Shown in pieces: positions 1 to 64,000 of a DNA stretch of 64,000 nucleotides. Each line of letters starts with the position of its first letter. Within the stretch, counting starts at the first letter, position 1. Source of the stretch: Beroe forskalii (lineage: Eukaryota; Ctenophora; Nuda; Beroida; Beroidae); contig WFMF01000402.1 of NCBI GenBank assembly GCA_011033025.1, positions 100,893 through 164,892 on the forward strand, in the 5' to 3' direction. The translations under genes were made by a program, and so were the position numbers. The notes under the pieces were generated by a model. That model searched no databases, was not told where the DNA came from, and was given only the letters and a program-made list of their open reading frames with translations.

Positions 1-1120
1 TTGATAGACGGTTCTGCAGATGTTATTGTCTGTTGTGAATGTGTTCGTTGAGTAGGTATTGCTGAGTTATATACGGAACCTGTGTGAGAGCAGAGGTTTA
101 GGACGTGGGTGGGTGTTTTCATACTGTACAGACAGCTCAAAGAACTTCAGTAACAGGCATCTTTAATGATATATGGAAGACTGTACAAATAACTTTCTCT
201 TGATCAAAATACCCTGGAAATGATGAAAAATTAGACAATTTAGTATATTTACGCTGGCCTCTGATGCTCATTATTCCGAATCCATGAAGCTACACACACC
301 CTACCCCAGTTTGTATAGAGTACACTGTACACCTATAAATGCCGAATATCTATCCGCAGTGTACAATGTACAATAGGTTATAGATGAGATACACTGTGTA
401 CATACACTGTGCACCGATTGATAATGAATTACATGCCATTTTGCATATTATTCGTCCATACATAGCATGCCGATGATAATATGTACATGATGCCGCATGA
501 CGCATTCCAAGTTACTGCGCGGAATAGTGCAGGAATCCCACTGCTTGTTTCTCTTTAGAAGTTTCTTATTCCTGGGAGGAGTGGAGTCTAATGTGCTCGT
601 TAAACGTCTCTCATTGTTTACTCTTTCAGTGTGACATCATCAAGTTCATAGAAACGTTTAAACGTCGCATATCATCGTGTATTATATTATATTCAATTCA
701 AAAAAAAACAGTTTTAATGACAAAACATTTACTTTTGGGCACATAAAGAGACGATTATAAGCATGCAAGATCATTTGACGTGTTGGTAATCATTGGGAAA
801 GTTTCAATCAATCATATTGGATGTTTAACTGGAAATCCATTAAACAGTTTAATCAATCGATTCTATCTCTCTCACTTGTTTCATTGGGTGAGATGCATCC
901 ATTTATCTTATCGTATCACCATTCTCTCCCATCCATTAGCCGTATCTATGATGGGAAAAGACTTAAGTTTGCAAGGTAACTTGCTATTGAAGTGCCTCTG
1001 AAATTGCTGCTCGTGAAAACAAATTATAAGAATTATTTACTGTAAGAAAAATGTGTCCATAATATGTCCATATTATGTCCATAATATGAATACAAAATTC
1101 ACGGGTAACAGAACTTTTTT
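1..1120. other. Probable NADSYN1 intron, no feature seen
   Basis: AT-rich DNA upstream of the first recognisable NADSYN1 exon. No ORF of interest and no recognisable exon or RNA was found. A short run of ATAATATG-type repeats lies near 1057-1090. It is assigned to an intron only because the next exon downstream begins mid-protein. Confidence 0.5.
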
Positions 1121-2658
1121 AACTCTTTTACGCCCCTCAGGCTAGAGTACGCATGGTTACTAGGTACCTGTTTCTAACACTTTGACACCCCTCAGGCTAG
1201 AGTACGCATGGTTACTAGGTACCTGTTTCTAACACTTTGACACCACTCAGGCTAGAGTACGCATGGTGACTGGGTACCTGTTTCTAACACTTTGACACCA
1301 CTCAGGCTAGAGTCCGCATGGTAACTGGGCACCTGTTTCTAACACTTTGACATTACTCAGGCTAGAGTCCGCATGGTAACTGGGTACCTGTCTCTAACAC
1401 TTTGACACCACTCAGGCTAGAGTACGCATGGTGACTGGGTACCTGTTTTTAACACTTTGATACCACTCAGGCAAGAGTACGCATGGTGACTGGGTACCTG
1501 TTTCTATCACTTTGATACCACTCAGGCTAGAGTACGTTTGGTGACTGGGTACCTGTTTCTAACACTTTGACACCACCCAGGCTAGAGTACGTTTGGTGAC
1601 TGGGTACCTGTTTCTAACACTTTGACACCACCCAGGCTAGAGTACGCATGGTAACTGGGTACCTGTTTCTAACACTTTGACACCCCCAGGCTAGAGTTCG
1701 CATGGTAACTGGGTACCTGTTTCTTACACTTTGACACCCCTCAGGCTAGAGTACGCATGGTCACTGAGTACCTGTTTTTAACACTTTGACACCACTCAGG
1801 CTAGAGTACGCATGGTCACTGGGTACCTGTTTTAACACTTTGACACCACTCAGGCTAGAGTACGCATGGTAACTGGGTACCTGTTTCTAACACTTTGACA
1901 CCCCTCAGGCTAGAGTACGCATGGTAACTGGGTACCTGTTTCTAACACTTTGACACCACTCAGGCTAGAGTACGCATGGTCACTGGGTACCTGTTTCTAA
2001 CACTTTGATACCACTCAGGCTAGAGTACGCATGGTGATTGGGTACCTGTTTCTAACGCTTTGACACCACTCAGGCTTAGAGAGTACGCATGGTGACTGGG
2101 TACCTGTTTCTAACACTTTGACACCACCCAGGCTAGAGTACGCATGGTAACTGGGTACCTGTTTCTAACACTTTGACACCCCTCAGGCTAGAGTATGTAT
2201 GGTAACTGGGTACCTGTTTCTAACACTTTGACACCACCCAGGCTAGAGTACGCACGGTGACTGGGTACCTGTTTCTAACACTTTGACACCCTCAGGCTAG
2301 AGTACGCATGGTAACTGGGTACCTGTTTCTAACACTTTGACACCACTCAGGCTAGAGTACGCATGGTAACTGGGTACCTGTTTCTAACACTTTGACACCA
2401 CCCAGGCTAGAATCCGCATGGTAACTGGGTACTTGTTTCTAACACTTTGACACCACTCAGGCTAGAGTACGCATGGTAACTGGGCACCTGTTTCTAACAC
2501 TTTGACACCCCTCAGGCTAGAGTACGCATGGTAACTAGGTACCTGTTTCTAACACTTTGACACCACTCAGGCTAGAGTCCGCATGGTGACTGGGTACCTG
2601 TTTCTAACACTTTGACACCCCTCAGGCTAGAGTACGCATGGTAACTGGGTACCTGTTT
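1121..2658 (+). repeat. 55-bp minisatellite built from a 3' splice site and exon start
   Basis: About 28 head-to-tail units of 55 bp. Successive GCTAGAG starts fall at 1141, 1196 and so on to 2626. Each unit holds a T-rich stretch, CACTCAG (a 3' splice acceptor), and the first ~33 bases of the following coding exon (GCTAGAGTACGCATGG and onward to TACCTGTTT). The last unit is the real exon start at 2626. Variation is mostly single substitutions (CACCCCTCAG, CACCACCCAG), and AG is kept in nearly all units. Because 55 is not a multiple of 3, using an upstream acceptor would shift the reading frame. Confidence 0.95.
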
Positions 2659-2838
2659 GCTCAACTCATCAACTGGTCACGAGGCAAGCCTGGATCTCTG
2701 TTGGTGCTGTCCAGTGCCAATGTGGACGAGGCCCTGGTGGGGTACCTCACTAAATACGACTGCTCCAGTGGCGACCTCAACCCTATCGGAAGCATCTGCA
2801 AGAGAGATCTCAAGAACTTCGTCAAGCATTGCAAGGAG
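2626..2838 (+). CDS. NADSYN1: NAD+ synthetase, exon with NVDE / NPIG motifs (partial gene)
   Basis: This is an exon of glutamine-dependent NAD+ synthetase, which converts nicotinate adenine dinucleotide to NAD+ using ATP and glutamine-derived ammonia, the last step of NAD synthesis in the cytosol. The 71 codons run from [14 protein letters not shown] to FVKHCKE. They contain [19 protein letters not shown] followed by DLNPIGSI, which are synthetase-domain signatures of the family. The N-terminal nitrilase-type glutaminase domain and the ATP-binding SGG motif must lie upstream of the window. Acceptor CTCAG|GC and donor GAG|gtcagt give phase 0 at both ends. The start of this exon is the terminal unit of the 55-bp array. 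Confidence 0.93.
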
Positions 2839-3064
2839 GTCAGTATGTGATACGTTGTTACCATAGTACCGATGATGTATGTTTGGTATGCTAGGAGCAC
2901 ATTTGATAACCCAAGCTCAATGTAACGATTACCGAACTGAAATCTGAATTTGATCGGTCAATTTAGTTTTCACTCCCTGATTCTCTTTTTCTATGAACTT
3001 ACCAGCCGGTAACTCATCGCTATTCATCGTTGTTATGTCACTCGATATTCATCGCTTGTTCCAG

Positions 3065-3245
3065 GTGTTCGGGTATAAATCCATCGAGGTTTTCTGACAG
3101 CAGTCCCCACCGCTGAGTTGGAACCGATCACGGACGACCATGTTCAAACTGATGAGGAGGACATCGGACTAACGTACGATGAGCTGAATGACATAGGGAA
3201 ACTCAGGAAGATCGAGAGATGTGGCCCTTACTCCATGTACACCAG
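3065..3245 (+). CDS. NADSYN1: NAD+ synthetase, exon with PTAELEP / GPYSMY; 1-nt frameshift
   Basis: The exon opens after CCAG with [10 protein letters not shown] in phase 0, continuing FVKHCKE of the previous exon. At about 3094-3097 the frame hits TGA and shifts. In the next frame it reads [31 protein letters not shown] and RCGPYSMYT, which match the conserved synthetase C-terminal region. The exon is 181 nt, and 182 would be needed to meet the next exon in frame, so one base appears to be missing. Either the assembly has an indel or this allele is broken. The donor ACCAG|gtgaga is the first unit of the 32-bp array downstream. Confidence 0.88.
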
Positions 3246-5195
3246 GTGAGATGTGGCCCTTACTCCATGTACACAAGGTGAGATGTGGCCCTTACTCCAT
3301 GTACACCAGGTGAGATGTGGCCCTTACTCCATGTACACCAGGTGAGATGTGGCCCTTACTCCATGTACACAAGGTGAGATGTGGCCCTTACTCCATGTAC
3401 ACCAGGTGAGATGGGTGAGATGTGGCCCTTACTCCATGTACACCAGATGAGATGTGGCCCTTACTCCATGTACACCAGGTGAGATGTGGCCCTTACTCCA
3501 TGTACACAAGGTGAGATGTGGCCCTTACTCCATGTACACAAGGTGAGATGTGGCCCTTACTCCATGTACACCAGGTGAGATGTGGCCCTTACTCCATGTA
3601 CACCAGATGAGATGTGGCCCATACTCCATGTACACCAGGTGAGATGTGGCCCTTACTCCATGTACACAAGGTGAGATGTGGCCCTTACTCCATGTACACA
3701 AGGTGAGATGTGGCCCTTACTCCATGTACACTAGGTGAGATGTGGCCCTTACTCCATGTACACTAGGTAAGATGTGGCCCTTACTCCATGTACACTAGGT
3801 GAGATGTGGCCCTTACTCCATGTACACTAGGTAAGATGTGGCCCTTACTCCATGTACACCAGGTGAGATGTGGCCCTTACTCCATGTACACTAGGTGATA
3901 TGTGGCCCTTACTCCATGTAAACAAGTTGAGATGTGGCCCTCACTCCATGTACACCAGGTGAGATGTGGCCCTTACTCCATGTACACCAAGTGAGATGTG
4001 GCCCTTATTCCATGTACACCAAGTGAGATGTGGCCCTTACTCCATGTACACCAGGTGAGATGTGGCCCTTACTCCATGTACACTAGGTGAGATGTGGCCC
4101 TTACTCCATGTACACAAGGTGAGATGTGGCCCTTACTCCATGTACACTAGGTGAGATGTGGCCCTTACTCCATATACACAAGGTGAGATGTGGCCCTTAC
4201 TCCATGTACACAAGGTGAGATGTGGCCCTTACTCCATGTACACAAGGTGAGATGTGGACCTTACTCCATGTACACAAGGTGAGATGTGGCCCTTACTCCA
4301 TATACACAAGGTGAGATGTGGCCCTTACTCCATGTACACTAGGTGAGATGTGGACCTTACTCCATATACACAAGGTGAGATGTGGCCCCTACTCCATGTA
4401 CACCAGGTGAGATGTGGCCCTTACTCCATGTACACTAGGTGAGATGTGGCCCTTACTCCATATACACAAGGTGAGATGTGGCCCTTACTCCATGTACACT
4501 AGGTGAGATGTGGCCCTTACTCCATGTACACAAGGTGAGATGTGGCCCTTACTCCATGTACACCAGATGAGATGTGGCCCTTATCCATGTACACCAGGTG
4601 GTATGGCCCTTACCTATACACAAGGTGATATGTGGCCCTTACTCCATGTACACAAGGTGAGATGTGGCCCTTACCCATATACACAAGGTAGAGATGGCCC
4701 TTACTCCATGTACACTAGGTGAGATGTGGACCTTACTCCATATACACAAGGTGAGATGTAATTTACTCCATGTACACTAGGTGAGATGTGGCCCTTACTC
4801 CATATACACAAAGGTGAGATGTGGCCCTTACTCCATGTACACAAGGTGAGATGTGGCCTTACTCCATGTACACAGGTGAGATATGGCCCTTACTCCATGC
4901 ACAAGGTGAGATGTGGCCCTTACTCCATGTACACAAGGTGAGATGTGGCCCTTACTCCATGTACACTAGGTGAGATGTGGCCCTTACTCCATGTACACCA
5001 GGTGAGATGTGGCCCTTACTCCATGTACACCAGATGAGATGTGGCCCTTACTCCATGTACACTAGGTGAGATGTGGACCTTACTCCATGTACACCAGGTG
5101 AGATGTGGCCCTTACTCCATGTACACAAGGTGAGATGTGGACCTTACTCCATGTACACAAGGTGAGATGTGGACCTTACTCCATGTACACCAGGT
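3216..5195 (+). repeat. 32-bp minisatellite built from an exon end and 5' splice site
   Basis: About 62 tandem units of 32 bp: GAGATGTGGCCCTTACTCCA, then TGTACACCAGGT. The first unit is the true end of the NADSYN1 exon (codons for RCGPYSMYT) plus its donor, so nearly every unit repeats CAG|GTGAGA. Variants include TAG|GTAAGA and AAG|GTGAGA, and a few lose the donor (CAGATGAGA). Units around 4580-4900 are more degenerate and carry indels. Downstream donors would add an immediate in-frame TGA (AGG TGA). Confidence 0.95.
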
Positions 5196-5618
5196 GGGAA
5201 GGGACAGAGCTAGGACCAATGCTCGGGGGAGGGGGTCACTTTGTGGGGACATTCGTTTTGAACTAATACGGAAGAAGTTATTTTGTGGAAGTAAAGTAAA
5301 TTCAGTTGAGAACTTGTTTTAAACGTAAGACAATCGAGAACTATCGAGTAATCTTGCATATTTGTCTGACTGGATTGTGATCTGAAATTATTACAGTTCC
5401 TCCCACACTTCAGTTAATATGGACTTTGAAATATGATTACACGACGTTTCAAATGACCAATGGACTATCACCTCATTTTGCTACCCTTGCTGTTACACTG
5501 CACCTGTAACGGACACCACTGAATGCTGATAATGAGATTAGAATGACTTGTTAGAATTCAAAAGATACCTAATTTGCCTTGATTGACAAATCTACCTGCT
5601 ATTTTGTTATTAATACAG
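5196..5618 (+). other. Rest of NADSYN1 intron
   Basis: Unique AT-rich sequence between the minisatellite and the next acceptor (TAATACAG). Nothing else recognised. Confidence 0.6.
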
Positions 5619-5762
5619 GTTATCGTACATGTGGACCATGTCTCCCGCTGAACTAGCCTCCAAAGTCAAGACTTTCTTCCAGAAGTACGCAATGAACCGG
5701 CACAAGGCCTGCGTTATAACACCCGCCTTCCTGTGTGAACAGTACTGTCCAGATGATAACAG
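5619..5762 (+). CDS. NADSYN1: NAD+ synthetase, penultimate coding exon
   Basis: The first base completes the AG|G Arg codon from the previous exon. It then encodes LSYMWTMSPAELASKVKTFF, QKYAMNRHKACV and CEQYCPDDN. The KYxMNRHK and SPEDNR-like segments are conserved near the C-terminus of eukaryotic NAD+ synthetase. The acceptor is TACAG|GT and the donor is ACAG|gtgaaa, leaving phase 2, as required by the last exon. Confidence 0.92.
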
Positions 5763-6073
5763 GTGAAATACAATACTCCAGGCTGCTTGTTACACGCCAT
5801 GTATTGTACAAACACACATGCGACCTAGTGTTTGTATTATTTCGGTGTGGATTCTAATGTGCGTGTTTGAAGTTCTAGCTATATACTTACATGATACTAA
5901 TGATTCTCGACCTTTTTGACGTGCTGAAGACTGAGGTGTTTTCCCGCAAACTGCTCGGAAGGGAAAATACAGTGGCACAGTGCATTACTTATTAGTGCTT
6001 TTGAGATCACTGTAAACCTTTGGTTGGCTTCAGGTTTTCTTCATGAGCCATTGTTTTGACCTTTTGCCAACAG

Positions 6074-6233
6074 GTTTGATTTGCGACCCTTCCTCTACAA
6101 TCCAAAGTGGGAGACTCAGTTCCAGAACATTGACACGGCAGTGCTAGGTGCAGCAACGAATACTGCTGGGCAAGAGTCAGAGGACCAAGAATCCAGAGCA
6201 AAACGTAGTAAGCTAGATGCAAGTAAGCTATAG
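6074..6233 (+). CDS. NADSYN1: NAD+ synthetase, last coding exon and stop
   Basis: The exon starts after CAACAG, completes the Arg codon and reads FDLRPFLYNPKWETQFQNID, the conserved family C-terminus. A lineage-specific hydrophilic tail follows (AGQESEDQESRAKRSKLD), with a TAG stop at 6231-6233. The RAKRSK basic cluster is seen here but has no assigned role. No canonical AATAAA was found close downstream. Confidence 0.92.
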
Positions 6234-7868
6234 AAGATACGTAGGTATAGGAGTATTGGGTTGAATTATCAATTGTGGTCTGTATTATTATTATGTTTTA
6301 TTATAATCCTGGATGGTTCTAGTTTGAAACCAATTTTCATTGTCATTTTCGCATTTCTTTCACAGTTCTGCTTTTGAGACTGAGGCTTGGTTAAGTTCGC
6401 TGAATGCTGATATAACTTCCATGATTACTTGGAATTGTTGAATTGGACGAGGAGAAGCCCTTTGCTGATATGGGTATAATTCTCTTCAAATAATGAGAAG
6501 TGTTGTACAATAATAAGCACGAGACGGCAGCCGAGTGCACACTGAAAAACAATACCAAGTTTGTGTGGCGTTATATTAGCGTACTGTAGGGTACCGTTGT
6601 ACTGAACTTCTATAAATGTACGGTACAAACATGGAAGTCTAATGGTAAGATTATACACTATACAGTATAGTTCTTAGCCTATTATGATAACCTTACATCT
6701 TAAATTACTTAAATATTTGTATTTCTTATACTGCATACATTTTTATACCATTTTACTGTTTTATTATATTTTATTGTTTGTACAATGCTTCATAAAATAC
6801 ATTGCATATTTTGTTAAATGAGTATTATTATGTTAAATAATCTTCTTCTGGGTAAAAAGTAATTATAATATTAAAATTGTTTATATTTGTATTGTTTGTG
6901 ATAGTTTTTCCATATTTACTTATTTAATCACGAAAAATGGTTGATATATAGCTCACTACAAGATAACTTTCATTATAATTTACGAGATAGGCAGTTATTT
7001 CATAGTTTGAGCATCGCTATCTTTGTATTTTTAAATTAAGGGCATTTATTATCGCTGAGTTTTCGATTTGAAAAGATAACATTTCACATTCCATCATTAA
7101 TCAATCAGTGCGTATGTATAATATTGTAATGTATAATATTACTACCTATTTCTTTATTTGTTATGTATACTTTCAATGTATCTCGTTACGATAAAAATCT
7201 TTATTTCTCTTATCAGTGTGTTATTCTTATTACTATTCATCGTCATACTATACTTACATCCTTTGAGCATATGAAATTATTGAATAGCTATTTAAAATTG
7301 AATGTCTACTTTAAAATTTGACCGTTTGACGGGTAAGAAAAATGACTGGACCTGTCTCTCATTTTGAATAAGTCTCTAAGTCACAATATTCTGGTGATGT
7401 GGTAACGAAACGAGGCATCTACATTCTACACTCGTATTGTGGACACTGGACACTGGACATGAACTCTTTGGCCTTGCAATGCATGTTCATAAAATCATAA
7501 TTGATAATATAATATATGACTGAGCATTTAAAGTAGTCAAATGTTTAAACATTTCGCACACTAGTTATATGTGTGTGTCTACTTCATAATTCGCTAAATG
7601 AGCACTTGAATTACACAAGGTTCCTAGGATCTAAGATAGTAGAATTTAAATCTCAGTTGAGCTGTTCCAAACATAAGTATGTGAAATAAGTATGATTAGA
7701 GTAGAATAATTATTAATTCAGGTAACTGCTTTCCTTGACGATGATAATCGGATCATCGCATGATTTTCGAAAGCTTCTGATAAACAATTCTCTCGTATTA
7801 GTAATTTTAAGTAACTAACTGCTAAGATACTGACGTGCACCAACTCAGCTCGTAGCCGATGTTTACAC
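6234..7868. other. Intergenic region: NADSYN1 3' UTR / PARD3 5' flank
   Basis: Very AT-rich sequence between the NADSYN1 stop and the PARD3 start codon. It must hold the NADSYN1 poly(A) region and probably the PARD3 promoter or 5' UTR. No convincing TATA box or other element could be assigned. Confidence 0.5.
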
Positions 7869-7988
7869 ATGAAGGTGACGGTATGTTTCGGCAACACGCG
7901 TATAGTGGTACCTGTTGGCGAGGGAAACCTCACAGTCGCCCAACTCACGGAGAAAGCTCTCGCTCGCTACCGGAAAATAGCTAAGAAG
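7869..7988 (+). CDS. PARD3: PARD3 exon 1, start codon and oligomerisation domain part 1
   Basis: The ATG at 7869 begins MKVTVCFGNTRIVVPVGEG, almost the same as the start of known PAR-3 proteins (MKVTVCFGxTRxVVP). It continues to ALARYRKIAKK, a PB1-like domain that self-associates front to back. The start is fixed by this match. The donor AAG|gtacgc leaves phase 0. The next canonical exon is 22 kb downstream at 30340. Confidence 0.97.
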
Positions 7989-9130
7989 GTACGCTTTTTC
8001 TTTGATAATTAATAACATTCAATATACTTTGAATTTTAAGTTGCAGATTTTACGATTAAATTGCAATGATGGAAATTCTGGCTAATAAGAAGCTATTTAA
8101 TTTCAATACATAAAATTGAGGGTGTTCTAGTCGGCATCTTTTAACGTTCTGCTAGTTTAACGACCACTGCCGAAATACCTGTAGCTACTGTAATAGCTGT
8201 TAGGTTAGTAGATGCTGGAACATGCTTTCTGACTCACATAGATCTAACTCAAAAGTCACAAAACTCAAGTTTTCAATGGCATCAAATAACTCCATAACAT
8301 GAAGTAACTCCATAACAGCAATACCATTAAACCATGCTTAATCAGCTGAGCTATATTTAGAATTGACATTGGTCAGGCGACCTTGTCCGCGGATCTCACT
8401 CATTTGAATATTATGAAGGAATTTCCCCTAAATACCAGTCTCATACTATTTGAGAGTTCTCTTTACATCGTATCACCTCATCACGATTTCACGTATAATA
8501 ATATCCACTTAATCTGCAATGGTTATCCCTTCCTGCCACATTGACAGGCTTAATTTGGTATTTAATATATTCATATTAAACGAAAGACACCACTACATAG
8601 TGTAATGTTTACATGTAGTGAAATATCTTCTAGATTTACCAGATGGCACGCATGAAAGGATGAATGTCACCGATTCACCATTCCAATCCATGACTCTGAC
8701 ATCACCCCTAATCGGCTATTATTTGACCTGCTTAAGAGAGAAGTGGGATATGGAGACCAGGATGTTATTCTGAGTTACTGTAATTGGCGACTGAGCTGGA
8801 ACTTGTCATCCGCTGTGCACATATTCTACGTTAGTAATCTACTCTCTCAGATCCCTCTTCACCGCTTTGATGCTTTGATCAGTTTCTGTCTTGTGGGGGT
8901 TTTGCTCTTTGTTCTATTTCTCTTCAAAGCAACACACAGCACAGGACAGTTACCATTTGTTAAAACCGTGCAAATCCCGTGGAAGTCCATCCTTCATAAA
9001 CCAACTTAAATTAGTTTCTATTTTGCTGATTGCTTTCTTATGCTTCAAGCTTCGCGTTGATTGAGAGACATCGAAGCAACAGAGGCACGGAGCAGTAGCA
9101 CTGCGATAAAGCGAGTCATTCCTCAAAACA
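7989..9130 (+). other. PARD3 intron 1, first part
   Basis: No exon, RNA or repeat family was recognised. An 88-codon frame at 8743-9009 has no visible support as a gene. Confidence 0.5.
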
Positions 9131-9280
9131 GGATATTCACCATTCATCCTGGAATGAGCAGGATATTCACCATTCATTCTGGAATGAGCAGGATATTCAC
9201 CTTTCCTCCTGGATGAGCAGGATGCACACCATTCATCCTGGAATAAGCAGGATATTCCCCATTCTTCCTGGAATGAGTTC
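9131..9280. repeat. 30-bp minisatellite, 5 copies
   Basis: Five units of about 30 bp (GGATATTCACCATTCATCCT then GGAATGAGCA), beginning at 9131, 9161, 9191, 9220 and 9250, with one unit a base short. It is intronic and does not adjoin any exon found here. Confidence 0.9.
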
Positions 9281-9513
9281 TGAATGCGCTCCAATCTCCG
9301 GGATTGGTGATCGGATTAACATGCCTCAGCGTATAATGTACATTCCACAGTGTCATATATACCGTGTTTACTGATTCGTTTACCTTTCCTCCATCACCGT
9401 ACAGTGTACTTCAAGGTTTCATTACCTTGTACAGCATTATTGCCTTGTACAGTTTATATTCCTCGAAATGGGGATCATTATGTTTTCCCAATAATCGCCA
9501 TTTACTCAGTATA

Positions 9514-10303
9514 CCTTAGTGGTAGAAATTATGATGCGTACTAATTATGATTATTTTCGCAAAATGATCATAATTAGTACGCATCATAAATTCTACACAT
9601 CATAATTTCTACAGATCATAATTTGTAATTTCCCAAAATCGACCATTATTTAGACTTTTTGAAAACATGCTGAAACAACCAGGATGACCATGTTGCCCAC
9701 AAACTATGTGTGGCTCTAGCCTCTAAGGCCCTTTTCACATCTTTTTTGTAAAATAACTTCAATCTGCAAAATCAAAGGTTGTGGTGCTATAATATCATGG
9801 AGTTGCCACAAAAAACGGAGTTTAACTCAACTAATTGATAAACAGATACCTATAATCAAGGCCCTTACCGTCAAATAAGCTATTTTACTGCCAGACCTTA
9901 TCAAAGACCAAATTTACATTTAATCCAAAATTAAAACACAGACAACATCGGTCGAAAAACAATGTGAATGTGCAGGCATGTTATTCACATAACATTAACT
10001 TCCCTATCACCATGATGTTGAAAGTTGGCACAATTATGGACGTGAATCATGCTGAAAGAAATTATTTTGTCAGAAAATAGCCGGCATCAAGGCTTATTTC
10101 ATGATTTATGACCAAATTTCGGAGGATTCTGGACAATTTTGGTTTAAAGGGCCAGGTAAAATGGTTCAAAAATAATAAAATTTCATTCCACTGGTTGTTC
10201 ACCAAAAAGATTTGTTTTATCCCAAAATTTTTTCATCATAATTAGTACCCATCATAATTTCATTCGTCATAATAAGTACACATCATAATTTCTACCACTA
10301 AGG
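9514..10303. mobile_element. TA-flanked inverted-repeat element, family 1 copy 1
   Basis: Both ends carry the inverted repeat CCTTAGTGGTAGAAATTA, extending imperfectly with ATGATGxGTACT motifs. It is flanked by TA on each side (9512-9513 and 10304-10305). Subterminal regions repeat CATCATAATT several times. There is no transposase ORF, so it looks non-autonomous. The TA duplication suggests a Tc1/mariner-like or other TA-targeting mover; this is inferred. A second copy lies at 24076. Confidence 0.8.
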
Positions 10304-10305
10304 TA

Positions 10306-11744
10306 TGTTTTACTTGCTAACTTTGTTTTATCTAAATACTACAGTGCGGAAGTGCTAATCATGATCTGCAATGAACGGTGTCTCAATAATTAGTAGGAAA
10401 AGAATGTTTGAGGGCTTATCACGCTTATCACTTAATCAATTTATCTAAGATACCAATTACCTTGTATTTCGTGCACAGATTAACCACACTCCACATCGTA
10501 GTCTTCTTCAGGTCTCCTCCGCGCACAACTAGGAAGCAGTATGCCGCTCCCTATGCCCTTTCCTAACCCTGAGATATGCACAGTCCAAACTACAGCACTT
10601 AATCTGTATTGTAGTTTGTAGATTAAATTGCACTGTGGCGTGTCCCATTGACCAGTCGTACTTTGTACTTGCTTTAACTTTTAATTTTTCTGTTATCATT
10701 TTATTTTTGAAAGATATTTTGTAGATAACTCTTCAAAAATGTATTATTTCGTTGGAAACTGGAAATTGCTTTGAACAGATGTTATGCTTTCCGTGGGAAG
10801 GGTGAGAGTTGAGCCCGTGATGCGTGCCTAATCCTACCTGTTCTGTGTCTCAACTAGCAGAGCTACAGAGTTAACCAATCCTTATACTGTTTATTATAGT
10901 ACCGTGTGTAATGCTTCATAGTCTTGAGTTGTTGACGTATCTACCGCAGTCATGAGCTACAAAACAGTACAAAGTACGGGTTGCTGGTTCATTGTACTGC
11001 GTTGTGTTTTCACTTGTCAGTACTACCACATTCTGAATCATGGCAGAAAGTTGTGTTTATAGGTTCCGTGTGTGTCCCTTACAACATGTTGCGCGGATGG
11101 TAGATTATTGCGGAATGAAACTCCACTTTTTTTGTTGTACTACATTCCTGTCTCCAGCGTTGTGAACAGGTGTCCACAATAACTATTGTTGTAGGTGACT
11201 CTGGGTTATCATTGTCATGCTGAATATACCGGGGCCTATTTTACCACATACTGTGACCCCGTGTTAACGAACTGTGTCCGAATTATAATCCCTCATACCA
11301 CCTGCTGCAGTGATCCATCATGCGTTCACTTCGTGCACCCCAAAAATTTTGATCCCCAGAATTATTGCCCCACGATCCACATGAATATTTCTCGTAAGGT
11401 AGACTGCCACAATGCACCCGTCTCGTTGAAGACGAAGACACTTAAAGTTACACTGCACTTCATAATTTGGACACGTTCCGTACCTCATATACTTCATACT
11501 AATACAATATCGCTTCCACTTGTCAATTTATGGAGTTATTGCGGTTGGAATGTAGTCTTATTTAAGGCATTTCGGTGTAAATTTTATTTAAGTTTTTGGA
11601 AGAATGTAGTGAAGGGCTTTAAAGTTCCGCAGTGTGCGCATGCCAAATTTTCACGTATAATTTTCTATATTTTTACGCATGTTTCTGCCGACAATTGGTG
11701 CGTCGTGGTGCACTGTGCAGCGCCGCATGCTATTTCACTTTCTG
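10306..11744 (+). other. PARD3 intron 1, no feature
   Basis: No recognisable exon. The 206-codon frame at 11195-11815 runs into the adjacent 15-bp repeat and has no domain that I recognise. Confidence 0.45.
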
Positions 11745-12486
11745 TGATGGCACTGCTGCAATGGCACTGCTGCAATGACACTGCTGCTATGACACTGCTG
11801 CGATGGGACTGCTAGAATGGTGCTGCTGCAATGACACTGCTGCAATGGCCCTGCTGCAATGGCACTGCTGCGATGGCACTGCTGCAATGGCACTGCTACA
11901 ATGGCTCTGCTGCAATGGGTGTAATGGCACTGCTGCAATGGCACTGCTGCAATGGCACTGCTGCAATGGCACTGCTGCAATGACACTGCTGCAATGGCAC
12001 TGCTGCAATGGCACTGCTGCAATTGCACTGCTGCAATGGCACTGCTGCAATGGCACTGCTGCAATGGCACTGCTGCAATGCTGCAATGGCACTGCTGCAA
12101 TGACACTGCTGCAATGACACTGCTGCAATGGCACTGCTGCAATGGCACTGCTGCAATGGTACTGCTGTGATGGCACTGCTGCAATGGTACTGCTGTGATG
12201 GCACTGCTGCAATGGCACTGCTGCAATTGCACTGCTGCGATGGTACTGCTGCAATGGCACTGCTGCAATGGCACTGCTGAAATGGCACTGCTGCAATGGC
12301 ACTGCTGCTATGACACTGCTGCTATGACACTGCTGCTATGACACTGCTGCTATGACACTGCTGCAATGGAACTGCTGCAATAACACTGCTGCGATGGCAC
12401 TGCTGCAACGGCACTGCTGCAATGGCACTGCTGCAATGTCACTGCTGCAATGGCTCTGCTGCAATGCAATGGCACTGCTGCAAAGG
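11745..12486. repeat. 15-bp CTGCTGCAATGGCAC minisatellite
   Basis: About 48 tandem units of CTGCTGCAATGGCAC with point variants (GCTATGACA, GCGATGG) and a few short breaks (for example near 11920 and 12080). Because 15 is a multiple of 3, all frames stay open and give spurious long ORFs on both strands. The CTGCTG core gives potential for slipped hairpins. Confidence 0.95.
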
Positions 12487-14789
12487 GAACAAAACTCCTA
12501 AACAACACCGCATAGAAAGTGTGTTGCGATGCATTGTATAGCAATCCTGTGTTAGGGGGTGTATACACTATTTTCTCAGCGCCTCTGTTGTTGTGATACA
12601 TTCCTCTATTCCGAAGGTCTATTCCGAAAGTCGTCTTGTTGTTTGCGTTCTGCTAAGTAATCAGTATTAACTCAGCCGTCAGGCGGCTTTGAGGCGACGG
12701 TCATGTCTTTTTCGATATACATCCAGCTACCATAGTACCAATATTTCCATCACTCTTATCTTTTCTCTGCTGCATCAGTATCTTGCTATCTACTGACGGC
12801 TCCTTTTTGTTCATTGGTCGAAACCCAAGGAAATATTTTACTTCCTTAAACATATCCCGAACTTTGAAAGACAGACGGTTATCATTGTTACCTGTGGAGG
12901 ACATGCGACTCAGTGAGACAGTAGTGCCATTATAGCGGCTTTCCGTCCACGAAGCCGCCTGGTTTTCCTTACAGACATTATCTGCAGCAGTCTGCCAAAA
13001 CTCCTGGTACATTGCTTTCTTTGGGTTGAGATCCAGGTGGAATCCACTTATAGCTAGACTGTCCAGTACTTATTAAGAATGGGTAATAGCGCTCGTATTC
13101 ACAAGACTCGGTAGCCTGTAATTGTGAGTGAACCATTATGCAACTTCTAAGGAGGTTTACGCAGTGCTCCTTTATACCCATTATGCACGCTAAAACAGTT
13201 ACACTTTAAAAAAAGTGGAACTACAGTGCCAAAAAAGTGGAACTACAGTTGATAATAAAATCATTTTGGCATTATACTCGAGTGTTTTTCAAAACGTGAC
13301 CTTACTATAGGAGGGAGAGGTGTTAAAAATGAACACTGGGGTGACAAAACTTCTGAAGGATACATTGCTTTCTTTTACAATAGCTTGAGACAAGATTCAT
13401 ATTCTCATATTCGTGCTTAATTATACATAATTATCCTGTATTATTAAGAATTTATGCCCTCGCGTAGCGCTCGGTGCATAATATCGCGGTTCCATTAATT
13501 ACCTTATTAACAGTTTAACTTGAGCACTAATAGAATAAGCAATCAGTAGAGCAGCATCACTCCACTTAATTTATATTAGCCGGGTTTAAAGGCAGGCCTG
13601 CAGTGTCTGGTAGTTCATGTGTTTTGGTAAATCAGCTGTTTCTTATACCTGATTTCATATTTCTTTCATGATGACCATGGCTTTTTGATTCCACTTATTG
13701 AGCTAAAGAATCTCGACAAGGAGATTTCTGTTCTTCGTTTCCGCACATTCTCTATGTCCACTTCAGTTTATTTACGTATGGAACCACTCCACTTTATTCC
13801 ACTTTAACCCCAGTGTGCTAACAACCGTACGCTGTGGTTAGGTTGTTGTTCTATGTAATTATACGCTAGCTTTCTTCATAATAATATACCCTACTGAGGC
13901 ATGAGCCAAGCGGGCATTCCCAACTTCAAACCTAACTTACCCATTCTCCGGAGTTGCTTGCGAGTTCCATCTCATTTTACCTGGAATGCTAGACATATTC
14001 CTAATCGGCCTTTAGTACTCATTGTTCGAACTTCCGAACTTGAAATGCTCAATTTCTTCAGATTTTACAGCTTATTCATCCTCACTACATTGTGTTGTAA
14101 TTGTATTCTTTGACACTTTTGTCCTTTTCACTTACCTGAACTACAGAATAATACACGTTTGAAGATGTCGTCATTTTCATGACATAAAATGACCAATTGA
14201 TGACTCGACACAATCTCTTATTTACACACAACCTCTGAATGAAGTTTATACTCCTGACTATGTGTACATACCAAGGGGTAGACGCCCTTTGTTATATCGC
14301 ACTTCTCATATTATGATATGGTTTGTGTTTGTGTGGGCTCGTTAACGAATAATTTGTATATTTTGTTGCTGTTGTTTCTTGTTGTGTCCAATATTCCATA
14401 ATTTGTGTAGTATTCAGTGTGCTTGATAAAACGTGTACACTGCTTCCTCTTCCCGTTCCCAAACATTTTAGCTAATTTCATGATTCGAAATTATGTACTT
14501 TGTGCGTGGGTGTGACTTAAGTTCCGTTGGAATATGTCCTCTTTTTGAATGCATATTTTGTCCAGATGCTTTTATTTACTTGTTGTGATATTTGATGTTG
14601 TTTGGCAAGTTGTCAGAAAACATGAACTATTATTTGATACATTTGCAGATTTTTGCAAACAAAACTTACTTTGAGACGAGACTAAATCATCTACTCAGAT
14701 CTCTTATCAATATTACTTCGTCATGATTAGTCATTACATCACTAGATGAGACTGAAACCGCCGCTTGCTGCACGCCGGTGACATGAGGG
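12487..14789 (+). other. PARD3 intron 1, mostly featureless
   Basis: Apart from the minus-strand ORF at 12701-13012 nothing was recognised. The sequence is AT-rich with short A-runs. Confidence 0.4.
12701..13012 (-). CDS. Unassigned ORF, 103 codons, possibly a transposon remnant
   Basis: On the minus strand an open frame reads MYQEFWQTAADNVCKENQ, then FKVRDMFKEVKYFLGFRP, and ends ISKKT. The frame stays open about 19 codons upstream of the ATG (LAISGFHLDLNPKKA). Its composition resembles real protein more than the AT-rich frames around it, but I do not recognise the family. It lies inside PARD3 intron 1 in antisense. It could be a decayed transposon gene or chance. Confidence 0.22.
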   Translation of the reverse strand: MYQEFWQTAADNVCKENQAASWTESRYNGTTVSLSRMSSTGNNDNRLSFKVRDMFKEVKYFLGFRPMNKKEPSVDSKILMQQRKDKSDGNIGTMVAGCISKKT

Positions 14790-15944
14790 ATGCAGGATGA
14801 GGTCTTCCTCCGAGTGTACGAACAGCGCCGCCGGCGCTACATCGCTTCCAAGCTGCGCCGCTGGCGCCTCGGTCTGACCAGGATCCCAGAACAGCCCGAC
14901 CCCCCAGGGGAGGGGGAGGAGGAGGAGTGGGCAGGTCACCCGACTGAGGAGAGACTTACCTTCGCGTACTCCAAGTCTCGGAGCGTGTCTCAGAGCTGCC
15001 CTCTCCTCCCCTCTGATGAGACACAACCGAGACAGGAGGAAGAGGAGGAGCCTGTGTATCAGAATATCAGTCAGGAGAATGGGGCGAGGTCGCAATGCCT
15101 GGCTGATGATGGCCTTGAACACGCCCCTTTAACATCCTCCACCCCCATGAAAACCACCTCTGCTTCGCATCGGGCGCCTTTGCCGTCTTCCCGCCTGACG
15201 TACGGCGAGCCTCCCACAAGCGGATCAGTGCTTGTTGGAGACTCCGTAAACAGTAGAGGCTGTTCTACTCTTCCAGCTTTATTCAAATCACGGGCTACAA
15301 GGGACATGTATAGCTCTGATACTGCTATAAATTCCCCCAAATTCCCGCAAAGGTCTGATGAATTAACGTTTGGAAAGCCCCCCAACCTCTTTGAAAATCG
15401 TTCACTGACGGAATCCCATCCTAGACGTTCGTACTCTACTCTTCCACCCCGGTTTAGGAATCGGAAAAAGCAGGCAACCAATGAACCCCCACAACCAGTG
15501 CATTTTACCGAGCCTCCCATGAGAAACTTCTCTCAGACCCGTGACGAACGAAGTGACGAAGAAACCCCCAATTGGGATGTCAATGCCACCCTGCCCGCGA
15601 ACTTTAGATCCCGCAGAAGCAAGGACACACGTTACCGCTCCCTCACAACCCGCAAAGTGCGCAGGAAGTCGGATGTAACCTCTCGTACCACCACCAAAGA
15701 GAATTTTGATCCTAGTTCCGTGAATGGAACTCCCCCGGCTTGGCGGTCGAGAAACTTCTCAGTTCCATGTGTTGCAATATCGCCAAACCTTGCGAAGCAG
15801 GAACGAGTTGCATTTGAAAACACGGTAGACAATGACTACACTCAAAGCAGTTCGGAGGGTAATTTCAAGAGTTGTGCTGTGCAGGCAGACCTGTTCGATG
15901 AACCCATCAGTATCTCCATCAACATGATAAGGTGCCCGAGTAAG
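14790..15944 (+). CDS. Unknown 385-codon exon nested in PARD3 intron 1, with STLPxxFRxR repeats
   Basis: The ATG at 14790 follows an in-frame TGA at 14784. The frame is open for 385 codons to a strong donor AAG|gtgagt (phase 0) and closes 14 codons into the intron. The protein begins MQDEVFLRVYEQRRRRYIAS. It then has acidic runs and three imperfect ~50-57-residue repeats, each with a (L/H)T(Y/F)(G)xPP motif (about 136, 192, 237) followed by (S/A)TLPxxF(R/K)xR (159-168, 216-225, 267-276). An EEPVYQNI segment resembles a YxN phosphotyrosine motif; this is inferred. I do not recognise a family. It could be the first coding exon of a nested gene or an alternative first exon of PARD3. The partner exon was not identified; 27212 is a candidate. 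Confidence 0.6.
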
Positions 15945-17864
15945 GTGAGTTACTTAAAAATACAATTGCTAGTTCCTAATTTCTAAACATTTCTAAATCG
16001 ATAATCAAATTTTGATTATAAACCTGTCGATGGGAATATTAGGTTTGAATTTTAAACAGAATATAATACAATTTAGATTTGAATTCATGTTTATTTTTGG
16101 AATATTCATGATGAAATTCTCGAAAAAAGTAAAATTATTCTCACAAGCAGTATAATTGGTAATTAATTAAAACTTACATGGACCTCTTCTTTCATTCCGC
16201 ACGCCTAATTCTATCTGCTATCGCACTTTAAACTGTTAAAACTTCCCCACATTCTGATGGCAGCTAACAAGATGACATACTTCCTCATTCTCAGGCTGAT
16301 TAGCGCAGTCACGGCTCACTGACCTCCGCTAATTTTATCTTGTTCATCTTACAGCACTTCACGCCTTTTACTTCACGTCAGCTGGGACAGGGTTAACATA
16401 AACATCAAACGCAGAAGATATGCATAAATATTCCGCAAGAATTAGATGCATTGAACTTATTTTCCTGTTTGCTCTTTCTTTGATTCTCAGGATCTCTGAT
16501 CCATATAAAGATTCCATATTAGAGTCGTATATAAACTACTGTCATCCTCCGCTACAGTAGTGCCCTGTGTTCACTCTGTGAACAGTATTCTATTCTTTCG
16601 CCTTGTGTTCACTCTGTCCCATCACTCTGTCCCATCACTCTGTGAACAGTATTCACTATTCTTTTGGCCTTGTGTTCACTCTTTCCCTTCACTCTGGTTA
16701 ACAGTATTCACTATTCTTTTGTGTTCAGTATTCACTGGCTCACTGTCCCTTTGCACTGCACAGTGAACAGAGGTCTCTGTTCACTGTTCATTTCACATGG
16801 TACACTATACCATGCGCTTGAGAGTTTACCGCACTGTGTTTTGTTGTATTATAAAAAAACAGCTACAGTTTCTCCTAACTCGTATAGCTGTAGTGATTGA
16901 AACACTGCATTCCAACCGTACAAACACACTCCTAATCACATTGCGTAGTAACAGGTGGATACTCTCTCAACATTGTTTTCACTTCCTTGATCCAGGTTTT
17001 GTGTGGAGCCCAGGTGTCAAACACTCAGCTTGATTTACATGTTTCATTGTTTCTTCCTGTTCTTTGATGACATAGTATCACTCTATTACGTGAACATTCG
17101 GGTAGGGATAGCATCAGATGATTTGTTGAATGGAAAGGAGTAGAGCTGCTCACTCACTTCACCCTTGTCCTAATCACGTGATGTTTTATATGAGATCACG
17201 AGCCTAAGTAGTGTTCTGAAGTATGAAGGATGACAATACAACTCACTTTTCGATCACCATGTTATCCATGGCGACGATATGATTGCAGAAATACACTCCC
17301 CAATCCTTAATAATATGTCTCAGGTCCTTCAAGAAACATTTAACAGAATCTTGTTATCTGAAATTGTTATCTTAGGCTGTTATCTAAATCCAATATTACC
17401 TTTTCCTTGTATATAGTACACAATATTAATTGTACACACGCAGTGTACAAAGTAAGGTTGGTGCTGTGTCAGACTGGATGTCTGACTCTGATCAGATCTT
17501 TGATACACATGCCACCCAGTAGCCCTTATATCAGATACCTGTGTGCTAGTGGTCGGTGGGTCAGGGTGGCCTTACTATCATTACTAAGTATGGGAAATTG
17601 GCGACTTCAATCCCTCCAAACTACGCGTACGCACGTATTGTCACAGTGTATGATCAGTGGTAGACTATGATATAGGATATTGGGTCTCTGATATAATGCT
17701 ACATCGTGCTGCTTTATTATCACATCAAATGACGCTTATAATTTCATTGTGACAATGTGATATGTTTCATGCTTTGAAAGTGCTGCAAGAGTTTTCTTCA
17801 AGGCCCAATGAGAAGTCACTGTAAAAAGTGTGTGCGCTGTGCAGTGACTTCATTTTATTGAATA
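15945..17864 (+). other. PARD3 intron 1, between nested ORF and Helitron array
   Basis: No exon was recognised. It contains a small degenerate repeat listed separately (16560-16760). Confidence 0.4.
16560..16760. repeat. Degenerate TTCACTCTGT / GAACAGTATTC repeat
   Basis: Imperfect tandem copies of a unit with TGTTCACTCTGTCCC and GAACAGTATTCACTATTC. Short frames here are by-products of the repeat. Confidence 0.7.
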
Positions 17865-20800
17865 CTAGCAGGCCCGTTGGACCTGCTAACACACAGCTAA
17901 CCCGGCGCTACTATGCAGGACCTCTTTCGCAAATTTTACACACTACCATTCAAATTGATTGGATAGTTTTTAATTCTACCGCATCAAAATATTCTTATCA
18001 GACCAAATAAATCAAATATTAAATTTTATGAAGGAGCAGGTGCTAAACCATATTATGAATTTTGTTCCGTTTTGATTGCAAGAAGATATTAATTCTGACA
18101 ACTGATTATCATACTGACATTGGACAATTTTGTTTTCGTTCACATTGTTTCAGCCCAGGATCAATTCTTTGTTATCTGCTTCAGCTACATTCGACTCGAG
18201 CAGATTGAACACTTTCGTAAACTTTGAATTGCTCTTAACGGTAAATTTTTAAACTACAATTACTACTGTTATCATTATTGATCATCGAGAAACATCTGCC
18301 ACAATTTTATGAAAACAATTCATCTGAAATATCCTCTGTTATTCAAATTATGACCTTTCTCCATCTTGAGATCTTGACTTCGGAAGTATAGCTTATAAGG
18401 AAAACGTCAAATTTTCAAAAACTACAGCACAGCATTTAAAAGTAGTAGCGTAATAGAAAGCTCTCGCATGGCACTGTTCATAATCTGCACGTGCACAAAA
18501 TTAGTTTCCATAGCAACGGCGCCTCATTTCTCCCTTTTACATTCGTTTCTCTTGATACTTTCTTGGCAAGCTCAAATTTAATTGTGGACGGCGGCACAGA
18601 CAAACATTATTCACGTGTGACTTTACTTTATACATAAGACTAGCAGGCCCGTTGGGCCCGCAAATACACAGCTTACTCGGCGCTGCTACGCAGCACCTCG
18701 TTCGCAAATTTCAAATTGACCAAATATTTTTTACCGCATCAAAAACTTCCAATGCGTTCAAAAGTTATTAGAGATCGCAACGTAATCAAAAAACCTTTAA
18801 CAGAAATGATCGCGCGCGCAATTCTCCGTGCACGTGTCACCATGGTAACCCGCACAAATCGTAATGCGCGCGCGTTCCGAAGATGTTTCCGCCGTTACGC
18901 ACAAACAGAAAAACAGAGGTTGCGAAATTATATAAGAGACTAGCAGGCCCGTTAGGCCATCTAATACACAGCTCACCCAGAGCTCGCAAATTTCAACCAA
19001 TGCGATTCAAATCAACTAAGAAAATTTTTACCGCATCAAAAAACTCCGATCCGTTCAAAAGTTATATTAGAGATCGCGCAACATAATCAAAACACTGTTA
19101 ACAGAAATGAGCGCGCGTGCAATTCTCCATGCACGTGTCACCATGGTTACCCGCACAAATCGTAATGCGCGCGCGTTCCGAAGATGTTTCCGCCGTTACG
19201 TACAAACAAAAAACAGAGGTTGCGAAATTATATAAGAGACTAGCAGGCCCGTTGGGCCTGCAAATACACAGCTCACTCGGCGCTGCTACGCAGCACCTCG
19301 TTCGCAAATTTCGACATATGCAATTCAAATCAACTAAATACTTTTTACCGCATCAAAAATTCCAATCAGATCAAAAGTTACAATCTCTGAGTGAGCTGTG
19401 TAATAGCAGGCCCGTTATTAATTTATTAATTGGCCAGCTAATACACAGCTCTGCACTCAGAGCTCGGAAATTTCAACCAATGCAATTCAAATCAACTAAA
19501 AAAAATTACCGCATCAAAAAACTCCGATCCATTCAAAAGTTATTACTAATAACTTTTGAATGGATCGGAGTTTTTTGATGCGGTAATTTTTTTCTCTCTA
19601 ATAACTTATTAGAGATCGCGCAACGTAATCAAAACACCATTAACAGAAATGAGCGCGCGCGCAATTCTCCGTGCACGTGTCACCATGGTTACCCGCACTA
19701 ATCGTAATGCGCGCGCGTTCCGAAGATGTTTCCGCCGTTACGACAAACAACAGAGGTTGCGAAATTATATAAGAGACTAGGAAGCCCGTTGTGCCTGCAA
19801 ATACACAAATACTTAATACACAGCTCGCAAATTTCAACCAATGCGATTCAAATCAACTAAAAATTTCTTACCGCATCAAAAAACTCCGATCCGTTCAAAA
19901 GTTATTAGAGATCGCGCAACGTAATCAATACACCGTTAACAGAAATGAGCGCGCGCGCAATTCTCCGTGCACGTGTCACCATGGTTACCCGCACAAATCT
20001 TAATGCGCGCGCGTTCCGAAGATGTTTCCGCCGTTACGTACAAACAACAGAGGTTGCGAAATTATATAAGAGACTAGCAGGCCCGTTGAGCCTGCATATA
20101 CGTATATACACAGATCACACAGCTACGCAGCACCTCGTTCGCAAATTTTAAAAACTACCATTCAAATTGATTGGATAGTTCTTACCGCATCAAAAATTCC
20201 AATTGGATCGAATGTTAGTCGTAACGAAATCAATTAAATCATTATTAAATTTTATGAAGGAGCAGAGTGGAAAATAGAACGGCGTCGGTTAGTGTTAGTT
20301 ATGCTTAACCATGTGAGTTTTGTTCCAGCGTTCCGTTTTGATTGCAAGAAGTCTATGTTAATTCTCATACTGATACTGACATTGGACCATTTTGTTTTGT
20401 TTTTATTAATCCAGGCCAGGAACTGTCTTCGTAATCTGCTACTGCACCTATATTCCACTCGATTGAATTGTACACTTTTGTAAACTAAACGGCTAATTTC
20501 GAAACTATAGTTACTATTGTTATCACCGACTCAGCATTGATTATCTGCCAAACACTGCCACAGAAAACAATTCATCTGAAATATCCTCCGTTGTTCAAGT
20601 TTTGTCCATTCTCCATCTTGAGATCTTGAATTTGATGTAAAACAACGTCAAATTTTCAAAAACTATGTCAGCACAGCATTTAACAATTGTAGCGTAATAG
20701 AAAGCACTCGCATTGAACTGATTATAATCTGCACGTGCACAAAAATTGGTTTCCATAGCAACGGCACCTCGTTTCTCCCTTATGCCTTCGTTTCTCTTGA

Positions 20801-21450
20801 TATCATCTTGGCAAGCTCAAATTTAATTGTATACGGAATTATAGACAAACATTATTCACGTGTGACTTCACTTTATATATAAGACTAGCAGGCCCGTTGG
20901 GCCTGCAAATACACAGCTCACTCGGCGCTGCTACGCAGCACCTCGTTCGCAAATTTCAAATCAACTAAATACTTTTTACCGCATCAAAAAATTCCAATCA
21001 TATCAAATGTTACGAAGCAACGAAATTAAAACAGCATTAAACAGAAATGAACGCGCGCGCTATCCATCTGCACGTGCAATTTCCTCCATTGCGCGCGCGT
21101 TGCCATGGGGCGTGACGTAAAAAAAAACACGAAATGCGACTTTATAAGTAAGACTAGCAGGCCCGTTGGGCCAACTTATACACAGCTCACTCAGACCTCG
21201 GAAATTTCAACCAATACAATTCAAATTTAATAAAAAAATTTTACCGCATCAAAAAACTCCGATCCGTTCAAAAGTTATTCGAGATCGCGCAACGTAATCA
21301 AAACACCATTAACAGAAATGAGCGCGCGCGTAATTCTCCGTGCACGTGTCACCATGGTAACCCGCACAAATCGTAATGCGCGCGCGTTCCGAAGATGTTT
21401 CCGCCGTTACGTACAAACAAAAAACAGAGGTTGCGAAATTATATTAGAGA
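17865..21450 (-). mobile_element. Head-to-tail array of Helitron-like elements
   Basis: CTAG plus a hairpin recurs at 17865, 18640, 18940, 19240, 19777, 20074, 20885 and 21154. Read on the minus strand, each unit ends in a GC-rich hairpin (GCAGGCCC-AAC-GGGCCTGC) and CTAG. It is followed directly by the next unit's start, TCTCTTATATAA or TCTTATATATAAAG. A hairpin plus CTRR 3' end and a TC 5' end are Helitron hallmarks. Units come in short (~270-300 bp) and long (~775-810 bp) forms in the same array. None encodes Rep/helicase, so they are non-autonomous. Strand and class are inferred from the termini. Confidence 0.65.
19498..19591. repeat. Perfect palindrome inside the Helitron array
   Basis: The arms (AAAAAAATTACCGCATCAAA onward) are inverted copies of about 46 bp meeting at TTATTACTAATAA. 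The arm sequence is the element's own internal segment (ACCGCATCAAAAAACTCCG), so this is a local inverted duplication within one array unit. Confidence 0.85.
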
Positions 21451-22768
21451 TTTCCAGGGCCCACATTCCGTAACCTCGGTGATTAAAAGTGAGGAAGTGA
21501 TGCACATTATTCAAGTGTTAGTGATAGTACGCCTTCTTCTAAGTGTTCAGAAACACACAAATTCCAGATATTGAACGGACATACAAAGTAATAATTCTAT
21601 GAGCTCTCCGCCATTCGAATTAGTATTTTCTTTGCATATTTCTAGGCGGAAATACCCTAAGAAAGTTTTCATTTAACCCTCTAATAACACACGTGGTGTG
21701 TTGAGGAAGGAAGGAGTCTTGCAAATGAAGGTCGTCTCGAGGAAGTGGTTATTGGGAACTACCTCTGACACGTGGGTGCCGCTCCGAGATTCAATAAGGT
21801 GTTTGAGAGGATGGTTGAAAGTGGCATAAGACCCCGTGCTTTAACTACACCCAGCGCACTACGTATTCCTAACTTCAGGAGCCTGACTTGGGGTGACTTC
21901 CTCAATGACTACACGTGACATATACTCTGCTATTATTTCCCTATTTCAGAACTTTAGAGTTGGTTCTGAGGGGGGAGGGGTTTGCCGTGTACTTTGTACA
22001 TGCCAATCTGGAGCTGTCGAGGGAGTAAGGGGTTCAGTTGACATGCGCTGCTCCTTTCTTGGTCAATCACTCCTTGAATGAACCATCCTCATCATTAGCT
22101 TATATAAGGATTATTTCAATACAGATCAAATTGAAATAGCTGACAGGGCACGTAATAGAAATGATAATAATATCCCGGGTATTACAGGATTATGTATGAA
22201 GGTAGAGGCCAGGTGGTAGGCACTGGGTGTGTGCTATTAACATCGTGTTGGGTGGCTGTCACTATCTCACTCCTTTCTAGCGTAGATTTGATATTAGGTA
22301 TGTTTTATATTTACTTCAAGAAGTCTAGTACCTATAATAATGCATTGTGTAAAGATGTATTGCGTTTTGTGATGTATAGCATTACAGAAATCTCATTCTA
22401 TTCCTTGCGGAATTATCTAACTTTTCTTCCGAACTGAAAGGCCCAGCAGGGTTTTGGACCTCTAAAGTAGGCTCCTCAATTCTCATCTTCATCTGGGATT
22501 TCTTCATAATAGCCCCGACCGGCCCCGATTAACCTTGTTCAGTTGGTTTATTGTTTTGAAAGTACTGCCTCTTTGATTGTAGAGTTTGCCACCCTATGTT
22601 GTACACTGCACACGTGAGCTTGAAGATGTGTAATGTGAGCTTGAATCTTATCAAATATCCATGTCACCATCAAACTCTCAAACTCAGAGATTGCATAATC
22701 ACAAACCTACATTAAACTGTAATGGCTGTCTGTGGTAAAAAACAAGACCGCACTGACTGCTAATATTA
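21451..22768 (+). other. PARD3 intron 1, no feature
   Basis: No exon or repeat recognised. Confidence 0.4.
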
Positions 22769-23699
22769 GGGCGTTCGGAAATGATTGTCACTACAGGCAT
22801 AAAATGACAAATATGACCAAATATGTCAAAATTTCAACATATTCGAGTGCAAGTGTCTCTACCAGACTGAATTGCAAATTTTCAGTGTTAATGAAGATTT
22901 TTGAGTGGGTCAACTAGCTAGTTTTTTGATTGTTTTCAGGTGCTCCGCTGTACGGCGAATTCTACATCTTCTAGGCCATGTTTTTATGGTCCGATTTCAC
23001 TATTCAGGACATATTCAGGGCATTCAGGTCCAAAACTAAAGAATAGGATGATTGGTTGACATTCGGGGCAAATTTCTGTACAATTTAACCCTGTATGATT
23101 GATAAAGATTAGAGCTAAATGTGGCAAATTTTACAGTTCAGTAACCGATAATGCAGTACACATCTTGCACACACGTTTCTGAAGTTAAGAAAATAACTCA
23201 AAATCTTAAAAATGGTTGTCCCGTGTACGGAAGGGTCTGAAGTAATAGCCTAACACGATAACCGAACGTATCAAGTAATTTAAATGTTATATTTCTGGGC
23301 AATTGTCAGAGCAAAAGTTGCAATTGCCCTATCTGGAGCATATCCTTTTTGAGGTCAAAGCACCCCCTTAAGATTATTTCAACTCGACGAAAAACAGTTC
23401 ATTTGTTCCAGTAAGCATCCACGTGTGCTGCAACATCCTCATTTTGATTATCTCGCGCTTCTTGGGTCCGTTGATAGCGTGTTTTGTTTGACAACGAAAT
23501 TTGTGGTCAGTTTCGTACAGCGGAGCAAAATATTAGAAATTTGAATCCGCTCTAGAATGGGCTGAGAAAACTTAGTTATCGGTAAAACCCGATTATCTTA
23601 ATCCAAAAATGTCTGAAAAAAACGAATATCACATCAAAAAGTCACTCCCGTCAGCCGTTTCTTTAGAAAATTGCAAGTGACAATCTTTTCCGAACGCAC
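22769..23699. mobile_element. TA-flanked inverted-repeat element, GGGCGTTCGGAAA family
   Basis: The left end reads GGGCGTTCGGAAATGATTGT and the right end is its inverse (CAATCTTTTCCGAACGCAC). Both are flanked by TA. An internal pair (CTCCGCTGTACG near 22944 and CGTACAGCGGAG near 23513) is also inverted. The ~930 bp carry no intact transposase ORF. It is probably a non-autonomous TA-targeting DNA transposon. Confidence 0.7.
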
Positions 23700-24075
23700 T
23701 ATTACGTCATGATTCATATAATCTCCCTCCCATTTCTATTTTACTTTCTCAATTCTGTAATTCAAATTGTTAATAAGTTCGTAAAACTATCGCCTGGTCC
23801 TTTATCCTGATGAACAAAAACTTACTTATATCTGAAATTTAAATTACTAAATAAACGCGTCAAAAATGAAATTTACAAAAAAAATGCAATATAATACTTT
23901 GGCTTTGAGCCAAGAATGAGATGAGGCACACACACAAACACGCACAATGTTGAATCCATTTGATTAGCCAACATAAATACCATTCAGTGGGAGGGTTGTC
24001 GACACCGTCAGCTGTAACTCCCCCCATAAATAACATAAAATCCCCCTCCACATAATTCAACATAGTTCACGCATA

Positions 24076-24849
24076 CCTTAGTGGTAGAAATTAAGAAGTG
24101 TACTATTTAAGGTAGTAAGCAATTTTACTGTCTTAAATAGTACACTCCTTAAATTCTACAAATCTTAATTTCTACATACCTTAATTTGTACAACACCAAA
24201 ATTTTAGAAAATTTTGTTAAAGTAAAGATTTGTACATCTATATTCTATACATATCTTTTCTTTCACAACAATATTAAGGCATTATATTTTCTCAATACAG
24301 GTTCAGAATTTTTCAGCGAAAGCATCCGTGCAGACAAAATCAAATTTGATATGATAAACAATTATCAATGGATAAAAATTATAGGCATTTCTTCGGCTTT
24401 TTACGTCTTCCTGCACATCTTCCATATCTTCCACCTCAAGCCCAATAAAACCATCTTCGATATCTTCGATGTTTTCATCAGGAAACAAGGCCTTCAAAAT
24501 TTCAGCAGAATCATCGGCCAATCTTTCATCAAACGGAGGCAGTCAAACATTACCAAAAGAACATGGTGTTGACTCTAGGATGCTCATTGACCCGTTTGCT
24601 AATCTGTTTCTCTAGAACGCCCCTAGCTTTACTTTTGTCTATATTTCATAGATCCCAAATAAATTGAATTCAGTGAAAAAATCTGCCCTCTTCTTGTTTT
24701 TCACATCGGTATTTTTGTTAAAATTGGTGAAACGACGAAATTTAGTCCTAGAATTGCCTGATTTTTGTAGAAATTTTACTGCCTTAATTAGTACACTTCT
24801 TAATTAGTACGTCCTTAATAAATACACATCTTAATTTCTACCACTAAGG
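24076..24849. mobile_element. TA-flanked inverted-repeat element, family 1 copy 2
   Basis: It has the same terminal CCTTAGTGGTAGAAATTA as the 9514 element, inverted at the right end, and TA on both flanks. The interior differs largely from copy 1: ACTTCTTAATTAGTAC motifs replace CATCATAATTAGTAC. It contains a minus-strand frame (24303-24521) rich in acidic residues, but no recognisable transposase. Confidence 0.8.
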
Positions 24850-24851
24850 TA

Positions 24852-27211
24852 GTAATTTTATTAATTATGCCAAGTTACTTCGACTGCTCCGAGCTGGTGA
24901 GTTCATTCCTATCTCCACCCATCTGAGAGTCGCGACTGATCAAATTACCCCGTGTAGCGTGAGCGTGATAACATTTCACTGCATTCCGTTAATTGCTTGC
25001 TAACCGCCCTGCCGCTCTGTCTACCATTAGAAAGAGCAGGGGATATTTCACTCTGGGAAGAGTGCCACCCACCTTTCCAGGGTCACGTGACCGATACACA
25101 CAGAGAGTGAGGTAAGCGCTATTTTAAAAACAGGAGGTGTGTGTGTTCCAGTGTGGGATTACATTCAATCCCCTTCTCCCTCTAACGTTATTGTATATAA
25201 AATTCCCTTAATTCTGTGTAATCGCATTACGGGGGCCAACACGATTGGTTGGTAATATGATATCTGTTACAAATATTATTTTGTTCTGATCTCCAGAGAA
25301 AGGGACAGTACATTCTCTCTTTGCACCGCGTGAGATGTTGTTCGGGGAGCTCCGACCATGAGACTTAGTTCATTGCTGTGTGCACTTGTTCAGCTGTGGT
25401 ATAGTTGCATTTCATTCTCCTCGCCTTTTGGTTTGCAAGAAATAATACCGATTTCGTTAACTTTTTAAAATTAAATGCTAATTTAGTAAACGTTTTACGT
25501 AAAACTCTCCAGTTTAACTTGCCGCAATGAATAAGAATCTAATATGCACATTGCAGCTGACTGTACGCTCCACACTCACAATATGAGATGGTAGTGGTAG
25601 GTCGGAGGGTGTGGTCACTGGATTTAACGCTCTCTAGAGTAACTGACGGCGGAAAGTTAGTCCGGAACAATGCCCGGACTTAAATCATACCACCACGTTA
25701 TCAAACATGTTATAACAAGTTATCATGCAGTATAAATTGACATATGATTGTGTGTGCAGAGAGCTCCAATGATTTTATTCATTCATCATCTATGTATTTG
25801 TTGTTGTTGTTGTTGGACTTTAAGTTGTAGAGGTATTATTATTTATTTAGTGATTACACATTTTGAGGTCTAATAGGCGTGTTATTTGATCTAATTCGAT
25901 TGCAGCAGTAGCAGCTTTTGTCTTTGGTTGTCTGCGATGAGAGTGTAGGAAGTGAGCTATTTACTGCACCTATTTCATTGTGTACTTGTATAACTTCCCT
26001 TTTGTATGCAAGGAGCTGTACTTGATGGATCGTAATATCATTGTTATGCTTGGAGAGTTTGAGAGTTCCTTTACACGCTATATTTAGAGAACTTTGACAT
26101 TACACGTTCGTTTACAAAACTCCTGCGTTGCACTATGTTTTGTCGTTTTGTTTTGACATGTTGAAATTAATAATCGTCCGATCGTGTCTTCGCAATTCGC
26201 TGATCAATCGCAGACGCATAATTACTATAGAATACATGGATGTGATTGATTAATTCTGCCTCAAATCCTGACCCATTATTAATCATGAGTGGAACATCAT
26301 GAGTGGAACATTATGGAACATCATGGTTAGCATGTCCAATCAACAGTACATACCTATCTAGCATAACGCCCTGCAGTAAACACTTCAACCATCACATTAT
26401 TCGGTGAAGGCATTGTCAGCTGTATATCTTAATGATTGTACGGATAAAATGAACGGGATATCTTATAAACCCACTTCCTTGGATCACGAGCAAAAACATT
26501 CCGATAACCAAACTTTGATACTTAGTCTACTATTGTTCAGCAGGTAGCTATACAATAGGCTGTGTATTATATCAATTTATTGGACAGTAATTAAATCAAA
26601 TAATTACGCTCCGTGAGTTAGTCCCAATGTAGGAATCCTCCTCTTCCTTCTCCTGAGCATGGTTATTAATACTACCAGGACATACCGCATACTACATTCT
26701 TCTATCTCTAAATAAGTAAATACTATACATGTTATCTAAATGTTAGGACTGCTGGTGGTCTGCTATTGGTATGTGATATTTAGGACATCTGTTGGTATGT
26801 TTTGTGAGGTTTAATGGAGGAGGAGGAGGAGGATAAGAGGGGGATGTAAAAGAGCGCACAGTTAACCTCTCTCTGCAAACCTCTGTTACGTGTGGTGTGA
26901 GCCCCTGTCCTATTGTGCATTATATCATTATTTTGTTGTTGATCCAGGAGGAATATTTACACAATGGTACTTCGTGTTACCCCCCTGGAGTAACCATTGC
27001 TCTTGTGTGTGTACTTTGTGTATTGAGTTTATTATTTTCTTCATATATTAAACCGGTGCTTTTGTTATACGTGCTTTTAGTCCTTTTTCGCTTGCTTTGC
27101 GTCCGCCCTTTGTTGATAATCTCCTTGTATAACTTCCAAGTAAAGTTAGTTTTGCTTTGCACATTGGAATTCTCCCCAGTAACGGTCCCCCCTTAGAGAT
27201 AATGTCTTAAG
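24852..27211 (+). other. PARD3 intron 1, no firm feature
   Basis: AT-rich. A 99-codon hydrophobic frame at 26897-27196 begins at GTG and is T-rich, with no sign of being real. A strong pyrimidine tract and TTAG lie at 27185-27196, just before the next ORF. Confidence 0.4.
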
Positions 27212-28015
27212 ATGATGGGTTCCTCATCCCCTGACCTGGACCCCGAGTTTCTGGCCCAGTTCAGTAACATCCACGCCGGGGACACTCTCTACAGGTCCTT
27301 TGCTAAGCTCGGCTCTTTGCAGCCTGCCCACATCGCTACCAGAGCTCAAGTTAGCTCCGATGCAGCACCACCTGCACCATTCCGGACCAGGTTCTCAGAC
27401 TACGCTCCAGACTCCGTGGCGCCAGACAAGACATCTGAAGAAGTGTATGAGTCAGGGTCGGAACTGGTCTTCTCAGGAGACAGCTGCTCTACCAGATCGA
27501 GTGGGAGGACCTACAGCGATGAGACTCTGGGGGATAAGTCAGAGGAATCTTACCCAGAGGACGGCGTGGCGTCTTGTTATAGTGATAATCATGTGACGAT
27601 GTCACGTGACAACCCAGAGTCGTCACCTGGTGACAGCGACCTAGCAACAGAAGATGATCGGAAGCCTCCCTCTGCCACTCTGACTCGGAACCTCTCCCAA
27701 AACATCCCTGATAAGGAATACCACTGGGAGAAGAAGGAGAAGGACCTACACACTGAGAGGCAGCAGGAGGAAGAAGAACTGAGGATGAGTAGACAGGAGG
27801 AAGAAGAACTGAGGATGAGTAGACAAGAGGAGGAAGAACTGAGGATGAGTAGACAGGAGAAAGAACCTCTGAGGATGAGTAGACAGGAAAAGGAACCTCT
27901 GAGGAGACAGTTCAGATCGGAGGAGGCTCTGTTCCTGCCCCGGAGCAGGGAATTCCTGAGAAAGCGGAGTCTGCCGGCTGTCTGCGGAAACAGTTACTAC
28001 TCCCACACGCCCTAA
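27212..28015 (+). CDS. Unknown 267-codon ORF in PARD3 intron 1, acidic/coiled-coil repeats
   Basis: The frame begins MMGSSSPDLDPEFLAQFSNI, with an in-frame TAA four codons upstream. It is Ser/Asp-rich, and at roughly residues 187-230 carries five ~10-residue MSRQEEEELR-type repeats, probably helical. The frame stops at TAA (28013-28015). The next frame is open through TTPTRPNSLSRAIYHSIVSL to GATGAG|gtagtt at 28061, which looks like a true coding continuation, so an indel near the end is likely. It may be a further exon of the gene starting at 14790, since an AAG acceptor at 27211 would join it in phase. It is unrecognised by family. Same strand as PARD3. Confidence 0.5.
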   Translation: MMGSSSPDLDPEFLAQFSNIHAGDTLYRSFAKLGSLQPAHIATRAQVSSDAAPPAPFRTRFSDYAPDSVAPDKTSEEVYESGSELVFSGDSCSTRSSGRTYSDETLGDKSEESYPEDGVASCYSDNHVTMSRDNPESSPGDSDLATEDDRKPPSATLTRNLSQNIPDKEYHWEKKEKDLHTERQQEEEELRMSRQEEEELRMSRQEEEELRMSRQEKEPLRMSRQEKEPLRRQFRSEEALFLPRSREFLRKRSLPAVCGNSYYSHTP

Positions 28016-28061
28016 CTCCCTCTCCCGAGCCATCTACCACTCCATCGTGTCGCTTGATGAG

Positions 28062-28400
28062 GTAGTTACGCCGTCTTGGGGTGGTGCTTGGGATGTATTG
28101 CACTTACTTTCAATTTATTATAAACGGTCAAACAAGACTTAGGTGACATTTTGCTACTAAACGTATCATAAAGTGTGCAGGGGATTCGTATTTCATAATC
28201 GAGTGGGAGATCTACTTTTTATTGAATCTAAGTCACTATAGCTAAATACTCGTCAGTCGTCTTATCTCATTCTATCATCGCAACATTGCAGAATCACCTT
28301 TCATGGTTTTTGGATGAATTATACCTATCCCAGCATCCCCTTTCATGATAATTCCATAGTCCCATAACAGAGTCCATAATAGAGTCCCCCATACAATCCA
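28062..28400 (+). other. PARD3 intron 1, short unique segment
   Basis: Nothing recognised between the putative donor at 28062 and the 75-bp array. Confidence 0.4.
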
Positions 28401-30360
28401 ATTCTCCCTCCCAGGACCCAGCTGAGAGGGTGGAGTTACTCCATCCTCTCACTCCAAAGGTCCATGGGATCCTCACATCTCCCTCCCAGGACCCAGCTGA
28501 GACGGTGGAGTTACTCCATCCTCTCACTCCAAAGGTCCATGGGATCCTCACATCTCCCTCCCAGGACCCAGCTGAGAAGGTGGAGTTACTCCACCCTCTC
28601 ACTCCAAAGGTCCATGGGATCCTCACATCTCCCTCCCAGGACCCAGCTGAGACGGTGGAGTTACTCCACCCTCTCACTCCAAAGGTCCATGGGATCCTCA
28701 CATCTCCTCCCAGGACCCAGCTGAGACGGTGGAGTTACTCCACCCTCTCACTCCAAAAGTCCATGGGATCCTCACATCTCCCTCCCAGGACCCAGCTGAG
28801 ACGGTGGAGTTACTCCACCCTCTCACTCCAAAGGTCCATGGGATCCTCACATCTCCCTCCCAGGACCCAGCTGAGAGGGTGGAGTTACTCCACCCTCTCA
28901 CTCCAAAGGTCCATGGGATCCTCACATCTCCCTCCCAGGACCCAGCTGAGACGGTGGAGTTACTCCATCCTATCACTCCAAAGGTCCATGGGATCCTCAC
29001 ATCCCCTCCCAGGACCACGCTGAGACGGTGGAGTTACTCCACCCTCTCACTCCAAAGGTCCATGGGATCCTCACATCTCCCTCCCAGGACCCAGCTGAGA
29101 CGGTGGAGTTACTCCATCCTCTCACTCCAAAGGTCCATGGGATCCTCAAAGGTCAGGACCCAGCTGAGACGGTGGAGTTACTCCATCCTCTCCCTCCAAA
29201 GGTCCATGGGATCCACATCTCCCTCCCAGGACCCAGCTGAGAGGGTGGAGTTACCATCCCTCTCACTCCAAAGGTCCATGGGATCCTCATCTCCCTCCCA
29301 GGACCCAGCTGAGACGGTGAGTTACTCCATCCTCTCACTCCAAAGGTCCATGGGATCCTCACATCTCCCTCCCAGGACCCAGCTGAGACGGTGGAGTTAC
29401 TCCATCCTCTCACTCCAAAGGTCCATGGGATCCTCACATCTCCCTCCCAGGACCCAGCTGAGACGGTGGAGTTACTCCACCCTCTCACTCCAAAGGTCCA
29501 TGGGATCCTCACATCTCCCTCCCAGGACCCAGCTGAGAGGGTGGAGTTACTCCACCCTCTCACTCCAAAGGTCCATGGGATCCTCACATCTCCCTCCCAG
29601 GACCCAGCTGAGAGGGTGGAGTTACTCCATCCTCTCACAGGTCCATGGGATCCTCACATCTCCCTCCCAGGACCCAGCTGAGACGGTGGAGTTACTCCAC
29701 CCTCTCACAGGTCCATGGGATCCTCACATCTCCCTCCCAGGACCCAGCTGAGACGGTGGAGTTACTCCACCCTCTCACTCCAAAGGTCCATGGGATCCTC
29801 ACATCTCCCTCCCAGGACCCAGCTGAGAGGGTGGAGTTACTCCATCCTCTCACTCCAAAGGTCCATGGGATCCTCACATCTCCCTCCCAGGACCCAGCTG
29901 AGAGGGTGGAGTTACTCCATCCTCTCACTCCAAAGGTCCATGGGATCCTCACACCTCCCTCCCAGGACCCAGCTGAGACGGTGGAGTTACTCCATCCTCT
30001 CACTCCAAAGGTCCATGGGATCCTCACACCTCCCTCCCAGGACCCAGCTGAGACGGCGGAGTTACTCCATCCTCTCACTCCATAGGTCCATGGGATCCTC
30101 ACATCCCCTCCCAGGACCACGCTGAGAGGGTGGAGTTACTCCATCCTCTCACTCCAAAGGTCCATGGGATCCTCACACCTCCCTCCCAGGACCCAGCTGA
30201 GACGGTGGAGTTACTCCATCCTCTCACTCCAAAGGTCCATGGGATCCTCACATCTCCCTCCCAGGACCCAGCTGAGACGGTGGAGTTACTCCATCCTCTC
30301 ACTCCAAAGGTCCATGGGATCCTCACATCTCCCTCCCAGGACCCAGCTGAGACGGTGGAG
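28401..30360 (+). repeat. 75-bp minisatellite built from the 3' splice site of PARD3 exon 2
   Basis: About 26 units of 75 bp. Each contains CTCCCTCCCAG (pyrimidine tract and acceptor) followed by GACCCAGCTGAGACGGTGGA, the first codons of exon 2 (DPAETVE). The remainder is TTACTCCATCCTCTCACTCC and AAAGGTCCATGGGATCCTC. The terminal unit at 30340 runs into unique coding sequence. Some units are shortened (for example near 29150, 29640, 30100), which breaks frames. Because 75 is a multiple of 3 the unit is translatable: DPAETVELLHPLTPKVHGIL then TSPSQ. Confidence 0.96.
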
Positions 30361-30438
30361 GTGCATAACGTCCACTCAGCGGCCGGGATACTCGACCTGG
30401 ATGACGTCATGCTGGACGTGGTGGCGGATAAGGATGTG
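30340..30438 (+). CDS. PARD3: PARD3 exon 2, oligomerisation domain part 2
   Basis: It encodes DPAETVEVHNVHSA then AGILDLDDVMLDVVADKDV, matching the PAR-3 N-terminal domain (GILDLDDxLxDVxDDKD). Phase 0 at both ends. The donor is GATGTG|gtgggt. The acceptor is the last of about 26 identical CCTCCCAG|GAC copies. Confidence 0.95.
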
Positions 30439-32298
30439 GTGGGTTTAATAACTGAGAGTTTTTACTTACTTTTAGTAATCTTGTCGTGATTAGAATCGGG
30501 TAATAGCATTTAAATTATTTACCGAAGGTTAATATAACTAGCAAAACCCGCGACCTCCGGTCGGGTGCTCGATTGGGTTGCGAGTGATGTCAGACCGGAC
30601 AGACTGGGTCCTGCTAGAAAGCAGTACCTGAGACCTCATATTAAAACATTCATAACATACTGTGAATTTGCTGATGAGACAGTGCTTTACAATCCATATA
30701 GTCTAGTTAACCAGTGTCAAGGATCTTATTTCACGTCTTCTGATACATTACGGAGTGGTGTCAGACTGGACAGACGCCAGACAAACATAATTACATAGAT
30801 AAATATATATATGACGAAGAATTATATATAGTAAGATACAACTTTTCTAGGGCAGTAAACGTCGAAAAGCACTGGTTATAAAACGACATAAAATTTAGAT
30901 GAAATTAGGGCAAATTAATAAATCCAAAACTGACGAACAAAGTGACATTTGCGGCAATTGTTTTTGTTAATGTTTTTGCGGATTGCGGAACATTCGAAAT
31001 TCGAGACCAGTGACGTATGTCGTACAAAACATTTCGTCATCCATAAGTTCACATGAGCCTACCTTGGGACTGCATCATCAAAGCATTAAGCTGAGATGAT
31101 TTCAAATAATTCGATACTCAATGTAAACTTTGAGCTCCGCGTGAGAATTATTAATTCCGTTTTAAAACCGCCTGATCAACTGAGAGCTTTACTAAAACGA
31201 TTCATCCCTGGCGTGATAATCATTTTCCGCTTTACTCTTCTCTGTTATGAGTCTATTTCGGCAGCTTAGCTCCCCGTTTTTCGTTATTCCCGTTCTTCTT
31301 ACGAACCCGCTAACCAGTAACCCATACAACTACAAGGTAAGCACTTTTTCACTAGCGCGTTATTTCATAACAATCAGCGCCCAATGCTTCGTCAGAGAAA
31401 AGTTCAGCAAATTTCCTTCTCGGAATTTGTATTCGTCAATTAATAATTGTCATGAAACTGAGCTGTCGTCAAGTTCTACTCTCAAGGGATTTCCTTGCGC
31501 ATTAAAATGAGGGAAATGTAACCCTGAAAAAACATGAATTATTAAGAGGTTACATGTCGAAGTGGTGACCGTATACCGCAACTTACATGGTCGAGGCGAC
31601 AGCCGAGACTGTGTAAGATGGATAATGGACGAGGCGTGCCGAGTTCATTATCGTAGGTATACGGTCACAGCTGAGATCATGGAACCGGATTATACCCCGA
31701 CCGGAAACAGCTGGAACCGACTTTTTCTACGGCCAAACAACAGTATTTCTTCCCACTCGGGTCTGACGACCCTCGTCTGGATTCATCGCTTAAGTAGATT
31801 TTTGAGTGCTCCTTTATAAAATCAAATTTCATTTTTAGCTTTTTTGCACTGTTATTCAATGGAGACCGTATAACCAAACTTACACGGTCGCTAAAACAAG
31901 CTTGGGAGGGGTATAATGAAGCATAATATGTACTAACTGAAGAATACCTAGATGTAATATTATAGAGCACAGTTCCTATTCATATTTAGATCATTTAGTT
32001 CTCTAGAGTTTAGAAGCTGAATTAAAACGATGATAGGTGACTTGAACAACTGTAATAAAACTCTAAAATCAAATTCACGTATGCGCACTGAAAAACCTAC
32101 ATGATCACGTTCTGTCATCGGACAAACAGTGAGAATTTTCAGCTAGTATTTGGAGTACAAACTTACCCTAGTGGCTAGTGTAGTAGCGTACACTTGCTTA
32201 CACACATTAATTGAATGGTTCCCAATTCCTGGGATCCGGATAAGTTGGGAACCCGGACTCTTTTATCTGATATTCCCGCTTGAAAATGATTGTTTCAG
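30439..32298 (+). other. PARD3 intron 2
   Basis: No exon or clear element. GACCGTATA...ACTTACA(T/C)GGTCG motifs recur near 31567 and 31864 and are partly inverted near 31655, suggesting a small old repeat. Confidence 0.4.
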
Positions 32299-32374
32299 TT
32301 GGTAGCTGAGTTTGATGAGGAGACCGCATATGTTCCGGCCCCCATCCCTGATATCAAGCAGATATTCAGTCAAG
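32299..32374 (+). CDS. PARD3: PARD3 exon 3
   Basis: The acceptor GTTTCAG precedes LVAEFDEETAYVPAPIPDIK and QIFSQ. LVAxFDE is the conserved end of the PAR-3 N-terminal domain. The donor CAAG|gtgagg leaves phase 1. Confidence 0.92.
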
Positions 32375-32818
32375 GTGAGGTGATTATTAAGTTAAAGTCA
32401 TTATCGAGCTTCACCCTATGAAATGCGTCCTTGAATATCAGTAGTATTAGAATCGGAAAAGGTGAGGTGATGTGATCCTAACATTGTGTTTGAGGTATGT
32501 CCAATGTAGGCCGACATGAAACTGATGAACTATAAACGTCTAACATGCGTGTTGTTACACGCGTCAGGCTATTTGGAGTGCTCTTCTTACAAGAAAACAA
32601 TGGGTTTATACACGATTCTGCCAGTCTCAGTGCTATTATAATTATTAATGTCTGTTCTTGTGTGCGACTGTAGCAGTCGAACGCGGATTTTTGCAAAGGT
32701 GAAATACTATCTGTTGAACCTTCTATGATCTGAGTCCCTTACAGTTCCTCATCAGAAACTTAATATTCTCATTCCTTTCAGATAAAATCAACTACTCAAA
32801 TCACAGATTATATAATAA

Positions 32819-34477
32819 CTAGCAGGCCCGTTGGGGCATTGGGGCTGCAAAAACGCATATCACTCGGCGCTGCTACACAGCACCTCCTTTGAAAATTTTC
32901 AACGCTTCCATTCTGCATTCAAAGTGATCGGATACTTTTTACCAATTTATGGCATCAAAAAATTTCAATTAGAACAAAAGTTATGAGCAATTTCATGAAG
33001 GAGAGGAGTGAAAAGTAGTCCTTCGGTAAATCTTAGTGCTAAATCATCTGAGTTTTCGTCCGTTCTGATTGCAAGAAGGTTTTGATTCTGACAAATTATT
33101 CTGTCTGACATTGTAAAATTCCGCTTTTTTTCATTGATCCAGGCGAGGAACTGTCTCCGTAATCTGCTACGCCTATATTTGACTCGATTAAATTGTACAC
33201 TTTTGTGAACCTTAAAATGCTCTTAGACTTAAGGGCCAATTTCATAACTACAGTTATCACAGACTCAGCTTTGATTATCGACCAACCTTTGCCAAAGTTT
33301 TATGAAAGCAATCCATCTGTAATATCCTCCGTTGTTCAAGTTACCTATGTCCTTTCTCCATCTTGAGATCTAATATTTGACGTTAAGAAAACGTCCAATT
33401 TTCAAAAACTACAGCACAGCATTAAACAGTCGTAGCGTAATAGAAACCACTCGCATAGAACTGATCATAATCTGCACGTGCAAAAATTGGTTTCCCTAGC
33501 AACGGTACCATTATGCGCATCTTAGCCTTCGTTTTCCTTGATATTTTCTTGGCAAGCTCAAATTTAAACTGTGCGCCCGCACAGACATAATTCACGTGCT
33601 CTTACGAAATTATAATTAAGACTAGCAGGCCCGTTGGGCCTGCAAATACACAGCTCACTCGGCGCTGCTACGCAGCACCTCGTTCGCAAATTTGAAACAC
33701 TGCAACTCAAGTTTATTGAATACTTTTTACCGCATCAAAGAACTCCAATCAAGTCAAAAGATACGGAGCATCGAAATTAAAACAGCATTAAACAGAAATG
33801 AATGCGGCAAGACCAAATAATAAGCTCTCAAAAAGTTTATGAAGGAGCAGAATTTACCATTATTCATTGGTTACCTTTAGTAATGCTGGACCGTGCAAGT
33901 TTTGAACATTAATATTTGCTCTTGTATGATGAATTTAAATCTGAAAATTAAAACCGAGTATCGTACTCATAGTGAACGTTGAATCAAAGCATTGATTCAC
34001 GCCAGTATTCCAAAATCGCAATGTACCATGCCCAAATTCGATTCAATTTGATTTTGATTTTGTTCAATCTTTAATTGCTCTAATTTCACATTTTCCGTTA
34101 CCATCAACTCAGCATTGATTTTAATCGACCGACGTCTGTCACACATTTATGAAGAGATGCTATCGGAAATAGCCCCCACGATGCCAGCCATACCCGTTCT
34201 CTATTTCCAGATCTTGAATTTCAAATGAAAAACAGTAAACACGTCGTTCTTTCAAACGCTAAAACGCAGCAATCAACATTCAACAACGTATCAGAAAGCA
34301 CTCGCATAGAACTGATCATAATCTGCACGTGCAGAATATCTGTATCCATAGCAACGGCGGGACTTAGCCCAGCTTAGCCTACATTTCTCTTGATATTTTC
34401 TTGGCAAGCTCAAATTTAAACTGTGCGCCCGCACAGACATACATTATTCACGTGCTCTTACGAAATTATATATAAGA
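32819..34477 (-). mobile_element. Two tandem Helitron-like elements (array 2)
   Basis: CTAG plus hairpin occurs at 32819 and 33622, and the array ends with TATATAAGA at 34477. Two long-form units (about 803 and 855 bp) lie head to tail on the minus strand, related throughout to the 17865-21450 array. Neither has an ORF. They sit in PARD3 intron 3, almost filling it. Confidence 0.65.
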
Positions 34478-34657
34478 TTCCCTTGCTTTCATCTTTTCGC
34501 GTCCCAATTCGAAATAATATTATGATTGCTTGCCTTGAGAAAACCTCCGACTTTTTAGCGAATATTTATATTTCACCGGCCTCCCATCTACCAACTTATC
34601 AAGTTAGAATGAATTCGCCTTCATTAAAGCACTCCCAAATGACCCACCTCTTTTCAG

Positions 34658-34827
34658 GTGGGGCTGGAGAGAGTTCGGCAGCTGGCAGCGAACAGAGCAC
34701 GGAGAGAACCAAGCCCCAGACGATCAATGACAGCAGCTACTTCAGCCAGGAGGAGAGAATGGCGTGGATAGACAAGTGGGTGCAGGATGCAGACACCCCG
34801 GACACCAACAACAACAACACCTCCCCG
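34658..34827 (+). CDS. PARD3: PARD3 exon 4
   Basis: The acceptor is TTTTCAG. It encodes GAGESSAAGSEQSTERTKP, then SYFSQEERMAWIDKWVQDAD and an Asn run. The WIDKWVQDAD stretch resembles the short GKWLEKQEQDED segment that precedes PDZ1 in vertebrate PAR-3. Donor CCG|gttagt, phase 0. Confidence 0.9.
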
Positions 34828-35146
34828 GTTAGTGTACATTTAATATTATTTGTAATATTTCAAGATGAATTCATCTGAGCATGTTGTACTCAAGATGCCG
34901 CCAAGTGTCACGTTTAAATTTGAACTTCTTGTTTTTGGGGTGGATTATAAGGTCGTTATCATACACTTTCATTGCGTCTGTTAAGCACTTGCTTTGTGAT
35001 TTGTACACAAGCATTGTACATCTTGCGATTGTACAACGTCGACTGATGCAGACCGGTTTCGTTATGGGGAAATAGAAAAAATACTCGAAGGAGTTCTTAA
35101 TTCAAGTGAAGCTGGAATGTGTCACTTAATATAACACTCTTTTCAG

Positions 35147-35529
35147 ACGCCCCCCAAAGAGGACCCGCACCTCAGACTACCGGAGGACACTGCTGCGCTG
35201 AGAGCAGTGAGATCAGATGCTGAGAGGGGAGGAGGAGGAGGAGGAGGAGCTATGCCTCCTCGGGAATTTGCTGATGAACCCGGCGAACGAGGCATAGACA
35301 GCGTCCCGAGGGAACGAGGTATCGAGGGTTTTGAGAGCGAACGAGGTGTTGATATCACCGGAAGGGAGCGAGGAATTGAAGGTGCGGTTAGAGAACGGGG
35401 GATTGACAGTGGAACGAGAGAACGGGCAATTGACGGCGATAACTTTGGATCTGAGAAAAGTGGTACTTTGCCCAGCGAACGAGGGATTGATGCTCCATTT
35501 GTGTCTGTTCCTGAGCAACCTGCAACTGG
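35147..35529 (+). CDS. PARD3: PARD3 exon 5, RERGID repeat region
   Basis: The acceptor CTTTTCAG opens TPPKEDPHLRLPEDTAALRA. A Gly7 run follows, then about seven imperfect repeats of ~12-14 residues with the core (R/G/S)ERGI(D/E) (GERGIDS, RERGIEG, SERGVDI, RERGIEG, RERGIDS, RERAIDG, SERGIDA). The region is charged and probably disordered. I know of no such repeat in well-studied PAR-3 proteins. Donor ACTGG|gtaaga, phase 2. Confidence 0.88.
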
Positions 35530-35937
35530 GTAAGAGTGACAGCCACAGCAGACACACCTCATCGTTATGATAGAGCTACATTGTGTTATCATTCATCAAG
35601 GCTGTTATACCACAAATTCCCTTGAATGTGTCTTGCAATTTGATAATCAAAAACGCATTTTAGTTGGGAAGCTGATCACTCAGAACACGTCACTCAGTCA
35701 CCCACTTCACTCTAGTTTTCATCATCTGAGAATCAATGTGAGTAAGAAATCATTTACACATGAACGTTTTCATCTGTTTGAGTTACACGACTTTTCATAT
35801 GAATGAACAAAACATCTCAAAAGTATCGATTATTGACAGTTACCTATGATAACCTATAGTATGCAGATTAATAAGTTATAGTCATTAACGAGCTACACCC
35901 TACTACTATGAAATGCCTCCTTGAATATCAGTAGTAT

Positions 35938-36075
35938 AAGAATCGGAAAAAGGTGGACTACCAAGGTTAGCTTGGCACGTTTACCGCTTTTATGAGTGAG
36001 GATTTCCCCGAGACTCGAACCTAGGATGTCATGAATGACAGGCAGGAATCCAGTCCAATCAACCAAGCGCATATT
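35938..36075 (-). repeat. Possible tRNA-derived SINE
   Basis: On the minus strand an A-box-like TGGTTGATTGG (36065-36055) and a B-box GGTTCGAGTCTC (36021-36010) are spaced as in a tRNA-type Pol III promoter. The flanking acceptor-stem halves do not pair well, so this is more likely a SINE head or pseudo-tRNA than a functional tRNA. Confidence 0.35.
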
Positions 36076-36147
36076 AACATCAACAAAGGTCTCATTCTAA
36101 ATAGAACTTCACCTAGATGTAATCATCTCTTATTTTCACTGTCCCAG

Positions 36148-36360
36148 AGCCTCGAGCGCACCAGATCAGATAAAGGTGGTTCTGAGTAAGGAGGAAGCTC
36201 CGCTGGGTTGTAGGGTGGAGTTGGTGGAAGGCCGGCTCCCAGGCCTCTACATCGTGTCAATAGACGCTGGTAGCGCGGCGGAGAAGGAGGGTACCCTCAG
36301 ACTAGGGGACCAGGTGGTGGAAGTCAACGGGGTACATCTCACCAACATTCCCCTTGTCAG
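36148..36360 (+). CDS. PARD3: PARD3 exon 6, PDZ1 (first part)
   Basis: After GTCCCAG it encodes DQIKVVLSKEEAPLGCRVEL, then GLYIVSIDAGSAAEKEGTLR, LGDQVVEVNGVHLTNIPLV. This is a PDZ domain with a PLG carboxylate-binding loop and the GDxxxxVNG motif. It corresponds to PDZ1 of PAR-3, which in other animals binds the PAR-6 C-terminus or PDZ. Donor TCAG|gttatc is weak but in phase 2 with exon 7. Confidence 0.93.
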
Positions 36361-36777
36361 GTTATCATTGACATTAAGATAGGAATTATTAACTTCGACA
36401 TGTGATTTACTGCGTGGTTATTAGACAAATCTAAAGTCTTAATAACATTTCATCAAGCAACAGTGACTCGCCTTCTACAAATCTGACGATTGAGATTTAT
36501 TACAAGTTCAAGTACCCCACATAAATATTCTCAGCCTCCTATCTCATGTTACGTAATGTGTTTCATCTCCTACCACCTCATGTCATGTTACGTAATGTGT
36601 TCTATTCCTGCTGACCGGTGTTGTCAGCTGAATGTTTGACTTGAGTAGCCCTAAGATTTGCTGTCTTCCGCAGGTATTTCCTCCACCGCTATTTGAATTA
36701 TTATAATCAGCTCTCGTCTACTGTATAAAGTGGTGTGTGTGTCACTGTATACAACAGTATACAACTCTCTTTCTCTC
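36361..36777 (+). other. PARD3 intron 6, start
   Basis: Unique sequence with a short direct repeat (ATGTTACGTAATGTGTT near 36547 and 36587). Nothing else seen. Confidence 0.4.
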
Positions 36778-37915
36778 ATTGTTTACAGATTGTTGTCTGC
36801 ATCTTTAGTAGATTATATTGTTGATGTTTCTTGTTGGTGTCTGCATCTTTAGTAGATTTTATAGTTGATGTTTCTTGTTGTTGTTTGCATCTTTAGTAGA
36901 TTATATAGTTGATGTTTCTTGTTGGTGTCTGCATCTTTAGTAGATTTTATAGTTGATGTTTCTTGTTGTTGTTTGCATCTTTAGTAGATTATATAGTTGA
37001 TGTTTCTTGTTGGTGTTTGCATCTTTAGTAGATTTTATAGTTGATGTTTCTTGTTGTTGTTTGCATCTTTAGTAGATTATATAGTTGATGTTTCTTGTTG
37101 GTGTCTGCATCTTTAGTAGATTTTATAGTTGATGTTTCTTGTTGTTGTTTGCATCTTTATAGTTGATGTTTCTTGTTGGTGTTTGCATCTTTAGTATATT
37201 TTGTAGTTGATGTTTCTTGTTGGTGTCTGCATCTTTAGTAGATTATATAGTTGATGTTTCTTGTTGGTGTCTGCATCTTTAGTAGATTTTGGTGAATTGA
37301 GCGATCCGTCGAGGCCAGTATCGCGCCAGTATCACGCCAGTACCGCGCCAGTATCACGCCAGTACCGCGCCAGTATCAGGCCTACCTCACGCCGTCATCA
37401 CGCCGGTATCGCGCCAGTATCACGCCAGTAGCGCGCCAGTAGCACGCCAGTAGCGCGCCAGTAGCACGCCAGTAGCGCGCCAAAACGCCAGTATCCGCGT
37501 CGCGGCAGTATACAATTTGCCGCGTGATACTGGCGCGATACTGGCGTGCTACCACTGCTTCGGGCGCGCTACTGGCGTACTACTTTTTTTACTGGCGCGC
37601 TACTGGCGATACTGGCGCGATGGACTTTGGCGTGATACCGGCGCGATAACGGCGTGAGGTAGGCCTGATACTGGCGCGATACTGGCGTGGTACTGGCGCG
37701 GTACTGGCGTGGTACTGGCGCGATACTGGCCTCGACGGATCGCTCAATTAACCTAGATTTTATAGTTGATGTTTCTTGTTGGTGTCTGCATCTTTAGTAG
37801 ATTATTTAGTTGATGTTTCTTGTTGTTGTCTGCATCTTTAGTAGATGATGTAGTTGATGTTTCTTGTTGGTGTCTGCATCTTTAGTATATTTTATAGTTG
37901 GTGTTTCTTGTTCTT
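36778..37915. repeat. 44-bp minisatellite, split by a transposon
   Basis: About 15 units of 44 bp (GTTGATGTTTCTTGTTGGTG, TCTGCATCTTTAGTAGATTT, TATA): about 11.5 before and 3.5 after the insertion at 37291-37753. Each unit contains CATCTTTAG|TAG, an acceptor-like string, but the array does not touch an exon. Confidence 0.92.
37291..37753. mobile_element. hAT-like MITE / foldback element with 8-bp target duplication
   Basis: The ends GGTGAATTGAGCGATCCGTC and the inverse of GGTTAATTGAGCGATCCGTC flank arms made of repeated CGCGCCAGTATCACGCCAGT. The whole 463 bp forms one long hairpin. The 8-bp TAGATTTT is duplicated on both sides (37283-37290, 37754-37761), fitting hAT-type insertion. It landed in the 44-bp minisatellite. 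Confidence 0.88.
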
Positions 37916-38429
37916 TAGAAATACAGACGCATAACTTCGTGACCGAATATGTGATGTCTTTGTCCTTGTACCATTGTTCTGTCAACTTGTTACATCTTCT
38001 AGCATACATCTTGTTACAACTTGTTACATCTTTTAGCATTTCTGTCTACTTCGACTACTAGTAGCTTTTCTGTCAAGGTTCAATTTAATTTCAGATTCAT
38101 TTTCTGTACATAAGAATTTTAGAAGTAGTTTAAAAATCCCAAAGCTGTCACGAAATACAACGTTCACTATTGCACCATTCCCGTGCAGATTACTACCGTG
38201 CAATTATTTTAATAGTGTATCTGGTTGTGGTACAATACGCTAATCTAACACCACAGAAGTGATACTGTTGCACTAATTGCACTCGGCTGACTCCTCGTGC
38301 CAATTAGTATATTAATCAACACTCGGCTTCTCCTCGCACAATTAATGCAACAGTATCACTATGCGCCGTGAGATCAGTACTACATTGTTCTCCATTTACA
38401 CGTAAATACCACTGTTTACCCGCTCATTA

Positions 38430-39125
38430 TCCGTGGTATAATGTACATTACACATCTGTGTAACCACATTGCCTGTACGTGGTATAATGTACATTGCACA
38501 TCTGTGTACCCACATTGCCTGTACGTGGTATAATGTACATTACACATCTGTGTAACCACATTGCCTGTACGTGGTATAATGTACATTACACATCTGTGTA
38601 CCCACATTGCCTGCCTTACGGTATAATGTACATTATACATCTGTGTAACCACATTGCCTGTACGTGGTATAATGTACATTACACATCTGTGTAACCACAT
38701 TGCATGTACGTGGTATAATGTACATTACACATCTGTGTAACCACATTGCATGTACGTGGTATAATGTACATTACACATCTGTGTAACCACATTGCCTGTA
38801 CGTGGTATAATGTACATTACACATCTGTGTAACCACATTGCATGTACGTGGTGTAATGTACATTATACATCTGTGTAACCACATTGCCTGTACGTGGTAT
38901 AATGTACATTACACATCTGTGTAACCACATTGCATGTACGTGGTATAATGTACATTACACATCTGTGTAACCACATTGCATGTACGTGGTATAATGTACA
39001 TTACACATCTGTGTAACCACATTGCCTGTACGTGGTATAATGTACATTACACATCTGTGTAACCACATTGCCTGTACGTGGTATAATGTACATTACACAT
39101 CTGTGTAACCACATTGCCTGTACGT
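38430..39125. repeat. 46-bp minisatellite
   Basis: About 15 units of 46 bp (CACATTGCCTGTACGTGGTA, TAATGTACATTACACATCTG, TGTAAC). Variation is limited to CCT/CAT and AAC/ACC changes. It is intronic and ends about 320 bases before exon 7. Confidence 0.95.
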
Positions 39126-39444
39126 ATCAGTGTTGTTCGTCCTGTTGTTTATATTCAGACAGGACGTTAGTATATTATTTTAATAACGTACGTGATAATA
39201 ATTAATAGCGCAACTCTTGCACTATGCGAAAAATAAAGAAAAGCAGATCCTCCCTTTCTTGTCACAATAATCGACATCATTGTCAAATAAGTTACGTTAA
39301 CGTTTTGCACGAAATATACGCGGAGATCTTGTCATTGAAAATGAATGGCGACCCTCAACTCACATTTCGTGACGCTTGTCACACATGTAAGATTCTGAAT
39401 CCCTCAATGTGGATTGATTGAAAGTGAAATAATACCCACCGCAG

Positions 39445-39542
39445 TCTGATGGACGTGTACCAAGAAATGACGACTACAGCGCAAGTCAGACTCACTGTCC
39501 ATAGGCAGCCCCTGAGACCACTGCAGCAGACAGCAGTCCAAG
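39445..39542 (+). CDS. PARD3: PARD3 exon 7, PDZ1 (end)
   Basis: The first base completes the AG|T Ser codon. It then encodes LMDVYQEMTTTAQVRLTVHR and QPLRPLQQTAVQ. This supplies the last helix and strand of PDZ1. Acceptor CACCGCAG, donor CAAG|gtaagg, phase 1. Confidence 0.9.
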
Positions 39543-40379
39543 GTAAGGGAAGGGAAATGGAGCACCCGTAGTTCAGTGTGCAACACTTTCTTTCACCAGT
39601 ATATCAGCCGAGGAGTATTGTTCTGTAACCATTGATTTCCTCCCAGAATCCAGTCCTGATAATGTGGCGGAATGTTCATTGTTCTGTAACCATTGATTTC
39701 CTCCCAGAATCCAGTCCTGATAATGTGGCGGAATGTTCTTCGAAAACAAGAGGCATCTTCGAATTGACTCTTAATAAAGGTTAGTTTAGAATTGCTCTTC
39801 CCATTTAGAATCTGTACCATTTAGTAGCTGTGTAGTTGATAAGATGATGAATGTGTCGTATAAAAGTGCAATTTTGTTGTTTTTGGGGGCAACGTAATTT
39901 TTGTACATTTGCACCCAGTAAATCTGACTATGCACAAATATAAGTATGTACAAAAATGTACTTTTCGACCATAAAAATATGGTTTGAAGATTAAAATTTA
40001 TTTTAACTGCTCTACATTTTAACTGCCATATACAGACCTACGAATTTATTGACGTTTCTATATTCTTTGGTTCATGCTTGACTTAACTGAACAGTTGAAA
40101 ATTGAAATCTGACAACTCGTTTACGAGAAATAGTTATTATACCAAGTTACCTTACTTTCCGCAGTATTCTTGGTACATTTTGAGTTATGTCTTAGTGATG
40201 TGTTTGAAGAGTCAGTCTTTTGGAACAAATTCGAGCAGACTGGAGGTTTTCCGACTTCTCCTAGAGGACCACTATAGGCGACCACTAGAGGACCACTAGA
40301 GGACCACTAGTGGACCACTAGAGGACCACTATAGGAGAGCACTATAGGACCACTATAGGAGACAAACAATTCATGCGCG
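39543..40379 (+). other. PARD3 intron 7, start
   Basis: A 61-bp direct duplication (TTCTGTAACCATTGATTTCC onward; 39617 and 39678), then AT-rich DNA. From 40260 to 40350 lies an irregular GACCACTAGAG / GACCACTATAG repeat. Confidence 0.6.
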
Positions 40380-41290
40380 AAAAAGTGTCAGGATTGTAAG
40401 CATATATTACCTGAGCCCAGAGTTAGGCCTGGATTGACTTTAAAATGATATATGATGTCTAAGAGGCATTGAATCGATAGTCTTGATAGGTTTTTAGTGT
40501 CAGGTTGCCATCATGGTGATTGGTGCGGCCACATAGCCGCAAAGCCGCCTATTTTCATACACGTTTATGCAAATATTTTGGGCGTTTTAAAACTTTTAAA
40601 ACTATCGTTGCAAGGCCTCTGTAACATATTCACATCAGAAAGTCAAATTTCAAGACTAACTCTGGCTTCAAGTATATGCTTACAATCTTGACACTTTTGT
40701 TCCATCTTCGACGAAAGATCATGTGGGACAAATAGAGTCAGTCTTTCGCCGATTTTGGAACAGAAATGGAACAAAATCGGAACAAAAGTGTCAGGATTGT
40801 AAGCATATTACCTGAGGCCAGAGTTAGGCCTAGATTAACTTTTTGATGATACAAATATGAGGGGCATTGAATCGATAGTTTGATAGGTTGTTAGGGGTCA
40901 GGTTGCCACCATGGTGCCGCCACATATATACTTACAATCCTGACACTTTTCGCGTATGCTTTAATCCTGACACTTTTGTTCCATTTTTCAAATACACTTT
41001 GTTCCACTTTCTGAGGCGATTGTATCATTAAATACACTTTCTAGAACTATCTTGCAACAATTTGAGTACCTATGACCTCCGTTGGACCGTCAGAAACGCC
41101 CAAAAAACTGGCATAAACGTGTATGAAAATACGCGGCTAAGTGGCGGCACCATAATGGCAACTTGACCCTAACAACCTATCAAAACTATCGATTCAATGC
41201 TTCTAAGACATATCTATATCATCATTAAGTCAACCCGGGCCTAAATCTGGCCTCAGGTAATTTGCTTACAATCCTGACACTTTTGTTCCA
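40380..41290. mobile_element. Foldback element with ~250-bp inverted arms
   Basis: The left arm begins AAAGTGTCAGGATTGTAAGC (from 40384) and includes TTGAATCGATAG and GGTTGCCATCATGGTG. The right arm (about 41040-41285) is its inverse and ends GCTTACAATCCTGACACTTT. A third partial copy lies between (about 40780-40960). No ORF. The class is not determined. Confidence 0.7.
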
Positions 41291-41551
41291 TTTTCGGCGA
41301 AAGATCATGTGGACAATTATGTCGGGTCATATTTGTAACGCGCGAAAACATTCTTGTGACTCGAATTTTCACAGTAATCGTTTTGTTATCTCTGCGCGCC
41401 CTGCGCGTGCGCCCAGCGCGTCAGCTGTGTTATCTTATCTATCGCCTGTTAATTTGAATTTATGATAATCAATTTGTTAAACAAGATGTTACTCAACGTA
41501 TGATTGCAAGTTTTTACCACATGATACCATTTCTTTAAGCTACCATAGTGG

Positions 41552-41558
41552 TATATAA
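41552..41558 (+). promoter_or_regulatory. TATA box of U6 gene
   Basis: TATATAA at -29 to -23 of the U6 5' end, the position used by snRNA-type (type 3) RNA polymerase III promoters. An upstream PSE is expected around -65 to -45, but its sequence cannot be recognised without lineage data. Confidence 0.65.
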
Positions 41559-41580
41559 CCGGATAAGATTCTAATCACTT

Positions 41581-41597
41581 GTCCACCTTCGGGTGGG

Positions 41598-41636
<39 letters not shown>

Positions 41637-41687
41637 GGCCCCTGCGCAAGGATGACACGCAAATTCGTGAAGCGTTCCAAATTTTTT
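41581..41687 (+). ncRNA. U6: U6 spliceosomal snRNA
   Basis: It starts with a 5' stem-loop (GTCCACC-TTCG-GGTGGGC). The invariant U6 core follows: ATACTAAAATTGGAACGATA, the ACAGAG box, AGCATGGCCCC and TGACACGCAAATTCGTGAAG, ending with a T6 Pol III terminator (41682-41687). The core matches animal U6 with no damaging change visible. With an upstream TATA box it looks like an intact gene rather than a pseudogene. It lies in PARD3 intron 7 on the same strand. U6 forms the catalytic centre of the spliceosome with U2. Confidence 0.96.
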
Positions 41688-41855
41688 CCCCACTCGTACT
41701 TTATCTTATCCCACCTTTTGTACAATGATATTTCCTTTTTTTATGTCAAATTTTATGATTTTAATTTCAAATGACATACACTGGGTCGGTGGTTCGAGCC
41801 TCGTCGGATCCAAATTTTAGGACTGGAATGTAAACTATGACTTTGCGTACTTCAG

Positions 41856-41998
41856 GTCAGAAGGGGTTGGGATTCACCATTGCAACCCGAGAATACACGG
41901 CCTGTGAAGGCTACAGTCCCTTGTTCGTGAAGACTGTGCACCGACATGGGGCAGCAGCCACTGACGGCAGGATGAAATCCAACGATGTCTTGCTCAAG
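41856..41998 (+). CDS. PARD3: PARD3 exon 8, PDZ2 (first part)
   Basis: After ACTTCAG it encodes QKGLGFTIATREYTACEGYS, PLFVKTVHRHGAAATDGRMK, SNDVLLK. GLGFTI is the ligand-binding loop of PDZ2, and GAAxxDGRxKxxDxLL is the hallmark that follows. In other species PDZ2 binds phosphoinositides. Donor AAG|gtaatg, phase 0. Confidence 0.95.
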
Positions 41999-42156
41999 GT
42001 AATGGAATGGTTTTTCATGCGTTATTTTGACTATAGTTTTCTAAATCTTGGCTATAGCCATATTTGTCAGATGTGTTTGACCAGTATTGAAGTATTTACC
42101 TTCCTGAAAATTGGCTTTATCGCCCCTACATTATGTATGAATTCTGTGCCCCTCAG

Positions 42157-42492
42157 GTGAATGGTAAGAGTGTGGTGGGTATGCCTCAGCAAGCCGTGGT
42201 CGCTATGATGAGGGAACTCAAGGGCCAAGTGACCCTCACCCTCCAACGTACCTCGTCTGACCTCCCGCCTGAATCAGACCCGGCTCCACCCATGGCCTCC
42301 TCGACCCCCACCGGCCCACCAACTTCCACCAGAGCCAGACTGGCTCTGGACATCCCCCTGGTGACGCCTGAAGGGCGACCTGTGGGACTAGGGATCAGTG
42401 TGAAGGGGAAGAGTATGAGTATCAAGGGGGAGCCCAGGAAGGATCACGGAATTTTCATCAAAAGCATCCTCAAGGGTGGTGCAGCTGATTTG
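42157..42492 (+). CDS. PARD3: PARD3 exon 9, PDZ2 end, linker, PDZ3 start
   Basis: It encodes VNGKSVVGMPQQAVVAMMRE to LTLQR (end of PDZ2) and a Pro/Ser/Thr-rich linker of about 35 residues. PDZ3 then opens with LALDIPLVTPEGRPVGLGIS and GIFIKSILKGGAADL. Acceptor CCCCTCAG, donor TTG|gtgagt, phase 0. Confidence 0.95.
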
Positions 42493-42663
42493 GTGAGTCT
42501 CTGTTTCAAAACTCAGTATTGTCTTCTTTTGTTGAAACTAGCATCGTGTTATATCATCACTTTTCCTTGTCAAACAAGAATGATCCTTAGTGTCACTATC
42601 ATCAATTAGTGCTGTGTAAAAGAGACATGCCCGTACCTGGCTTCATTACCCACTCCCTATCAG

Positions 42664-42851
42664 GATGGAAGGCTGAGGGCAGATGACCAGCTGTTAGGTG
42701 TAGACAACCAGACACTCAAGGGCCACCCCAACAAGGAAGCGATGGCTATCCTCAAGAAATCCCTCGAGCAGGCAGGGAAGATGACGAGCTTGAACCTGGT
42801 CATTGCTAGGAAGGATGGTCACAACCTCTCTGCGGAGAGCAGGACTTCAAA
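42664..42851 (+). CDS. PARD3: PARD3 exon 10, PDZ3 (end)
   Basis: It encodes DGRLRADDQLLGVDNQTLKG, HPNKEAMAILKKSLEQ and SLNLVIARK, completing PDZ3. The exon junction right before DGRLR is at the same place in the fold as the intron before DGRMK-type segments in related PDZ genes. Acceptor CTATCAG, donor TCAAA|gtgagt, phase 2. Confidence 0.95.
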
Positions 42852-42995
42852 GTGAGTTTCCCAGATCTAACCGCAGTAATTCTCGCAGTTTCTTCAGTAG
42901 TAGTAAATTTTGACACTTTGGTGGATTATGAGAAATTACCACCACCACAATATAAATAACTTTTTCTGGATTGAGACATGACACGAGTATGTCAG

Positions 42996-43131
42996 GCCGT
43001 ACAGTTCGTTCAAGGGAAGCAATCACAACCTGATGCAGCAGAACGCCTCGCTGTCTGCTGACCCTAACAAGTACCGAGCTCTCTCACTCTCCTCACCCAA
43101 CCTGGGAAGGAAGAAGAAACACCAGGGAGAG
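42996..43131 (+). CDS. PARD3: PARD3 exon 11
   Basis: It encodes PYSSFKGSNHNLMQQNASLS, ADPNKYRALSLSSPNLGRKK, KHQGE: a Ser-rich, basic, probably disordered segment after PDZ3. Acceptor TATGTCAG, donor GAGAG|gtaact, phase 0. Confidence 0.88.
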
Positions 43132-43261
43132 GTAACTCGTAATTGGAGACATCTCAACGATGGTCTTGATAGCTGATCTACATTCTTATATTTCACTTGA
43201 TAAATCATAAGGCGATAAATTTTGTCTTATTCATCGACCAGTACAACCAAGTGCCCCTCAG

Positions 43262-43448
43262 TTCGACGGGAGTCGTGGCGTGGCGTTCAGTGAGCATATC
43301 CAGAGCATCCCTGTGGCGGGTGACGTGCTCGAGTCCGACGAGGACGTGGTGTTTGTCGGCCACCTCGGGGAACAGCTCGACCCTTTCAACAGGGAGAGTC
43401 TCTTCAGGAAGAGCATGAAGAAGATAGACCACGCGCCCATCACTGCAG
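43262..43448 (+). CDS. PARD3: PARD3 exon 12, aPKC-binding-like segment
   Basis: The acceptor TGCCCCTCAG at 43261 gives phase 0. An earlier AG at 43241 would put the exon out of frame. It encodes FDGSRGVAFSEHIQSIP, then DEDVVFVGHLGEQL, then DPFNRESLFRKSMKKIDHA. The last part aligns with the conserved PAR-3 segment FxRxxFGRQSMSEK, which binds aPKC and is phosphorylated on its Ser. The donor GCAG|gtgggc (phase 1) starts a small tandem array. Confidence 0.9.
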
Positions 43449-43712
43449 GTGGGCAACTGCCATCTTACGCATAGTACACGACATTAACTTTAAGGTATAC
43501 CTGCAGGTGTTATAACTGCCATCTTACGCATAGTACACGACATTAAGGTATACCTGCAGGTGTTATAACTGCCATCTTACGCATAGTACACGACATTAAG
43601 GTATACCTGCAGGTCAGGTGTTATAACTGCCATCTTACGCATAGTACACGACATTAAGGTATACCTGCAGGTGTTATAACTGCCATCTTACGCGTAGTAC
43701 ACGACATTAAGG
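43443..43712 (+). repeat. ~53-bp minisatellite at the 5' splice site of PARD3 exon 12
   Basis: Five units begin CTGCAGGTG (43444, 43501, 43554, 43608, 43667), each followed by AACTGCCATCTTACGCATAG and TACACGACATTAAGGTATAC. The first CTGCAG|GTG is the real exon end and donor, so the donor is repeated with about 6-7 exonic bases. Degraded copies recur at about 54480-54720 and a clean one at 58515. Confidence 0.88.
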
Positions 43713-43968
43713 TATCTTTAACTGCGATCAGTCTTGCGCATATCATTATACGTGTAGATACGGATCGGTAGAAACTAGAAGTAGAACTGCATTGGGATCG
43801 GAGGGCTCGATAAAGTAAAATGCGGTCAAATTTACTGCTCTCGCGTCAATCTTTCATATTTCTATTTTCTATCAAGACCAAAACTGGGCGTGTTCGTGAA
43901 GCCCTGCACACATAAGCGTTATCACTAATAACTATAAGTGTCTGATATCACCTCATTAACTCGATATT

Positions 43969-44121
43969 ATATCACCACCAAAACCGTTGGACGGTTGGTC
44001 TAGTAACCCCCCGCTGGTTTGGATGTGATCAGCCCATTTTGTCTCTTTTCAGATTCCGTTGTCACATCCAAACCCGCGGGGGGTTACTAGACCAACCGTC
44101 CAACGGTTTTGGTGGTGATAT
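43969..44121. mobile_element. Short hairpin MITE
   Basis: Two ~60-bp arms (ATATCACCACCAAAACCGTT onward, and the inverse) surround a ~33-bp loop and are nearly perfect complements. It is absent from the second copy of this locus (58838), which supports insertion or haplotype difference. Confidence 0.85.
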
Positions 44122-44581
44122 CTTGACAGATGTACGTAATTTGAACTCATGTTACTTGGGGGCGGGGCCAAGTCCAATTTTGTCCAATTATGTCCAAGGT
44201 TAACCTGATTTTTAGGAATTGGACAAAAAATCATTGGACAAAATTGGACAAAATTAGACAAAATTGGACATATTTTTAAAAAAATCCCGGATACTAAATT
44301 TCACTCACTTGTGGTGTTTTGAGTTCCACAAAGTCCACAATGAAATTTTACTCTAGCTCTATGTCACAATAAAGGGCAGTCTTGTCAGATTTTAGGGACA
44401 AAACGGAAACGTATGTATTTGGGCACACTGGAAGAACGCCAACTGGCAATGCCTGTTACCTTTCGCCAGAGGTAAGAGTGTTTTTTTAACACTCGAGTGT
44501 CCTAGTAGAGTTCGAAAGGCACATGAAGAGAATGTTTCTAAGCACTCGTGAAGTAGAGTTCGAAAAGCACCTTTCATGCCC

Positions 44582-44977
44582 CAGGGCCGTAGCCAGGATT
44601 TTTTCCGGGAGGGCCCTTGCGCCGCGAGCGAAGCCAAGCTGCGGCAGGGGGTCTGGGGGCGCAGCCCCATCGGGCTCAGGGGCGGAGCCCCGGTAAATTC
44701 TAGGGAAATTATGGGTGCTGTAGGATGATTTTTGGCAATAAAGAAATGTACAGGACGATATTTGTCAAAATCAGAGCATTGAAAAGTATACAATCAACTA
44801 TAAGCGAACTATAACAGTCAGAATAAGATTAAACTGCCACTATTTAACCAAGCCAAAGTATGTAATTATGATTATCAGTCAAAGAACTTTTATTCTAACT
44901 ATTTTTTTGAAATGGTACCCATTCTTCCGAGGGGGGCTGCAGCCCCCCTAGCCCCCCCCCCTCTGTCTACGGGCCTG
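44582..44977. mobile_element. hAT-like MITE with 8-bp target duplication
   Basis: It begins CAGGGCCGTAGCCAGG and ends with the imperfect inverse (CTGTCTACGGGCCTG). TCATGCCC is duplicated on each side (44574-44581, 44978-44985). CAGGG ends and 8-bp duplications are typical of hAT. The inside is G/C-rich near both ends (GGGGGCGCAGCCCC, GGGGGGCTGCAGCCCCCC) with an AT-rich centre. Confidence 0.88.
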
Positions 44978-45419
44978 TCATGCCCCCGACAAGCCTTCTG
45001 AACCGGTACTCAATTCTTTTCAGGAGCTAGCTAGTATTTTGGAATTAAACCTTCATTCATTATTTCGTTGTTTGTTAAATCGTTACTTGAACAGATGCTA
45101 TGTCAGATATGGCCTAGACGGTTTAGTATTATCATGGACGCTAACTAAGCTTACCAGGTCCCATCTGTTCTTGTCCATACTTTCGGCATTTATAGTCTCC
45201 TGACTTTAAGGCCATTTTACGTAAGCGTTATGCAATGATGATTTGATATTGAGTTAGAGATCGTTGGTCCAGTCCCGGGTCCCCGGCTAAATATTTCATA
45301 CTTAATGGAAAGATGTGAGTGGAAATGGAAATGATTGCTGGATTACATTAAATTGCAGCATGGCGAGTGATGTATCAATGACATCATTCTGACGTATCAC
45401 TAACAATAACACCAGTCAC

Positions 45420-46730
45420 TTCAGTCTGACGTACAATGGCTTCAGTCTGTCTGACGTATCGCTGACATCAGTCTCTCAGTATGACGTTATCATATGGTTA
45501 TAGATGAATTACAGACACCAGTGTGACGTTACATGGAGCACAGACACCAGTCTGATTTTAGACGTATCAGTATCACTGACACCAGTCCTACATTTCACTG
45601 ACACCAGTCTGATGTATCTTGACACCAGTCTGGTGGATTGCTGACACCAGTCTGGTGGATTGCTGACACCAGTCTGGCGTATCTATATCATTGACACCAG
45701 TCTGATTTATCACTAACACCAGTCTAACAGATCATTGACAGTCTGACATACCACTGATTCCAGTCAGACGTATCATTGACACCAGTCTAAGTAAGACGTA
45801 TCATCGACACCAGTCTGAAGTAAGCCGTATAAATGACATCAGTCTGAAGTAAGACGTATCGCTGACACTAGTTTGAAGTTAGACGTATCACTGAAATCAG
45901 TCTGAAATAAGACGTGTCAATGATACTAGTCTGAAGTAAGACGTATCACCGACACCAATTTGACGTATCAATGCCACGAGTCTGACATATAATCAACAAC
46001 GGTCTGATGTATCGCTGACACCAGTCCGGAGTATCACTGACACCAGTATGATGTACCACTGACACCAGTCTTACGGATTGCTGACACCAATTTGACGAAT
46101 CACTGACGCCAGTCTGACATATCATCAACAACGGTCTGATGTATCGCTGACACCAGTCCGGAATATCTCTGACACCAGTCTGGCGTATCACTGACACCAG
46201 TCTGATTTAATATCACTAGCAGCAGTCTAACACATAATTGGCACCAGTCTGACATACCACTGATTCCAGTCAGATGTATCACCGACACCAGTCTGAATTA
46301 AGACGTATCACTGACACCAGTCTGAAGTAAGACGTATCGCTGACACCAGTCTGATGTAAGACGTCAATGCTTCAATGATACCTGTCTGAAGTTAGACGTA
46401 TCACCAACACCAGTCTGATGTATCACCAAGACCGGTCTGTTCACGTTAGACTTATCTGATATCACTGACACCAGTCTGACGTTAGATATATGAGTGTCAC
46501 CCGTCGGAAGTTAGACGTATCTCTGACACTAGTCTGATGTTAGGCGTATCACTGACACCAGTTTGAAGTTAGACGTATCACCGACACCAATGTGACGTAT
46601 CACTGACACCAGTCTGACTTATAACTGACACCAGTCTGACGTATTGCTGTCTCCAGTATGACATATTGCTGACACCAGTCTGACGTATCACCGACACCAG
46701 TCTGACGTTAGACGTTTCACTGACTAGGAA
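45420..46730. repeat. Degenerate GACACCAGTCTGACGTATCACT minisatellite
   Basis: Dozens of imperfect units of about 22-32 bp with the core CTGACACCAGTCTGA followed by variable (AGTAA)GACGTATCA. It is far more diverged than the other arrays and so probably older. Minus-strand frames here are by-products. Confidence 0.9.
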
Positions 46731-46734
46731 ACTG

Positions 46735-46950
46735 CTGGTAACTATTTAACCAAACAGTAACTGAAATACTGGTTGACCGGACTTTTTCCAACTGTAACCG
46801 AAACCGTAACCGCAACCGAATGTCTTTGATTAACTGATTAGGGCAAATGGGAGGTTAACGAATAACCGAACTGTAACCGAAAAACGGTTTAACTGGCCCT
46901 TTTGTCTAACCCTAACCGTCACCGGATTTATTGAAAAAAGTTTTAGGTAA
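46735..46950. repeat. AACCG-rich low-complexity tract
   Basis: Irregular repeats of (G/T)AACCG on both strands (GTAACCGAAACCGTAACCG). Not an exact tandem array. Confidence 0.7.
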
Positions 46951-47106
46951 CCGATCGTTTGCTATCACTGACACAATTCTGAAGTTAGACGTATCAGTGA
47001 TACCAATTACCAGTTTGAACTTTGCCGTATCACTGAAGCCAGGTTGAATTTTCACTGATGTGTCGTTGTCGGTGGATCATATGATTCTGTCGTTGTACTA
47101 AAAACA

Positions 47107-47456
47107 GGAACTGGTCGATTCAAGCCAAATAAAGCTGAAACAAGCGGAACAAACCGAAACCACCCCGAACCAACCCAAAAACTTCCCCAAATGTAGCCGA
47201 AATGATCCGAAATAGTGAATCAACCCGAAACAAGTGAATCAACCCGAGTCAACCCCCGCCCTAACCATAACCCGGGTTGATTTTGGTTGATTCGCTTACA
47301 GTTGAGGATTGTTTCGTTTGTTTCGGGTTGATTTGCTTGTTTCGGCTTGTTTCAGTTCATTTCGGGGAGGTTTTTGGATTATTTCGGGAGGTTTTTGGAT
47401 TGGTCTAAAAAGGCTTCGGGTTGTTCCGCTTGTTTCGGCTTGATTTGGCTAGTTCC
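47107..47456. mobile_element. Foldback element, AGGAACT...AAGCCGAAACAAGC arms
   Basis: The left arm (AGGAACTGGTCGATTCAAGC) and right arm (inverse, ending GATTTGGCTAGTTCCT) enclose repeated AACCCGAA / TTCGGGTT motifs. The whole tract folds back on itself. No ORF of substance. Confidence 0.65.
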
Positions 47457-48109
47457 TACTTCAACTTATAGTATCGACGATGATTATTTGTATCTAGGTC
47501 CTAGAGAGGTCATGAACCTCTGTGATGGAAATCTTGACTATTGGTTCAGAATGCCGTGGCAATCACTCATAATATAGTCCATCCAACGGAGTAATGAGCT
47601 CTGTACTAACAGACAGTAACGGAATCAAGCATTATTTTGTTTCCACTTTCATTTTTACTTCCAGTTCCACTTTTTGCCTGTCGATGTTCTTCCACTACAT
47701 GGGCTGTATCTTGAGTAGTTAATTTCAAACGAAAATAAGCTACAGTAAGATACCATGGCTATATGATATTGACACTCAATAGAGGGATTGACAATCAATA
47801 GAGGGATTGTTGGATTGTATATTTAACTATGGAATTATAATTGTTGAACTCATCCAAAGCTATACAGCCTAAGAGTACAGAATGTCCAATATTGTCCAAT
47901 TTTGTCCAAAGTTAACCTCATTTTTGAGAATTGGACAAAAAATCATTGGACAAAATTGGACATAATTGGACAAAATTGGACTTGGCCCCGCCCCTACTTG
48001 CCCAAAGGTAGTTTGGACCCACGTAACTTGCCCTCACGTAGTCCGAACCCACCTTACTAGCCCAAACGCAAGTCTAACCCACATAACTCACTCTGACGAA
48101 GTCCAAAAC

Positions 48110-48485
48110 TACGTTATTCTAACTTGGAATTACTAGAATTGATATATTTCTTAATTTCTACAAATCGTCCGTGTGAACTCACGTGCTAAAATATAGCAAC
48201 CAGATCTAATTCCACGTACATTAGCCGTATTTAAACTCATTTCAACGTTATCAAGTCGAAAATCCCGTGTAAATATCAATTTCTTCAAATTCCCTAATTT
48301 CTACAAAACGTCCGTGTGAACTCACGTGCTGAAATATAGCAACCAGATCTAAATCCACGTACATTTGCCGTATTTAAACTCATTTCAACGTAATCAAGTC
48401 GAAAATCCCGTGTAAATATCAATTTCTTCAAATCCCCTAATTTCTACAAAACGTCCGCGTGAACTCACGTGCTTCACTATTCCAT
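48110..48485. repeat. ~143-bp tandem repeat, about 2.5 copies
   Basis: CTAATTTCTACAAA(A/T)CGTCCG recurs at about 48153, 48295 and 48437, each followed by TGTGAACTCACGTGCT and, in full units, TCATTTCAACGTxATCAAGT. Intronic. Confidence 0.85.
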
Positions 48486-49486
48486 CGTATATTTCCCATC
48501 ACTAGTCACTGCGAGACATGGAGAAACCATTAACAGTTCACTATCGTATCACAGAATAGGACTACAGCACAAATTTTGGTCATAAACATAATTTCGATCA
48601 ATTTGCAGTTCAATTTTAGAAGCCTCCCACGACAAGAATTTTCGACCGATCGCCCTGAAACTCGTTTTATAGCTAAATCGCAAGGTCTAAAAGCAGCATA
48701 TCAAAGTAAAACATAATCCGATGAAAACTCTTTGAGTTGGAGATGTCCAAAGTAGTGCAAAATAGCGTTCTATCGCAAAATACGCTATTTTAGTGGTTTT
48801 ACGCGATTTTGATGACGTCATCACAGCACCAAAACAGCCTCGAACCAACTTCCCATATAACCTATCACACAATTCCGTCTTAGTACAACATACTTTGACC
48901 GGTCTCATCTCAAGATAAGTTGCAGTTCTTGACATATCACTCGTTTTAGCTTTGTCCTATAATTTGGAAATCGATTTTTCACCGTACCTTAGAAAATCGC
49001 ATATATCTCGATGAAAGATCGAGATAGCCCAATAATCCATATGATTTTCTGAAAGCTCTTTAAATTTGCTAAAAATCATTCTGAAAAATCAGACAGCTAT
49101 CTCTTTTCCTTCTTGGTGAAAAATGCGCTCGAAAATAGCCTATTTTCGCTAAAAAAGCAAGAAAATTTCGCTGAGTTGATGACGTCATAAAAGCGTCATA
49201 ATGACGTCACCGAACCTTCTCATAGCCTAATCCACAATCCCATCTTAGATGAACAAAACGTGACCTCGATCATGGCTCTACCATTTCCCGTTCTTGAGAT
49301 CTCATCGTTTTAAGATAGGCCCCAATTATCATGATATTATATATTATTATTATTATTATTATATATTATATCACCCTGTGACACTCAAATCTCTAACTTA
49401 TACCCCTGGCCAGTTTTTTTTATTCCGCGGGGGGTTACCTCCCTGGCCAGGGAGGGAATCGCAATCTCCTAATTTTGCATCCTCAG
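48486..49486 (+). other. PARD3 intron 12, end
   Basis: No gene. A short ATT microsatellite (about 49330-49372) and a GCGGGGGGTTAC string near 49427 that also appears in the 43969 hairpin. Confidence 0.45.
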
Positions 49487-49652
49487 GCATGATGCGCCGG
49501 GCGTCCTCCCAAGAAATGCTGTCCAGCACCCCTCCAGTGGTACCTGTCCTGAAAAAGGGAATTTCTCAAGAGAGTGTCTTCTCGGGGAAGGACGGCGACC
49601 CTCTGTATGCAACAATTGCTGAGGCTACTGACTTTAGTGATAATACCATAAG
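49487..49652 (+). CDS. PARD3: PARD3 exon 13, copy A
   Basis: After CATCCTCAG (phase 1) it encodes MMRRASSQEMLSSTPPVVP, VLKKGISQESVFSGK, then DPLYATIAEATDFSDNTI. RRASSQEML aligns with the PAR-3 KKSSSLESL segment, a PAR-1/14-3-3 site in other animals. The donor ATAAG|gtaggg (phase 2) begins the 63-bp array. An identical second copy lies at 58856. The two cannot be spliced together in frame (166 nt; start phase 1, end phase 2). Confidence 0.93.
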
Positions 49653-51229
49653 GTAGGGATACCCTCTGTAAGCAACTATTGCTGAGGCTACTGACTTTAG
49701 TGATAATACCATAAGGTAGGGAGACCCTCTGTATGCAACTATTGCTGAGGCTACTGACTTTAGTGATAATACCATAAGGTAGGGATACCCTCTGTATGCA
49801 ACTATTGCTGAGGCTACTGACTTTAGTGATAATACCATAAGGTAGGGATACCCTCTGTAAGCAACTATTGCTGAGGCTACTGACTTTAGTGATAATACCA
49901 TAAGGTAGGGATTTCCTCTGTATGCAACTATTGCTGAGGCTACTGACTTTAGTGATAATACCATAAGGTAGGAATACCCTCTGTATGCAACTATTGCTGA
50001 GGCTACTGACTTTAGTGATAATACCATAAGGTAGGGATACCCTCTGTATGCAACTATTGCTGAGGCTACTGACTTTAGTGCTAATACCATAAGGTAGGGA
50101 TACCCTCTGTATGCAACTATTGCTGAGGCTACTGACTTTAGTGATAATACCATAAGGTAGGGATACCCTCTGTATGCAACTATTGCTGAGGCTACTGACT
50201 TTAGTGATAATACCATGAGGTAGGGAGACCCTCTGTATGCAACTATTGCTGAGGCTACTGACTTTAGTGATAATACCATAAGGTAGGGATACCCTCTGTA
50301 AGCAACTATTGCTGAGGCTACTGACTTTAGTGATAATACCATAAGGTAGGGATACCCTCTGTATGCAACTATTGCTGAGGCTACTGACTTTAGTGATAAT
50401 ACCATAAGGTAGGGATACCCTCTGTATGCAACTATTGCTGAGGCTACTGACTTTAGTGATAATACCATAAGGTAGGAATACCCTTTGTATGCAACTATTG
50501 CTGATTCTACTGACTTTAGTGATAATACCATAAGGTAGGGATACCCTCTGTATGCAACTATTGCTGAGGCTACTGACTTTAGTGATAATACCTGAGGTAG
50601 GGATACCCTCTGTATGCAACTATTGCTGAGGCTACTGACTTTAGTGATAATACCATAAGGTAGGGAGACCCTCTGTATGCAACTATTGCTGAAGCCACTG
50701 ACTTTAGTGATAATACCATAAGGTAGGAATACCCTTTGTATGCAACTATTGCTGAGGCTACTGACTTTAGTGATAATACCATAAGGTAGGGATACCCTCT
50801 GTATGCAACTATTGCTGAGGCTACTGACTTTAGTGATAATACCATAAGGTAGGGAGACCCTCTGTATGCAACTATTGCTGAAGCTACTGACTTTAGTGAT
50901 AATACCATAAGGTAGGAATACCCTTTGTATGCAACTATTGCTGAGGCTACTGACTTTAGTGATGATACCATAAGGTAGGGAGACCCTCTGTATGCAACTA
51001 TTGCTGAGGCTACTGACTTTAGTGATAATACCATAAGGTAGGGATACCCTCTGTATGCAACTATTGCTGAGGCTACTGACTTTAGTGATAATACCTGAGG
51101 TAGGGATACCCTCTGTATGCAACTATTGCTGAGGCTACTGACTTTAGTGATAATACCTGAGGTAGGGATACCCTCTGTATGCAACTATTGCTGAGGCTAC
51201 TGACTTTAGTGATAATACCATAAGGTAGG
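49608..51229 (+). repeat. 63-bp minisatellite built from the 5' splice site of PARD3 exon 13
   Basis: About 26 units of 63 bp (some 60), each repeating the last ~44 exonic bases (GCAACTATTGCTGAGGCTAC, TGACTTTAGTGATAATACCA, TAAG) and the donor GTAGGG plus ATACCCTCTGTAT. The real exon end is the first unit and differs by ACAATT for ACTATT. Downstream donors would add an in-frame TAG (AGG TAG). The repeat gives long spurious minus-strand ORFs. Confidence 0.96.
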
Positions 51230-51284
51230 GTTACAGATTTTTCACCTGAATCTATAGTCTAGACAGAACTTAGTTAAAACCTGA

Positions 51285-51674
51285 TTGGCCTTTATTTAAC
51301 CGGCCCTTAAGGACAAAAACAACTTTGAAATTTTTGTCCGAAGGGCCTGTTAAAATGGGGCCGAATTAAATTAAAGGCCAGTTAATTAAGGTCAGATGAA
51401 ACTTTTATTACTTGGCTTATGTCCAGCTAAATTCATTTTACCGTCATTATAGAGCACAGATGATGACCTAAATCATGATATTAGACCAGGATATGGGTTT
51501 TTGATGCAATTTACTTAGTATAAGTTCGTTTTCGTGGCTATTTTTGACCAAAAATTTCTTGGCTTGGCGACCGCTTGAAAAATTTTTATCCAAGGGGCCG
51601 GTTAAAATGGTTCAAAAATGATTCAATTTTGTCCATAGGGCCGGTTAAAAAAAGGCCGGCTAAATAAAGGCCAA
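51285..51674. mobile_element. Inverted-repeat element, TTGGCCTTTATTTAACCGG family, copy 1
   Basis: The ends are TTGGCCTTTATTTAACCGG and the inverse of TTGGCCTTTATTTAGCCGG. Inside are further AACCGGCC / GGCCGGTT strings next to GGACAAAAA. No ORF. Related copies lie at 52655 and 59208 (the latter in the duplicated segment). Confidence 0.75.
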
Positions 51675-52654
51675 TAAGTTATCGTCTGTTTCGTTTATAA
51701 TGGCAAATTTGAAAGAGCTGTTGCAGGGTCATGCTTTTAGTTTTGATGTTGAATGATATCCCCCTGATAGAGCTAATAGATGAACATTTGATGTTCAAAA
51801 GTTCATTTCATGAACTTCAAAATGGTTTGATAGTTGTGAAGATTTCAATTTGAAGTAGGAAAAAAGAGACTCTAACTGAAATGACAGATTTTTCGTTAAA
51901 ATGCGCGTGCAGTTTTCCGCGAGCTACAACATATAGCCATAGCAACGCGTTGCCGTACGGTGTCTGGTGCCCTGACTCTCCGAGTCGGGGCGCGCGCGAA
52001 GGCCATGCAACGTCTGGCAAGGCCTAAGCAGTTATGTCACAATACCTGAGGGTAATGTGACTAATTTATTATCACTTTATACAGCCTGTCAGACAAACCA
52101 GCCCCACACCTGTGCGCTTTGTGAAAACAACATAAAGCGATGCGTACAGATCCTGCTGTTGTTCCGCAGTAACCCATTCATCAAGTCTCAGAATTCAGCG
52201 TACTTCTTTGATTCAGGATAAGTGAAACAGCCAGTCATAAATCAAAAACTGAATGTTTGATCTTGGACATCTTAACTATGCATTACAACTCCATGAGACA
52301 TACTGATATTATAGGACAGAACCAATCCTAGATCGTGAAATATCAACTCTTCAAGAACTCGTAACTTAAAAAACTGATTTGTAATACAAAAGTTTCTCTA
52401 AGACGCGTGATTTCACAGTGATTAAGATCCAAATTAACATTCCACTGATAAAACCGATTAAATGAGCTGTTTAGTGTGATAAAACAGGAACTCATAAACT
52501 GAAACACTGCCAGATAGGTCACATGACTCAACCTAAGACACATTATTGGTTGGATCATGATTCAAGGAGGAATAACATGCCTCGCAAAATTAGGAAATTA
52601 CTAGAGTTCATGAAGTGATAATGAATAATGAATATGATGATATCGCATACCTTA

Positions 52655-53071
52655 TTGGCCTTTATTTAGCCGGCCTTTTTTTCAACCGGCCCTTTTTTTA
52701 ACCGGCCCTATGGACAAAAATCGAATCAATTTTGAACCGTTTTAGCCGGCCCCTTGGACAAAAATTTTTCTAGTGGTCACCAGACCAAGGATTTTTTGCT
52801 CTAAAATGACCATTAAAACCCAATACCCATTTATACTCAATAAATTGCACCGAAAGACCCAAATCCCGATCTTTCACGATGATTAAGGTCATTATCGTGT
52901 TATATAATGACGTTCATGAGGATAAAGGCAAGTCGTAAAAGTTTGATTTGACCTAAATTGACTGGCCTTTAATTTGACCGGCCCCACTTTAACCGGCCTT
53001 TTTTAACCGGCCCTTTGGACAAAAATCTCAAAGTCATTTTTGTCCTTAAGGGCCGGTTAAATAAAGGCCAA
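52655..53071. mobile_element. Inverted-repeat element, TTGGCCTTTATTTAACCGG family, copy 2
   Basis: Same termini, flanked by CCTTA and TAAGG. It lies in a stretch (about 52120-53190) that has no counterpart in the second copy of this locus. Confidence 0.75.
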
Positions 53072-53194
53072 TAAGGTAACTGGAACTGGCCCAAATCATG
53101 AAATTTTCACTGGATTCCCAAATTGTCATTTTCAAAATATAGATTTTATCCCTATGAAAATAGAATAACTGGCAAAGAGAAAATCAAGGATTGC

Positions 53195-54385
53195 ACACAC
53201 TCATAGTCCCCATATGGACATTCCCTGTCTGTAACTTGGACAATGATCTCTCCAAATCCAAACTATAGCCGCAATGCCAGTTGTGACTCACTTCTGCACC
53301 TTCGTTGGGAAAATTTGATAAATTTGAAAACATTTTAACTTAAATATAGGCTAGGCTACCTAGAATAAATTAATAAATTAATAAGTCATTAAAATCTTTG
53401 CAAGGGAGAATCCTATATTGCTTTCCAAACCAGTCTGATTTCTTCGGTCTTGAAACAACTGATTCACTGCTCTCAGTGTCATGTCAGTCCCCGTGCCAGG
53501 TGTCCTAATATCTCAGTGGAGCAATGAAGCACCTAATGAGTACCACGAGCAGGCCAGAGTTGATGCGAGGTCAGCTTTGCTTAGGCAGTAGAGAATGTTG
53601 CCTCACTTATGGTTTACAGATTTTTCATTGGTTATGTTTTTGGAAGCGGCTGGAGAAAGGATGATGTTATACAATGCCTAAGGAAGTAATCCATTGAGAC
53701 CCATGTCAATGCTGGTTTGGGGTGTTGTTTTGGCCAAAAGCTTGATTTGCCTTTATCATTTCACCATAATGGTGCTCAAATGACTCTAAATCAGCAATCA
53801 AATTTGATGTGAGTGAAGTTTTCCTGCAAAAACCTCAAAACTAGCTAGAATGCAACCTGATATAGCTAGAATCTAGCTCAAATCTAGCTAGAATCCAACC
53901 TGATCACAACTCGGGAGCACTGGAGTGACCCAAAAAATAATAGTGATTTTGATGACAAAGTGGTGCGTAAAAACTTTTCAAATTTATGGCCTCCCTATTT
54001 GCCCAAAAGAAGCCAAAGCGATCCCTAGCGGTTCCTGGCTATGTCAAAAAAGGATAGGCTTCAGATCATGGATTTTCAAAAATGTTCATGTAATTTTCAC
54101 GAATTGTGTGCATAATTCTGATAGCTCAAATAATTTCCGTTTTCGTCCGATAACAAAATAAAATTTTCCATGATAAACGAAACGTCACGAAGTATTTATG
54201 GAAATAGTAATACAGGAATATATAAATTTCTCTTTCCGACCTAATAAGGGGGCCGGCACATATTATGTTATCAGCCAAGGGGAGGGGGATTCCAAATAAT
54301 GATAGGGGGTTTGCTAACGTCATGAAAAATTCCGAATTTTCACTCTCAAAATTGTAATTTTAAAGCTATGTACTCATTTTTTTCC
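53195..54385. repeat. Segmental duplicate of 59995-62010
   Basis: The sequence from CATATGGACATTCCCTGTCT onward recurs near 60020 and onward with a few indels and two insertions in the other copy. No exon inside. Confidence 0.85.
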
Positions 54386-57300
54386 CCACTCTTTGTTTTC
54401 CGGTTTAAAGGGTAACCCTTGCGGGCAATTTCCCAAATTTTGCCTTTACATAAAATGACAGGGGATACCTTCCCCGGGTTTTATAACTGCCATCTTACGC
54501 ATAGTCCCGAAAAAAGGATTTCCCCGGGGTTTCCAACCCCCTTTGGGGGTAAAACCGCTTTTAAATTTCGCGGGTGTTTCATCTTCCCAATTGAGCTTAA
54601 AGGGTTTGCCTGCAGATTTCCTGCCATCTTCCCCAAAGGTCCCGACATTGGGTATCCTGGGAAAAAAGGTCATTATAACCCATCTTCGCATAGTCCCATT
54701 TTAAGGTATACCTGGGTTGTTATAACTCCCCCTTTTTACGAAAACCGACATTTTTAAAGGAAAAAAAAAAAATTTCAAAGGAAAAGGTTTTTTTGGAATG
54801 TGTTTTGGGGAAGGGTTCAAAAAGGGGTTTAAAGTTTTTAAAGGGAAAAAGCGGGGGCCACCCCTTTTTCGACCGTGGGAAATTATAGAGAAAATGAAAA
54901 GCAGTTTTAATATGATATATGCATGTGGTACCCCTAAATTACCTATGTTTTTGGGACGGGAATCGATTCCAAAACCTTTCCAAATCATGTTATCTTCCTT
55001 GACTAAACCAGCATTTTGCTGAAGGCATTTTGAGGTCTAAAAAAAGCTATTTTCAGATTAATATGTAACTCTTGGTACTCTAATATGTTTTTTGGGACGA
55101 AATCAAATTCACACATATCAAAGTCATCTACCTTCTTTGAAAAACCAAAGCCACGCCCACTTTTGCGTATGCAGGACTTTTTTGACCGCCACTAAGGTAT
55201 TTTTCAGTGAAGTTCGATGTCCCATGGCATGGTACTCTAAAACCCATATTTTTTTTGGGACGAAAATCGATTCCACGCATTATAAAGAAATCATGCTCTA
55301 CCTTCCTTGATAAAACTTCAGCCCACCATTTTGTGCTGTGAAATCATTTGAGGTAAAAGCTATTTTTCAATTAATGCGATATATGGCATGTAATTTACTC
55401 TAAAATGTTTTGGGAAAAATTTGTTCCGCATTAAAAAAATTTTGTCGCCCTTTTCCGGCCCAAAACCGCCCCCCTTTTTGCATTTTTGGGGGGAATACTA
55501 ACCCTTTTTTGGTTTGCTTTCGCCTGTTTTAATTCCCCCCGGGTTTCGTTTGGGAAAAAAGGTTTCCCCCAGCCCCCCAAATTTTGCCACATAATAATAA
55601 AACATGTGGGGGGGGGAAAAGGCCCCAGGTTTTGTGAAAGGGGTGGGGTTCTTCCCCCCGGGATAAACCCAAAGGGTTTGGGGGTTTTGCCTAAATTTGG
55701 TTTTTGCAGCAAACCAGAAAAACCGAACCCACCCAAATTTTGGGTTTCCTTTTCCCAAAAGGGTGTTTTTCCCAGATAAATTTTTTTAAATACTAACGTA
55801 AGAAACCCCCAAAATACCCCTTTTCCCAAACGCCCAAAAAGTGAAAAATGCCCTTGGTATGTCTCTAAAATTAAAAAATACATCCAATCTTTCCCCCTTC
55901 CCCCCCGGGAAAAAGTTTTTCCAAACCCTTTTAACCAGGCTGAATCTTGTTTGGATGGTAATTTGGGTTTAACAAAAAAGGGTCCCAAAGAAAAAAAAAT
56001 TTGGGAAGGAATTTTTTCTTGACCCCAGGTTTCGGCTGCTACCCAAAATTAAAAAATTTTAAATCCCCAATTGGGCCTGCAAAATAATAAGCTAAAAAAG
56101 TTTATGAAGGGGGGCAAAAATTTACGATTATTTGGTTTCTTTTTGTAATGCTTGCCCATTTTTGAAAATTTAATTAAATGTTAAAAAAAAACCAATCCAC
56201 CCATCCCTGAACGTTTGGAATTTAAAACGGGGGTTCACCCCAAAAGGCAGTTTTCCCGGTCAAAAATTCTTTTTTAAATTGGGTTTAATTTTAAACTTTT
56301 TTTTCAAATTTTTAAATTAACGCCCGTTTCATCCTCAGCGATTCAAATTTTACCGCCCGGGCCCCCAAATTTAAGGGGAAAGAGATCTATAAAATAACCC
56401 CTCGATGCAACCACCCAATCCCTTTATCTTCCAAAAATTAAAAACAATAAAGCAGGCCGTTCAAACGCTATTACAATGCCGGCAGTCAACAACGTATCGG
56501 CGCTCGCGCTAGAACTGATCATAATCCTCATTTCCATGCACCGTTGTTTCTGCATGTGACCCAGCGCTTCGTTTTCCACGCCGATATTTTCTTGGCAAGC
56601 TCAAAATTTAATTGTATGGCTGAACAGACATAATTCACAACTCTTGAAATTATAATTAAGATTATAATTTCTGAAATTTCAGAAATTCTACTACAACAGA
56701 ATTTTGCCAATGAAGCATTAAGTGATATTTCGCCGAGAAAATAGGGTTCAAGTCGCAGCGGCAATGGCTTCGTGATAGTGGGACACTCGGACACAACGCC
56801 TGCTCCGGGTTAAAAAAAAAAGGCATGGAAATGATAAAAGGGACAAGAGAAAAACCGCTATTCGCTCCTTAGGTTAACAGAATGGCCGAACGAAAACCAA
56901 AGTTTGAGTTTTTAATTGGGCATGTCGTGAAGAATGGGGATCAAAGTTGGATGCCTACAGGGATATTGTTGACAAAGGAGTATTCGACAAATACACCCAT
57001 AGAAATCCTTGAAGGGGCAGCTAGGCATGAATTGATAATAACATATAGAACAGATGTCCATATTTTATCCTTTTCTATCCGGATGGAAAGGAGGAGCGGA
57101 ATATCTGACATTTTAATGAATTTATCGACTAGTGAACCGGAAGGTAATTCAAAATGTGAGTGAGGATTGATAAACACTTTATAATGAAAGCAGAGCCTCG
57201 ATCTAGCAGAGCACACAACAACAAACAGAAGAGGAGAAAGTTATGACAGTAGCAGTCGGAAGGAACTGGTCGGGCAGGAGCAGCACCTCAATAAATTTCA

Positions 57301-58506
57301 TTCCTTGTGGTGTGCTGGGAGGAATAGGGATACATCACCCGTTTTCATGGGTTGAACATTAGTTGACTGCCGCGCCTCTGTGATTTCGGGGCTGGTTTTT
57401 GTTTCCCAGAATTTTGTCTATCACCAGTAGAGGACGACCATAGCAGACCAATACAATTTTATGTGGGAAGAACATCAACCATTAAACCCAATTAAACCCT
57501 AAATTTCCCCTAGTTTAAACCAAAAAACCTCGAAAATAAAAATGAAATTGTGATAATAACATGTTTAAATTATAACATGCCTTATATCTTATGTGACTGG
57601 GGCAATATTTTTTAATTCAAAAAATACCACCGTGAAAACGGCCAAAGGAAAGGAATTTCCCGGTGATTTTTTGATAAATTTTGGGAATCAAATTCTTTTT
57701 CCTTTCCCCCCCAAACCTTGGGTTGGGGTCCCTACATCTAAAAAAATTTTTTAAAAGGTTTTTAACATGGGGGCCCCCTAAAAAAAAAATTTGGGCGTGG
57801 GGTAGGCCCGGGGCCCCGTTAAAGGGAAGGAGGAACGATTTTTTATAAAAATTTAAATCATTTCTCGTAAAAAACGGGGTTTTGGTACCCCTCCATACAT
57901 CCTTTCAAAAATTTTTCTACAAAAATGTCTTCCCAAAAAGGGGGTATTTTTGGAATTTAAAAAACTTTTTTTCTTAATGTTCTCTCGTCCCAAAAAACAT
58001 AGGTTTAGAGTACCTACATGCCATACATCACTTCACTGAAAAATACCTTTGTGGCGGTCAAAAAATCCCATACGCAAAAAAGTGGGCGTGGCCGGTTTTG
58101 GGGCAAAGAAGGTAGATACGACTTTTGATAATGTGCGGAATCGTTTCTCGTCCCAAAAAACATGGGTTTAAAATTTTACAAAAATAACTTAATCTGAAAA
58201 AAAAATAGCTTGACCTCAAAAATGGGCGTTAAAATGGGCGTTTTGGGTCAATGAAGATAGATACGACTTTGAAAGTGTTTGGAATCGATTCCCCGTCCCG
58301 AAAAAACATAGGTTTGGGTACCCACATGTCATATATCATATTAAAACTGAATTTTCATTTTTCCCTCAAAATTTCGAAAGGTCGAAAGGGCGGCCCCTCT
58401 ATTTCCCTTCAAGGTAGCACCTTAACACTCTTTGGAGACCATGGGACCTATTGAACACATTCCAACAATACAAAACCTTTGTAAAATAATTTTTGCGACA
58501 TTAGGT
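54386..58506. other. Homopolymer-smeared, probably unpolished sequence with a large inverted repeat
   Basis: Long runs of G, C, A and T (for example 54770-54860, 55440-56340, 57600-57960) look like consensus error rather than biology. Within it, TATAACTGCCATCTTACGCA recurs (54481), a distorted copy of the exon 12 array. Arms at about 54900-55400 and 57960-58350 are inverted relatives (GGGACGxxAATCGATTCC and TACCTATGTTTTTGGGACG). About 56060-56670 resembles a damaged Helitron-like unit. Frames here should not be trusted. Confidence 0.75.
56882..57163 (+). CDS. Unassigned small ORF inside the inverted-repeat region
   Basis: 93 codons, MAERKPKFEFLIGHVVKNGD to EPEGNSKCE, in a cleaner central stretch (about 56680-57500) of the 54.9-58.4 kb inverted repeat. 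I do not recognise it. It may be part of a transposon whose long arms surround it. It contains no catalytic motif I can name. Confidence 0.2.
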   Translation: MAERKPKFEFLIGHVVKNGDQSWMPTGILLTKEYSTNTPIEILEGAARHELIITYRTDVHILSFSIRMERRSGISDILMNLSTSEPEGNSKCE

Positions 58507-58855
58507 ATACCTTACTGCAGGTGTTATAACTGCCATCTTACGCATAGTACACGACATGCAGGTCAGGTGTTCACCTTTTATCTTTAACTGCGATCAGTCT
58601 TGCGCATATCATTATACGTGTAGATACGGATCGGTAGAAACTAGAAGTAGAACTGCATTGGGATCGGAGGGCTCGATAAAGTAAAATGCGGTCAAATTTA
58701 CTGCTCTCGCGTCAATCTTTCATATTTCTATTTTCTATCAAGACCAAAACTGGGCGTGTTCGTGAAGCCCTGCACACATAAGCGTTATCACTAATAACTA
58801 TAAGTGTCTGATATCACCTCATTAACTCGATATTATCGCAATTTTGCATCCTCAG

Positions 58856-59021
58856 GCATGATGCGCCGGGCGTCCTCCCAAGAAATGCTGTCCAGCACCC
58901 CTCCAGTGGTACCTGTCCTGAAAAAGGGAATTTCTCAAGAGAGTGTCTTCTCGGGGAAGGACGGCGACCCTCTGTATGCAACAATTGCTGAGGCTACTGA
59001 CTTTAGTGATAATACCATAAG
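58856..59021 (+). CDS. PARD3: PARD3 exon 13, copy B (duplicate)
   Basis: The 166 nt appear identical to copy A, including acceptor CATCCTCAG and donor ATAAG|gtaggg. It is followed by only two further 63-bp units (to 59150). It fits the reading frame between exon 12 and exon 14 equally well, but not in addition to copy A. It is either the alternative haplotype placed in tandem or a true mutually exclusive duplicate. Confidence 0.8.
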
Positions 59022-59207
59022 GTAGGGAGACCCTCTGTATGCAACTATTGCTGAGGCTACTGACTTTAGTGATAATACCATAAGGTAGGGATACCCTCTG
59101 TATGCAACTATTGCTGAGGCTACTGACTTTAGTGATAATACCATAAGGTAGGGTTACAGATTTTTTACCTGAATCTATAGTCTAGACAGAACTTAGTTAA
59201 AACCTGA

Positions 59208-59600
59208 TTGGCCTTTATTTAACCGGCCCCTAAGGACAAAAACAACTTTGAAATTTTTGTCCGAAGGGCCGGTTAAAATGGGGCCGAATTAAATTAAAGG
59301 CCAGTTAATTAAGGTCAGATGAAACTTTTATTACTTGGCTTATGTCCTGCTAAATTCATTTTACCGTCATTATAGAGCACAGATGATGACCTAAATAATG
59401 ATATTAGACCAGGATATTATGGGTTTTTGATGCAATTTACTTAGTATAAGTTCTTTTTCGTGGCTATTTTTGACCAAAAATTTCTTGGATTGGCGACCGC
59501 TTGAAAAAATTTTATCCAAGGGGCCGGTTAAAATGGTTCAAAAATGATTCAATTTTATCCAAAGGGCCGGTTAAAAAAAGGCCGGCTATATAAAGGCCAA
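59208..59600. mobile_element. Inverted-repeat element, copy 1 duplicate
   Basis: Counterpart of 51285-51674 within the duplicated segment, with a few substitutions (CCCCTAAGG for CCCTTAAGG; GGCTATATAAAGG for GGCTAAATAAAGG). Confidence 0.75.
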
Positions 59601-61287
59601 TAAGTTATCGTCTGTTTCGTTTATCATGGTAAATTTGAAGGAGCTGTTGCAGGGTCATGCTTTTAGTTTTGATGTTGATTGATATCCCCCTGATGGAGCT
59701 AATAGATATTAAATGAACATTTGATGTTCAAAAGTTCATTTCATGAATTTCAAAATGGTTTGATAGTTGTGAAGATTTCAATTTGAAGTAGGAAAAAAGA
59801 GACTCTAGCTGAAAGCTGCAACATATAGCCATAGCAACGCGTTGCCAGACGTTGTCTGGTGCCCCGACTCTCCGAGTCGGGGCGCGCGCGAAGGCCAGGC
59901 AACGTCTGGCAAGGCCTAAGCAGTTATGTCACAATACCTGAGGGTAATGTGACTAATTTATTATCACTTTATACAGCCTGTCAGACAAACCAGCCCCACG
60001 CCCACACACCCATAGTCAGCATATGGGCCAACGGACATTCCCTGTCTTCAACTTGGACAATGATCTCTCCAAATCCAAACTATAGCCGCAATGCCAGTTG
60101 TGACTCACTTCTGCACCTTCGTTGGGAAAATTTGATATATTTGAAAACATTTTAACTTAAATATAGGCTACCTAGAATAAATTAATAAATAAATAAGTCA
60201 TGAAAATCTTTGCAAGGGAGAATCCTATACTGTTTTCCAAACCAGTCTGATTTCTTCGGTCTTGAAACAGCTGATTCACTGCTCTCAGTGTCATGTCAGT
60301 CCCCATGCCAGATGTCATAATATCTCAGTGGAGCAATTTCATAATGAAGCACCTAAAAATGGGTACTGTCCCGGCCAACTGGGTTGTCATTCCTGGCAAC
60401 ACCTCAGCGTTGAAATATCATTGAAATATCACAAGAACACGACATTTTAATTGTTACAATTGAAGATGTTCGTTACCACTCTACCCAATGACCATATTTT
60501 GACTCGCTTAGGAATATCTTGAACTATAAAAAAAACCTATAATTTTTCAAACCTATGGAAGGGCAAGAAAACTCTCCTTTTTGCCAAATAACTCGAAGAC
60601 AGTTAGAAAAGTGCGTAAAAAGGCAGCTCACTATTTTGAAGGGTGAATCCAGAAAACTCGCAATTTTCACTTGAATGTTGGAGAATATTTCGTGCTAATC
60701 ATCACCAAAATCAGTAGATATGCAAAAGTTCTCCAAAAATCAACTGAGTACCACGAGCAGGCCAGAATTGATGCGAGGTCAGCTTTGCTTAGGCAATAGA
60801 GAATGTTGCCTCACTTATGGTTTACAGATTTTTCATGGGTTATGTTTTTTGGAAGCGGCTGGAGAAAGGATGATGTTATACAATGCCTAATAAGGAAGCT
60901 AAGTAATCCATTGAGACCCATGTCAATGCTGGTTTGGGGTGTTGTTTTGGCCAAAAGCTTGATTTGCCTTTATCATTTCACCATAATGGTGCTCAAATGA
61001 CTCTAAATCAGCAATCAAATTTGATGTGAGTGAAGTTTTCCTGCAAAAACCTCAAATCTAGCTAGAATCCAACCTGATCACAACTCAGGAGCACTGGAGT
61101 GACCCCCCATACCTCAATTTTGACCAAAAAATAATAGTGATTTTGATGACAAAGTGGTGCGTAAAAACTTTTCAAATTTATGGTCTCCCTATTTGCCCAA
61201 AAGAAGCCAAAGCGATCCCTAGCGGTTCCTGGCTATGTCAAAAAAGGATAGGCTTCAGATCATGGATTTTCAAAAATGTTCATGTAT

Positions 61288-61725
61288 TGGGGTCGTTCAC
61301 ATATTAATTACGTAATCAATTTTTGGCCATTTTCAACCCCCCCTCCCTCCCCCTCGTAATCAAACGTAATCAAATCAAATTTCCCGAGGAGAATATTACG
61401 TAATCATGGCTAACCCCCCCACCTTTTTGAGTAGAAAATGAAGAAAATTGACAGTGTAAAATTGATTATGTTTCAACTTTGGAAAGATTTATGAAAATAT
61501 TGAGGTAAGTTTTAAAAAATGGTGCTGAAAAATGGTGCTTTTGAGTTGGTTTTCTGAAAATTTTGCTAAAAATGCCGAGAATTTGTGGCAAAAAATGTCA
61601 AAAATTGTAAATTTTGATTACGTAATCAACCACAAAACCCCCTCCCCTCTCCCCGTAATCAAACGTAATCATTTTAAAACTCCCCCCCTCCCCCTAGGTG
61701 ATTACGTAATATTTGAACGACCCCA
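61288..61725. mobile_element. TGGGGTCGTTCA inverted-repeat MITE, present in one copy only
   Basis: It begins TGGGGTCGTTCACATATTA and ends with the inverse (TAATATTTGAACGACCCCA), with TTACGTAATCA motifs and C-rich tracts near both ends. The other copy of the locus near 54090-54100 reads straight through (TTCATGTAATTTTCACGAAT), so this is a filled site with its empty site in the same window. Confidence 0.88.
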
Positions 61726-62044
61726 TTTCACGAATTGTGTGCATAATTCCGATAGCTCAAATAATTTCCGTTTTCGTCCGATAACAAAATAAAATTTTCC
61801 ATGATAAACGAAACGTCACGAAGTATATGGAAATAGTAATACAGGAATATATAAATTTCTCTCTCCGACCTAATAAGGGGGCCGGCACATATTATGTTAT
61901 CAGCCAAGGGGAGGGGGATTCCAAATAATGATAGGGGGTTTGCTAACGTCATGAAAAATTCCGAATTTTCACTCTCAAAATTGTAATTTTAAAGCTTTGT
62001 ACTCATTTATTTATTCATTTTTTAATTATAATTAAGAAATGAAT

Positions 62045-62106
62045 GTGCGTAGCAGCGCCGAGCGAGCTGTGTATTTTCAGGCCCAACGGGCCTGCTTGTT
62101 ATTTCA
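62045..62106 (+). mobile_element. Helitron-like 3' end remnant
   Basis: GTAGCAGCGCCGAGCGAGCT, then the hairpin CAGGCCCAACGGGCCTG followed by CTTG. It is the same terminal segment as in the arrays but in the opposite orientation, with CTTG in place of CTAG. Confidence 0.55.
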
Positions 62107-62198
62107 TAAAACTGTTAAATCCATGGTTGCTAATATGTGACGGCTCCCTAATATCATTTTTTCATTATAACATTAAAGATAATTCTAAAATCTTTCAG

Positions 62199-63288
62199 GG
62201 ATCCGCCTTCGATCAACGACAGTTTCCAAAATGCAATGCACAACGGCAAGATTCCCTCAGTTGACATTACACCAACACCTCAGTCCGAAGAGAAGACCAA
62301 ATCAAAGAACTTCCTCAACTTTTTCTCTAAAAAGAACAACAAAAAGAAAGAAGACTCGAACAAGTCGCAGGGTGATAGCGTTGATAGGTCCCGTCCTCCT
62401 GACTTCAAGCCTGGCTACCCAAGCGCCCCCTACAACCTGTCAGACGAGCAGGGGAGCAGGCACCGGTCCAGCAACAGATCTGAGGGAGAGTGTCGGCCCC
62501 CACGGGAGGCTCGCGAGGGGGGTCTGGAACGAGACCACCCCCGGGCCCCGGGGAACACGGCCTCCGAACCTGCGAGCCACAAACGGAGTAAGAGCAGCGA
62601 CTTCTACCGGGACAAGGAAGCAGCGGACCAGAACGGCGGGTACCTGGAGCACCGCGTTCAGGACTACCGGGACCACATGGCCCGGGGGCCGGACCACATG
62701 GCCCGGGGGCCGGACCACATGACCCGGGGGCCGGACCACATGACCCGGGGGCCGGACCGGCACTCCAACCGCTCCAACAACTCGGGGCGCAGCACCGGGG
62801 ATCGGCCCAGGGACCAGAGTTACGCGCAGTACCCTCGGGATGGCAGGGACCGCTCTAGGGATCGCCATGCTCGTGACCGGTCACGGGATCGCCTGGTTCG
62901 GGACAATTCACGGGACCACCTACCTCGGGATAACTCACGGGACCGCGGAGTGGCGCGGGACCATTCTCTGCGTGACATTCCGAACGACCCACGCTACGTG
63001 CGTGACCCCCCGCGCGACGCTGCTCACGCTAGGGATTCCCGTGACCGACGGTACTTGGAATCCACTCAGTTTCGATATGGTCGGAGTAGCCCGCATCCCA
63101 ATCCTGTTCATCCGCCGTATTACGCCGACCAGGGAAGGTATCCTAGTTCATCTTCGCATAATAACCGACTTCCGGCCCTCGACCTACGGCCCCCTCCTGA
63201 CAATCGGCCACCTTACCAACCCATGATCCCCCAACCCATTTCCCACATACAGGGTCGACAGAACACTGAACAGCTCTCCGATGTTTAG
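62199..63288 (+). CDS. PARD3: PARD3 exon 14, last coding exon, Arg/Asp-rich tail
   Basis: The acceptor ATCTTTCAG and first G complete the Arg codon. It encodes DPPSINDSFQNAMHNGKIPS (like NESFRAAIDKSY of vertebrate PAR-3), a Lys-rich NFLNFFSKKNNKKKED (like the FRFGKHRKDDK segment), then four tandem 7-residue DHM(A/T)RGP units (about 62671-62757). A long RDRSRDR / RDNSRDH tract and a Pro/Tyr-rich end follow. The protein finishes QLSDV, a form compatible with a class I PDZ ligand. TAG stop at 63286-63288. Confidence 0.93.
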
Positions 63289-63392
63289 ACATTTTTACTT
63301 GATTTCAGATGAAATTTTTATGATTGGTAGATTTTCTTAATATCGTTTTAATTCGTGTATTAAATTTAACCGGTTTCAGAAATAATTCCCAT

Positions 63393-63398
63393 AATAAA
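63393..63398 (+). terminator. Poly(A) signal AATAAA for PARD3
   Basis: AATAAA 105 bases after the PARD3 stop in an AT-rich 3' UTR, the first canonical signal downstream. Confidence 0.6.
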
Positions 63399-63479
63399 TA
63401 TATGGTTTATCATGTATACTATTACTAGTACTATCTAATATCTTGAAAATTTGAGTAAATGCTTATGATTATCTGACTC

Positions 63480-64000
63480 TGAGTAATTTCTTTATCAGAT
63501 GGGCTTTTTTTTTATTTCCCTTTGAAAAAAAGGACATAAACCCGAACTTAATCAAAAGCCACCCCCAAAATTTGGTTTTGGAAAAAATCATTTTTTTCAA
63601 AACCCTTAACCAAATTAAATTCGAAGCCCGGAACAAACATGGGGTTAAAACGCACTAAGCCAAATTTTTAAAAAGATTTTTGGGGCCTTGGGGGCCCCTT
63701 TTTTTGGTTTTGGGAAATTTTTTAAAAAAATTTTTTTTTTTAAAAAAGAAAAATGACCTGAAATGATGGGAAAAAAAAAACCCTTTGTTAAAAGGGTAAA
63801 AATAAAAAACCCGAGGAAAAAATTGATGGGAAGGGCCCCCCCAAAAAGCGGTTAAAAAAAAACTATGAGAATATAAAGTTGGGGGTTTTTAAATACCCGG
63901 TTTTATTTTTTACCCCAAAAAGAAATTTTAATTTTGAAGAAAAAAAAGAAAAAGGCAAAAGGCGAAATGAAAAAAAATGAAAAAAAAGAAAAAAAAAAAC
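63480..64000. other. Low-quality homopolymer-rich end of window
   Basis: Runs of A, T, G and C of 5-10 bases dominate, in the same style as 54.4-58.5 kb. No feature can be trusted here. Confidence 0.7.

Follow-up and report, generated by a model that had tools for sequence, protein, structure and literature searches.

Two adjacent genes in the genome of the ctenophore Beroe forskalii, NADSYN1 and PARD3, carry six tandem arrays at their exon-intron junctions, one of which (about 53 bp per unit) is a weak member of the set. We assign the six, with a probability of about 0.8, to the "mirages", minisatellites amplified from a tandemly duplicated exon-intron boundary and tolerated in introns. The arrays are a dense, fresh example of this class, and the phenomenon itself is already known. 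The best explanation for them is ordinary tandem duplication followed by unequal exchange, which the genes would tolerate by splicing at the exon-proximal site. All positions refer to the window, the 64,000 bp stretch of contig WFMF01000402.1 that was analysed (Table 1).

Table 1. Junction arrays and exons in the window (copy numbers from Tandem Repeats Finder).
Feature	Position	Strand	Basis
55 bp array, x28.1, NADSYN1 3' splice site	1116..2658	+	exon by homology to 6ofb
NADSYN1 exon; its initial 33 bp form the exonic part at the end of the 55 bp array	2626..2838	+	6ofb, Pfam NAD_synthase
NADSYN1 exon	3065..3245	+	homology
32 bp array, x62.0, 5' splice site of NADSYN1 exon 3065-3245	3216..5196	+	
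NADSYN1 exon	5619..5762	+	homology
NADSYN1 last exon	6074..6233	+	homology
PARD3 first coding exon (MKVTVCFG...)	7869..7988	+	E 4.5e-9 with a probe sequence
75 bp array, x26.4, 3' splice site of PARD3 N-terminal-domain exon	28403..30360	+	
PARD3 N-terminal-domain exon	30340..30442	+	2ns5, Pfam Par3_HAL_N_term; end set by eye
61 bp x2, identical duplication, 3' splice site of PARD3 exon opening PDZ2	39617..39738	+	
PARD3 exon, PDZ2 start	39708..39779	+	homology, splicing model
PARD3 exon preceding 53 bp array	43262..43448	+	splicing model
~53 bp array, 53 bp x4.7, just within PARD3 intron	43455..43715	+	
PARD3 exon, copy A	49487..49652	+	splicing model
63 bp array, x26.0, 5' splice site of PARD3 exon, copy A	49598..51234	+	
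3-unit copy B of the 63 bp array, within second colinear copy of region	58966..59153	+	
PARD3 last exon in window; contains coding repeats of 21 and 27 bp, in frame	62199..63288	+	

Results

The first NADSYN1 array has a unit of 25 nt of intron and 30 nt of exon, and a recount of its units found 28 acceptors, with CAGG at the boundary in 28/28. The exon at its end, 2626-2838, aligns to 6ofb from residue 487 (E 1.5e-26), and the exons that follow align to residues 571-688 (E 7.3e-40). The conserved residues of exon 3065-3245 are split over two frames, so this exon does not read through in the present assembly. Its end forms the first of the 62 units of the 32 bp array, which each hold a donor position. 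By eye, the donor GT is kept in 57 of these units and is replaced by AT in four and TT in one; a unit alignment agrees, with five changes at the donor G among 61 units.

In PARD3, the 75 bp unit comprises 54 nt of intron and 21 nt of exon, and CAGG marks the boundary in all 27 units on recount, giving 27 acceptors. The exon at 30340 aligns to the Par-3 N-terminal domain 2ns5 over residues 43-75, at a modest E of 2.5e-4, and to Pfam Par3_HAL_N_term at E 1.2e-5. The 61 bp pair has 30 nt of intron in each unit and two acceptors. It is an exact two-copy duplication, the youngest-looking member of the set, and looks like a founding step. A Par-3 PDZ search ranked DLG4 (2xkx) at the top, with Par-3 chains among the next ranks. 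The ~53 bp units are nearly all intronic; they carry five CTGCAGGT sites, their CTGCAG/GT resembles the donor at 43448, and only 6-9 nt are like the exon edge. The units of the 63 bp array hold a donor, with GGTAGG present in 26/26 units of copy A and 3/3 of copy B. Joining nine PARD3 exons between 39445 and 63288 at GT/AG sites via the exon-proximal units yields a single open frame, 804 residues long up to the stop, which would be consistent with undisturbed splicing of the mRNA.

The original prediction described five junction-built arrays with the true exon at one end. This holds for the 55, 32, 75 and 63 bp arrays, where the true exon carries the exon-proximal unit, and only weakly for the ~53 bp array. 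The predicted split of two 3' and three 5' splice sites becomes three and three, as the 61 bp pair had been missed and adds a 3' site, and the 53 bp array counts weakly among the 5' sites. The expectation of well over a hundred splice sites was borne out by a total of 148 (55, 75, 63 A+B, 32, 61 and 53 bp arrays). A comparison of the six unit consensuses with each other gave no match at E <= 0.01, in support of the view that the units are unrelated and arose in separate events. Minisatellites elsewhere in the window (15, 30, 44 and 46 bp) had been said not to touch exons; not all of the others avoid them, as a 21 bp array (62670-62758) and a 27 bp array (62881-62946), both with unit lengths divisible by three, sit inside the last PARD3 exon.

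The window contains two copies of the region around the 63 bp array. Copies A and B are colinear and differ by 64 substitutions over 2,540 aligned columns (2.5%) as well as by large indels, and their arrays have 26 and 3 units, respectively. Going by the alignment, the copies are most likely alleles that the assembly has placed end to end; a genuine tandem duplication of the PARD3 exon fits less well. For comparison, heterozygosity in amphioxus is given as 3.2-4.2% (PMC12500494). The divergence between the copies is uneven: neither the 246 columns to the left of the exon nor the 180 exon columns contain a substitution, and the figure to the right of the exon is 2.76%. We counted this unevenness against the best explanation.

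Recurrence of arrays at exon edges is supported by Tandem Repeats Finder, the unit listing and a placement test within the window, and the apparent enrichment depends on the choice of null. Overlapping rows among the 77 from Tandem Repeats Finder were merged by hand into 44 loci, of which 43 have a period of at least 10 and 27 a period of at least 20; those lying in copy B and the low-quality stretch (58180, 58966) were excluded. Splice edges, 33 in all, were positioned by hand and are accurate to a few bases (one stood at 43242 in the test and was set to 43262 afterwards), with the exon at 34658-34830 less certain than the others. The 53 bp array scores solely through an 8 nt pad that is absent from the null, so the strict count is five. 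Under a single-unit null, 5/27 loci with a period of at least 20 hold a splice edge within a unit against 0.67 expected (P(>=5) 3.7e-4; P(>=6) is 2.9e-5 when the weak 53 bp array is counted as well). Under a whole-array null the count is not out of the ordinary, with a mean of 3.16 at a period of at least 20 (P(>=5) 0.194, P(>=6) 0.075) and of 3.66 at a period of at least 10 (P(>=6) 0.141).

Use of an alternative unit would rarely keep the reading frame open. All pattern-matched alternatives in the 55, 32, 61, 63 and 53 bp arrays shift the frame or hit a stop; the 32 bp pattern matched 56/61 alternative units, and for the 55 bp array, with 27 units upstream, one site was listed twice and brought the number of alternatives to 28. 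The 26 alternatives of the 75 bp array comprise 16 frameshifts, seven stops and the three nearest units, which remain open and would lengthen the protein in frame by 25, 50 or 75 residues. No unit of the 55, 75 or 63 bp array deviates from consensus at the splice core. In the 75 bp array, the nine-base acceptor motif ranks within the best-kept 9% of windows. Two-column windows kept equally well make up 22% (55 bp), 34% (75 bp), 61% (63 bp) and 71% (32 bp) of those compared. Selection on the decoy sites was rejected, since splice cores are no better conserved than many other columns, and the unit alignments gave no clear sign of purging or special retention of decoy splice sites across the arrays.

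Discussion

Repeats of this kind have been published under the name mirages, so the earlier statement that they match no described class is wrong. Exon-intron boundary repeats are described in amphioxus for Adh3 (attributed to Canestro et al. 2002, Nucleic Acids Res 30:2871) and globin genes (PMC3087553), with PGBD5 and troponin C as further genes with repeats of this type. Those passages report repeats of a 5' boundary in some cases and of a 3' boundary in others, AG/GT in many units, haplotypes of globin BflGb6 that differ in unit number (6 vs 3), and RT-PCR that suggests regular splicing (PMC3087553). The Beroe arrays share the units spanning an exon-intron boundary (55, 32, 75, 61 and 63 bp, and weakly 53 bp), the amplification of both boundary types and the AG/GT splice signals inside the units. 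They differ in that six arrays, of up to 62 units, occur in two adjacent genes, which is more than the published passages describe.

In lancelet PGBD5, imperfect tandem repeats of 60 and 108 bp abut or overlap splice sites, and their copy number is unequal in two genome sequences (PMC3902484). The resemblance lies in tandem repeats at splice sites and, if copies A and B are alleles, in variable unit number, but the passages give just 2-7 units there, and two of the 108 bp repeats were once annotated as exon. Intron gain in potato RdRp (PMC4974935) likewise ties an intragenic tandem duplication to intron structure. That duplication is reported to be linked to a new intron, whereas the arrays in NADSYN1 and PARD3 multiply junctions that were already there, without any evident intron gain. 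No genome-wide survey of mirages was seen among the best matches listed for open-licence papers, where the class is described gene by gene.

Ordinary duplication could account for the arrays in a few steps. A short segment across an exon-intron boundary would first be duplicated in tandem, and unequal exchange or slippage would then amplify and homogenise the units. The array could survive if the exon-proximal copy, which joins the exon body, retains a full splice site. The remaining copies would stay in the intron and, if used, would yield mostly frameshifted or prematurely stopped mRNAs. On this account splicing would pick the exon-proximal site. The units of the 3' arrays include 25, 30 or 54 nt of intron each, and those of 32 and 63 bp include a donor. 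A requirement that the exon-proximal site stay intact would leave units of this kind. The exact two-copy state of the 61 bp pair matches the expectation for a founding event. Tolerance of such arrays by the splicing machinery, one of the two possibilities raised originally, fits these findings. Two further observations were counted against duplication with tolerance. Tolerance alone predicts no excess at edges over introns, yet the single-unit null shows one. The arrays also rest on a single assembly, in which nearby stretches (54.4-58.5 kb and 63.5-64 kb) look to be of low quality.

The edge excess under the single-unit null is what a mutational process starting preferentially at splice junctions would leave, be it co-transcriptional breaks, R-loops, or spliceosome-linked or RNA-templated repair. 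The published amphioxus cases are also at edges, though they were reported for that reason. We consider such seeding unlikely, as the count is unremarkable when whole arrays are placed at random, the window was chosen because of its arrays, and neither GC skew nor hairpin potential is consistent across units. Coding-strand G-over-C skew, which an R-loop origin might predict, is not consistent in the six units (-0.30 to +0.08), and R-loop seeding is not supported. Hairpin-driven slippage was rejected, as just 2/6 edge units out-fold their shuffles (75 bp, z -7.2; 63 bp, z -3.4); the other four fall between z -1.4 and 0.8 and three non-edge units between -1.2 and -1.0, in a test that used doubled units and may favour repeats. 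It is similarly doubtful that, in this lineage, a process coupled to transcription or splicing makes exon edges hotspots for minisatellites, and hence for intron remodelling.

Retention of the arrays for a function, such as isoforms of variable length or splicing regulation, is highly improbable. The invariant cores, the well-kept 75 bp acceptor motif and the three in-frame extensions would fit it, but many other columns are equally conserved, nearly all alternative units break the frame, and unit number differs widely between copies A and B. An assembly or sequencing artefact is less probable still: the low-quality-looking stretches are homopolymer-rich and a false duplication is likely in the assembly, but the large arrays sit in clean-looking sequence, their units differ by variants, and both copies A and B contain the 63 bp array.

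The large arrays pit dozens of similar splice sites against the one that keeps the frame, which makes them a natural test of spliceosome choice between sites that are nearly identical. If their placement at exon edges proves non-random genome-wide, it would point to mutation coupled to splicing.

Genes and exon map

Domain and homology searches located the PDZ exons of PARD3. Joined together, these exons match DLG4 best in three stretches, with Par-3 chains ranking next; the N-terminal domain supports the assignment of this gene to PARD3. Nine PARD3 exons (39445 on), joined at GT/AG, give a single open frame with 804 residues before the stop, which fixes the real exon-edge unit for the 61, 53 and 63 bp arrays (named by unit length). 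Homology identifies that unit in the other three arrays (55, 32 and 75 bp). Conserved residues of the second listed NADSYN1 exon are split over two frames, which may reflect a sequencing error or a variant. Two long open frames in the large first PARD3 intron had no Pfam match above the curated cutoff, and the shorter contains an in-frame 30 bp repeat. A PARD3 intron also holds a full-length match to U6 spliceosomal RNA (Rfam RF00026, 116 bits) on the same strand as PARD3. The last PARD3 exon carries two coding repeats, with periods that are multiples of three.

Features of the window
Feature	Position	Basis
NADSYN1 3' end, exons	2626-2838, 3065-3245, 5619-5762, 6074 onward	homology
PARD3 first coding exon	7869-7988	match to a probe sequence
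Open frame, 399 codons	14787-15986	
Open frame, 270 codons	27203-28015	
75 bp array	28403-30360	
PARD3 N-terminal-domain exon	at 30340	homology and domain match
61 bp pair	39617-39738	
U6 match	41581-41686 (+)	Rfam
Repeated region and its recurrence	43649-54383, 58496-62012	
Low-quality-looking, homopolymer-rich	54400-58500, 63500-64000	
Inverted repeat	54841-55263 vs 57985-58409	
PARD3 last exon	62199-63288	GT/AG-spliced exon model
Coding repeat, 21 bp	62670-62758	
Coding repeat, 27 bp	62881-62946	

Anatomy of the arrays

TRF recovered all five unit lengths of the original prediction (55, 32, 75, 53 and 63 bp). Four of these arrays are built from a splice junction as proposed: the 55 bp unit comprises 25 nt of intron and 30 nt of exon, the 75 bp unit 54 nt of intron and 21 nt of exon, the 63 bp unit about 56 nt of exon and 7 nt of intron, and the 32 bp unit is nearly all exon plus the donor GTGAG, which may be completed partly by exon bases. 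We treat the 53 bp array as weak: it starts just within the intron, and its resemblance to the edge is limited to about CTGCAG|GT. A sixth case had been missed: the acceptor of the PARD3 exon that begins PDZ2 is covered by an identical pair of 61 bp copies, each with 30 nt of intron and 31 nt of exon. Being exact and limited to two copies, this pair gives an idea of how a founding event may appear. Compared with one another, the six consensus units have no match at E <= 0.01, in line with the unrelated units first described. The 75 bp unit can fold into a hairpin pairing the exon-edge GGTGGAG with an intronic CTCCA stretch, and this might mask decoy sites.

Such arrays were thought to fit no described class, but they match the published anatomy of amphioxus "mirages", tandem repeats of exon-intron boundaries (PMC3087553, PMC3902484); the likeness is drawn from DNA anatomy. 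Together with the divergence between the two copies of one region and the animal-like genes, it would fit a lancelet host. The first report states that these repeats had earlier been described and named "mirages" in Adh3 from B. floridae and B. lanceolatum, with similar structures at other amphioxus loci, RT-PCR data for Adh3 and globin that suggest regular splicing, and unit numbers that vary between haplotypes (PMC3087553). PGBD5 was added as a further case, with troponin C cited, in a second report (PMC3902484). According to a third, introns of an amphioxus VCBP gene contain exons or parts of exons, in some cases together with splice sites (PMC2632668).

Edge placement and origin

A splice edge lies inside the unit in 5 of 27 merged TRF loci (period at least 20), and the 53 bp array, at most 8 nt off, makes a sixth. 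Random placement of single units against 33 edges predicts 0.67 (P(>=5) 3.7e-4, P(>=6) 2.9e-5), and random placement of whole arrays a mean of 3.16 (P(>=5) 0.194, P(>=6) 0.075); the window was chosen for its arrays, so these figures are not genome-wide. We regard the single-unit null as the appropriate choice, because the repeated unit itself has to contain the edge.

From the six arrays, we favor an origin in which a stretch of a few dozen bases would undergo ordinary tandem duplication, followed by unequal exchange or slippage. Splicing would act as a filter, tolerating a duplication only if its exon-proximal copy holds the whole splice site. This would explain why 3' units carry at least 25 nt of intron, whereas only a few are possible in 5' units. 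The duplication-and-filter account does not by itself explain an excess at edges, and a mutational bias at exon edges is an alternative we consider unlikely.

Decoy splice sites

The AG/GT core is invariant relative to consensus in the 55, 75 and 63 bp arrays, as are 22%, 34% and 61% of two-column windows, respectively. The donor GT of the 32 bp array shows 5 changes across the 61 units aligned, a number not exceeded in 71% of windows. Across the four arrays, this column comparison does not clearly indicate either purging or special retention of decoys. The only hint of keeping is the longer 75 bp acceptor motif, within the best-kept 9% of windows. If used, pattern-matched alternative units would cause a frameshift or stop, except the three nearest 75 bp acceptors, which would add 25, 50 or 75 residues. 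Against the nine-base U1 consensus, 56 donors of the 32 bp array, including the true one, match at 7 positions (16 donors), 6 (37) or 5 (3). The true donor matches 7; with scores so shared, nearness to the exon, not strength, marks the true site.

Two copies of the region

One region recurs in six blocks with order kept, the second copy spanning about 3.5 kb. The copies differ at 64 of 2,540 aligned columns (2.5%) and by large indels that include one of roughly 5.5 kb. Divergence is uneven: 180 exon columns and 246 columns left of the exon hold no mismatch, against 2.76% on the right. Low-quality-looking, homopolymer-rich sequence between the copies holds fragments of the 53 bp unit; such sequence, which also occurs near the window's end, is partly an inverted repeat. 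The simplest reading is that the copies are probably two alleles strung together by assembly, although the region may instead be a true tandem duplication. The 63 bp array counts 26 units in one of the copies against 3 in its counterpart; if the copies are alleles, this difference would be a length polymorphism.
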